A stretch of 44,069 bases of DNA, taken from positions 1 through 44,069 of the forward strand of contig JANWXU010000021.1 in assembly GCA_025057395.1 (NCBI GenBank), written 5' to 3'. The notes under the pieces are model-generated. The model did no database searches. It was not told where the DNA came from and saw nothing but the letters and a program-made list of their open reading frames with translations. Positions 1 to 44,069 of the stretch are shown here, one piece after another (position 1 is the stretch's first letter; every line of letters begins with the position of its first letter). The DNA is from Bacteroidia bacterium (GTDB lineage: Bacteria > Bacteroidota > Bacteroidia > J057 > JANWXU01). Made by a program: the position numbers and the translations under genes.

Positions 1-2190
1 GAAGGCATGCTTAAGAGGTGATGGTTGCTGAATGCCCAAGCTATCGAGTAAGAAGGCGCAAGCAATACCGGTGGTATAAAGTCGGGTAGATTGCTCACCG
101 AGTCTAATCCGGTCACTCTCTTGGGTCATCATCTGACGCCACTGATTCAAGAGACTACTTCCATTTTGTGTATTCGTTAAACTATTAAGTAACTGAGAAT
201 TATATCCAGAAGAAAGGCTTTTATGGAGTAGAACTTGATTTTGTAAAATTAGGCTATTGATTAGGTAGGTAGGATCTAAAATTTGCTTTAATTTTAGGGA
301 GGGTAAGGGTTCGGGTTCTATTTGATCAGGGAGTGTATTGCTCATAATTGCCTTTTGGGTATACTCAAGAGCTTCTTGATATTGTTTTTGTGCAAAATAC
401 ACAGTGGCCAAATTATTGTAAGTATTTGCTACCTTGGGATGTTTTTTTCCAAGTAATTCTATTTGTATTTCTATTGCTTTTTGATAGTATTCTAGGGCTC
501 GGACATAGTCACTTTGCTCTTTGTATAGATCTCCAAGGGTATTATAAATGTTAGCTACTTCGGGATGATTTTCGCCATGTAAAGCTAAACGAATGTTTAG
601 AGCTTTTTGTATATATTCTAAGGCAGGTATATATTGCTTTTGGTCACCATAGGCTAATCCTGTGACGTAATAGCTACTAGCTACGTCGGGATGATTTTCT
701 CCTGATAGAGTTTGGCGGATAGTCAGGGCTTTTTGTAAATATTCTAGTGCTTGGTTGTACTTTTTCTGGTGTTTATAAATTATTGCTATGTTATTGTAGC
801 AAAAAGCAATTTGGGGGTGTTTTTCTCCGTGTATAGCTAAGTTAATAGCCAAAGTTTTTTGGTAATACTCTATGGCCTGTGAATATCTTTCTTGATAAGA
901 GTAAATATTAGCTATGCTATTATAGCTGCTAGCTACTTCGGGATGATTCTCCCCGTAGGTAGCTAGGCGTGCTTCTAGCGCCTTTTGATGGTAATACAAT
1001 GCTTGTGAATATAGCCCTTGTTTAGTATATACCAATCCTATACTATAATAACTTGCTGCAACATGAGGATGAGTAGAAGAAAAATTAGCAAGGCGGATTT
1101 CTAGAGCTTTTTGATAATATTCTAGGGCTTGTACATATTTTCCTTGGTGGTAGTATATATTTCCAAGGCTGTTATAGTTATTGGCTATTTCATGGTGTTT
1201 GGGGGGAAGAGTAGCAAGGCGGATTTGTAAAGCTTTTTGGTAATATTCTAAAGCTGGGGAATACTGCCCTTGTTCAGCATAAATAATGCCAATGCTATAG
1301 TAAGTATTAGCCACCTGTATGTGCCTTTCTCCAAAGATAGGTAGCTGTATATTTAAAGCTTTATGCATATATTCTAAGGCTTGTTGATACTCTCCAAGGA
1401 AATAATACGCGTTCCCTATATTGTAATAGCTAGTGGCTGTTTGCGAATGTTTTTCGCCTAAGCTATTCAAGCGTATGTTCAAAGCTTTTTGAAAATATTC
1501 TAGTGCAGTTTTATAATGACTTTGGTAATAATATACCATTCCTAAGTTATTATAAGTATTGGCAAGGGTAGGATGGTTAGGTTCAAGGAGAGCTAAGCGT
1601 ATTTTTAAAGCTTTTTGATAGCATTCTAAAGCCTTAGTATATTGCCCTTGCTTATTAAATATTGTTCCTAAATTACTATAGGCAGCTGCTACTTCTAAGT
1701 GATTTTCTGGTAAAAGAGCTAAACGAATAGCTAGAGCTTTCTGGTAATAATCTAAGGCTTGCGAATATTTTCCTTGTTGGTTACAGAAATTACCTAAATT
1801 GGTATAACTAATAGCTACTTCGTAGTGATTTTCACTAAGTAGCTGAATAGCCTGTTCTAGTGTTTCTTTCAGATAAGTAAGGCCTAGGGAATCTGGCTTG
1901 TTTTTCGAGATAAATAGATCGCCCTTTTTATTTCTAGCTTTTATATAATTTTCCCACCATTTTTTTCTAGCTAGGTCTTTTATATTAGGGCAAGCATTTT
2001 TCCATATTTCTGAGGCTTTTTCGTAATAAGTAGCTGCACTGTCGTATTTAGCCTCTTTTTCCAGCTGTTGTGCATAGATATGTAGTTCGTTAGCTTTAAT
2101 GGTATCGGCTGTGCAGTTTTTTTGTTCAAAACTTTGAGCATAGGCAATTGCTATGCAGAAGGCAAATAATAATAAAGAAAGGAGCCGCAT
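1..2190 (-). CDS. Secreted TPR-repeat protein, probably TPR-CHAT (partial, C-terminus off window)
   Basis: The frame is open from the ATG at 2190 to the window edge (730 codons). The protein starts MRLLSLLLFAFCIAIAYAQS, a clear signal peptide, so it is exported. After a helical N-terminal part (about residues 20-105) come twelve tandem 42-residue tetratricopeptide repeats of the kinesin-light-chain type (about 110-615), with a pattern like HPEVA.SYNNLG..Y..QG.Y.QALEYYQKAL.IRLA. The last about 110 visible residues contain ESDRIRLGEQSTRLYTTGIA, which resembles the helical linker that precedes the CHAT caspase-like domain in bacterial TPR-CHAT proteins. The CHAT domain itself lies outside the window, so that part is inference. 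TPR arrays act as protein-binding scaffolds; the partner is unknown. It is transcribed divergently from the patatin gene. Confidence 0.88.
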   Translation of the reverse strand, partial: MRLLSLLLFAFCIAIAYAQSFEQKNCTADTIKANELHIYAQQLEKEAKYDSAATYYEKASEIWKNACPNIKDLARKKWWENYIKARNKKGDLFISKNKPDSLGLTYLKETLEQAIQLLSENHYEVAISYTNLGNFCNQQGKYSQALDYYQKALAIRLALLPENHLEVAAAYSNLGTIFNKQGQYTKALECYQKALKIRLALLEPNHPTLANTYNNLGMVYYYQSHYKTALEYFQKALNIRLNSLGEKHSQTATSYYNIGNAYYFLGEYQQALEYMHKALNIQLPIFGERHIQVANTYYSIGIIYAEQGQYSPALEYYQKALQIRLATLPPKHHEIANNYNSLGNIYYHQGKYVQALEYYQKALEIRLANFSSTHPHVAASYYSIGLVYTKQGLYSQALYYHQKALEARLATYGENHPEVASSYNSIANIYSYQERYSQAIEYYQKTLAINLAIHGEKHPQIAFCYNNIAIIYKHQKKYNQALEYLQKALTIRQTLSGENHPDVASSYYVTGLAYGDQKQYIPALEYIQKALNIRLALHGENHPEVANIYNTLGDLYKEQSDYVRALEYYQKAIEIQIELLGKKHPKVANTYNNLATVYFAQKQYQEALEYTQKAIMSNTLPDQIEPEPLPSLKLKQILDPTYLINSLILQNQVLLHKSLSSGYNSQLLNSLTNTQNGSSLLNQWRQMMTQESDRIRLGEQSTRLYTTGIACAFLLDSLGIQQPSPLKHAF
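338..1862 (-). repeat. Twelve tandem 126-bp units encoding TPRs
   Basis: Units of 126 bp (42 codons) repeat in register twelve times. The segment encoding ALEYYQKAL is the best conserved at DNA level: in plus-strand form, variants of aaagctttttgataatattc recur at each period. Each unit reads as one TPR of the TPR_10/TPR_12 type. The DNA similarity between units is visibly higher than between the Ig-like repeats of the giant genes, suggesting more recent duplication or gene conversion. Confidence 0.85.
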
Positions 2191-2208
2191 GCCATAAATA
2201 TTTTAACT

Positions 2209-2239
2209 CAAAGTATTTATAGAAATATTGATTAATCAA
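2209..2239 (-). promoter_or_regulatory. Possible promoter of the TPR gene, overlapped by a 12-bp palindrome
   Basis: On the minus strand, TTG (2239-2237) is followed after 21 nt by TACTTTG (2215-2209), a one-base-short version of the Bacteroidota -7 element TAnnTTTG, about 20 nt upstream of the ATG at 2190. The perfect palindrome TTGATTAATCAA (2228-2239) covers the -33 element and could be an operator for a dimeric regulator. The -7 match is imperfect, so this is tentative. Confidence 0.3.
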
Positions 2240-2386
2240 GTTAAGTTAAGTATAAAATTTTAAATTTTATCATAATATGGCTGTATGCTAAACTTTATGC
2301 AAAAACTTATAGGTTCACAGAATTCAAGAGAATCGAGTAAATATGCTACCAGCGGTGCTACTAAGTCTATTCAATTAGGAATACTA

Positions 2387-2415
2387 TTGACTTTTAACTT
2401 TCTAGTCTATTTTTG
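2387..2415 (+). promoter_or_regulatory. Bacteroidota-type promoter of the patatin gene
   Basis: TTG (2387-2389), 18 nt spacer, then TATTTTTG (2408-2415), an exact match to the Bacteroidota -33/-7 pattern TTG-N17-23-TAnnTTTG. Transcription would start near 2420, leaving a leader of about 20 nt before the ATG at 2439. This makes a TTG start at 2418 implausible, because it would sit at the transcription start itself. Confidence 0.55.
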
Positions 2416-2438
2416 CCTTGTTTTTGTTGAGGAATAAG

Positions 2439-4736
2439 ATGAATGGATTTTTTATACTTTGGGTGTTTTGCATTTTGTTTTTTGAATTTTGCCAAGCTCA
2501 AAAAGTAGGGCTTGTACTATCGGGAGGCGGAGCCCTAGGAATGGCTCATATTGGTGTAATTAAGGCGTTAGAAGAAAATGGTATTCCTATAGACTATATT
2601 GCAGGAACTTCTGCGGGCGCTTTAGTGGGTTCTTTTTATGCTGCGGGCTATACGCCGGAAGAAATGTTGCAGGCTACGCTTCGGAATACAGAGGTTTGGT
2701 TGGGTCCTGGATTAATTATTAATGACGAGTACTATTTTAGTCAGTACGCCTATGACCCGGCTTTTATTAAGTTTCCTATTTCATTTCGTGGCACTAAACG
2801 TTATTTGCCTGATAATCTTGTTTCTGACTACGAAATAAATATTGGTTTGAATGAATATTTAGCTAGGGCAAGTGGTAAAGCCAATCAAAATTTTGATAGT
2901 TTAATGGTACCTTTTCGTTGTATGGCGGCGGATGTGTTAGAGCAAAAGCCTATCGTTTTAAAGAGTGGTTCTTTGGCATTTGCTGTACGTGCTTCAGTGG
3001 CTGTACCCCTTTTTTTTGCGCCGGTTAGTAATAATGAGTATTCCAATTTATACGATGGCGGTATATACGATAACTTTCCAGTACAACCTATGATAGATGA
3101 GTTTCAGCCTGATATCATTATTGGGGTACACGTTTCGGGTTTTGCTAAAAAAAAAGAAGAAATTGTAGAGCAGGGCAGTTTTATTCGGCAATTGCTTGCT
3201 AACTCTTTGGTAGATACTAAAACATGGGAAAAAATGCCCTCAAGTGGTATTTTAATTTTACCGGATTTAGAGGGCATGAGCTCTACTGATTTTTCTTTGA
3301 GTAATCAATTGCGAGCGGTAGAAAAAGGATATCAAGCCACGTTAGCTTGCATTGAAGATATTAAAGCCGTAATTGCCAGGAGAGTAGACATTTCTGAAAT
3401 GCAAGCCAAAAGAGAAAGATTTAGATCTCAACTGCCCCCCCTAATTGTTGATGAGGTCGAAGTATATGGTGTAGGGGCGTTTGAAAAAATTTATATAAAG
3501 CGTCTTTTCCAGCAGGGGAAAAAAATTTTAACTTTTGAAGATATCAAAAGGGGCTATATTCGTCTAAAGTCAGATGCTAACTATCAGGGCTCTTTTCCAG
3601 AATTTATTTACAAGCCAGAAACAAAAACCTTTGTTGTAAGAATTTTTGTACGTCCAAGTGCTCGTTTTACCCTTAAGTTTGGGGGTAGTTTTTTTACTCC
3701 TACAGACCACCAAATTGTACTGGGGGCTAGGTACCAAGGAGTTTCTTTTGCTGCTTATCATGCTGAAATTGAGTTAATGCAGGGTTCTTTTACTAATTAT
3801 GCTAGGGTGCGAGGCGATATTATTTTTCCCACTCGTTTTCCCCTGAGTATCGAGCTCGAAAATCGAATTATTCAGCATGATAAACAGCGTTTGGTATTTA
3901 CTCTTTTTAATGCCAATAAATTAGCTAATATTTCACAGCAGTTAGTAGAATTTTCTCCTGCTATTAGTTTACCTCTTTCTAGGCATATTAAGATGTGGGC
4001 AGGTATAGCCTTTCAACAAATTACAGATAATTATTACGTAAGCCCGGTGGTTCTTAGTACCGATCAGATAGACCAAACTACTTTTAATGGCAGAAGTATT
4101 TATTTTCGTTATCATAAGCGCACTCTGAATAAAAAAATGTACTCTAACCAAGGTACAGAATTATATTTTAGCCTGCGTTTCAATGAGGGCACCGAAACAT
4201 TTACTCATGGAAATAATGGCAATCAATTAGGGCAAAAGCATACATGGGTACAATCATACTTACGGTATCAGAGTTATGTTAAATTATTTCGTCGTTTTTA
4301 TACGGGGGTTAGCTTAGATGTGGCGGCCTCCTCCCTTAAGCCCTATACTAATTTGCGAGCAACGCAGCTTTCTTCACCTCGCTTTGAGCCCCTGCAAGAT
4401 TCGCCTATACTTTTTTTACCCCAGCTATATTCCAAATTATTTGCCGCTTTGGGTTTACAAGCGGTATATACTCTTACTAAAAATATACAATTTCGCACAG
4501 AAGCCTACTATATGAAGTCTTTAGAAGCCATAAAACAGGAAAATAATGGCAAAATAATTCAAACTCTGGATTTTAATCCGCAAAAAAGTGTTTTTATTGC
4601 TACAGCCGGTTTTACTTACGATACCACCATAGGACCTATTGGAGCATTTATTAATTACTATGGCATAGAAGGAACTAAGTTTAGAGCTCTATTTCACATT
4701 GGCTTTTTACTTTTTCCTAAGCCTGCGTGGTATTAA
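2439..4736 (+). CDS. Patatin-like phospholipase with C-terminal outer-membrane barrel
   Basis: A 765-residue lipid acyl hydrolase, probably displayed at or passing through the outer membrane. The signal peptide is MNGFFILWVFCILFFEFCQA. The patatin domain (about 22-310) has the oxyanion loop GGGALG (29-34), the nucleophile motif GTSAG (Ser58) and the dyad aspartate in DGG (Asp206). A POTRA-like segment (about 335-410) follows, and then a long beta-rich C-terminus of alternating hydrophobic and aromatic residues that fits an Omp85-type barrel. This order is that of PlpD-like type Vd autotransporters and of the patatin/surface-antigen proteins common in Bacteroidota. I chose the ATG at 2439 over the upstream TTG because the promoter ends at 2415. 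It converges on the giant gene at 4792 across a short gap. The natural substrate is unknown. Confidence 0.9.
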   Translation: MNGFFILWVFCILFFEFCQAQKVGLVLSGGGALGMAHIGVIKALEENGIPIDYIAGTSAGALVGSFYAAGYTPEEMLQATLRNTEVWLGPGLIINDEYYFSQYAYDPAFIKFPISFRGTKRYLPDNLVSDYEINIGLNEYLARASGKANQNFDSLMVPFRCMAADVLEQKPIVLKSGSLAFAVRASVAVPLFFAPVSNNEYSNLYDGGIYDNFPVQPMIDEFQPDIIIGVHVSGFAKKKEEIVEQGSFIRQLLANSLVDTKTWEKMPSSGILILPDLEGMSSTDFSLSNQLRAVEKGYQATLACIEDIKAVIARRVDISEMQAKRERFRSQLPPLIVDEVEVYGVGAFEKIYIKRLFQQGKKILTFEDIKRGYIRLKSDANYQGSFPEFIYKPETKTFVVRIFVRPSARFTLKFGGSFFTPTDHQIVLGARYQGVSFAAYHAEIELMQGSFTNYARVRGDIIFPTRFPLSIELENRIIQHDKQRLVFTLFNANKLANISQQLVEFSPAISLPLSRHIKMWAGIAFQQITDNYYVSPVVLSTDQIDQTTFNGRSIYFRYHKRTLNKKMYSNQGTELYFSLRFNEGTETFTHGNNGNQLGQKHTWVQSYLRYQSYVKLFRRFYTGVSLDVAASSLKPYTNLRATQLSSPRFEPLQDSPILFLPQLYSKLFAALGLQAVYTLTKNIQFRTEAYYMKSLEAIKQENNGKIIQTLDFNPQKSVFIATAGFTYDTTIGPIGAFINYYGIEGTKFRALFHIGFLLFPKPAWY

Positions 4737-4744
4737 ATAAAAAT

Positions 4745-4762
4745 CCCTTCTTTAGAGAAGGG
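4745..4762 (-). terminator. Hairpin terminator between convergent genes
   Basis: Inverted repeat CCCTTCT-TTAG-AGAAGGG: a 7-bp stem with a 4-nt loop. Read on the minus strand it is followed by ATTTTTATTT, so it mainly serves the giant gene ending at 4792. On the plus strand the following bases are not U-rich, so it would act only weakly for the patatin gene ending at 4736. Confidence 0.65.
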
Positions 4763-4791
4763 CTTAATTGCTAAATTATTGAATCTAACCC

Positions 4792-7700
4792 CTAAGGTTG
4801 GATTATAATCTTATAGCTGACTAGTTTTTCTTCAAATTCCAGTTGTAAGAAGTACATTCCTGCTTCTTTGGTGGTTATTTCAATAAAAATTATAGGCTGC
4901 TTTCTCCAAAGTTCTATATCAAATTGAGTAATTTTCTGTCCTTTTACATTTAGCAAATATGCGCTACGTAGCTCCTGCTGCATGGAGGAGGAGAGAATAA
5001 GATAAAAACTACCCTTATTAGGGTTAGGGTATATCATGGTATTTTGAGGTTCCAAGAAGCCACCAAACTCCTTACAATTTTGGACTTCGATACGGGTTTG
5101 TTTAACAAAAAAACGGCAGTTCTCCTGCTGTATAAAAAGCCGGTATTCTCCTTGGTTGCGAATGCTTATATTTGTAATTGTAGGTGCAGCAAGTGTAGAA
5201 GAAAAGCCAGCAGGACCTAACCATTGGTAAGTTACGCCCGGAATAGAAGGTCCGAATAGCGTTATAGAACTACCTCCACAAGCTCGCATGGTATCTGCTA
5301 TGAAGGTGGTAGGAGAGGGTATAATGCGAGCTAAAGTTAGAGCTTGTGCTGAGGTGCATCCTCCTTGTATGATTGCCAAAGAGTATGCACCAGCATGGTT
5401 AGTATTCACGTTCGGTATTGTAGGACTATTTTGAGTTGAAACAAAATTATTAGGTCCTTGCCAAAGATAGCTAGCTCCAGGTATAAATGATGTTTGCAAA
5501 TGTAGAGTTTGTCCTTCGCAAACAGGTCCGTTATTACTTACAGTAGGAAGTCTAGGGGTGGGTTGTATTTCTACACGAAAAGTAGTGCTTGCCGTGCAGC
5601 TTCCTAAACGAACAGTTAGTGTATATATTCCGGCATCACTAGGTTGTATATTTTGTCTTTGTGGATTTTGTTGTGTACTTTGAAAGCCTCTTGGGTTGCC
5701 TGCAGCTGGTCCTTGCCAGAGGTAGGTAGCTCCAGGAATAGTAGGAGTGCTTAGAGTAAGAGTTTGCCCACTACAAATAGGAGCATTGCTGAATACGAGT
5801 GGAGTAGTAGGTAGGGCACTTACTGTTACCACCACTTGGGCAGGGGAAGTAGTACATCCTGCTGCAGATGCCCATACTTCATAAATTCCTCCTTGTGAAG
5901 TGCTGATATTAGGAATGATAATAGTTTGGCCTGTTTGGCTAAATCCGCCAGGACCTGACCACGTATATTGATAAGAGGTAGGACCTAAGGCAGTAAGGGT
6001 AAGAGTTTCTCCACTGCAGTGAGGACCTGAAACTAAAGCTTGTATACTTTGCAGAGGCATATTTACTTGTACAAAAGTTTGTTGTGGTTGTGAGGTACAA
6101 CCATTTACAACAGCCCATACTGAATAAGAACCACTTTCTTGCTGTGTAACATTAGGAATAGATAAGCTAGGGGCTAGGGTATTAATTATTTGTCCTGAGG
6201 GAGGTTTCCAAAGGTAAGTAGCATTAGGAATAGGATTTGTTTGCAAATTCAAGGTTTGACCTGGGCAAAGGGGCGAATTAGCACTAAGAAGTTCTAGGGT
6301 AGGTACAGGATTTACTATTAAGTTTAGGGTTGCGGCAGAAGAAGTACATCCCTGCTCAATAGCATATACGAAATATTGGCCGCTATGGCTTAGTTTGGTG
6401 GAAGTTAGTACAAGTTCTTGGCCCTGCCAAGAAAGATTTTGGGGCCCTTGCCAGAAATATGAAGTTTGTGGATTATCATCTTTAACTCCAAGGCGAATTC
6501 TCTGACCTTCACAAATAGGGGCAACGGCTTCCAGGGTAGGAGTTGCAGGAATCCGCACAACAGAAATAGGAAGGCTTGTTTCTTGAAAACATCCATTTTC
6601 TTCTACTCGTAGTTTTATAACTCCATTGCTTAGAGGATTAAGGCGGTACATTACACTAGAACCTTCTTGGGTATTACCATCGGGGAAAAACCATTGAAAT
6701 CGTTCATTTCTTTGGGATACTACGCTTAGAAAGAGAGTATCTCCTTCGCAGCGGCTAGGTGATGAAATAATAGTAGGAAGGGGAGGCAAGGGCTTGACTT
6801 CTACTCGAATTGTTTTTGCCAAAGAAGTACATCCTTGAGCAATTGCTACTACACTATATACTCCGGCTTGGGCTGAAGTAACATTACTACGCAAGATATG
6901 AGAAGAGGTAGTCTGGTGGTGAAAATTTTCTGGTCCTTGCCATAAGTATTGAGCGTTAAGAGGATTAGCAAAAGCTGTAAGTAATAAATTTTGTCCGCTA
7001 CAAAGAGGAGCATTACTAAAAATATTTTCTATAATTACTTGCCTTACTTCCAGTGAAAAAGTAGCTACTTCAGAGGTACAGCCGTTTTGCGATGCTACCA
7101 CACTATAAGTGCCATTATGATATAAGTTAAGATTATTAATGCTTATCTGCTGCCCCACTCGGTTATTCAAAAGAGGACCATTCCAAATAAAAGAACTTCC
7201 TTGTTGCCCTATAGCTCTTAGTATGAGGTTGCTACCTAAGCAGAAGGTTCCAATACTTTGAATAATAGGCTTGGAAGGAATAGGCTGAACATTTATTTCT
7301 ACTTTAGTAGGTATAGAGCTGCAGCTTTCTACTACTGCAACAATAGAATATATACCACTCACAGAGGGTTCTACTATAAAAGGTTCTGAAAGCCGCACAG
7401 CTGGTTGCCCTTGCGCTAGCCAAAGATAATATCCTTGGGCTCCTAAACTTGGTAAATCGAGTGAAATTTTTTGACCCTGACATATTGCAAATTGGGAATT
7501 AACCACTGGTTGTAGAGGCGTATTAATAATTTGTAAAGTGGTAGTTGCCCATTCTGAAGTACAGTTTTGTTCGACGGCATAGGCGCTTATAGTATGTTCA
7601 TTTGCTCCTTGTAATTGAGATGGTGTTAGAAGTAAAGTATTCCCTTCAAAGGTGGAATTGTGGAAACGCCAAATAATCGAAGCTTGCGTTGAAGCATGCC

Positions 7701-10700
7701 CTGCAAAAAGTTGCGCAGTTTGGCCCTGGCATATATGTAATTGCCCGCGAATATTAGGAGGAGCAGGTTTGGGGAAAACGCGAAGGGGGAAAAATGCCGG
7801 AGGAAGGGTGCAGTTGCCTATGGTAGCTGTTAAAGTGTATACGCCTGCAAAACTGAAATTTGCATTAGCGCGTAGAATCGAATACTCTCTAGAATACTCC
7901 TGTTGTAGGTGTGCTTCAAAGCCATCGGGTCCAAGAAGTGTATACCTGGCGCCAGGTACAGGGTTAAGAATTTGAAATAATACTGCTTCCCCCTGGCAAA
8001 TACTAGAAGGATAATTGAGCAATAAGTTTACAGTAGGTGAGGAAATATTGACTTCTAATGTAGCGGTATCAGAAAAGCAGCCATAGGCGTTTACTGCTAC
8101 TACAGAATATACACCACTGTTTTCTCGAATAGCTTGTCTTCGTAATTCACTGCTTGGGGTTCGAGCTGTAAAAGCACCTGGACCTATCCAGTAATACTCT
8201 ACTGCTCCAGGGGCATGTGCGTGTAATACTAGAGCAGAATCATTGGGGCAAAGAGGAGCATTGCTGAATATTTGAGGCTTGCGAGGCTTATCGTAAATTT
8301 GGATATCGATGGAAGCCCAATCGGTAGCACAGCTTCCTAAAACCGCGCGCACTTGGTAGGTTCCTGCATTATGCAGTCCGATAGGGCGAGGTACTCCTGG
8401 AAAAGGATGAGGAAAAGAATAAAATCCGTGGGGGCCGCGCCACTCAAACTGTGTACCATCAGGAAAAGAAGCAAAGTTCTTTACATATAAATTAATTTCC
8501 TGACCTACGCAGAAAGGACGGTCTTGACCAAAGATATTATAAAAACCTGGCTCGGGAATTATTTGTGCTGTTTCTATGATTCTTAGTCTATGTAGGGCTA
8601 TTTCGGAAGTGCAGCCAGCTGCGTTAATTGTTCGAATAGTATAAACCCCTTGATGAGCTGTAGTAATGTTTGGAATAAAAAGTTCGTTCCCCCTGAAGCT
8701 AAGGCCAGCAGGTCCTTGCCATAAATACTCGATGCCTGGAATAGGAGGGGCAACCACCTTTAGATCTTCTCCCGCGCAAAGCGATTGAGGAAAAGAAAGT
8801 CTTGGCGCTGGGGGTACAGGCAAAATTTCAATCCATATAGGTACTACAGAGCTTTGGCAACCTGTTGCAATATCTCTCAGTTGAAAATAAAGATACTGAC
8901 TTTGGCTTAATAGAGTAGTTCTAAATTGGAGAGTAGCTCCCACTCCCCTAGCAATTAGTTGGGTTGCGGCAGCATCATTAAAAAGCCGATACTCATATAC
9001 TTTATGTAGCGGGATGTTCATTTCTACAATTCCTTCCCCGCAACGAGTAATGGTAGAAATAACAGGCAAGATAGGGTTAGCATTCAAGGTAGCAGTGACT
9101 GCTATCCTTGGGCTTTTACATCCAGTATTAATATTTTGGTTTTCTAAGTAAAAAGTAGTAGTAGCGCCTGTAGAGGCTATAGTTTGTAAAAGGTAAGGAG
9201 CCTGACTTCGGGTAACTAAAGGCTCTTGAGCAAGAGAACTTGTATATAAATTAATTTGATTAATTCCTTCTATAGCATTTTCTGCAGTAACAGTAAAGGT
9301 AATGGGAAGTACGCCCGCCTCTGCACAAAGTGTAATAGAAGGTGCAGTAGGAGAACTAGGTAATGGGTGCACGGTGACATAAAAAGGAGTTTTAGGACTG
9401 TGGCAATGTGGTGTTTGAACGCTTATCCAATATTGTGCACTGGTAGTTACTTGCCAGGAAAAATGGAATGGAGTTGAAGTTGTTTGGAGTAATTGATTTT
9501 CGTTATTGCTGCCCCAAAGGTTTGCACTAGTGATATCTGTACTTTGAGCCCCTAGAGAAAAACTTATCTGCCCTGGTCCGCAGCGCACAAGATTAGACAC
9601 GTTAGGCGCCGAGGGTATAGGGTGAATTATAGCCACTGCAGGTACTTTGTTACTGCTACATTGCGTAATAGGGTTAATAGATTGAATAAAATAAGTAGTA
9701 GTACTTTGCGTAAATGGAGTAGATAGGCGGTAAGGTGGCTGAGAAACTCTATTAATTAGAGTTCCATTTTCTGCGTATAATTCAATGGTTTGCTCCCCTT
9801 GTATAGTGAATTGTAAACTGCCAGGTCCACAACGTGAAGGAGTATTAGGTATAGGAGCTGCAGGAATAGGTAATATGTGCAAGTCTAATGGAGCTCGCAA
9901 ACTTTGGCATCCACTTTGAGTATTTTGATGAGCTATAAAGAATCGAGTAGAAGTATTCAATGTAGGGGTTTCAAAAACCCACTGGTTCCCTTGTTTAAGA
10001 GTTGGCAAAGGAGTGTTGCTTTGTAGACTTTCGTAAATATAGACTTCTAAATTATTTTGTTCAAGAGTACCGCTTAGAATGAAACTACCGCTGCCGCAGC
10101 GACTAATAGTTTGGGGCGTAGGTTCAGCAGGAATAGGAAAAATATTTACTTGTATTGGACTTCTAGGACTTATACAAAGAGTTTGGGGATCTATTGCTTC
10201 TATATAAAATGTAGTATTTTGAGAAATATTTTCTAAGACACCCGTATTAGTGAAAAGAGAATATAAAGGTTGCCCCCCTGTAGCAATCGAATAAATTGCA
10301 TAGTGTAAATTATTAGAATTTGAGAGAGTAAACGAAACATTGCCACTTCCACAGCGCCCGAGAGTTATAGGAGCAGGAGCGGGAGGAGGAGGATTAGGTT
10401 GGGGATTAATCCACAGGGGTAGACTTTGGCAGCCAGTGGTAGTATTTATAGCTATAAGCTTGTAGCTACTATTTTCTTGATAAGGTAATTGAATAGATTG
10501 AGCAGGTAAGTCTATTAGCTGCAAAAGGTTTGAGTTGCTATCTTCTATCCTTATTTGATTGCTACTTGGAGTACCACTTGTTATGCTAAGAGTTACATGG
10601 GTGTTTCCGCACGCTGTTTGCGTTGTTGCTATAGGAGTACCTGGTACCGGGTGAATAGTAGCTTCTATTATTGTACCTTGGCTTTTGCATCCTGTTTGTG

Positions 10701-13700
10701 GATTTACGGCAATAGCTCGCAATTGGGTGGTTTGCTGTAGGTTCAAAGAAAATGTGTGAGGTGAAGTTTGTGAAGTACCTAATAAGAGACTACTTCCTTC
10801 TTGGTATATTTCAATAGCGGTAGGCTCAGGATTATTAGCATTAATACTAAAATTTAGGATGCCAGCACCGCAGCGAGATAAATTTGGAGCAGTAGGAGGT
10901 GAAGGAATAGGGGTTATTATGGCTTCAATAGGGATTGGGGTACTTTGACAGCCGGTTTGTGAATTATAGGCAGTAGCATAAAAAGTGGTGGTTTGTGTTA
11001 TAAGGGGGGTGGTATAATTATAAGGGGCATTGATTTCTAAAAAGGTATTTTGCTGGACATCTGGAAAAATGCGGATTATATCGGCTTCAGGAGTTCCTAC
11101 TTGAAAATTAAAAGTTAAAGAAGAAGGTCCACAGCTTAGGGGAGTATTAGCTGTAGGGGGGGCTGGTAAAGGTAAGATTGTTACGGGTAGAGACCTTAAA
11201 CTGCTGCTGCAACCTGTTGCAGTATTGTAACTTTGTAAGAAAAATGTAGTAGTAGTTTGAACGTGAGCAAGAGTAAAGACATAAGGAGCCCCAGAGGAGA
11301 CTATTAGCTCTGGGCCATTCCAAAGTAAAATTCTATCTCCTGCAGGGTCGCCCTGTACTGCTGTAAAAGTTATTATTCCGGGTCCACAGCGCACTAAATT
11401 GGGGGCATTAGGTATTCCTGTAGAGTAAATTACCGCTACAGCCGCAGTTCTAGGACTAGAGCAACCTGTTTGTGTGTTTCTGACTCCTATATAGAAGGTA
11501 GTGTGAGTATTTAGGAAGGGAGTAGTAAGGGTGTTATTAGGAAGGGTTTGGATTTGGATACTTGAAGGAGCAGTAGGGCTCACGTATAAATGAATTTCTT
11601 GTGCTTCTGCTTCGTTTGCGGTTACGGTAAATGTTACAGGGCCGGCATTACATCGCGCTACATTAGGAACTGTAGGAGCTGCAGGATTTGGAAGTACTAC
11701 TAACGAAAAGGTTGTTGGAGTGCTTTTACAACCCCAGGGCTGTAGTTCAGTAATAGCGCTGTAAGTAACAGTGGTAGTAATAGAAGCAGAAAAAGTATAG
11801 GGACTTTGATTTAGTGTTTGAATAGGAGTTTGGGTGGGTATTTCAGCAGAATAAATATGTACGATTGTATTAGGAGTAGGGCTTTGAAGGGTTAAGGTAA
11901 TTTGTCCACTTCCACAGCGAGAAACATTAGGCGCAGAAGGTGGCAAAGGACTACTAATAACAGTAACCACACTAGAGCCCAGCAGGCTAGTACAGCCGGT
12001 TGCTAGATTAATGGCTTCTAAATAAAAGGTGGTATTAGTATTTATGCCTGCCCTTTCAAAGCGATAGGGAGCTTGTTCTGAGCTGCCTAGGAGATTCTGT
12101 GATGCGTCATACAAATTAAGCTTAGTATTAAAGGGGTAGGAATTAGTAATTTCGATTGTATAGGGCACTCCTTGACAAGTAGTAACAGGAGCAGTAATTG
12201 GAGTTGATGGCCTGCTGTGAATAGTGACGCTACTAGAACTTACTTCACTTCTACAACCCGTAATAGGATCAAGTGCTTGCCAGTAGAAGGTAGTAGTAGT
12301 AGTTACAGTACGGCTCAGAAGGGTATTTTGAGTAGAATCGATGGGTTGGGTAGCTGCGCTATTGGTGTATAAGTAAATTTTAGTATTTGCAGTAAAGAAA
12401 GAAATACTAAAAGTAACTTGCCCAGCTAAGCAGCGCTCAATATTAGCTACTACAGGGGCAGGAGGAATAGGGAGTTCATTAATGGTAATTGGGGTTCTAC
12501 CATTGGTACAACCTGTTTGAGCATTAAATGTTTCTAGCCAATAGGTAGTGAATTGTGAAGTTAATTGCAATTGAAAATTAGGGCTTTGGGCAGTAAAAAT
12601 AGGATTTCCACCTGTTGTTTGTGAAAAGATTCTTATTTGTGTAAAAGGAGGGGTTCCGTTATTTACGGTCAAAGTAATATTTCCTGCGCCGCAGCGAGAA
12701 ACTGAAAATGGACCTGGAAGGGCAGGAAGTGGTAAAACTGAAGCTACCACAGGAACTCTATCGCTAACACAGCCGCTTGCTTCCTGGAAGGCAGCAAACC
12801 AAAAAGTAGTAGTAGCGGAAATATTTACTGTAAATTCATGGGGTGAGGTGTTTGCTGATAGAGTAGGTTGGGCAGCATTGGCACTCTCAAAAAGTTGTAT
12901 CCAAGTATTACCGCCTAAGTTTGCAAGTGTAGCTGTAAGGGTAATTATTCCGGCACCACAGCGGGAGTGATTAGGTACTTGTGGGGGGGTAGGCTTAGGA
13001 TGAACAACATGAACTACGCTAGTTCTAGAGCTAGGGCAACTATTTAAGTTTACTTCCAAATAGTAAGTGTACGTACCAGGAGCTAATTGAAAAGAAAACT
13101 CATAAGGAGGCGTGTTATCACTAGCAATAGGCTGCGTAGCCAATTCTTGAGTATATAACGATATAGCATTTCCAGGAATAGGGCCCATTTGCGCAGTAAT
13201 GCGGCTGATTTGACCCTGGCATACTGTAGCAGCTTCTGCCGTGGGAGCAGAAGGAATTGGATGGATAGTAACACTGAAATTACCACATCCACTTTTACAA
13301 TTTGTAGGTAGGTGAGTAAGTTGGTAATAAAAAGTAGTAGAAGTAGTAACATTTCCAAGAGATACACTTTCTCCTGGGGTATTAGCTGTAGCTAGGGGCA
13401 TACTACTACAAGAACCGCCGAAGAATTCTATTTGTGTGGCGCCCGGAAAGTTGAAAGGAAGAGTTATATCGATAGGACTTGGACCACATGATTGCCTAGA
13501 AGGAAGAGTAATTAAATTAGGAACTGGAGAGATGGTAACGGTAACGGCAGTGCGGCTGCTCCTACAGCCTGCCGTATTAATGGCTTCCACAAAAAAAGTA
13601 GTGGTATTGTTAATATTAGGGGTATTGAGTTCAAAAGGGGGGGCACTGGCACTAGCTATTGCTGTACCCCCTGTAGGCTGCCAATATAATTCGATTCGTT

Positions 13701-16700
13701 CGGTATTGGGAGCCACTTGTGTAGCGGTTAGGGTAACACTGCCTGTGCCACATCGACTTATATTTTCAACAACCGGAGGCGTTGGGTTAGCTAATACTTC
13801 GACTACCACACTACTACGTGCAGAGCTGCAATTTTGAGTAGCTGCTTCTAAATAAAAGGTAGTTGTTTGTTGTAAGGGACCCACAACAAAAGGAGTATTT
13901 GAGCTTGTGACTGTACTAATAGGCGTAGTAGCGTTAGGTTGCGTAAATAGGCGAATAACAGCCCCTGGGGGTGTACCAAATTGTGCTGTAAAAGAAACAG
14001 TTAATCCGGCACATGCGCTTATGGGGGCTGCGCTGGGTTGAGCAGGAATTGGAAAAATAGTAGCAGTTGCATTTGTGCAATTACTTCTACAGCCTGTTTG
14101 GGAATCTATTATTTGAAAGAAAAATGTGGTAGTGGTGGTAATTAAGCCGGTGGTGAAAGTAAAAGGCTGTACAGAGATAGTAGTTACCGGATTGGCTGTG
14201 CAATTGTTGCTAAAGACTTCTAGTTGAGTATTAGTAGGATAGGAGTTGCTTACTGTAAAAGTGAATAGGGTTGCTCCACACTGGCTAAGATTTTGTAAAA
14301 TAGGGGTAGCAGGTAAAGGGTGGATAGTTACGACTACAGGTACTTTAGGGGAAGGGCAATTAAAAGAATTATTAGCATCCAAGAAGTAAGTAGTAGTAGT
14401 GGTAATAAATGGAGTAAAGGCATAGGGAGAAGTAGTGGAGGTTTGTATAGGATTAGTACTGTTGGCTTCTGTATATAAGCGTACTGCCTGTGCATTAGTC
14501 ACAGAAGAGGTGATGGTTACGTTACCTGCGCCGCAGCGCGCTACGTCTTGAGTAAGGGGTGGGGAAGTAATAGGATGAATAGTGGCACTTACAGCTACTC
14601 TGGTACTTCTACAATTTCCATTACGGGCTTCTACATAATATGAGGTAGTAGTGGTAAGATTAGGAGTAGTATAGGTATAGGGAGGCTGGTTGATAGTAGC
14701 AAGGGGTGTTGTAGCATTAGGGGTTTCAAAAAATAAAATTTGCTCAGGTAAAGGTGGCTGGGCTGAAGCAGTGAGAGTAATTTGCCCTGCCCCACATCGA
14801 GATACCGTAGGAGCTGTCGGAGGAGCAGGATTAGGAAGTACGGTGACAAGTACCGTTTGAGTAGATGAACATCCATTAGCAGCAACATTTAACACAATTG
14901 TTTTAACTCCTGCGCTATTCCAACTTACTGTATGGGGGCCTATGGTAGAAGCCGTTGCGGGGGTTGCGCCATTAAAATTCCATTGATAAGTGCCATTAGC
15001 AAGGGGAGTTCCATTGAAGCTTAGGTTGATAGTTTGACCTACACATACGCTACCCGAAGAAGGTTGCACAGAAAAAGTGGGGGCTGCGGTTACGGTAATA
15101 ACTCTTTTTATGCTGTCTTCTTGGTTGCACTTACCGGGGTTAATGGCTTTGAGGGTAACAGTATAGGTGCCTGGGGCTGAAAAGGTAACTGTAGGATTGG
15201 CTTGATTAGAAGAAGGAATTCCAGCCCCAAAGTTCCATTGATAGCTTATGGCGCCTGTACTTGTATTGTTAAAAGTAACAGTATAGGGTGCGCAGCCTGG
15301 TGGTACTGATGCAAAATTAGCGTATACTGCATTAGGAGAGTCAAATTGAAATTTGAAAGTACCATTATTGCAATTGGACGCATTGTTGGTGGCAGACCAT
15401 GCACCGGGGGTAGTAGGAAAATCGTTATTTCCACCACAGCCTGCGCATACAGATTGATAGACGATACCATTTTTATCAAATCGGCTAGTACCACCATCTA
15501 CGTGTTCCTCAGAAATATTCCCCCCAAAGAAAGTAGCATATTGTAAAGATACCATATCCTTATTAAAAACACAGAGGTAGAAATCAGAGCCATCAGTTAT
15601 GGGTTTAAAGGCATTAGGTGTGACGGGTAAGCCTGTAGTATTTCCACTATCATGTAAACCACCCCATCCAGATACGTAAACGTTTTGGCATTTATCTACC
15701 ATAAAAGCTGAAATCGTGATATCAGGTTTACCATTCCCTGTACCAAAACGAGTAGAATAGATAATGTTATTCAAATTAGGCGAGATTTTGGTAATAAATT
15801 GGCCAGCATTAGGAACAAAATAGGGGGCATTTATTATAGGGTAGGGTCCTTCTGTTTGCCCTACTATATACAAATTATTATTATCATCGAAGTCTATCAT
15901 AAAAACTTGGTCGTAACTATTGGTACCTACATAAGTGCCCTGTATCACTGCTGTACCTGCACTATTAACGCGAAGGATAAATCCGTCTGCCACTCCTCCT
16001 TGATAAAAGGGTTGCCACGTGCCAGGTGTAGCAAGAAAACCAGTAGAACTATTAGTACCCCCTACTATGTAGTAGTCTCCGTTACTTAATTGCCTTACAG
16101 AGTAGCCTGCGTCAAAAAGATTACCACCTAAATAAGTGGAAAATAATAGATTGGATAAGTTAGGTGTAAGCCTCAAGAATACAGCATCTTGCTGTCCTTT
16201 TAAAAAATTTTGGATTACACCCGGCGTTACAGGAAAATTGCTAGAAGCAGTGCTAGAAATAATTACTGGTTCGCCTTGCGGAGTTAGAATAATTTCTCCC
16301 CTTGCATCATCGGCATAAAATTTATAAAGTGGGTTTCCTGAGGATGGGTGTTGGTTGATACCATCATCCATACTACCACCAATATAGGTGGAGGCAAGAA
16401 GTGCGGTGCCGTTAGCACTAATTCTAGCCACGATCATATCTATATTGCCGTTGTAGGTGGCATCAAAGCAACCCTGGGTGACTGGGAAATTAAAGGATCG
16501 AGTGGCCCCAAGTACAAAAAGTTCGTTATTGGAATTAACTATTAGGCTATGGGGTTGCTCGTTAAAACTTCCACCCAAATAAGTTGCCCAAATGCGATTA
16601 GTACCCGTGGAGTTATATTTGATTAGGGCAATATCACTACCATACCATAGACTTTGAGGGTAGTTCCCTTGCATTTTGCCCCCAAAGTTTATTTGTAAAG

Positions 16701-17613
16701 CTCCTGGTGAAACGGGATAACCTACGTCATGTACTATTCCACCAGAATATAAAGCGCCTGCTTCATCATAGGTGGCCGTATAGCCCCAATTATCCGCAAA
16801 GGAGCCCGTATAAGTAGAAAATACTAGAACAGGGTCTATTACTAGAGGAAATTCGGGGTTATAGTTTCCTTGCAATTTAAATCCTACAGTAGCAGGGCCT
16901 ATCATTTGAAAAACACATTCTACAGATTGATTGCCTTGCGGAGTTTTTTGATAGGCTTTAGGAATTTCTTCAATTACTTCATTAATCGATGTTTGAATTA
17001 TTAATTTACCCTCTCGTACAAAAATACGCTCTGCACCCTCATAGTATAACTGTATTTGATGAATATCTTTTGCTCGTTGCAGTATAAAGTCGTATTTGAT
17101 TTGAGAGCCCTGGTTATAAAAAGCTAAATCTACGCCGCTATAAAGATTTTGGTAGGTAATTTTATGGTAAGAATATACTTCGCTGGCAGTATAACCATCT
17201 CCATAGAAGTAATTACTATAATCGGGTGAAGCTAGCGTCTTGTTTAAGTAAGAGTTAGGATTAGATTCCAAAAAGTGTACGCGATAGGCATGTGCTTTAA
17301 TTTGACCACTGGGCATGTTTAAGTTGGTAGGAAGAGACAAAATATTGCCATGCGTTTCTGAGGTGCCATGGTGTTTAGGAAAGTTGGAATTTTCTATATC
17401 TAGAAAAAGATAGGTTAGACGATTAGCTTCTAGAAATAATTTACCCTGCGGTAAGTCTGCTCTAAACTTTACTACTGCTGGCCATTGACCCTTATTTTCT
17501 GTGAACCTGTAGTTAATTGAGGGCTCGGGCAAGGAATGGGCACCTAAAAGATAGGGTATGAGTATCAAAATGGTGAAATTCCAAAATTTTTTCATTTTAT
17601 ATAACGAATTCAT
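4792..17613 (-). CDS. Giant T9SS-secreted surface protein: SBBP propeller, PKD, 38 Ig-like repeats
   Basis: A 4273-residue predicted cell-surface or secreted protein with no recognisable enzyme domain. It has a signal peptide (MKKFWNFTILILIPYLLGAHS from residue 7; the ATG at 17595 is an equally good start). A DUF7948-type domain follows (about 36-260, ENKGQW near its start), then an SBBP beta-propeller region (about 262-740) with TYLGGS-like blade motifs, and two PKD-type domains (about 762-926; YQWNFGAG and YQWNFNGA). Next come 23 RCG Ig-like repeats (about 927-2933), 15 W/GP Ig-like repeats (about 2933-4182) and a type A T9SS sorting domain (about 4192-4273) opening with YPNPNKGSF. Nearly every Ig-like repeat holds two cysteines, fitting disulfide-stabilised folds outside the cytoplasm. 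It is a paralogue of the giant at 18854-38728 but has the propeller and PKD front end that the other lacks. Adhesion or matrix function is inference. Confidence 0.9.
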   Translation of the reverse strand: MNSLYKMKKFWNFTILILIPYLLGAHSLPEPSINYRFTENKGQWPAVVKFRADLPQGKLFLEANRLTYLFLDIENSNFPKHHGTSETHGNILSLPTNLNMPSGQIKAHAYRVHFLESNPNSYLNKTLASPDYSNYFYGDGYTASEVYSYHKITYQNLYSGVDLAFYNQGSQIKYDFILQRAKDIHQIQLYYEGAERIFVREGKLIIQTSINEVIEEIPKAYQKTPQGNQSVECVFQMIGPATVGFKLQGNYNPEFPLVIDPVLVFSTYTGSFADNWGYTATYDEAGALYSGGIVHDVGYPVSPGALQINFGGKMQGNYPQSLWYGSDIALIKYNSTGTNRIWATYLGGSFNEQPHSLIVNSNNELFVLGATRSFNFPVTQGCFDATYNGNIDMIVARISANGTALLASTYIGGSMDDGINQHPSSGNPLYKFYADDARGEIILTPQGEPVIISSTASSNFPVTPGVIQNFLKGQQDAVFLRLTPNLSNLLFSTYLGGNLFDAGYSVRQLSNGDYYIVGGTNSSTGFLATPGTWQPFYQGGVADGFILRVNSAGTAVIQGTYVGTNSYDQVFMIDFDDNNNLYIVGQTEGPYPIINAPYFVPNAGQFITKISPNLNNIIYSTRFGTGNGKPDITISAFMVDKCQNVYVSGWGGLHDSGNTTGLPVTPNAFKPITDGSDFYLCVFNKDMVSLQYATFFGGNISEEHVDGGTSRFDKNGIVYQSVCAGCGGNNDFPTTPGAWSATNNASNCNNGTFKFQFDSPNAVYANFASVPPGCAPYTVTFNNTSTGAISYQWNFGAGIPSSNQANPTVTFSAPGTYTVTLKAINPGKCNQEDSIKRVITVTAAPTFSVQPSSGSVCVGQTINLSFNGTPLANGTYQWNFNGATPATASTIGPHTVSWNSAGVKTIVLNVAANGCSSTQTVLVTVLPNPAPPTAPTVSRCGAGQITLTASAQPPLPEQILFFETPNATTPLATINQPPYTYTTPNLTTTTSYYVEARNGNCRSTRVAVSATIHPITSPPLTQDVARCGAGNVTITSSVTNAQAVRLYTEANSTNPIQTSTTSPYAFTPFITTTTTYFLDANNSFNCPSPKVPVVVTIHPLPATPILQNLSQCGATLFTFTVSNSYPTNTQLEVFSNNCTANPVTTISVQPFTFTTGLITTTTTFFFQIIDSQTGCRSNCTNATATIFPIPAQPSAAPISACAGLTVSFTAQFGTPPGAVIRLFTQPNATTPISTVTSSNTPFVVGPLQQTTTFYLEAATQNCSSARSSVVVEVLANPTPPVVENISRCGTGSVTLTATQVAPNTERIELYWQPTGGTAIASASAPPFELNTPNINNTTTFFVEAINTAGCRSSRTAVTVTISPVPNLITLPSRQSCGPSPIDITLPFNFPGATQIEFFGGSCSSMPLATANTPGESVSLGNVTTSTTFYYQLTHLPTNCKSGCGNFSVTIHPIPSAPTAEAATVCQGQISRITAQMGPIPGNAISLYTQELATQPIASDNTPPYEFSFQLAPGTYTYYLEVNLNSCPSSRTSVVHVVHPKPTPPQVPNHSRCGAGIITLTATLANLGGNTWIQLFESANAAQPTLSANTSPHEFTVNISATTTFWFAAFQEASGCVSDRVPVVASVLPLPALPGPFSVSRCGAGNITLTVNNGTPPFTQIRIFSQTTGGNPIFTAQSPNFQLQLTSQFTTYWLETFNAQTGCTNGRTPITINELPIPPAPVVANIERCLAGQVTFSISFFTANTKIYLYTNSAATQPIDSTQNTLLSRTVTTTTTFYWQALDPITGCRSEVSSSSVTIHSRPSTPITAPVTTCQGVPYTIEITNSYPFNTKLNLYDASQNLLGSSEQAPYRFERAGINTNTTFYLEAINLATGCTSLLGSSVVTVISSPLPPSAPNVSRCGSGQITLTLQSPTPNTIVHIYSAEIPTQTPIQTLNQSPYTFSASITTTVTYSAITELQPWGCKSTPTTFSLVVLPNPAAPTVPNVARCNAGPVTFTVTANEAEAQEIHLYVSPTAPSSIQIQTLPNNTLTTPFLNTHTTFYIGVRNTQTGCSSPRTAAVAVIYSTGIPNAPNLVRCGPGIITFTAVQGDPAGDRILLWNGPELIVSSGAPYVFTLAHVQTTTTFFLQSYNTATGCSSSLRSLPVTILPLPAPPTANTPLSCGPSSLTFNFQVGTPEADIIRIFPDVQQNTFLEINAPYNYTTPLITQTTTFYATAYNSQTGCQSTPIPIEAIITPIPSPPTAPNLSRCGAGILNFSINANNPEPTAIEIYQEGSSLLLGTSQTSPHTFSLNLQQTTQLRAIAVNPQTGCKSQGTIIEATIHPVPGTPIATTQTACGNTHVTLSITSGTPSSNQIRIEDSNSNLLQLIDLPAQSIQLPYQENSSYKLIAINTTTGCQSLPLWINPQPNPPPPAPAPITLGRCGSGNVSFTLSNSNNLHYAIYSIATGGQPLYSLFTNTGVLENISQNTTFYIEAIDPQTLCISPRSPIQVNIFPIPAEPTPQTISRCGSGSFILSGTLEQNNLEVYIYESLQSNTPLPTLKQGNQWVFETPTLNTSTRFFIAHQNTQSGCQSLRAPLDLHILPIPAAPIPNTPSRCGPGSLQFTIQGEQTIELYAENGTLINRVSQPPYRLSTPFTQSTTTYFIQSINPITQCSSNKVPAVAIIHPIPSAPNVSNLVRCGPGQISFSLGAQSTDITSANLWGSNNENQLLQTTSTPFHFSWQVTTSAQYWISVQTPHCHSPKTPFYVTVHPLPSSPTAPSITLCAEAGVLPITFTVTAENAIEGINQINLYTSSLAQEPLVTRSQAPYLLQTIASTGATTTFYLENQNINTGCKSPRIAVTATLNANPILPVISTITRCGEGIVEMNIPLHKVYEYRLFNDAAATQLIARGVGATLQFRTTLLSQSQYLYFQLRDIATGCQSSVVPIWIEILPVPPAPRLSFPQSLCAGEDLKVVAPPIPGIEYLWQGPAGLSFRGNELFIPNITTAHQGVYTIRTINAAGCTSEIALHRLRIIETAQIIPEPGFYNIFGQDRPFCVGQEINLYVKNFASFPDGTQFEWRGPHGFYSFPHPFPGVPRPIGLHNAGTYQVRAVLGSCATDWASIDIQIYDKPRKPQIFSNAPLCPNDSALVLHAHAPGAVEYYWIGPGAFTARTPSSELRRQAIRENSGVYSVVAVNAYGCFSDTATLEVNISSPTVNLLLNYPSSICQGEAVLFQILNPVPGARYTLLGPDGFEAHLQQEYSREYSILRANANFSFAGVYTLTATIGNCTLPPAFFPLRVFPKPAPPNIRGQLHICQGQTAQLFAGHASTQASIIWRFHNSTFEGNTLLLTPSQLQGANEHTISAYAVEQNCTSEWATTTLQIINTPLQPVVNSQFAICQGQKISLDLPSLGAQGYYLWLAQGQPAVRLSEPFIVEPSVSGIYSIVAVVESCSSIPTKVEINVQPIPSKPIIQSIGTFCLGSNLILRAIGQQGSSFIWNGPLLNNRVGQQISINNLNLYHNGTYSVVASQNGCTSEVATFSLEVRQVIIENIFSNAPLCSGQNLLLTAFANPLNAQYLWQGPENFHHQTTSSHILRSNVTSAQAGVYSVVAIAQGCTSLAKTIRVEVKPLPPLPTIISSPSRCEGDTLFLSVVSQRNERFQWFFPDGNTQEGSSVMYRLNPLSNGVIKLRVEENGCFQETSLPISVVRIPATPTLEAVAPICEGQRIRLGVKDDNPQTSYFWQGPQNLSWQGQELVLTSTKLSHSGQYFVYAIEQGCTSSAATLNLIVNPVPTLELLSANSPLCPGQTLNLQTNPIPNATYLWKPPSGQIINTLAPSLSIPNVTQQESGSYSVWAVVNGCTSQPQQTFVQVNMPLQSIQALVSGPHCSGETLTLTALGPTSYQYTWSGPGGFSQTGQTIIIPNISTSQGGIYEVWASAAGCTTSPAQVVVTVSALPTTPLVFSNAPICSGQTLTLSTPTIPGATYLWQGPAAGNPRGFQSTQQNPQRQNIQPSDAGIYTLTVRLGSCTASTTFRVEIQPTPRLPTVSNNGPVCEGQTLHLQTSFIPGASYLWQGPNNFVSTQNSPTIPNVNTNHAGAYSLAIIQGGCTSAQALTLARIIPSPTTFIADTMRACGGSSITLFGPSIPGVTYQWLGPAGFSSTLAAPTITNISIRNQGEYRLFIQQENCRFFVKQTRIEVQNCKEFGGFLEPQNTMIYPNPNKGSFYLILSSSMQQELRSAYLLNVKGQKITQFDIELWRKQPIIFIEITTKEAGMYFLQLEFEEKLVSYKIIIQP
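4795..5040 (-). other. T9SS type A sorting domain of the 4273-residue giant
   Basis: The last about 82 residues begin with the signature YPNPNKGSF, contain the G-Q-K turn (LNVKGQKI) and the AGMYFLQL strand, and end on basic and hydrophobic residues. This is the type A C-terminal domain that targets cargo to the type IX secretion system and is normally removed after outer-membrane passage. Confidence 0.9.
5070..8815 (-). repeat. 15 W/GP-type Ig-like repeats (about 83 residues each)
   Basis: Each unit follows PLC.GQ.L.L......GA.YLWQGP.GF, then AG.YSV....GCTS. Cys near the start and Cys in GCTS are spaced as in an Ig-like disulfide, and the AG.Y motif resembles the DxGxY strand-F motif of Ig folds. 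Several central units have drifted: the 4th lacks Trp, and the 5th, 6th and 9th lack the GP. Units differ widely at DNA level, so the expansion is old. Confidence 0.85.
8815..14835 (-). repeat. 23 RCG-type Ig-like repeats (about 87 residues each)
   Basis: Each unit follows P.AP.VSRCG.G.ITLT, a variable segment, a TTTTFY(L/V)EA strand and then TGC.S.R.PV..TI.P.P. The GG.P, TTTFYVE and GC.S motifs match the family known as Ig-like domain CHU_C-associated (Ig_7), but the RCGxG opening is a marked variant. I counted 23 units by their CG-type anchors; the 4th, 7th, 11th and 22nd have diverged anchors (ACAG, VCQG, TCQG, LCAE). Confidence 0.85.
14840..15330 (-). repeat. Two PKD-type domains
   Basis: Two tandem units of about 80 residues. 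The first has YQWNFGAG and the PGTYTVTLKA strand, classic PKD features. The second has YQWNFNGA and an AGVKTIVLNV strand. They link the propeller to the Ig arrays in the 4273-residue giant and are absent from the larger giant. Confidence 0.8.
15340..16840 (-). other. SBBP beta-propeller region of the 4273-residue giant
   Basis: About 500 residues with recurring blade motifs, among them FSTYTGS, ATYLGGS, STYIGGS, FSTYLGG and ATFFGG, each followed by N or D and alternating with NLYVVG-like strands (FVLGATRSFNFPVT, YIVGGTNSS, YIVGQTEG, YVSGWGG). This is the SBBP repeat type that follows DUF7948 domains in many Bacteroidota T9SS cargo proteins. About six blades are visible. Its ligand is unknown. 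Confidence 0.8.
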
Positions 17614-17747
17614 AGGTTTTTTTATATTAAATTTTACAATATAGCCAAAAAAGTTATAATCCTTATTTAGTTTACCTAAAAATTCAATAGAATTATTTAA
17701 ATAAGTGGTATTATTAAAAATAATAAGTTAATAATAAATTTTTCATC

Positions 17748-17767
17748 AAAAAACTTTTTAGTTTTTT
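17748..17767 (-). terminator. Weak A+T-rich hairpin downstream of kdsB
   Basis: On the minus strand, AAAAAACT-AAAA-AGTTTTTT forms an 8-bp stem with a 4-nt loop ending in six T, placed 69 nt after the kdsB stop. The stem has only two G-C pairs, so termination may be weak and read-through into the giant gene is possible. The gap 17614-17835 also holds a tandem AGAGCTGT duplication (17775-17790). I saw no convincing promoter for the giant gene in it. Confidence 0.35.
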
Positions 17768-17835
17768 TAATGAGAGAGCTGTAGAGCTGTATTAGGGTTG
17801 TATACCAAGTAGGGGGCTCAATTGTAAGAAGAAAG

Positions 17836-18603
17836 CTAATCTGTACTTTTTTTCAGGAGGGAAATTACTTTTAGTGCATCTTCTGGCGTATCAACAGCGA
17901 TTGTAGGATAATTGGTTTCTTGTATATAGATAGGAACACCGTGAGCTAGCCAGCGCAGTTGCTCTAGTTTTTCTGCTATTTCGAGAGGGTGAGGTCCAAG
18001 TTGTGCAATATGTTTTAAGGCGGCATATGAAAAACCATAAAGACCAATATGCTTGAAATAAGGCACGCCCTTAGTATTGAATCGTTTTTCTTCCCTAAGG
18101 TAGGGAATTGGACCCCTGCTAAAATATAAAGCTTTGCTATTATTATCTTTTACTACTTTAACAACATTAGGGTTATTAATTTCTTCCCAAGAATCGATTT
18201 TTTGGCATAAAGTGGCAATAGCTAGTTCCTCAGGAATTGCAAATAGCAATTCAAGTAATTGTTCAAGTTGCTCAGGTACAAGAAGTGGTTCATCCCCCTG
18301 TACGTTAAGGTAATAATTGTAAACTCTTACTCTTTTAAAAACTTCTAGCAACCGTTCTGTCCCTGATTGATGGCTACTGCTGGTTAGAATAGCTTGTGCT
18401 CCAAAGCTTTCTGCATGTTTAACAATGCGTTCATCTTCAGTAGCTATGTAGATATCAGTAATTTTTTCAGCTTTCTGAACTTGCTCATATACTCTTTGTA
18501 GCATGGTTTTTCCTGCCAGTTCCACTAATGGCTTACCAGGAAAGCGTTGAGAATGATATCTTGCGGGTATTATGGCTAAAATACGGCACTGCATACCAAA
18601 CAT
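17836..18603 (-). CDS. kdsB: 3-deoxy-manno-octulosonate cytidylyltransferase (CMP-KDO synthetase)
   Basis: Cytoplasmic enzyme that activates KDO with CTP to give CMP-KDO for the inner core of lipopolysaccharide. The 255 residues match the family's usual length of about 250. The N-terminal nucleotide-binding motif IPARYHSQRFPGKPL (12-26), ATEDERI (54-60), SGTERLLEV (80-88) and the metal-binding NVQGDEPL (100-107) are all intact. The second Met (residue 4, ATG at 18594) gives MQCRILAIIPARY, closer to the usual KdsB start, so the true start may be 18594. It sits between the two giant surface-protein genes, co-directional with the smaller one and divergent from the larger one. Nothing looks unusual in the protein. 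Confidence 0.95.
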   Translation of the reverse strand: MFGMQCRILAIIPARYHSQRFPGKPLVELAGKTMLQRVYEQVQKAEKITDIYIATEDERIVKHAESFGAQAILTSSSHQSGTERLLEVFKRVRVYNYYLNVQGDEPLLVPEQLEQLLELLFAIPEELAIATLCQKIDSWEEINNPNVVKVVKDNNSKALYFSRGPIPYLREEKRFNTKGVPYFKHIGLYGFSYAALKHIAQLGPHPLEIAEKLEQLRWLAHGVPIYIQETNYPTIAVDTPEDALKVISLLKKSTD

Positions 18604-18751
18604 TATGAAGTTTAGACGGATAACTTAGAGCAAAAATCAATTGTTTTTCTTTAAGGAAACAAATCTTAGCTACTTTGTAAAGTAAAATTATCACTTAATA
18701 GCTTCTAATTAGGTTTCTACACAATTGAGCTCGAGCCCTAATTCAAGAGAC

Positions 18752-18781
18752 TTGGTAAATTTTAGGATTTAATTAAATTTG
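18752..18781 (+). promoter_or_regulatory. Bacteroidota-type promoter of the larger giant gene
   Basis: TTG (18752-18754), 19 nt spacer, then TAAATTTG (18774-18781), an exact match to TTG-N17-23-TAnnTTTG. Transcription would start near 18785, giving a leader of about 70 nt before the ATG at 18854. The promoter overlaps the TTG at 18779, which therefore cannot be the real start codon. Confidence 0.5.
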
Positions 18782-18853
18782 TATAGCATACCTAATTTGG
18801 GTAAATACTGCTCTGCAGTTAAAATACATGTTTTTATTTGTGAAAAAGTTATT

Positions 18854-21800
18854 ATGAAAAGGATTTACAATAACATATTAATTTCACTTATTGAGTTAAG
18901 TGCTCTAATAGGGCTCTTTGCTTTTGCTCCTACTCAGGCTCTAAAAGCTCAATGTCCGGCAGAGCCTTTATTACCCGCTTCCGTTTCTATTTGTGGAGCA
19001 GGAGTGGTTACTCTTACGCCGAGTCTAGTAAGCCCTATGGGAGATGGGGTGCGCCTATATACGCAAGGTACAGGAGGCACACCCTTTAGTACTAGTATTA
19101 TTCCTCCTTATTTGCTCAATACTCCCTTTACCACCGTTACCACTACTTATTATGTTGCTAGTTTTATATTTGCTTCAGGCTGTGAAAGTGCTCGTGTGCC
19201 TGTCGTTGTTAATGTTTATCCTGTGCCTGCGCCGCCTGCTAGTACAAACTTTAGTCGTTGTGGAGAGGGCAATGTTAGCATTACAGCAAGCACAGGTACG
19301 CCTTTTGCCAACCAAGTGCTATTATACACTTTACCTAGCGGCGGTAGTGCGGTAGATGCCTCGGTGGGTCCTCCCTATGTGCTTACTTCGCCCTTTTTAT
19401 TTACTACTACTAACTTGTACTTAGAAGCTAAGAATACAGTTACAGGCTGTGCAAGTGCCAGCCGTACCCAAGTAACGGTTACAATTCATCCAATTCCGGG
19501 AGTGCCTACGGTTCCAGATATTGTTCGTTGTGGGCCAGGTATTTCTACTTTTACTGTTACTAACGGGTCGCCGCCAGGGAGTGTTATGCGGCTTTATACG
19601 CAATCTACAGGCGGCTTGCCTATTGCTACAGACGATACACCCCCCTTTTTACTTTCGGATCCTAATCCCATATTTACTAGCACTATATATTTTATTTCTA
19701 GTCGGTCTGCTGCTGGCTGTGAGAGTAATCGGGTACAGGTAGGAGTTACCGTTCTACCTCCTTTGGCGCCACCTACGGCACCTTCCTTTTCGCAATGTGG
19801 TCCAGGGCCCGCTCTTATCACTGCTACTATGAACACACCAGCAGGTAATGAAATGCGTATTTATACAACTCCTTTGCCTGGCTATCCACCCTTTGCTATA
19901 GACCAAGTACCCCCTTATACTTTTGCAATTCCTTATCTTACTACTACTACTACTTTTTACGTGGAAAGTGGTTTTAGTAATAATACATGTGCTAGTTCTA
20001 GAGTACCGGTAGTAATTACAGTACACCCCGTTCCAGGTGCTCCTACAGCCGCAAATGTTTTTAAGTGTGGGGTAGGGCAGCTAACTTTTACAGGTATAAT
20101 GGGCACTCCAACAGGAGATGAAATGCGGCTCTACACTACTATTGCAGGAGGAACTCCAGTTCAAACTGCTGGATTTCCTTTTCTATTAACGACTCCCGCT
20201 GTTACAGTTTATACTAACGTTACTTACTACTTAGAAGCTGTGCAAACTCAGACAGGATGCGCAAGTCCAAGAACCCAGGTAGTAGCTCAGTTTTTAACGG
20301 AGCCTAATCCTCCAATTGCTACGGGGGTGGCTCGCTGTGGAATGGGGCAGGTCACTTTCACAGCCTTCATGGGCGCAGCTCCCGGGGACCAAATTAAAAT
20401 TTATTCTGTTCCTACAGGGGGGCTACCTATAAATACCTTTTATTCTCCTTTCCTTATACCTTCTCCTACTGTTTCTGTAACCACTTCTTTTTATTTGGAA
20501 GCATTTAATAGTGTTACAAATTGCTCTAGTACTACTAGAACCTTGGTGGTAGCAACCGTTCATCCTTTGCCTGCTCCCCCTAGTGTACCGAGTGCAGAAA
20601 GATGTGGGGTAGGTTCTGTTGTGTTTACAGCAACTATGAATATACCAGCGGGTGACCAGGTTAGGATTTACACTACTACCAATCCTCTTACTACTCCCTT
20701 AGCCATTGATGGGGCTGCTCCTTATTTTTTAACTACACCCTTACTAACTATCAATACTCCTTTTTTCTTTACAGTCTATAATAGTCAGACGGGGTGCGAA
20801 AGTCCTCCGATTCAGTCTACGGCAGTAATACATAATGCACCATTACCTAGCGAACCTTCAGCTCTAGATGTTACACGCTGTGGAAGCGGCCCCGTAACTT
20901 TTAGTGTGCAAATGGGTACAGTTCCAGGCAATGAAATACGGCTATATACTACTGCTACGGCGCAGTTCCCTATTGCAACTGTTGCTCAGGCTCCCTATCA
21001 TATAACTACGCCAGAACTATTTCAATCTGCGGTATTTTATATTTCAGCAGGAGGGCTATTTAGCTGTGAAAGTAACCGCGTACCAGTAATTGCAACGGTG
21101 CATCCTATACCCGGGCCACCGCAGGCACAAAACGTGGCGCGCTGTGGGCCTGGTTCGGTCATTTTTACGGCAAATATGACTACTCCACTGGGCACTCAAA
21201 TTAATTTGCTGGATGCCTCCTTAGGACTTGTAGCAACGGGGGTTACTAATAATCAGTTTCAATTTACTACTCCAGGACTTGCTACTACAACGGCGTTTTA
21301 TTTAGAAGTAGAAAATGTTTCTACAGGCTGTAAAAGTACCCAAATACAAGTTTTAGGAATTATTAATCCTTTGCCGCCCCCTCCCTCCTCCACTAATGTT
21401 TTACGTTGTGGTTCTGGACCCGTTACTTTTTTAATAGGGGGAGCTGATATTACGGAGGCTTATTTATATCCTGTTCCGGTAGGAGGAGCGGCTATAGCTT
21501 CAGCTGTAGGAGTGCCTTATAGCCTCACTACTCCTGATATTTTTGCTACAACATCTTTCTATATCGAAAGGAAAAATAGTGCAGGGTGTACAAGTGGTAG
21601 ATTTGAAGTAGTAGCTACGGTTCTTCCTGTACCGCCGCCTCCTATTGCTTCTAATTTGAGTCGTTGCGGACCTGGAAGTGTAGAGATAACTGCTACACTT
21701 GGAAGCGGAGATAGAATTCGTTTATATACCCAGAGTCAAGGAGGGGTTCCGATTCTTGAAGCATTGCCACCCTTTTTTATTCAGACACCGAATCTTTCGG

Positions 21801-24800
21801 AATCTACGACCTTTTATTTAGCTTCCGTTCTGAATAATACTAATTGTGAAAGCACTACTCGTACGCCTGTGGCAATTCAAATTAATCCTATTCCCTCCCC
21901 ACCTATCAGTAGTGGGGCATCAATTTGCGGTGTTGGAAGTGTTACTTTTTCATTGCAGCCAGGTATAGTGGCAGGATCGGAGGTGAGACTATATGATACT
22001 CCTAATGCAAGCGTTCCTATATCAATTGATAACTCCCTACCTTTTAATTTATCTACAGGAAACCTTTCTACGACTACTGAATTTTATGCAGAAGCTGTAG
22101 ATGGGGCCTCGGGCTGCAAAAGCCAAAGAGTAAGTCTATTGGCTACCGTTCATCCTGTACCTGGGCTTCCATATGCTGATGATGTGGCTCGTTGTGGCTC
22201 AGGGAAAGTAACTTTTACGGCGGAATTTAGTTTCCCGGGTGGAGACGAAATTCGGCTGTATGATTCTCCTACGCAAGGGAATTTAATAGCCTCTGCCAAT
22301 GGTCCTTTTTTACTAATGACGCCAGATGTTGTGGTTACTACGCCCTTTTATTTAGAGGCTGTGAGTAAGGCCACTGGCTGTAAGAGTGCACGCTATCAAG
22401 TATTGGCTTTGGTCAATATTCCGCCGGGTGACCCTGTAGTACCAACGGTTCAACGTTGCGGACCCGGTATTGTAACTTTTACTGTTTCATTAGGGGCGCC
22501 ACCAGGTAGTGCAGTTGCGCTTTTTACTACGCCGCTAGGGGGGACTCCCATTTCTCAAGATTTACTACCCCCTGTTTACGAACTAACTTCGCCTATTATT
22601 AATAATACTACTACTTTTTATGTAGAAAGTATTAGTACTGCTACGGGGTGTGCTAGCAATCGTGTGCCGGCAATAGCGGTAGTAGAACGTCCTGTAGGGG
22701 CTCCGATTGTACAGCAAGCATCTTCGTGTGGCCCGGGGATAGTAACTTTCACGGTAGCTATGGGCAATCCTGCGGGTAACCAAGTTGTATTATATGAAAC
22801 GCCCAATGCTACAGGATTTGTTTCTAGCGATAATTCTATTCCTTATACGCTTCAGACTTCCTTTCTTATCCAGTCTAAAACATTTTATGTTAGGGCTGTA
22901 AATACGACCACTGGTTGTGTTAGTCCTTTGGTCCCGGTGGAGGCGGTGATATATCCAGTTCCTGGCAATCCGCAGGCCCAAGATGTAAATTTGTGTGCAA
23001 GTGGGTCGGCTACGTTTTCTGCGACTATGGGAGTACCAGCAGGTAACCAACTGCGTCTGTATAATCAACCTAGTGGGGGCACTTTGGTGGCTGTAACTTC
23101 AGAATTACCCTATCGGCTACAAACACCACAGATAAATATTACTACTATTTTTTACCTTGAATCGGTTAATACTACTACGGGCTGTACTAGCAGCCGAATC
23201 CCCGTAACTGCAATTGTCAACCCTAAGCCGGGGAATCCGCTGGTAGCTAACGTGGCACGCTGCGATAGTGGTGTTTTTACCTTTAATCCTCAGATGACCA
23301 ATCCGGTGGGAACAGAAATGCGCCTTTATAATATGCAAAATCAACTACTAGCTACCAGCACTTCTCTAACTAATTTTGCGCTAAATACTCCCTCATTGAG
23401 TACTACTACTTCTTTTTTGATATCCAGTTATAATGCAGTTACGGGCTGTGAAAGTGATAAGGTTACGGTGCAAGCAGTTTTCAATAAGCCGCCTGGTTTG
23501 CCGCAGGCAGCAAATATGGTTTTATGTGGTTCAGGTCCTACCACTATAACGGCCTTCATGGGTTCTCCGATGGGCACAGAGATGCAACTTTATAGTGATG
23601 CTAATGCTACGAATTTAGTAGGCTCTAGCACGGGAGTAGGTTCTGCTTATCCGATTCAGATAGCGAATGTAGCAGCCACCACTACTTTCTATTTGGTTTC
23701 GTTTAATGCCAATACCAATTGTAGAAGTGATAAAAAAGAGATTGTTATCCGGGTAGAGGAAAAACCGGGTCAGCCTATTGCTTCCGACGTACAGCGTTGT
23801 GGCCCCGGAATAGTTACTTTTACTGCCTTCTTTGGCTCTCCGGCAGGAAATCAAGTGCGTATGTATGAACAGGCTACTGGTGGAAATCCTATTGCTATAA
23901 CTAGTTCTTCAGACTTGGAGCTCACTACACCATTTGTTATAAATGCTACTACTACGTATTTTATAGAAAGTTTCAATACAAATACGGGCTGCGGTAGTAT
24001 ACGTACAAGTGTTGTGGCTACAATTAACACTCTACCAGGCATTCCCTCTACGATAGACCAGCTTCGTTGCGGACCTGGTACCGTAGTTTTTTATCCTAAT
24101 AATGGCAATCCTCCAGGGCAGCAGATGTTGCTGTATGAACAGCAATTTGGAGGTACACCTATTGTGCAGGCCAACGTAGGTTCTCCTCTCACTACTCCTG
24201 CTATCACCACTACCACTACTTATTACCTAGCAAGCAAGGATAATGTTTCGGGGTGTGAAAGTATTCGCCGTCCTATTGTAGCTACTATTAATCCTGAGCC
24301 AGCTATGCCTTTTGCTGCCGATGTAGCCCGTTGTGGACCTGGTGAAGTTACCTTCACTGCAGTGATGGGCTCTCCCCCTGGTAATCAAATTCGGTTATTT
24401 ACACAGCCAGTGGGAGGAGCCAGTTTTATTATTGATAGTAATTCTCCCTATACCCTAACTACTACTGTTCAAGAGACTCGGGTGTTTTATTTAGAGGTGG
24501 TCAATATTTTTACAGGTTGTAGTTCTACTACAAGGTTCCCGGTTACGGCGGTGGTGAATAATTTACCTGGTCCTCCAATTGCTGCTAATGTTACAAGTTG
24601 TGGAGTAAGCAGTATTACCTTTACTGCATTTATGGGGTCTCCCGCAGGAGATATCCTCAAGCTATACACACAGCCTTCGGGAGGAATACCCGTAGCTATT
24701 GATGCTACTTCTCCCTTTGAACTTACTACCGAAACTTTAGCACAAACCACTTCTTTTTACTTAGAAGCCGAAAATTCGATTACTGGCTGTGTAAGTCCGC

Positions 24801-27800
24801 GTACTCAAGTAATAGCTACAATACAACCTCTTCCAGGCCCGCCTATAGCTGCTAATATTAGTACTTGTGGTTCTGCGTCTGTTACTTTTTCGGCAGCTAT
24901 GGGCAGTCCACCGGGTACTGAAGTTCGGTTATTTATAAGTCCGGCAGGGGGAGCACCCCTTGCTTCTGCAGCAGGCACTAATTTGTTGCTTACCTCTCCC
25001 CCTATCACAACTAGTACAATTTTCTATTTGGAAAGTTTTGATGCTAATACTGGTTGCCGTAGTATTCGTACCCCCGTTAGTGTGACGCGCGGAGCTGAGG
25101 TAGGAATTCCTACAGCTTCCAACGCAGTTCGTTGTGGTGAGGGGAATGTTATCATTACTGCTGCAATGGGTATTCCATCAGGAAACGTTTTAGAACTCTA
25201 TACTCAATCTGTAGGAGGAAGTCCTATTGTAACTGATAATATTCCCCCTTTTGAATTAGTTACTCCCCTTATTACTACTACCACTACGTACTACGTAGGA
25301 AGTTTGAATACCGCAACGGGGTGCAGAAGCCTTAGAACGCAAGTGCTGGCTCTAGTTTCTAAGGTGCCTGAACCTCCGATAGCCAATAATGTAGCACGCT
25401 GTGGAATAGGAAGTGTATACTTTACTGCCGGAATCACTGATTTTTATGGGGATGCTATTCGTGTCTATCAAACTTCAGCAGGCAACACTCTACTTTATGA
25501 AGATATTAACTTTCCCTATGAATTCACGACCCCATCTTTGGAAACTACTACTACGTTCTATTTATCTAGTGTAAATCGTGTATCAGGCTGCGAAAGCTTA
25601 AGAATTCCCTTACTGGTAACTATTACTTCACCTCCCGGAATTCCTACTGCTCTGCCCGTTGCTCGCTGCGGCGCAGGAAGCCTTGTTTTCACGCCTAGTA
25701 TTGCTCCTAATAGTGTGGACGAGGTGCGTCTATATAATGATCAAAATGAGTTGGTAATGGTAAGCACTACTCCCCCTTACTTACTAACTACGCCAATTTT
25801 ATATTTTGATGCTATTTTTAGCATTGAGGCAGTACGTGATGGGTGTTTGAGTCAAAGGGGTCAAGTTTTAGCAAAAGTTAATTCTATTCCTGCTCCCCCT
25901 TTTGTTGGAAACGTTACTCGATGTGGAGAGGGGGCGGTAACTTTTACCGCGAGTGCCACTTATCCTCCTGGCACTCAACTAGAACTCTATTCCACCCCTG
26001 TAGGAGGAGTTCCCTTGAGCACAGATAGTAGTGAGCCCTATGAGATGGTAACTCCCCATTTATTAACCAGTACTACGTTCTACGTTGCACATCGTAATCA
26101 ATTCACAGGTTGTGTTAGCGAAAGAACGGTTGTTGTGGTGACGGTGTACTCGGGAGTTGTTTTACCCCAGGCAGCACCTGTAGCAAGATGTGGGGCAGGG
26201 CGCGTAATTTTTTCTGCGACTATGAGCTCTCCGGCAGGTGATGTAATCCGTCTGTATGATACGCCTAGTGGGGGGCAACCCCTTGCTACTGACGCTTACG
26301 ATCCGTTTACCATTACTACTCCCGAAATTTCGCAGACTACTACTTTTTATCTGGAAAGCTTAAATTCTCAAACCGGATGTGTTAGTATTGGACGGACGCC
26401 AGTAACTGCTATTGTAAATATTCCGCCGGGTATTCCTAATTTTACGAGTATAGGGCGCTGTGGTGCAGGAATTGCTACTTTGACAGCTATTATGTCGGCG
26501 CCAGGCGGTACCGAAGTTCGTTTCTATGATGCGCCGCAAGCAGGAGCTTTACTTGCGAAAGATAACACTTCTATTTACGAATTTGTTACTCCTATCCTTA
26601 CAACAACTACTACGTATTATGCTGCTAGCTTTGATGCGGCTACAGGATGTGAAAGTTTTAGAGCTCCTGCAGTGGTTACTATTCATCCGGTTCCGGGTAC
26701 TCCTACTGTTAGTAATGCTTCTCGGTGTGGGGCTGGGAAGGTTGTTTTTTCAGCTATGATGGGTGTACCCTCTGGAACTGATATTCGCTTATATTCTTCT
26801 AATATAGTAGGGGCTGCGGCAGTGGATATCGATACAGAAAGTCCTTTTGAGTTAAGCACGCCTACCATTTCTTCTAGTACGATATACTTTGTAGCTAGTT
26901 ACAATGCCCAAACAGGATGCGAAAGTGCAAGGATTCCCGTAACGGCTGTAATTCATCCTTTTGCTTCTTTACCTGTTGCTGAAAATGTTAAGCGTTGTGG
27001 TCCGGGAATAGCAACTATTGTGGCTACGATGCCTTCCGCCCCCGGTAATCAAGTTCGTCTATTTGAAGTACAACAAGGTGGAGTACCGATTGTTATAGAC
27101 CCAGAACCGCCCTTTTTACTTCCTACTCCTGTCATTTCCACTAACACTACTTATTATATAGAGGGCTATAATGCGAGTCGGGGTTGTCCAAGCACTAACC
27201 GTTTGCCAGTGGTAGTGACTATCCAAGAGCTTCCGGCGCCCGCTATAGTAGAGGAAGTAGTAAGGTGTAGACCAGGAATTTTGACATTTACTGTTCGTAT
27301 TGGCAATCCGCCAGGTAATAAAGTAAAACTTTATGATAATCTTCTTGCTATTAATCCTATTGCTGTTGCATTTGCACCTCCCTACACATTAACTACAGGT
27401 ACAGTTATTGCGAGCACTACTTTTTTTATAGAAGTGGAAAATACGCAAACAGGCTGTAATAGTGAAAGAGTACCTGTGGGAGCCAAGATTGTTGTTGCTC
27501 CTGATATGCCCTTTGCACAGGATGTTGAAAGATGTGGGCCGGGCGTTGTTACTTTTACAGCTGATATGGGCTTTTTACCCGGAAATCAAATTTTAATGTA
27601 TTCTTTGCCTGTAGGTGGTCTGCCACTACAAGCAGACGCCTCCCCTCCCTATACTTTTCAAACAGAAGTTTTACAGGCTACGCGTACTTTTTATTTAGCT
27701 AGTTATAGCTCTGCTACGGGTTGTGAAAGTGAACGTCGCTTAGTTACCGCTACTATTTACCAAAGGCCAGGTCCGCCTTTAGCAGCTGAAGTTGCACGAT

Positions 27801-30800
27801 GTGGAGCCGGTAGCATTACATTTACTGCGACAATGGGTAGCCCTGCAGGTTCTAAAATTGCGGTCTATGATTCTCCCCAGGGAAATGTACCCATTTCTGT
27901 AGTGACTGCGGCTCCTTATGAAATCGAGACTCCATTTATTGCTACAACCACTACTTTTTACTTAGAAAGTATAATTGGTTCCACTGGTTGCGTAAGTGAT
28001 CGCAGCCCTATAGTGGCGAGGGTGAATATTGTGCCTGCAGCCCCTAGTGTAGAATCTGTTAAAACTTGTGGAGGAGGACAAGTTACTTTTTCTTTAGTAC
28101 TACCTAGTCCTGCTGGAAATGTAGTGCGTGCTTATACTCTACCCTCTTCGGGAGCCCCAATTGCCCTTGATTTGCAGCCGCCATATGAAATTAGCCTCAA
28201 CGTTCAGGTGACTTCTACCTTTTATTTTTCCTCTGTAATCAGTACTACCAACTGTGAAAGTATGCGTAGTGCTGCTATTGCAGAAGTATTTCCTAAGCCA
28301 GGGATACCCGCAGTGTTGGATGTTTCTCGCTGTGGACCGGGTTCTGTTACTTTTACTGCCACTATGACTTCACCCCCTGGTTCACAAATTCGAATTTATA
28401 ATGCTCCGACAAGTGGATTACTTTTGGGTATTGATAATACTTCTCCTTATTTGTTGAATACTCCTGAGGTTAATCAAACGACTACTTATTATTTTTCCAG
28501 CTTCAACACGGCTACTAACTGTGAGAGCGACCGCGTAGCAGCTGTGCTTACCGTGCAGCCTATTCCAGCAGAACCTACAGTAATAAATATGGCGCGCTGT
28601 GGTCCGGGGCCAGTTACTTTTACAACAACCATGAATCAGCCTATGGGTAATGAAATGCGTTTATTTGAGGCTTTTAGTGGCGGAAATGCTATTGCACGTG
28701 ATAAGGTGGCTCCTTACTTGCTTTCGGTGCCCTATGTGGCTGCGACGCGTTCTTATTTTGTGCAAGCTGTGGACACTTCAACAGGATGTGAAAGTAAAAG
28801 AGTCCCAGTAGATATAGAAATTCGCACTTTGCCTTTTGCCCCTAAGGTGAGTGACGTTAGTATTTGTGGGCCAGGTAGTGCAACTTTTACAGTAGATTTG
28901 TTGGCAGGCTCTACTGCTGGGTTACGTGCTCTTCTATATACGGTTCCTGTAGGCGGGGCACCTATATTCACTGATATTTTACCGCCTTATGAACTGGTAG
29001 CTACGAACCTTTTTGCTACTACTACCTTTTATGTAGAGTTTTATAACGCAAATATTCTTTGTTCGAGCCCAAGGGTACCTGTTATTGCAAATGTATTACC
29101 TAATCCTAGCCAGCCGACGGTTTCCTCTGTTTCTCGCTGTGGCAGGGGTAGCGTAACAATTAATGCTTTCATGGGTAGTGTTCCAGGGCAGGAGATACGA
29201 TTTTATAATGTGCCTTCTGGCGGTGAACCTCTTTTTGGAGATGATACTTCTCCCTATCGATATGTAACACCTAGTTTAGAGAATACTACTGTATTTTACG
29301 TAGAGGCTGTTGGGGCAGGAGGATGTAAAAGTCAGCGAACAGCTGTTTCTGCAGTGATACATCCATTGCCAGCAAAGCCTGCTGTAAGTAGTGTACAGCG
29401 TTGTGGAGCGGGTGTGGTTACTTTTACGCCCGCCATGGGAATACCTGCAGGAAATATGACGCGCCTATACGACCAAGCTGATTTGATAGTAGCTACCAGT
29501 ACTATTGCGCCTACTTATGCTCTAACAACCCCTAACCAAACTACCACCACTATATATTATATTGATAGCTATAATTCTATAACAGGCTGTGCGAGTGAAA
29601 GGGTGCCCGTTTCAGCAATTATTGTTCCTTTACCGGGTTCTCCCAAATCTATGGATATAGAAAGATGTGGTGCTAGTATTGTGACATTTACTGCTGAAAT
29701 GGGTAATCCTCCGGGTGAGCGAATTGCAATTTATACTTCTCCCACAGCCACTACTCCTTTAAGTGTAGATAATCATCCCCCCTATGAATTTACAACTCCT
29801 TTAAATACTACTTCTACGGCTTACTACTTAGAGGCTATTTCTCAAGTATTAGGATGTAGAAGTATACGTACAGTTGTTAATGTTACAATTCTTCCTGTAC
29901 CCGTTCCTAGTGTAAGTAGTAATACGCCTGTTTGCTTAGGTTCAGTGGTAAACCTTTCAGCTTCTGCTCCTCCGGGTACCACTTTCTTTTGGCAAGGGCC
30001 AAATGGTTTTACTGCTGAAGGTTCTAATCCTTCTTTTGTCGCCACTTCTAGTGCTGTTGCAGGCTTATATACTCTTACTGCTAAATTAGGGAATTGTACG
30101 TCTACGCCTATTACACAAGATATTTCGATTACTCTTACGCCTATTACACCCATAGCTACCTACTACAATGTTTTGCAAGAAGAGCAGCCTTTATGCGAAG
30201 GGCAGGAGTTGAACTTACGGGTAATTAATATTCGTGATTATCCGCCGGGTGCTACTTTCATTTGGAGTGGTCCGGCGGGGTATTATCTCTCTTCCGAGCT
30301 TGCTTTCCCGGCAATTCCTAATATGACTACCGATAGGGAAGGACTCTATTATGTAGCTGTGGTGGTAAATGGATGTACTTCTGCTACTTCTCAAGGAGTA
30401 GAAGTGAAAGTATTTAAGCGGCCGCCGCCACCGGTAGCTACCAATAATTCACCCCTTTGTGCAAATACAGGGCTTATACAGCTTTATGCTTCAGAAGTGC
30501 CTGGTGATATTCGATATGTGTGGGAAGGTCCTAATAACTTTACAGCCACTACTCGGACAGCAGCACGTTTGCCCATTCCTGCTAATGCAGGAACCTATTA
30601 TGTACAGGCTATTGATAAAAATGGTTGTCGCTCAGGCTTGGATTCAACGGTAGTGGTCATTAAACAAAATCCGCAGCAACCGGTGGTTCAAGTTTCAAAT
30701 CCTATCTGTGTTGGCAGTGAACTACGCTTCACAGTAGCGGGCTTGCTAGGTACTGAGTTTCGAGTACGGGGTCCTAATAATTACAGTGCTGTAGGCTTAG

Positions 30801-33800
30801 GTCCAGAATTTACTCGCTCTAATATAACTTTTGCAGATGCAGGTGTTTATAGTTTTGTAGCTGTTATAGATGGTTGTTCATCCGCAATATCTCGAGTGGA
30901 AGTAGCACCGAGAGCTACGCCTGCTATGCCATCGGTAAGTAGTAATGGGCCTGTTTGCCAAGGTCGAACTTTATTACTAACGGCTATTAGCCAGGGAGCA
31001 ACCCTCTATAAATGGACAGGACCAGCAGGGTATGATGTATTGGTAAATACTCCACAAGTTGCTAGGCTCAATGCACAACCTAATTTTAGTGGAAACTATA
31101 GTGTGACGGCTATTGCTAATGGATGTACTTCTATGCCTGCTACTTTAGCTGTAGTAGTCAATTTTACTCCGGCTTCGCCGGTTGTTTCTAATCCTATACC
31201 CCTTTGTCCGGGTGAGATACTAAGTATGACAGCTTCGGGAGCAGGTAATGTAAATTATCATTGGATGGGTCCGGGGGGCTTTGCAGCCACAGGTTCTAAT
31301 ATTACTCGAATTATACAGTCGAGTTTGCAGGGGGGAATTTATAGTGTTGCTGCTTTTCAAAGCAATTGTACCTCCGCTCCCGTAACTCGGATTGTAGTGG
31401 TAAAACCCAAGCCGGAAACCCCAACTGTAAGTAATAGTGGTCCTGTTTGTATTGGTCGGGAAGTCCTCTTTACGGCAACATCTTCTCAAGTAGCTAGTTT
31501 TAACTGGGTAGGGCCTGCTGCTTTTGTTGCAAGTGGTGCTAATGTGATACGCCCTATTACTAGTACTCTAGAAGCAGGTATTTACTCCGTAACTGCTACG
31601 GTGGATGGATGTGTTTCTGACCCCGCAACCACGGACTTAACTATACTGCCATCTCCGCCTGTTCCTTTTGTAAGCTCTAATGCTCCTTTATGTATAGGAC
31701 AAACTTTAAGACTTAGTGCTAGTGGAGGTCCTCTTAACGCTGTATATGTTTGGAGCGGACCTAATGGTTTCTCTGCCTCTACTAACATGCCTACTATTGA
31801 ACGGCCAGCGCTAGGTATCAATGATGCAGGTGCTTATAGCGTCTATATTCAGGTACCAGGCTGTAATTCAGACCCCGGTTCTGCTTTTGTTTCGATAATT
31901 CCTAAGCCTAGCCGCCCGGGCGCGCAAAGTGATGCTCCTAAGTGTGTGGGCGAGATGGTCACTTTTAATGCGGTAGGGCCTACTGCTCTAACTTATCGCT
32001 GGCGCGGTCCTAATAACTTTAATGAAACAGGGCAAGTGGTTAGTCGTTTTCTTACTTCAACTTTGCAAGCAGGCACCTATAGTGTAGTAGCTGTTTCGGG
32101 CAGTTGCGAGTCTGACCCTGGAGAAGTAAATATTGTGGTACGTCCCAAACCGCCTGCTCCTTTTGCTGAGAACGATGGACCTAAGTGCGCCGGACAAAAC
32201 ATTCGTTTAACGGCAACAGGGATAGCAGGAGCGAGCTATATATGGCAAGGACCTAATGGTTTTAGCTCTACAGGCGCAACAGTATCTCGTACCTTAAGTA
32301 CATTATTGGATGCAGGTTCTTATAGTGTAAGCGTAGTAGCAGGGGGATGTACTTCCACAGTAACTACTACAGAAGTTCGTGTAAAGCCCGTTCCACCGCC
32401 TATTGAAGCAAGCAGTAATTCGCCCTTGTGTGTAGGAGATCTTTTGCAACTTACTGCAACAGCTATTCAAGGGGCTACTTATGGTTGGCAAGGGCCAGAT
32501 GCTTTTTTGGCAGGAGTACCCCAGCCTACCAGGTCAAATGTTACTACAGCACAAGCGGGTATTTATTGGGTTGTTGTTAGCTTGGATGGATGTACTTCAC
32601 GCCCGGCCACAGTAGAAGTAGTTATTAATGAAAGACCCCTTAATCCAACGGTTACAAGTAATAGCCCCTTATGTGCAGGTTCTACGTTAGAGTTGAGTGC
32701 TAATTCACCCTCAGCGGCGGCAACTTATCTTTGGGATGGACCTGGTGGTTTTGTTTCTAGGGAAAAGAGCCCCGAACGTTTAAATGTAAATACTCCCGAT
32801 GAAGGGGTTTATAACGTAGTGGCTATTATTGGTAATTGTACTTCGGATATCTCTTCTACTTATGTGATAGTTCGAAGAAGACCCAACCCACCTATGATAA
32901 CTAATAATAGTACTCTTTGTGAGGGGCAGAATTTACAGCTTAACGCAAGCCTTGTGCCTGGAGCTACTATTCGTTGGACAGGGCCGGCTAACTTTATATC
33001 TAACGAATTAAATCCTGTTCGTCCTAATGTTAATCGTACTTTTGCGGGTATATATAATGCAGTAGCTATTCAAAATGGCTGTACTTCAGCCACAGCTTCT
33101 ACAACTGTTGTTATTAATCCTACACCACCGCCCGCTATTATTAGTAGTAACTCACCTGTTTGTGCTGGCTCTACGTTATCATTGACTGCTTCCATAGTAC
33201 CGGGCGCTAGCTACCGGTGGAATGGTCCTGAAGGTTTTTCTTCGACTTTACAAACTCCTAGTATTAATAATGTAGCTCTTAATCAAGGAGGGGTATATAC
33301 TCTTATTACTCTGATAGGTAATTGTGCCTCCACTCCTGCTACTACAGAAGTAGTAGTAGAGCCTGCTCCTCTTAATATCACGGCAGGTAATAATGGGCCG
33401 CTTTGCGCAGGGCAAGATTTGGTACTTTCGGCTACTTTTGTGCCAGGGGCTACTTATCTCTGGAATGGGCCTAATGGCTTTACTTCTTCGCAGCAAAATC
33501 CATTACTTCCTAAGGTAACTGTGCGTGAAAGCGGCTCCTATTCGCTCACTGTTCGAATAGGAGATTGTATTGCGCAAGCTACTACTACTGTAATTATCCA
33601 AAACGCTATTACTCAACCTCCGGCTATCAATAGTAATGCACCTATTTGTGCGGGGCAAAATTTACAGCTTTCTACTTCTGCAGTAGTTGGTGCTACTTAC
33701 AGTTGGGTAGGACCCAATGGCTTTACCTCCCTATTGCAAAACCCAGTTATTCCTTCTGCCACCACGGCTAATAGTGGTACTTATAGTTTAACGGTTCGAG

Positions 33801-36800
33801 TTGGGGCATGCGTATCGCCGGTAGCTTCGGCAGAAATCTTGGTGCGTCCTACTCCTACTTCTGTGGGTATAGAGACGAACGGTTCGACTATTTGTGCTGG
33901 CTCCCCACTTCGTTTTAATGCCTCTTTTATATTAGGAGCTCGTTATCATTGGAGCGGTCCTAATGGCTTTATTTCTTCTGAACAGAGCCCGGTAATTGCC
34001 AATCCTGCTGTAGCTAATAGTGGTACGTACTCTCTAATTGTTACACTAGGGGAATGCAGTTCGGCGCAGGTGACTACTAATATTACAGTTAATCCTAAAC
34101 CATCGGGGATAGCTGCTTTTAATTCAGGTCCAGTGTGTTCAGGAAGAAACTTACTGCTAACGGCTTCCTTTTTGTCGGGAGCAAGTTATCAATGGAGCGG
34201 TCCTAATGGTTTTAGTGCGGGTTTCCAAAATGTTACTATTTCGAACGTACAGATTGCTGCAGCTGGAATTTATACTTTGATAGCAAGAGTAGGAGGATGT
34301 AACTCTGATCCTATTACTACTATTGTAGAGGTTATTCCTACGCCGGAGGCGCCGAATGTGCTTTCTAATTCTCCTTTATGTAGTGGAGAAACTCTTAGAC
34401 TAACAGCAACCCCTGTATCAGGAGCGCGTTACTTTTGGAGCGGTCCATTAGGGCTTAATGCTACAGATAGAGTGGCTACTTTTACAAATGTAAGTCCGCC
34501 CTATAGTGGCAATTATAGTGTGGTAGCTATAGTGGGGGGCTGTACTTCTGCGCCTGGAGTGGTACCTGTAATAGTAAATCCTAATCCACAGCCTCCGATT
34601 ATAAGAGCTCCTTCGCAGATTTGTAGTGGGCAGACTTTACAGCTTTCTACAGAGTTGCAACCAGGTGCAGAATATGAATGGCGTGGACCTAATAACTTCC
34701 TAGCAAGAGAAGTTGCTCCTATAAGGCAGAGTGTAACTACTGCCGATAGAGGTATTTATAGCTTGATAGTCTCAATTGGTCGTTGTGTTTCTGACCCTGC
34801 GTTGACCCTAATAGAAGTAATACCTACTCCTCCTGCACCAATTGTGAGAAGTAATACTCCTGTCTGTGCAGGTGGTAACTTACAATTAAGTATTAATCCG
34901 CTAGCGGGTGTGACTTATAGCTGGCGAGGTCCCGCAGGTTTTAGTTCTGCTTTGGTTAGTCCTACTTTATTTAATGTGGGTACAGCAAATGCAGGAATGT
35001 ACAGTGTGGTGGCTTCTTTAGGTAATTGTTCTTCTGCAACGGTTTCTCATAAAGTAGAGGTGGTTCCGATTCGGAATATAGACGCCAATTCTAACGGTCC
35101 CTTATGTACTGGTCAAACTTTGAATTTATCCGCTACTTTTGTGGAGGGGGCAACCTATCAATGGTTTGGACCTAATAATTTTAGAAGTCTTGCGCAGAAT
35201 CCTAGCATTGTAAATGTAGGTATACAAGCTGCTGGTTTGTACTCGGTAATTGCCATTTTAGGGAATTGTACCAGTAATACTGCAGTAGTGAATGTAGGTA
35301 TAACAGCAATTCCAGATAGACCCAATATTTACAATAACAGTCCTTTGTGCGAGGGAGAAACTTTGCAGTTAAGTACAGATTTTATACCCGGAGCTAGCTA
35401 TAGCTGGAGTGGACCGCGTAATTTTTCTTCCAATGGCTCTATTGTTACTCGCTCTAATCTTCGTACTCATGATGCGGGAGTGTATAGTTTGCTTGTGCAA
35501 GTGGGGGCTTGTACAGCAAATTTAGCAACTACCATAGTGGAGATAAACCCAGCCCCTCTTAACCTAATTGCTAGAAGTAACGCTCCAATTTGTGCTGGTT
35601 CTACTTTGTTGCTTTCTGCAAATTTTATTAACGGGGCTAATTATAATTGGCGAGGGCCAGCAAATTACTCGGCTTCAGGTCCTGCTCCAGTTGTTCCAAA
35701 TATTAGTACTGCACAGGCAGGTCTTTATACTGTGACCGCCACTTTAGGAAATTGTACTGCAAGGTCTGTGGTGAATGTGGAAGTAGGAGCTACTCCTGAG
35801 GTGCTAGAGGTGCGTAGCAGCTCTCCTGTGTGTGTAGGGGGAGTGCTCGAACTCTATGCGCCGCTTATACCAGGGGCAAATTACAGTTGGGTAGGACCTA
35901 ACGGTTTTTCTTCTGCTGTAGCCAATCCTGTTCGTTCAAATATCAGCTTGGCAGATGCGGGAGAATATACACTAACTGTATTTGCAGCAGGTTGTAGCTC
36001 TCGGGCAGCTAAAACTTTAGTGGAAGTATTTACTCAGCCTGAACGCCCAGTGGTAAGGAATAATGGACCTTTATGTGCGGGTCAAAACTTAGAGCTTTTC
36101 GCCACTTCCATTCCAGGAGCTAGATATTTATGGAGCGGTCCAGGAGGCTTTAGCAGCACTGCACAAAATCCTATTCGCCTAGGTGTGAATGCTTCGATGG
36201 CGGGTCGTTATACTGTAGTTGCGCTGTTGAATGAATGTGTTTCGTTGCCTACTACTACAGAGGTAGTAATTAGTGAGCCAAGGGCTAGTATTCGGGCTAT
36301 TAAGCCGGTTATTTGTGCAGGTGATTCTTCGGGTATAGAAATCGATCTACAAGGAATTGCTCCTTGGCGTTTGCAATATCGAGAGAACGGTATTTTGGGC
36401 GAGTTTTTTGTTACGCAGACTCCATATCGGGTTTCACTTCTGCCCCCTGGTAATATCAGTTATACATTAGTGAGTCTTATTGATGGTTTAAACTGTGCTG
36501 TGGAGCTCAAAAGCAGTGCAGAAATTGAGGTTGTTGCAGAGCCTATTGCTCAATTATTAAATGCTACTACTATTTGCCCGGGAGACTCTAGTAAGTTTTC
36601 AATTTTAATACAAGGTCTTCGAGAGCAAGATGAATGGAGCCTAGTTTATGGAATTGAAAATCGCGAATTTAATGCTCGGGGTAAGGGCAGTGGAGTTATT
36701 CATTTATTTACTCCTCCACTTTATAGTAACACAACTATTCGATTAAGAACCCTTGATAATTTAACTGTAGGGTGCCGTCGTTTGCTAAATAGTAGTATAC

Positions 36801-38728
36801 CTGTCAAGGTAATACCCCCTGCTACTGCTCGCTTTATTTCTGAAGATATGACTATTTGTGAGGGGGTAGAAATTAATTGGGGCTTTGAACTAACAGGAAA
36901 AGGACCGTGGCAAGTGGCATATGCTGTAAATGGAGCGCCGGATACTTTGGTTTTGGGTACTGCTGCTACGCCTTCGCCTGCAAGATTTACCTTTTCTTAT
37001 TTTCCGCGGCAAACAGTTACATACGAAATATTGAACGTACGAGGAGCAGATGGTTGCTTTGCGGGTGCCCAAGATACCTTTACAATTTTCGTGAATCGTT
37101 TACCGCGACCTGCTAGTGGAGTGCGTTCAAATTCGCCAGTTTGCACAGGCGATACTTTGCGTCTTTATGCTTCAGGGGAGGTGGGTGCAGATTTCTTTTG
37201 GAAAGGACCTAATGGCTATACTTCGTTAACTGCTAACCCTATAATTATTCCTGTTAAAAAAGAAAATGAAGGGGTTTATACCGTAGTGACAATTGCCCGA
37301 GGATGTACTACGAATGTACCTATAGAAACTCGAGTCCAAGTACGTCAAAGGCCTTCGGTATCTGTAATTGCTAGGCCTGCTGAAATTTGTATTGGCCAAG
37401 CAGCGGAGCTAATCTTGAACTTTAACGGAGGTCCCGCATTTTCGTTTGCATGGCAAGAAGGAGAAGCGGGTGCAAGAATAGTGAATGGTGTAGAATCGAT
37501 GCACTACCGATTAACCGTAGTGCCTCAAACCGCAGGTGATAAGCGTTATATAATTTCTCAGCTTATTGATTCAGCGGGTTGTGTGGGCCTAAGTGCGCAA
37601 ACTACTTTACGAGTTTTGCCCAATCCTTTTGTGGAAGTATTAGAAGTAACAGAGCCGGGTTGTGGTAGACCTACAGGTAGAATAAAAGTTCGAGGAAGAG
37701 GTGGGGTAGATTCTCTTTATCGGTATGGTATTTCAGGAAGAGAAAGCATGAATACTAGTGGAGAATTTGACGAATTAAGAGGGGGAGTATATACTGTGAC
37801 GGTTTTTTCGGGAGGGTGTAGTGCTACGGCGCAGGTAGTGATGCCGAGTGCGGCTCAGGCGGAAATTACAGCTATCACCTCTACCGAAGAGCAGGCTCAT
37901 AATTCAGTTACTCTTACTTGGCAGTCTACTGCAGGTGCTGCTAGCTACACTTTGCTATATAGAGTGAGTGGAGAAGCTAATTGGAGAGAAGTGAGTGGTA
38001 TTAGGAGTACTAGTTATACCCTACAAGGTCTATCTCCTAATACGCGATATGAATTTAGTATTCGTACCCTTTGTGCTAATGGTCAAGTTGCGGGTAATAG
38101 TGCTATCCAGACTTATACTACGGCTTCTCCATCTGCAGGTTGTTTAACGCCTGGCAATATTACGGTTCAAAATATTACTCGTAGTAGTGCTAGAGTAACA
38201 TGGCGAGCAGTGAGTGGAGCAGTTTGTTATATTATCACATATGGTCCTGTAGGTACTCCTGCGAGTACTTGGAGTCAGTTATTAGTTCCAGCTAATGCTA
38301 CTTCTACCCAGCTAGATAATTTGCAGGCAGGAGTTCGTTATGGGGTAGTAATGCAAACGAATTGTAGTTTATGTTCATCGCGTGCTGGTACTCGTTCTAC
38401 AGAAAGTAATATAATAGAGTTCCTTACTTTGCCTAGCAGGGAGGCGCAACAAGTAGGAAGCGAATTGATTTTAGTCAATGCCAAACTCTACCCTAACCCT
38501 ACTCAGGGTAAAGTGATACTAGAAGTTTCTAACTTTAGCATTTCGGAATTAGAGATTAGGATATTAGACCTAGAAGGTAGAGTACTACAAAAGCAATATA
38601 TACTAGGAAAAATGGATGATGTATTGCAAGTGGAGTTAGACTTAAGCAATTATTCAAGTGGGATATATATACTGCAGTTGCAAAGCAAAGGTATAATTAA
38701 GACACAGAAAATTATAGTGCAAAAGTAG
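18854..38728 (+). CDS. Giant T9SS-secreted Ig-repeat surface protein, 6624 residues
   Basis: Predicted secreted or surface fibre of about 0.7 MDa, in the size class of the gliding adhesin SprB. I chose the ATG at 18854 because it gives a lysine/arginine-started signal peptide (MKRIYNNILISLIELSALIG, then ALKAQ); the frame upstream starts only at TTG within the promoter. Residue ranges are approximate: 33-3683, 41 RCG Ig-like repeats of about 89 residues; 3683-5808, 26 W/GP Ig-like repeats; 5810-6085, three PW-type Ig-like repeats; 6085-6165, a 27th W/GP repeat; 6167-6258, a fourth PW repeat; 6258-6337, an SprB-like repeat; 6337-6528, two fibronectin type III domains; 6541-6624, a type A T9SS sorting domain (LYPNPTQGK). 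No enzyme domain and no N-terminal cap domain are visible. The frame is uninterrupted over almost 20 kb. Role in adhesion, gliding or matrix is inference. Confidence 0.92.
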   Translation: MKRIYNNILISLIELSALIGLFAFAPTQALKAQCPAEPLLPASVSICGAGVVTLTPSLVSPMGDGVRLYTQGTGGTPFSTSIIPPYLLNTPFTTVTTTYYVASFIFASGCESARVPVVVNVYPVPAPPASTNFSRCGEGNVSITASTGTPFANQVLLYTLPSGGSAVDASVGPPYVLTSPFLFTTTNLYLEAKNTVTGCASASRTQVTVTIHPIPGVPTVPDIVRCGPGISTFTVTNGSPPGSVMRLYTQSTGGLPIATDDTPPFLLSDPNPIFTSTIYFISSRSAAGCESNRVQVGVTVLPPLAPPTAPSFSQCGPGPALITATMNTPAGNEMRIYTTPLPGYPPFAIDQVPPYTFAIPYLTTTTTFYVESGFSNNTCASSRVPVVITVHPVPGAPTAANVFKCGVGQLTFTGIMGTPTGDEMRLYTTIAGGTPVQTAGFPFLLTTPAVTVYTNVTYYLEAVQTQTGCASPRTQVVAQFLTEPNPPIATGVARCGMGQVTFTAFMGAAPGDQIKIYSVPTGGLPINTFYSPFLIPSPTVSVTTSFYLEAFNSVTNCSSTTRTLVVATVHPLPAPPSVPSAERCGVGSVVFTATMNIPAGDQVRIYTTTNPLTTPLAIDGAAPYFLTTPLLTINTPFFFTVYNSQTGCESPPIQSTAVIHNAPLPSEPSALDVTRCGSGPVTFSVQMGTVPGNEIRLYTTATAQFPIATVAQAPYHITTPELFQSAVFYISAGGLFSCESNRVPVIATVHPIPGPPQAQNVARCGPGSVIFTANMTTPLGTQINLLDASLGLVATGVTNNQFQFTTPGLATTTAFYLEVENVSTGCKSTQIQVLGIINPLPPPPSSTNVLRCGSGPVTFLIGGADITEAYLYPVPVGGAAIASAVGVPYSLTTPDIFATTSFYIERKNSAGCTSGRFEVVATVLPVPPPPIASNLSRCGPGSVEITATLGSGDRIRLYTQSQGGVPILEALPPFFIQTPNLSESTTFYLASVLNNTNCESTTRTPVAIQINPIPSPPISSGASICGVGSVTFSLQPGIVAGSEVRLYDTPNASVPISIDNSLPFNLSTGNLSTTTEFYAEAVDGASGCKSQRVSLLATVHPVPGLPYADDVARCGSGKVTFTAEFSFPGGDEIRLYDSPTQGNLIASANGPFLLMTPDVVVTTPFYLEAVSKATGCKSARYQVLALVNIPPGDPVVPTVQRCGPGIVTFTVSLGAPPGSAVALFTTPLGGTPISQDLLPPVYELTSPIINNTTTFYVESISTATGCASNRVPAIAVVERPVGAPIVQQASSCGPGIVTFTVAMGNPAGNQVVLYETPNATGFVSSDNSIPYTLQTSFLIQSKTFYVRAVNTTTGCVSPLVPVEAVIYPVPGNPQAQDVNLCASGSATFSATMGVPAGNQLRLYNQPSGGTLVAVTSELPYRLQTPQINITTIFYLESVNTTTGCTSSRIPVTAIVNPKPGNPLVANVARCDSGVFTFNPQMTNPVGTEMRLYNMQNQLLATSTSLTNFALNTPSLSTTTSFLISSYNAVTGCESDKVTVQAVFNKPPGLPQAANMVLCGSGPTTITAFMGSPMGTEMQLYSDANATNLVGSSTGVGSAYPIQIANVAATTTFYLVSFNANTNCRSDKKEIVIRVEEKPGQPIASDVQRCGPGIVTFTAFFGSPAGNQVRMYEQATGGNPIAITSSSDLELTTPFVINATTTYFIESFNTNTGCGSIRTSVVATINTLPGIPSTIDQLRCGPGTVVFYPNNGNPPGQQMLLYEQQFGGTPIVQANVGSPLTTPAITTTTTYYLASKDNVSGCESIRRPIVATINPEPAMPFAADVARCGPGEVTFTAVMGSPPGNQIRLFTQPVGGASFIIDSNSPYTLTTTVQETRVFYLEVVNIFTGCSSTTRFPVTAVVNNLPGPPIAANVTSCGVSSITFTAFMGSPAGDILKLYTQPSGGIPVAIDATSPFELTTETLAQTTSFYLEAENSITGCVSPRTQVIATIQPLPGPPIAANISTCGSASVTFSAAMGSPPGTEVRLFISPAGGAPLASAAGTNLLLTSPPITTSTIFYLESFDANTGCRSIRTPVSVTRGAEVGIPTASNAVRCGEGNVIITAAMGIPSGNVLELYTQSVGGSPIVTDNIPPFELVTPLITTTTTYYVGSLNTATGCRSLRTQVLALVSKVPEPPIANNVARCGIGSVYFTAGITDFYGDAIRVYQTSAGNTLLYEDINFPYEFTTPSLETTTTFYLSSVNRVSGCESLRIPLLVTITSPPGIPTALPVARCGAGSLVFTPSIAPNSVDEVRLYNDQNELVMVSTTPPYLLTTPILYFDAIFSIEAVRDGCLSQRGQVLAKVNSIPAPPFVGNVTRCGEGAVTFTASATYPPGTQLELYSTPVGGVPLSTDSSEPYEMVTPHLLTSTTFYVAHRNQFTGCVSERTVVVVTVYSGVVLPQAAPVARCGAGRVIFSATMSSPAGDVIRLYDTPSGGQPLATDAYDPFTITTPEISQTTTFYLESLNSQTGCVSIGRTPVTAIVNIPPGIPNFTSIGRCGAGIATLTAIMSAPGGTEVRFYDAPQAGALLAKDNTSIYEFVTPILTTTTTYYAASFDAATGCESFRAPAVVTIHPVPGTPTVSNASRCGAGKVVFSAMMGVPSGTDIRLYSSNIVGAAAVDIDTESPFELSTPTISSSTIYFVASYNAQTGCESARIPVTAVIHPFASLPVAENVKRCGPGIATIVATMPSAPGNQVRLFEVQQGGVPIVIDPEPPFLLPTPVISTNTTYYIEGYNASRGCPSTNRLPVVVTIQELPAPAIVEEVVRCRPGILTFTVRIGNPPGNKVKLYDNLLAINPIAVAFAPPYTLTTGTVIASTTFFIEVENTQTGCNSERVPVGAKIVVAPDMPFAQDVERCGPGVVTFTADMGFLPGNQILMYSLPVGGLPLQADASPPYTFQTEVLQATRTFYLASYSSATGCESERRLVTATIYQRPGPPLAAEVARCGAGSITFTATMGSPAGSKIAVYDSPQGNVPISVVTAAPYEIETPFIATTTTFYLESIIGSTGCVSDRSPIVARVNIVPAAPSVESVKTCGGGQVTFSLVLPSPAGNVVRAYTLPSSGAPIALDLQPPYEISLNVQVTSTFYFSSVISTTNCESMRSAAIAEVFPKPGIPAVLDVSRCGPGSVTFTATMTSPPGSQIRIYNAPTSGLLLGIDNTSPYLLNTPEVNQTTTYYFSSFNTATNCESDRVAAVLTVQPIPAEPTVINMARCGPGPVTFTTTMNQPMGNEMRLFEAFSGGNAIARDKVAPYLLSVPYVAATRSYFVQAVDTSTGCESKRVPVDIEIRTLPFAPKVSDVSICGPGSATFTVDLLAGSTAGLRALLYTVPVGGAPIFTDILPPYELVATNLFATTTFYVEFYNANILCSSPRVPVIANVLPNPSQPTVSSVSRCGRGSVTINAFMGSVPGQEIRFYNVPSGGEPLFGDDTSPYRYVTPSLENTTVFYVEAVGAGGCKSQRTAVSAVIHPLPAKPAVSSVQRCGAGVVTFTPAMGIPAGNMTRLYDQADLIVATSTIAPTYALTTPNQTTTTIYYIDSYNSITGCASERVPVSAIIVPLPGSPKSMDIERCGASIVTFTAEMGNPPGERIAIYTSPTATTPLSVDNHPPYEFTTPLNTTSTAYYLEAISQVLGCRSIRTVVNVTILPVPVPSVSSNTPVCLGSVVNLSASAPPGTTFFWQGPNGFTAEGSNPSFVATSSAVAGLYTLTAKLGNCTSTPITQDISITLTPITPIATYYNVLQEEQPLCEGQELNLRVINIRDYPPGATFIWSGPAGYYLSSELAFPAIPNMTTDREGLYYVAVVVNGCTSATSQGVEVKVFKRPPPPVATNNSPLCANTGLIQLYASEVPGDIRYVWEGPNNFTATTRTAARLPIPANAGTYYVQAIDKNGCRSGLDSTVVVIKQNPQQPVVQVSNPICVGSELRFTVAGLLGTEFRVRGPNNYSAVGLGPEFTRSNITFADAGVYSFVAVIDGCSSAISRVEVAPRATPAMPSVSSNGPVCQGRTLLLTAISQGATLYKWTGPAGYDVLVNTPQVARLNAQPNFSGNYSVTAIANGCTSMPATLAVVVNFTPASPVVSNPIPLCPGEILSMTASGAGNVNYHWMGPGGFAATGSNITRIIQSSLQGGIYSVAAFQSNCTSAPVTRIVVVKPKPETPTVSNSGPVCIGREVLFTATSSQVASFNWVGPAAFVASGANVIRPITSTLEAGIYSVTATVDGCVSDPATTDLTILPSPPVPFVSSNAPLCIGQTLRLSASGGPLNAVYVWSGPNGFSASTNMPTIERPALGINDAGAYSVYIQVPGCNSDPGSAFVSIIPKPSRPGAQSDAPKCVGEMVTFNAVGPTALTYRWRGPNNFNETGQVVSRFLTSTLQAGTYSVVAVSGSCESDPGEVNIVVRPKPPAPFAENDGPKCAGQNIRLTATGIAGASYIWQGPNGFSSTGATVSRTLSTLLDAGSYSVSVVAGGCTSTVTTTEVRVKPVPPPIEASSNSPLCVGDLLQLTATAIQGATYGWQGPDAFLAGVPQPTRSNVTTAQAGIYWVVVSLDGCTSRPATVEVVINERPLNPTVTSNSPLCAGSTLELSANSPSAAATYLWDGPGGFVSREKSPERLNVNTPDEGVYNVVAIIGNCTSDISSTYVIVRRRPNPPMITNNSTLCEGQNLQLNASLVPGATIRWTGPANFISNELNPVRPNVNRTFAGIYNAVAIQNGCTSATASTTVVINPTPPPAIISSNSPVCAGSTLSLTASIVPGASYRWNGPEGFSSTLQTPSINNVALNQGGVYTLITLIGNCASTPATTEVVVEPAPLNITAGNNGPLCAGQDLVLSATFVPGATYLWNGPNGFTSSQQNPLLPKVTVRESGSYSLTVRIGDCIAQATTTVIIQNAITQPPAINSNAPICAGQNLQLSTSAVVGATYSWVGPNGFTSLLQNPVIPSATTANSGTYSLTVRVGACVSPVASAEILVRPTPTSVGIETNGSTICAGSPLRFNASFILGARYHWSGPNGFISSEQSPVIANPAVANSGTYSLIVTLGECSSAQVTTNITVNPKPSGIAAFNSGPVCSGRNLLLTASFLSGASYQWSGPNGFSAGFQNVTISNVQIAAAGIYTLIARVGGCNSDPITTIVEVIPTPEAPNVLSNSPLCSGETLRLTATPVSGARYFWSGPLGLNATDRVATFTNVSPPYSGNYSVVAIVGGCTSAPGVVPVIVNPNPQPPIIRAPSQICSGQTLQLSTELQPGAEYEWRGPNNFLAREVAPIRQSVTTADRGIYSLIVSIGRCVSDPALTLIEVIPTPPAPIVRSNTPVCAGGNLQLSINPLAGVTYSWRGPAGFSSALVSPTLFNVGTANAGMYSVVASLGNCSSATVSHKVEVVPIRNIDANSNGPLCTGQTLNLSATFVEGATYQWFGPNNFRSLAQNPSIVNVGIQAAGLYSVIAILGNCTSNTAVVNVGITAIPDRPNIYNNSPLCEGETLQLSTDFIPGASYSWSGPRNFSSNGSIVTRSNLRTHDAGVYSLLVQVGACTANLATTIVEINPAPLNLIARSNAPICAGSTLLLSANFINGANYNWRGPANYSASGPAPVVPNISTAQAGLYTVTATLGNCTARSVVNVEVGATPEVLEVRSSSPVCVGGVLELYAPLIPGANYSWVGPNGFSSAVANPVRSNISLADAGEYTLTVFAAGCSSRAAKTLVEVFTQPERPVVRNNGPLCAGQNLELFATSIPGARYLWSGPGGFSSTAQNPIRLGVNASMAGRYTVVALLNECVSLPTTTEVVISEPRASIRAIKPVICAGDSSGIEIDLQGIAPWRLQYRENGILGEFFVTQTPYRVSLLPPGNISYTLVSLIDGLNCAVELKSSAEIEVVAEPIAQLLNATTICPGDSSKFSILIQGLREQDEWSLVYGIENREFNARGKGSGVIHLFTPPLYSNTTIRLRTLDNLTVGCRRLLNSSIPVKVIPPATARFISEDMTICEGVEINWGFELTGKGPWQVAYAVNGAPDTLVLGTAATPSPARFTFSYFPRQTVTYEILNVRGADGCFAGAQDTFTIFVNRLPRPASGVRSNSPVCTGDTLRLYASGEVGADFFWKGPNGYTSLTANPIIIPVKKENEGVYTVVTIARGCTTNVPIETRVQVRQRPSVSVIARPAEICIGQAAELILNFNGGPAFSFAWQEGEAGARIVNGVESMHYRLTVVPQTAGDKRYIISQLIDSAGCVGLSAQTTLRVLPNPFVEVLEVTEPGCGRPTGRIKVRGRGGVDSLYRYGISGRESMNTSGEFDELRGGVYTVTVFSGGCSATAQVVMPSAAQAEITAITSTEEQAHNSVTLTWQSTAGAASYTLLYRVSGEANWREVSGIRSTSYTLQGLSPNTRYEFSIRTLCANGQVAGNSAIQTYTTASPSAGCLTPGNITVQNITRSSARVTWRAVSGAVCYIITYGPVGTPASTWSQLLVPANATSTQLDNLQAGVRYGVVMQTNCSLCSSRAGTRSTESNIIEFLTLPSREAQQVGSELILVNAKLYPNPTQGKVILEVSNFSISELEIRILDLEGRVLQKQYILGKMDDVLQVELDLSNYSSGIYILQLQSKGIIKTQKIIVQK
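18950..29900 (+). repeat. 41 RCG-type Ig-like repeats (about 89 residues each)
   Basis: The consensus is VARCGPG.VTFTA.MG.P.G, then .RLY....GG.PIA....PY.LTTP, TTTFYLES.N..TGC.S.R, and PV.A.V.P.PG. I counted 41 anchors of the CG type; units 16 (LCASG), 17 (RCDSG) and 32 (RCRPG) vary at the anchor. Two cysteines recur about 60 residues apart in each unit. The motifs after the anchor match CHU_C-associated Ig-like (Ig_7) domains. Codon choice differs between units, so no recent duplication is evident. Confidence 0.88.
29902..36278 (+). repeat. 26 W/GP-type Ig-like repeats (about 82 residues each)
   Basis: The consensus is SNSPLCAGQTL.L.A...PGA.Y.W.GPNGF, then NV..A.AG.YS(V/L)....G.CTS.......V.P.P. 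Units 2 to 4 are irregular: unit 2 has an insertion before the Trp, unit 3 replaces C.GQ by CANT, and unit 4 has FRVRGPNNY without Trp. From unit 10 on, the array is more regular. Confidence 0.88.
36280..37625 (+). repeat. Four PW-type Ig-like repeats with one W/GP repeat inserted
   Basis: Three units (about 36280-37105) share IC.GD or IC.G.., a .L.G..PW.L.Y strand, a long loop, then .TYEI..V....GC. A single W/GP unit follows (SNSPVCTGDTLRLYASGE; 37110-37350), and then a fourth diverged unit (EICIGQAAELIL; 37350-37625). Such domains occur among the Ig-like repeats of other Bacteroidota giant proteins. Their function is not known to me. Confidence 0.65.
37625..38435 (+). other. SprB-like repeat followed by two fibronectin type III domains
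   Basis: The segment opening TEPGCGRPTGRIKVRGRGG and ending GGVYTVTVFSGGCSATA resembles the SprB repeat found in gliding adhesins. Two fibronectin type III domains follow. The first has VTLTWQSTAGAASYTLLYR and LSPNTRYEFSIRTLC; the second has SARVTWRAVSGAVCYIITYG and LQAGVRYGVVMQTNC. They form the stem between the Ig arrays and the sorting domain. Confidence 0.7.
38475..38725 (+). other. T9SS type A sorting domain of the 6624-residue giant
   Basis: The last about 84 residues begin AKLYPNPTQGKV, contain LEIRILDLEGRVL and SSGIYILQLQ, and end in IIVQK. This is the canonical type A C-terminal targeting domain. It differs from the type B domain used by SprB itself, so the export and anchoring route should be the A-type one. 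Confidence 0.92.
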
Positions 38729-38777
38729 TAGTTAGTGGTGATATATCTCATAATTAAAAGTCTCATAAGTAAAAAAG

Positions 38778-38800
38778 CTGCCCCCAGGGGCAGTTTTTTT
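38778..38800 (+). terminator. Rho-independent terminator of the larger giant gene
   Basis: The hairpin CTGCCC-CCAG-GGGCAG is followed directly by TTTTTTT, 49 nt after the stop codon at 38728. A run of six A upstream means it could also work for minus-strand transcripts, although no minus-strand gene ends here. Confidence 0.85.
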
Positions 38801-39226
38801 ATTGGTATGTGTATTACTGTTGTTCAAGTTTTTTAAACCTGATTAACTATGTGAGTATTATTTTGGGGAAAAATTTTAATAGCCTTTGTGGGTTTTGGCT
38901 TTTGTATTTTGACAGCTATTTATTGGGAAAAATTTTAATTTATTTTTGTCTTCTCCCCTACAAAGAATTAAAGCAATAGTTCCTATACTACTTTTGTATT
39001 GAGAGTAGCCTTTCGTTAGCTCTAAAGGAAGGGAATTATTGGGTTTTTCTTTGCGAATACCCAAATAAAACTCTATGGTGGAAACACTTTTTTGTTATAT
39101 TTACAATACAAAAATAAATAAGGAGATTGGTTATTCGTAATAGCGGAGTTTGGAAGTTGAAGTGAAAAAAATAATCTAGAATCTAGGTCTGTTTTTTATT
39201 TTTTGCCAACTCAAAAGAATGTAACC
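38801..39226. other. Gene-free stretch between the giant gene terminator and the E1 gene
   Basis: About 425 nt with no credible gene; the 62-codon minus-strand frame at 38876-39064 has no recognisable features. It holds a 15-bp direct repeat, GGGAAAAATTTTAAT, at 38866-38880 and 38925-38939. Two exact matches to the -7 pattern are present, TATTTTTG (38941-38948, with a TTG 15 nt upstream) and TACTTTTG (38989-38996, without a -33 partner). Either could start a long-leader E1 transcript, but such matches are expected by chance in A+T-rich DNA. Confidence 0.4.
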
Positions 39227-41653
39227 ATGCTAAAAAATATAGTATTAGAACAAGAAGTCGCCGGGGTACTAGAATATCCTTTAACACGAGAACAAATTAT
39301 AGCTGATTACCGCTTGGCTTTCAAGAGTAGGCAAGCTAGCATGATAGGTCGGCGAGAGGTACTTACGGGCAAAGCTAAGTTTGGAATTTTTGGGGATGGG
39401 AAAGAAGTGGCGCAGCTAGCATTGGCTAAGTTTTTTGAAAAAGGGGATATTCGCGCAGGGTACTACCGAGACCAAACCTGGATGTTTGCCACAGGAATGT
39501 TAACTATTCGAGAGTTTTTTTCACAACTCTATGCGCATACTGATATTCAGTATGATCCCTCTTCAGCAGGGCGTCAGATGAATGCGCATTTTGCTACTCG
39601 AATGTTAGATGAAAACGGAGACTGGTTAAACTTAACGGAAAAACCTCAGTCTTCTGCCGACACTTCTCCTACTGCTTCTCAAATGCCGCGAATGTTAGGC
39701 TTAGCACAAGCTTCAAAGTTATATCGTAATTTGAAAGAGTTGGCGCAATTTAAGCAGTTTTCTAATAATGGGAATGAAGTAGTTTTTGGAACTATCGGGG
39801 ATGCTAGTACCTCGGAGGGAATTTTTTGGGAGACGGTTAATGCAGCGGGAGTTTTACAGGTGCCTCTAATTATTTCTGTTTGGGACGATAACTACGGTAT
39901 TTCTGTACCTATTCAATATCAAACCACTAAGGGGTCCATTTCTACTTTGCTATCTGGCTTTGTACCCACCACTGAATTGCCGGGTGTAGATGTGTACGTG
40001 GTTAAGGGATGGGACTATGTTGCTTTGATTAATACCTATCAGAGGGCAGTACAGAAAACTCGAACTTACCACACACCAGCTGTTATCCACGTTTGTGAAT
40101 TAACCCAGCCGCAGGGTCATTCTACTTCGGGGAGCCATGAAAGATATAAATCTAAAGAACGCTTACAGTGGGAAAAGGAGTACGATTGTTTAAATAAAAT
40201 GCGTCAATGGATGATAGCGCAAGGCATTGTTACAGCCCAGGAGCTGGATGAAATGGAGAACCAAGATAAGAAGGAAGTGGCGCATATTAAGGCGGAGGCT
40301 TGGGAACTATATCAGCAGTCTATACGGCAAGAAATTTATGAAGTTTCTGCTATTATTGAGCGTATGGCTGCTTCTTCTGCAGTATATACAGAACTATTAG
40401 AAATTAAAGATCAATTGAATAAAATAGCGGAGCCTATTCGACGGGATGTAATGGTGGCAGTTCGTAAAGCTCTTGTGGCAACATATAGAGAAGATTCAGA
40501 ATACAAAGAAACCCTACGCAGATGGAAAAAACAGGCAGATAAGCTTAACTACGAACGTTTTAGCTCTCATTTGTATAGCGAGTCTTCGTACAGTGCACTG
40601 AAGGTAAAGCAAGTGCCAGTTGTATATCCTCCAGAGCCTAGAATGGTAGATGGCAGAGAAGTATTGCAAGCTTGTTTTGATGCAGCTTTAGCAAGAGACC
40701 CGCGTGTTATTGCTTTTGGTGAAGATGTGGGGCGTTTAGGGGATGTAAATCAGGCGTTTGCTGGTTTACAGCAAAAGTACGGCGAGTTTCGGGTAGCAGA
40801 TACGGGCATTCGAGAAGCAACTATTATTGGTCAGGGTATTGGGCTTGCAATGCGAGGCTTAAGGCCTATAGCAGAAATCCAATATTTAGATTATTTGCTT
40901 TATGCGCTAGAAATCATTTCAGATGACCTTTGTACTTTGCAATATCGGACTAAAGGAGGGCAAAAAGCGCCGCTTATTATTCGAACGCGTGGACATCGAC
41001 TGGAGGGAATTTGGCACTCAGGCTCACCCATGGGGACTATTATCCATGCCTTTCGTGGTATTCATGTGCTTGTACCGCGTAATATGACGCAAGCAGCAGG
41101 CTTTTACAATACCATGTTACAATCCGATGAACCGGCTTTAATTATTGAAGTACTCAATGGTTACCGCCTCAAAGAACCTATGCCTGCCAATGTTGGTGAA
41201 TTTACTGTTCCGCTGGGAGTACCCGAAGTTTTGCGAAGTGGAGAAGATATAACGATCGTAACTTACGGACCTAATTGCCGCTTGGCCTTAGAAGCGGCAG
41301 AGATACTATATAATTTAGGAATTAGTGTGGAAGTAATTGATGTTCAGACTCTTCTGCCTTTTGATATTCATCATAAGATTGTAGAATCGCTCAAAAAGAC
41401 AAGCCGGATTTTGTTTTTAGATGAAGATGTGCCAGGGGGCGCAACAGCATACATGATGCAGAAAGTACTGGAGGAACAAAATGGGTATAGATATTTAGAT
41501 TCGGCGCCACGCACTTTAAGTGGAAAACCACATAGGCCTGCTTATGCTTCCGATGGGGATTATTTTTCTAAACCTAATGTAGAAGATATACTGCAAGTAG
41601 TAACTGAAATGATGCACGAGGTAAATCCAAGTAAGTATCGATTAATTTACTAA
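39227..41653 (+). CDS. Fused 2-oxoacid dehydrogenase E1 component, alpha and beta subunits
   Basis: Thiamine-diphosphate-dependent decarboxylase of a pyruvate or branched-chain 2-oxoacid dehydrogenase complex, 808 residues from the ATG at 39227 (the upstream TTG at 39203 would add eight unlikely residues). The alpha-type half (about 20-350) carries the ThDP motif as GDAST (Asp192) to DNYGIS (Asn222). A helical linker (about 370-465) joins it to the beta-type half (about 474-808), which has AFGEDVG, RIGIREATIIGQGIG-like VADTGIREATIIGQG, RTRGHRLEGIWHSGSP and the C-terminal transketolase-like part (LFLDEDVPGGATAYM). Single-chain E1 proteins of this length are usual in Bacteroidota. Whether the substrate is pyruvate or a branched-chain oxoacid cannot be told from sequence alone. 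No E2 or E3 gene is adjacent. The kinase frame begins within about 60 nt downstream. Confidence 0.9.
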   Translation: MLKNIVLEQEVAGVLEYPLTREQIIADYRLAFKSRQASMIGRREVLTGKAKFGIFGDGKEVAQLALAKFFEKGDIRAGYYRDQTWMFATGMLTIREFFSQLYAHTDIQYDPSSAGRQMNAHFATRMLDENGDWLNLTEKPQSSADTSPTASQMPRMLGLAQASKLYRNLKELAQFKQFSNNGNEVVFGTIGDASTSEGIFWETVNAAGVLQVPLIISVWDDNYGISVPIQYQTTKGSISTLLSGFVPTTELPGVDVYVVKGWDYVALINTYQRAVQKTRTYHTPAVIHVCELTQPQGHSTSGSHERYKSKERLQWEKEYDCLNKMRQWMIAQGIVTAQELDEMENQDKKEVAHIKAEAWELYQQSIRQEIYEVSAIIERMAASSAVYTELLEIKDQLNKIAEPIRRDVMVAVRKALVATYREDSEYKETLRRWKKQADKLNYERFSSHLYSESSYSALKVKQVPVVYPPEPRMVDGREVLQACFDAALARDPRVIAFGEDVGRLGDVNQAFAGLQQKYGEFRVADTGIREATIIGQGIGLAMRGLRPIAEIQYLDYLLYALEIISDDLCTLQYRTKGGQKAPLIIRTRGHRLEGIWHSGSPMGTIIHAFRGIHVLVPRNMTQAAGFYNTMLQSDEPALIIEVLNGYRLKEPMPANVGEFTVPLGVPEVLRSGEDITIVTYGPNCRLALEAAEILYNLGISVEVIDVQTLLPFDIHHKIVESLKKTSRILFLDEDVPGGATAYMMQKVLEEQNGYRYLDSAPRTLSGKPHRPAYASDGDYFSKPNVEDILQVVTEMMHEVNPSKYRLIY

Positions 41654-41714
41654 AATGAATTGGTTGGAGAGTATTTTGTAGGAGAATAAAAAACTAAACA
41701 ATTATACTTTTTCA

Positions 41715-44069
41715 GTGCAAGCTTTAGACTGGGGTATAGGAGATAAAAGTATAGTAGCTCTGCAAGAGGTGTTGAATTTGTGCCCTACTTTAGTTCGAAT
41801 AAAAGATGAAAAGGGAAAATTACATTATATCAATAAGGCTTACTATGAATATTTAAAGGGAGCCAAGGATTATACTTATCAGCAATGTTTAGAATGGGCG
41901 CCGCTTAATAATATAGGGGGGGAGGAAAAATTGGTTTTTGAAGAAAGAAAAAGAAAGGAGTGGGAAGAAGTACTTATGCCTCTAGAAGGGGAGGGGGAAT
42001 GGTTTCGGACAGTAGCTGAGCTATATGATGTGCCAGGGCAAGGAAGTTTTTTGGTTTGTTTTTCGGAAAACATAAGTGAAAAGGTAAGACTACGTAACGC
42101 GCTTAGGGCTAAAGAACAGGAGACTAAAGCAATTTTTGATGCCCTTCCTGATTTCTACTTCCGTCTGAATTCAGAGCTGGTATGTACGGAGTGCTTTTCG
42201 GGTATCAATTCTCTTTATTTTGAGTCTCCTGATCATTTTTTGGGAAAAAATTTATCTCAAATTTTTAAGCCAGTTCTTTATGAGAAATATTTAGAAGCTA
42301 TACATAAAGCTCGAGAGTACAATGAGTTAGTTACTTTTGAATATGAATTGCCCACTAAAAATGGTAAGCAGGTATATGAGGCTCGTTTGGCGCCTATCTT
42401 AAAATCTGAAGTTTTTGTTGTACTTCGTAATATTACTCGTAATAAACGGGTGGTGGAAGCGCTGAAGCAGAGCGAGGCGCAGTATCGTGCAGTAGTACAA
42501 GACCAAACTGAGTTGATTTTTCGATTTAATAGTGATACAAGGATTAGCTTTGTAAATGATGCTTTTTGTCGCTTTTTTCAAACCACGCCGCAAGCAGTGG
42601 TACATAAAACTTGCCAGGAAGTTTTGGGTCAGCAAAACGCAGAAGAATTTGGGGAGCACGCTCATAAAGTGGCTTCGGAGTCAATCTCTTTTATAAGCTT
42701 TGAGCAAAAGGTAAAGGCAAAGGACAATACAGAGCAATGGTTGCAATGGACTCTACGCAGAATTGGGGGCACTGCCAGTCCTAAGCTTGATGAGTTTCAG
42801 GCAGTAGGAAGGGATATTACGCAATTAAAGCAAACGCAACAGGCATTATTGATAGCTAAAGAGTCAGCAGAAAGAGCCACACGGGCTAAATCTGAATTTT
42901 TGGCTATTATGAGCCACGAGATTCGGACGCCTATGAATGGGGTAATTGGAATGGTTGGTCTTTTGAGTAATACTAACCTTACTGAGGAGCAAAAAGAATA
43001 CGTGGAAGCTATTCGGAGTAGTGCCGAAAGCTTGTTATTGATAATCAATGATATTTTAGATTTTTCTAAAGTTGAGTCTGGTAAAGTGGAGATTGAAATG
43101 CTCCCCTTTTGGCTTAATGACTGTGTAGAAAGTGTTATTGATATTTTCACTCCCCGCTTTTATGAAAAAAATCTTGCTTTTTACTACATCCTAGAGCCTG
43201 CTGTTCCCAGGGCTATGATTGGCGACTATGCTCGTTTACGCCAGATCTTAATTAATTTAGTGGGGAACGCTGTGAAATTTACTCATGCAGGATATATTGA
43301 GTTAAGATTTAGATTAAGTAGAGAGATTGGTTCTCAGGAGGTAGAGATAGAGTGCTCTGTAAAGGACACGGGGATTGGAATTAGCAAGGAACGCATCCCG
43401 CTATTGTTTCAGCCCTTTAGCCAGGGCGATACTTCTACTACTCGAAAATATGGGGGCACAGGCCTAGGTTTAGCTATTTGTGCCAAACTGATAGAACTTA
43501 TGCAGGGAAAATATTGGGTGGAAAGTGAACCTAGTATGGGTTCTACTTTTTACTTTACTTTTGTGGTAAAAAAGAAAGATTCCCAGTCATTATTTTTACC
43601 CCTACGGGTTGGCTCAGGCATAGGAACATCTATACTCAAGGAGTCTTTGGAAGCCATTCTATTTGGCATGGTGAAAAGTTATTACTTTATGGATATTGAC
43701 GAGTTAGTCTCCTCTTTGAATTCTGCTTCTTTAGATTTGATTATAGTGGACTATGTATTCATTGCTACTTATGGTGTTCAGTTAAGTTCCTGTATACAAA
43801 AGTACGAAATTCCTTTTGTCCTTATTACTTATCCTGGGCTTAGTTCTACACTTTTATCCTTCTTACCCTTTCAGTTCAAGTATACGCTGAATTTACCCTT
43901 GAAACAAAGTAATTTACAAAATATACTGCAAGAAGTAGCAAAAGTGCCCGCAGAAGCTTCTAAGGAGGTAGTTACAAATAAGGAATTTGTAATTGCATTT
44001 AGTTCCTTAGTGAATTCGATTTCTGTTTTGTTAGCTGAGGATAATTTAATTAATCAAAAGTTGATGGAT
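41715..44069 (+). CDS. PAS-domain hybrid sensor histidine kinase (partial, C-terminus off window)
   Basis: A sensor kinase that should autophosphorylate on His and pass the phosphate to its own receiver. No membrane segment is visible, so it is probably cytoplasmic. The 785 visible residues hold PAS-like regions (about 20-130, RIKDEKGKLHYINKAYYEY; about 145-255; about 260-375), HisKA with FLAIMSHEIRTPMNG (His401), and an HATPase with RLRQILINLVGNAVKFT, DTGIGI, FQPFSQGD and GGTGLGLAI. A degenerate receiver-like stretch (about 630-750, DLIIVDY) follows, and then a true receiver beginning VLLAEDNLINQKLMD at the edge. The frame is open from 41682, but it has no ATG before 41976, which would delete the first PAS core. 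The GTG at 41715 is the best in-frame start. An in-frame ATG at 41655 is cut off by a TAG at 41679. Confidence 0.85.
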   Translation, partial: MQALDWGIGDKSIVALQEVLNLCPTLVRIKDEKGKLHYINKAYYEYLKGAKDYTYQQCLEWAPLNNIGGEEKLVFEERKRKEWEEVLMPLEGEGEWFRTVAELYDVPGQGSFLVCFSENISEKVRLRNALRAKEQETKAIFDALPDFYFRLNSELVCTECFSGINSLYFESPDHFLGKNLSQIFKPVLYEKYLEAIHKAREYNELVTFEYELPTKNGKQVYEARLAPILKSEVFVVLRNITRNKRVVEALKQSEAQYRAVVQDQTELIFRFNSDTRISFVNDAFCRFFQTTPQAVVHKTCQEVLGQQNAEEFGEHAHKVASESISFISFEQKVKAKDNTEQWLQWTLRRIGGTASPKLDEFQAVGRDITQLKQTQQALLIAKESAERATRAKSEFLAIMSHEIRTPMNGVIGMVGLLSNTNLTEEQKEYVEAIRSSAESLLLIINDILDFSKVESGKVEIEMLPFWLNDCVESVIDIFTPRFYEKNLAFYYILEPAVPRAMIGDYARLRQILINLVGNAVKFTHAGYIELRFRLSREIGSQEVEIECSVKDTGIGISKERIPLLFQPFSQGDTSTTRKYGGTGLGLAICAKLIELMQGKYWVESEPSMGSTFYFTFVVKKKDSQSLFLPLRVGSGIGTSILKESLEAILFGMVKSYYFMDIDELVSSLNSASLDLIIVDYVFIATYGVQLSSCIQKYEIPFVLITYPGLSSTLLSFLPFQFKYTLNLPLKQSNLQNILQEVAKVPAEASKEVVTNKEFVIAFSSLVNSISVLLAEDNLINQKLMD

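Follow-up and report, generated by a model that had tools for sequence, protein, structure and literature searches.

Giant genes beside kdsB

The window analysed here, a 44,069-nucleotide stretch of a draft Bacteroidia genome, contains two giant genes, referred to below as giant A (P0001) and giant B (P0002). As the initial annotation of this DNA had proposed, they point in opposite directions with kdsB alone between them, and both frames are open throughout. The two genes are 1.0 kb apart. Features of the locus are as follows (positions in the window):

4792–17613 (−): giant A (P0001), 4273 aa, with putative signal peptide, DUF7948 and SBBP-like propeller head, two PKD/W-like domains, 23 R units, 15 W units and T9SS type A tail
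16828–17505 (−): DUF7948 head domain of giant A
8824–14835 (−): R (Ig_7, PF19081) array of giant A, 23 units
5074–8805 (−): W/GP (GhpA-shaft-like Ig) array of giant A, 15 units
4798–5034 (−): T9SS type A sorting domain of giant A (TIGR04183, 34.9 bits)
17836–18603 (−): kdsB, an ordinary gene between A and B (CTP_transf_3, 184.8 bits)
18779–38728 (+): giant B (P0002), 6649 aa counted from the TTG at 18779, with putative signal peptide, 41 R units, 27–28 W units, two fn3 domains and T9SS type A tail, without a separate head
18953–29890 (+): R (Ig_7) array of giant B, 41 units
29906–36280 (+): W/GP array of giant B, 26 contiguous units (one further unit at 37118–37354)
37634–38728 (+): fn3-fn3-sorting tail of giant B (TIGR04183 at 38486–38722, 47.9 bits)

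The start of giant B is likely the ATG at 18854, ahead of the putative signal peptide. The N-termini of both proteins are hydrophobic (judged by eye rather than with a signal-peptide predictor). Both C-termini match the T9SS type A sorting domain above the TIGR04183 cut-off of 23 bits. HMMs trained on the window repeats identified 23 R and 15 W units in giant A, plus two W/PKD-like domains ahead of the R block. In giant B they found 41 R units, 26 contiguous W units, one separate W unit (residues 6114–6192) and one weak match. The repeat counts made earlier by eye (23+15 and 41+27) were thus reproduced, and the description of both proteins as T9SS cargo in which two Ig-like repeat families follow one another, R then W, is supported by the HMM counts and the sorting tails.

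A Pfam search brought out two differences that the initial annotation had not remarked upon. Giant A has a DUF7948/beta-propeller head, one of 16 copies of DUF7948 in the genome, which is absent from giant B; giant B has two fn3 domains before the tail, which are absent from giant A. Beside giant A is a gene for a patatin-like phospholipase whose C-terminus bears a long extension (2418–4736, +). Also near giant A is a gene for a TPR-array protein, which runs off the window edge (1–2190, −).

Identity and predicted structure of the repeats

The R repeat was identified as Pfam Ig_7 (PF19081), with matches above the family cut-off in 31 stretches of the first half of giant B (E 4e-284) and in 12 stretches of giant A. 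The W/GP repeat corresponds to no single Pfam family. The W profile and the W array of giant B match GhpA, grappling hook protein A of Aureispira sp. CCB-QB1 (Lien et al., 2024, as described in PMC11205867 and PMC12510463), over most of its length, and the array of giant B scores 1,427 bits over 13 stretches (phmmer). Judged by sequence similarity, the W/GP repeat is a member of the domain family that forms the GhpA shaft resolved by cryo-EM (PDB entries for GhpA: 9FLP, 9FLS, 9FLU, 9FLV, 9FLW, 9FLX, 9FLY and 9G8B).

AlphaFold2 predictions for three consecutive domains were of high confidence for both R (pLDDT 97.9, pTM 0.84) and W (pLDDT 98.0, pTM 0.83); these models span three domains each, not the shape or oligomeric state of a whole rod. 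Foldseek placed fragments of GhpA at the top of its ranking for both triplet models, with query-normalised TM values of up to 0.80 and 0.71. The sequence of a single R triplet had no match in the PDB, and the R profile gave weak cross-matches to stretches of GhpA, of 57.6 bits at most. The predicted likeness of the R repeat to GhpA is mainly a match of fold. Two or more cysteines are present in 1,076 of 1,084 R units and 1,181 of 1,194 W units, and the spacing is Ig-like in nearly all, which suggests an intradomain disulfide.

It had been noted that no described system was recognised with this make-up. Part of the make-up is in fact already described, because the W repeat falls in the GhpA domain family, and the R repeat is Pfam PF19081. 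The other part of the statement stands, in that literature searches found no description of a protein combining long R and long W arrays.

A genome-wide family of giant proteins

Large frames similar to those of giants A and B are found throughout the genome. Frames with a minimum of three R or W domains number at least 82; they occupy 798,453 bp, or 19.6% of the 4.08-Mb assembly. The census covered 80 stretches around large frames together with the window, and its counts are lower bounds because further large frames exist beyond it (e.g., on C220, C241 and C62, and at C184:1836 and C189:6041). Iterated models recognised 1,084 R and 1,194 W domains in these giants, 41 of which are at least 3,000 aa and 12 at least 5,000 aa in length. 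R and W domains outside large frames are very few, so nearly all of the giants appear to be intact. Models built from the window alone found 1,076 R and 1,075 W domains in the real giants, compared with no R and one W domain after the sequences were reversed and none of either kind after shuffling; a chance origin of the matches is excluded. A first look at the whole assembly gave 2,073 Ig_7 candidates, and all 150 of those that were scored pass.

The genome also encodes the T9SS translocon protein SprA (TIGR04189, 2,148 bits, cut-off 200), and at least 150 matches to TIGR04183 were identified in it.

Some large frames are of note for their size or arrangement. Three giants of 7,941, 5,773 and 3,675 aa occur within 66 kb on C167 (9745–33567, +; 38389–55707, +; 64550–75574, −), the first with 76 W domains. 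A 7,635-aa frame at C88:18484–41388 (−) has a DUF7948 head and just two recognised W domains. The G+C content of the 82 giants is 0.420, versus 0.367 in the remainder of their stretches.

Heads, rods and tails

The W block comes last in 26 of the 30 giants that have at least five R and at least five W units. Two of the four exceptions are cut by contig ends, and one is frameshifted. In the latter case, a 594-aa frame with five R units, one W unit and a sorting tail (C88:3956–5737, −) directly follows a tail-less giant of 4,176 aa with 23 W and 26 R units (C88:5683–18210, −). These frames represent a single giant that is frameshifted or broken, or else an error of sequencing; the tail is located in the next frame.

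The fn3/sorting tail of the type seen in giant B is common to 59 of the 68 giants that have a 3′ end. The heads are far more varied: 54 giant heads group by sequence into 26 clusters, of which the DUF7948 type is the largest (15 members), followed by a head of about 985 aa (six members). Giants with the latter head (on C111, C166, C224, C211, C15 and C8) share 32–52% identity over it and continue as pure R arrays of 22–39 units. This head had no Pfam match in the heads that were scanned and no PDB match in a search with one member, and the heads of most giants likewise had no Pfam match. On C111, a GldJ/PorK-like gene (63526–64764, +; 136 bits) is located immediately upstream of the giant with 39 R units (65107–80178, +).

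Comparison with other genomes and known systems

Ig_7 domains are widespread, and were identified in 378 of 395 genomes drawn evenly from the class. In the same search this genome had 1,825 candidates and the next genome (G001) had 321; such candidate counts are a rough measure, in the comparators mostly well above the number of passing matches, with at least 1,076 domains verified here. In 36 genomes from the order to which a high-ranking comparator belongs, a set that partly overlaps the first sample, the candidates peak at 443. Genomes outside the approximately 400 screened could rival this number. The number per genome (2,073 candidates versus at most 443) sets this organism apart from the others screened; the family itself is known to Pfam as an Ig-like, CHU_C-associated domain. 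We found no description of expansions of Ig_7 or of giant proteins in Bacteroidota in literature searches. The domain types themselves are known, and through their relation to GhpA they fall within a kind of fibre already described; what we did not find described is their expansion at the scale of a genome, with R and W rods combined.

Several known systems share features with these proteins. DUF7948/SBBP propeller proteins (PF25778, PF06739) resemble the head of giant A, which in giant A is joined to 38 Ig domains. Giant1–5 of Apilactobacillus kunkeei are extracellular proteins of 3,000–8,000 aa that take up 6% of a 1.5 Mb genome (PMC12863079). They are comparable in size, in their unusual share of the genome and in being strongly diverged paralogues. 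However, they belong to a Gram-positive bacterium, are encoded in one cluster of five to six genes and contain beta-solenoid domains (PMC12863079), whereas in the genome studied here the genes, for Ig rods with T9SS tails, number at least 82, are scattered and take up about 20% of 4.08 Mb.

Alternative explanations

The repeats could in principle reflect an assembly or binning artefact, or repeats in decay, as the assembly (4,080,717 bases) is a draft of 244 contigs and several giants stop at contig ends. This has a practically negligible probability, given that the assembly is 96% complete with 0.3% contamination, and that the frames remain open across 798 kb with a single apparent frameshift (on C88). 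No exact 20-base repeats occur within or between the genes for A and B, and no exact 40-mers are common to any giants (k-mer tests); a TRF search found no tandem arrays in the two genes. Given how strongly the repeats have diverged at the DNA level, they cannot be explained by recent duplication or by collapse of short reads. Assembly collapse of the two genes is unlikely, and recent tandem duplication was rejected on the negative k-mer test. Giants A and B had also been tentatively taken for an expanded paralogous pair that could form two surface fibres; such a pair would have been duplicated from one ancestor and kept around kdsB to encode cooperating fibres. The two genes do have the same repeat families in the same order, in opposite orientation around a single short interval. 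However, there are at least 80 similar giants in the genome, and the nearest neighbour of every A repeat lies outside giant B, as does that of every B repeat outside giant A. Mean identity between the R repeats of A and B is 0.30. The array closest to that of giant B is on C213; as a relative of the B arrays, giant A comes 36th among 40 giants for R and 28th among 44 for W. The two proteins differ in heads and tails, which match those of other giants: the head of A is closest to that on C226 (52%; a protein of 2,033 aa that has four W domains) and then C200 (40%), and the tail of B is closest to that on C172 (38%). Close pairs of giants are about as frequent as expected by chance. Eleven pairs are less than 6 kb apart, versus 11.4 expected under random order, and six are less than 1.5 kb apart, versus 3.0 expected, a mild excess on small numbers; contig breaks bias both counts downward. 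No such pair was found beside kdsB in neighbourhoods from 20 genomes, all of other families of the order and some represented by short stretches. On the repeat neighbours, the heads and tails, the adjacency statistics and the kdsB neighbourhoods, we reject the matched pair, and a dedicated two-fibre system is largely refuted and highly improbable. Both giants belong to a family of giant Ig-rod proteins that is spread over the genome.

Two described kinds of giant T9SS cargo also have to be considered as counterparts. According to PMC11205867, Aureispira hooks are heptamers of a T9SS-secreted protein that grip the flagella of prey before killing by T6SS. GhpA is, like giants A and B, a T9SS-secreted giant of similar size (5,898 aa), and most of it is made of W-type Ig domains in tandem, which are homologous to those in the W arrays of A and B; the predicted R and W triplets both match it best. 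That giants A and B are true grappling hooks of an ixotrophic predator is nevertheless unlikely. GhpA is without a recognisable R array (see the profile and triplet searches above), whereas there are 23 R units in A and 41 in B. A PDB search with the head of giant A gave no match, and giant B has no separate head. One such protein is named in Aureispira, and a hook would need one giant, rather than the 82 or more identified here. The T6SS sheath marker PF05591 was not found in the genome, with a positive E. coli control, nor was PF17541, in a search run without a control. Because T6SS markers were not detected, ixotrophy in the manner of GhpA is not supported; with the single R triplet also lacking a PDB match, we retain kinship to GhpA for the W domain alone. 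The giants might alternatively be gliding adhesins of the SprB kind, driven along the cell surface. SprB of Flavobacterium johnsoniae (669 kDa; PMC7918930) is likewise a giant repetitive T9SS surface filament, and T9SS is present here. SprB has a type B tail (PMC9143113) and SprF/PorP anchoring (PMC7918930, PMC9143113), whereas giants A and B have type A tails and Ig_7 and W repeats. No match to CHU_C was found in A or B at the threshold used, and GldJ was matched only below its cut-off (136 versus 458 bits). We rejected SprB-like gliding on the type A tails and the sub-threshold GldJ, and regard it as very unlikely.

Proposed model and implications

We conclude that the genome encodes a family of at least 82 modular giants, probably exported by T9SS, with a putative signal peptide, an optional variable tip, often an R rod, a W rod and a common fn3/type A tail, and likely to function in adhesion or capture (we assign this reading a probability of roughly 0.78). 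The giants would be exported by Sec and then pass through the SprA translocon. In the type A route, the C-terminal tail is removed and the protein is bound to surface lipopolysaccharide (PMC9143113). If this applies to the giants, the tail would be cut off and the new C-terminus attached covalently to lipopolysaccharide, and it would follow that W is a stalk close to the cell, that R extends beyond it and that the head forms the tip. If each domain adds about 4 nm, the fibres could be approximately 150–300 nm long. The proteins probably do form extended surface fibres, as had been proposed, though a dedicated two-fibre system is not supported.

The giants may let the cell adhere to surfaces, particles or other cells, or capture them, by means of many different tips carried on one type of stalk. 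That so many heads occur over a common stalk and tail speaks for a multiplicity of targets and against a single structural role. It is possible, at somewhat less than even odds, that about one fifth of the genome serves as a combinatorial arsenal for capture or adhesion, in which dozens of tips are mounted on a common chassis of R rod, W stalk and T9SS tail. If so, the arsenal would have no close precedent for its scale, and GhpA would be the best-studied of its relatives.

These results shift the question from two genes to an investment at the scale of the genome: 19.6% of the assembly, compared with 6% in a lactic acid bacterium noted for its giants. They tie an uncharacterised, widespread repeat, Ig_7, to the solved shaft domain of GhpA within the same polypeptides. 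Whether Bacteroidota make surface fibres from interchangeable parts becomes testable, with tip, R rod, W stalk and common tail as the design rule.

Follow-up and report, generated by a model that had tools for sequence, protein, structure and literature searches.

A position-specific pair of Ig-like domains at the repeat-type switch of giant T9SS-type proteins in a Bacteroidia bacterium

Results

The window analysed here, a stretch of 44,069 nucleotides from contig JANWXU010000021.1 of a Bacteroidia bacterium, encodes two neighbouring giant bacterial surface proteins. Giant A (18779..38728, + strand, 6649 aa) consists of an array of RCG (R) units of the Ig_7 type, a junction, an array of W/GP Ig-like (W) units, fn3 domains and a T9SS type A sorting domain; giant B (4792..17613, − strand, 4273 aa) combines DUF7948 and PKD with an RCG (Ig_7) array, a junction, a W/GP Ig-like array and a T9SS type A sorting domain. 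In giant A, the 41 R units occupy approximately 18953..29893, the W array 3' of the junction extends from 30917 to about 36290, and the sorting domain lies at 38366..38728 (TIGR04183, 48.1 bits), all on the + strand. The corresponding features of giant B, on the − strand, are 23 R units at 8818..14840 (upstream bound approximate), the W array past the junction at approximately 5060..7770, and the sorting domain at 4792..5154 (TIGR04183, 34.6 bits).

The in-frame junction blocks span 29903-30916 (+) in giant A (aa 3709-4046) and 7780-8817 (−) in giant B (aa 2933-3278). Each sits at the switch from RCG to W/GP units, and a sequence-only reading of this DNA had both the coordinates and the layout right. 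The junction core of giant A is formed by unit 2 (30143..30418, anchor Cys codon 30194), with its extended YN...PLCEGQELNL...YP.GA.F.W... sequence, and unit 3 (30419..30667, anchor Cys codon 30458). It is flanked by unit 1 (29894..30142, anchor Cys codon 29933), the first W unit past the switch, and unit 4 (30668..30916, anchor Cys codon 30707), which is devoid of the central Trp; both are weakly position-specific. In giant B, units 1 to 4 lie on the − strand at 8563..8817, 8290..8562, 8038..8289 and 7771..8037, with anchor Cys codons 8778, 8511, 8250 and 7998, respectively; units 2 and 3 again form the core and unit 4 again carries no central Trp. The Pfam family PF19081 (Ig_7, Ig-like domain CHU_C associated) does not tell R, W and junction units apart: in giant B, it scores 517.4 bits (cut-off 27.3) and matches RCG units in 15 stretches, and parts of both junction blocks are matched as well (64.6 bits for giant A).

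The sequence-only reading had proposed that all four repeats of the junction are conserved between the two giants. In a tree of the individual repeats of both proteins, where positional counterparts should pair, this proposal stood for unit 2, which is the same special unit in A and B (sisters, support 0.95), and gained support for unit 3, whose counterparts are mutual best cross-protein matches although not sisters. It did not hold for unit 1, where the counterparts ranked only 7/17 and 17/28, or for unit 4 (11/17 and 19/28). The description of unit 2 was accurate for both giants, including the longer segment before the Cys with YN, the C.GQE.NL start, the P.G(A/T).F.W segment and the longer spacing. 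The motifs assigned to unit 3 are common to A and B but do not generalise, C.N being present at this position in 4 of 23 junction proteins and FTA.T in two of 23. Loss of the Trp in unit 4 is enriched compared to array units (8/23 vs 7/337; Fisher p 4e-7) but not universal. The close block lengths (1013 and 1037 nt) are not very informative, as units hardly differ in length.

The genome contains approximately 57 repeat ORFs that together account for 552 kb, or 13.5% of it; many of these genes are truncated at the end of a contig. We selected 24 test proteins solely for the presence of an R-to-W switch, without reference to unit 2. With leave-one-out profiles, unit 2 ranked first at its own position in 20 of these proteins and unit 3 in 16 (1.4 expected by chance). 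The respective counts for units 1 and 4 were 8 and 6, making these outer units only weakly positional; across all W positions tested apart from units 2 and 3, rank 1 was reached in one to eight of 23-24 proteins. Double-centred permutation residuals (71, z 57, for W2; 38, z 30, for W3; about 12 or less for the others) single out the same two positions. Furthermore, in a tree of 519 units, 20 of the 28 unit 2s form a pure clade (support 0.935), and 17 of the 28 unit 3s fall into a nearly pure one (17 of its 18 members; support 0.858). Spacing gives a similar picture: the W1-W2 distance is at least 86 aa in 23/23 junction proteins and the W2-W3 distance at least 85 aa in 22/23, compared to a median of 81 aa among array units from position 5 onwards, where 1.6% of 314 spacings reach 86 aa.

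These results show that the junction has a pair of Ig-like domains, units 2 and 3, as its core, and that this pair occurs once per protein in no fewer than 23 giant T9SS-type paralogues of this genome. In 22 of 23, the pair is the second and third W-type unit past the switch, and in 22 of 23 the unit that precedes W1 is an R unit, the remaining protein having a mixed array there. The number of flanking units varies widely, from 1 to 45 R units before the junction and from 13 to 28 W units after it, one fragment cut by the contig end aside. Thus, the notion of an ancestral, position-specific element holds for units 2 and 3, but not for four units. The pair is not indispensable, given that three of the 24 switch proteins (C172, C22:6940 and C184) do not have it; nor does the second giant of C22.

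Conservation between proteins is also higher for the pair than for other W units: over 22 proteins, the mean between-protein identity of W2 is 37.3% and that of W3 34.2%, compared to 28-33% for the remaining W units that were measured and to a CTD value of 23.5%. The distances of W2 and W3 are correlated (rho 0.31, p 0.002), and the W3-W4 distances are linked as well. Because W2 distances are uncorrelated with those of the CTD, W1 or W5, simple descent of whole genes does not explain everything. Recent gene conversion is ruled out by the short tracts of exact DNA identity between paralogues, the longest being 15-21 nt overall and 18 nt between any two unit 2s. Position conservation at array ends is near chance, so the junction is not a manifestation of a general edge effect. 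The sequence-only reading further held that array units would cluster by protein. At positions 5 and beyond, the nearest neighbour belongs to the same protein for 30 of 408 units, with 15.9 expected; this effect is weak, and independent recent expansion of the arrays is accordingly not what the sequences indicate.

In the predicted structural models, the R/W boundary is modelled as confidently as other linkers, and confidence is high across this boundary and the linkers between units 2 and 3 and units 3 and 4. These models lend no support to the suggestion that the junction is a hinge, which is unproven; pLDDT cannot reveal flexibility. Only the N-terminal loop of unit 2 is predicted with low confidence, in both models (pLDDT about 70, compared to about 95 elsewhere). 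This loop contains conserved Y, N and F residues that are found in almost no array unit, and the conserved features extend across the NxxxFPxGTxF and HPFP segments into unit 3.

The proteins have the hallmarks of type A cargo of the T9SS, namely, a Por_Secre_tail sorting domain together with SprA, the translocon, encoded in the genome. TIGR04183 scored above its cut-off in all 10 C-termini scanned, and [YF]PNP is present in 24 of 24 uncut C-termini among 28 proteins. Of the ixotrophy machinery, the type VI secretion sheath (PF05943) had no match in the genome; neither did PF17541, which also had none in the control genomes.

The Ig-like domains of the W arrays are of the family that also makes up the string and neck of GhpA. 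This grappling hook protein A, from Aureispira sp. CCB-QB1 (PDB 9flp, 9fls, 9flu-9fly and 9g8b), is a giant of 5898 aa with a long series of W-type Ig-like domains. The match extends to both sequence and fold: profile A3 matched GhpA with 1784.8 bits over 25 stretches, giant B scored 1206.2 bits against it, Foldseek placed GhpA at ranks 1-8, and VIA-align Z scores were 17-20 for GhpA and 12.8 for the best other protein. A clear unit 2 was not found in GhpA, where the unit 2-3 profile scored at most 105.5 bits, in a match that missed the start of unit 2 and falls within the array background, which reaches about 130 bits in the present genome. R units had no match in PDB, so by sequence nothing in GhpA corresponds to the outer segment. 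In a comparison that covered giant B, significant matches started at GhpA residue 1135, a single earlier match scoring −12.0 bits, and the N-terminal hook region was thus not found to be shared. Giant surface adhesins such as MpAFP and BAP likewise carry long series of Ig-like units, of about 100 aa or 80-110 aa. MpAFP and BAP are exported by systems other than T9SS.

A search for the junction in 21 other genomes of the order yielded no match at E<=1e-36 among at most 150 scored candidates each. Across 395 genomes of the class, its own one included, the best other match was 120.5 bits (9 scored candidates per genome), and an R-W1-W2-W3 profile reached 188.4 bits in 395 genomes of the phylum, without the R part (at most 5 scored candidates per genome). 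With the number of scored candidates limited in this way, these searches could miss weak or second-rank junctions. The R-to-W layout itself is present in another family of the order, in genome G006 (full-length match, 210.3 bits), but on reading that protein shows no unit 2 (41.5 bits). Two loci in Saprospiraceae MAGs gave matches at 31-35%, with best unit 2 scores of 32 and 21. Such a junction was not found in the literature searched, which excluded the primary GhpA paper.

Discussion

The explanation that we favour, at roughly even odds, is that the unit 2-3 pair is a single-copy joint between stalk and tip in T9SS-secreted, GhpA-like adhesins, kept by selection for a specific contact. Each giant would be a surface line anchored via the sorting domain at its C-terminus, in which the W array forms the stalk, the RCG array a longer outer segment, and the variable N-terminal domains the tip. 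The pair would be the fixed joint that links the stalk to the outer segment. Its divergence from the neighbouring units would keep it single copy, and selection for one specific contact would preserve it, leaving the flanking arrays free to change length. The contact would most likely be strand-to-strand packing like that of the GhpA heptamer, or the docking of the long unit 2 N-terminal loop and the HPFP loop. GhpA is described as T9SS-secreted (PMC11205867) and, in PDB records (56 chains in 8 entries) and a review, as a cell-surface heptamer that binds prey. The heptamer and flagellum binding are known for GhpA alone.

Among the alternatives, passive retention appears unlikely but fares best. 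Under this scenario, units 2 and 3 are remnants at the array boundary that escaped tandem turnover under no special selection. The pair does lie near the boundary, its divergence from array units would by itself block unequal crossing-over, and W1 and W4 are weakly positional too. However, the outermost unit, W1, is less position-conserved than W2 and W3, other array ends behave nearly as expected by chance, and W2 is the unit most similar between proteins.

Somewhat less probable is a processing or anchoring site, with the exposed N-terminal loop of unit 2 read by a protease or a partner and the outer segment released or capped as a result. The low model confidence of this loop and its distinctive Y, N and F are compatible with such a role, but no known cleavage motif was identified, and conservation that continues into unit 3 exceeds what a cut site needs. 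We consider it less probable still that the pair is a recombination handle, through which homologous crossover between paralogues would swap their stalks and outer segments and generate adhesins in new combinations. The linked W2-W3 and W3-W4 distances, the absence of correlation of W2 with W1, W5 and the CTD, and the N-terminal domains, which differ between the giants, would fit this scenario; the identity between unit 2s, however, is too short for efficient exchange at present. A resemblance of two repeat proteins through chance or low complexity, without true positional homology, is highly improbable overall. It is refuted for units 2 and 3 by the positional tests in 24 proteins and the unit tree. 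The failure of units 1 and 4 and of the C.N and FTA.T motifs to generalise speaks for it, and when A is compared with B, it still holds for units 1 and 4.

Extending the stalk-to-tip joint to the whole set of paralogues, one can tentatively envisage, as a speculative and rather unlikely scenario, an arsenal of at least two dozen grappling-line proteins built on one plan, a GhpA-like stalk with an RCG-type outer line. Units 2 and 3 would be the universal connector that sets the oligomer, such that the assembly point is fixed whereas tips and lengths are exchangeable.

Taken together, these results provide a testable landmark within otherwise uniform giant repeat proteins: two domains among dozens that are treated differently by selection. 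A joint that organises strands of the GhpA type would account for how very long T9SS adhesins maintain a defined architecture despite changing repeat numbers. If this is true, grappling-hook-like surface lines would extend well beyond Aureispira and, in the bacterium analysed here, would take up about one seventh of the genome.

Results

The two giant repeat proteins of the window, giants A (18779-38728, + strand, an ORF of 6649 aa) and B (4792-17613, - strand, 4273 aa), are divergently transcribed from opposite strands and flank a small cytidylyltransferase gene (PF02348; 17836-18603). Downstream, at 39203-41653, E1-dehydrogenase and transketolase-type domains lie within a single chain. At its start, giant B carries DUF7948 and a PKD domain; the C-terminal end of each giant is a T9SS sorting domain. 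When the R (RCG, Ig_7) and W (C.G...W.GP) unit types were told apart by profiles made from the two giants, both proteins showed the same layout, an R array followed by a W array. The sequence-only reading had proposed that four successive repeats are shared, position by position, by the two proteins and form an ancestral hinge; these blocks (in frame, 29903-30916 in giant A and 7780-8817 in giant B) lie at the R-to-W switch, and their units 1-4 are W1-W4. In the alignment and tree of 45 W units from both giants that this reading had called for, the two copies of unit 2 were sisters (support 0.95) and each ranked first for the other across proteins. The two copies of unit 3 also ranked first across proteins both ways, yet were not sisters, and units 1 and 4 did not pair with their counterparts. 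On this two-protein tree, the shared junction is real for unit 2 and likely for unit 3; for units 1 and 4 of this pair it is illusory.

Units 2 and 3 of giant A, used as a query against its own genome, matched across many contigs. There, 57 ORFs carry at least three units scoring over 15 bits and cover 552 kb of the 4.08-Mb assembly (13.5%), both the ORF count and the percentage being approximate because some ORFs are pieces of a single gene that a contig end interrupts and further ones emerged later. Such a share is unusually high for giant surface proteins, many of which are cut by contig ends; examples are the 7941-aa protein at G000:C167:9745-33567 and giants on contigs C180, C182, C213, C217 and C222. 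The reverse layout, in which the W array comes first and the R array second, occurs at three loci: L054, L088 (G000:C88:5683-18210) and L079 (G000:C42). With a profile of 21 junctions, unit 2 scored 69.7-122.6 in 23 proteins and did not exceed 65.0 in any other; this separation is partly circular and therefore called for independent testing. One further junction is probably split over two contigs, because C106 stops (locus L166) and C221 starts (L047) inside unit 2-like sequence.

For the independent tests, the sole criterion for choosing 24 proteins was a stretch in which three R units precede five contiguous W units. All W units of each left-out protein were ranked with leave-one-out profiles, and the one at the profile's own position came first in 20 of 24 proteins for unit 2 and 16 of 24 for unit 3, compared with 8 of 24 for unit 1, 6 of 24 for unit 4 and 1-6 of 23-24 at W positions 5-10 (chance, 1.2-1.4). 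The failures were the giants of C172, C22, C184 and C24 for unit 2, and those of C172, C22, C184, C217, C233, C178, C163 and C206 for unit 3. Among these, C172, C22 and C184 contain the R-to-W switch and lack the unit 2-3 pair, and C206 and C24, as judged by eye, appear to be diverged members of the junction set. The pair is also missing from the second giant of C22; in C174 and C216, unit 3 is correctly placed (scores of 64.6 and 61.4) and unit 2 is weak (41.1 and 38.1). Because units whose positions were counted from array ends (R units back from the switch or forward from the array start, W units back from the array end) took first rank in 0-4 of 14-21 cases, close to the 1.0-1.5 expected by chance, units 2 and 3 are more than mere array ends.

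When positions were permuted on the double-centred scores of the 23 proteins with a usable tenth unit, z was 57 for W2, 30 for W3 and below 10 for every other position. Double-centring matters for unit 3, because without it W3 reached a z of only 2.1, compared with 6.9 for W2 and 5.1 for W10. A further tree covered 519 W units of 28 proteins, namely the 24 switch proteins and four found via their unit 2. Here, 20 of the 28 copies of unit 2 formed an exclusive clade (support 0.935) and 17 of the 28 copies of unit 3 fell within a clade of 18 (support 0.858); other positions were far behind, the best F1 being 0.42 (W10). Nine of 26 W10 units shared a clade of 17 in this tree, and this position was also above the null without double-centring; both results hint at another, weaker positional signal.

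Mean between-protein identity across 22 proteins was 37.3% for W2 and 34.2% for W3, compared with 31.8% for W1, 29.1% for W4, 28-33% for W5-W8 and 28.6% for the last R unit; for the C-terminal domain it was 23.5% (20 proteins). The longest stretch of DNA identical in any two proteins was 15-21 nt per unit for W1-W8. W2 distances correlated with those of W3 (rho 0.31, p 0.002), as did W3 with W4 (0.27, p 0.004); no correlation was detected between W2 and W1, W5, W7, the last R unit (22 proteins) or the C-terminal domain (20 proteins). Units 2 and 3 form an old pair and move together as one block. In a comparison with 100 array units, the residues that set unit 2 apart are Y8, N9, F11, E22, N24, N29, P34, T37, F39, H53, P54 and F55 (numbered on the giant A unit, whose count begins 17 residues ahead of the first Cys), together with one residue position missing in most array units. 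Columns of this kind include R54, P55, N60 and G73 in unit 3 and are scarce in units 1 and 4. The W1-W2 spacing is at least 86 in 23 of 23 proteins, against an array median of 81.

The four-unit profile, compared with PDB sequences, matched grappling hook protein A (GhpA) of Aureispira sp. CCB-QB1 at 1784.8 bits over 25 stretches, the runner-up reaching 85.1 bits; giant B by itself matched GhpA at 1206.2 bits, and the R units had no match among PDB sequences. A predicted model of the four units (pLDDT 93.6, pTM 0.68, 19 aligned sequences) retrieved GhpA fragments at ranks 1-8 both with Foldseek and with VIA-align (Z 17.1-20.2, 24-29% identity over 317-325 residues, rmsd 5.7-7.0; best other Z 12.8). 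The GhpA neck fragment ranks first, fragments with Z within 1 of it counting as ties.

Discussion

Taken together, these results indicate that the original observation is real and wider than reported, and smaller in extent, involving two units instead of four. In another family of the order (genomes G006 and G013), the R-to-W layout occurs without the unit 2-3 pair, and many genomes of the class carry W-type arrays. Under the simplest reading, the layout predates the pair; the genome analyzed here is the sole representative of its family among the genomes compared.

The interpretation of the junction as a hinge draws no support from the predicted models, nor do these exclude it, because the R/W boundary itself is confidently predicted and, in both models, confidence drops markedly in just one stretch, a soft loop at the start of unit 2.

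The window giants belong to a GhpA-like family of adhesins that are giant T9SS proteins. A review describes the GhpA hooks as heptamers that bind to the flagella of prey and are made of a protein secreted by the T9SS (PMC11205867).

The N-terminal domains vary among the giants, with DUF7948 in giant B, IgGFc_binding (221 bits) ahead of the arrays at G000:C164:18715-28977 and DUF2341 (67 bits) in the same place at G000:C213:3-17273; a scan of 10 N-terminal regions left 3 without a domain match. The differing domains of the latter two giants suggest exchangeable tips. T9SS cargo is anchored through the C-terminal domain, as established for type A sorting domains; because of this anchoring, the W array would adjoin the cell, with the R array outside it and the variable domains forming the tip. 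The unit 2-3 pair would then be the fixed point that joins the stalk to the outer line, where, by analogy with GhpA, we favor a role in strand packing or docking.
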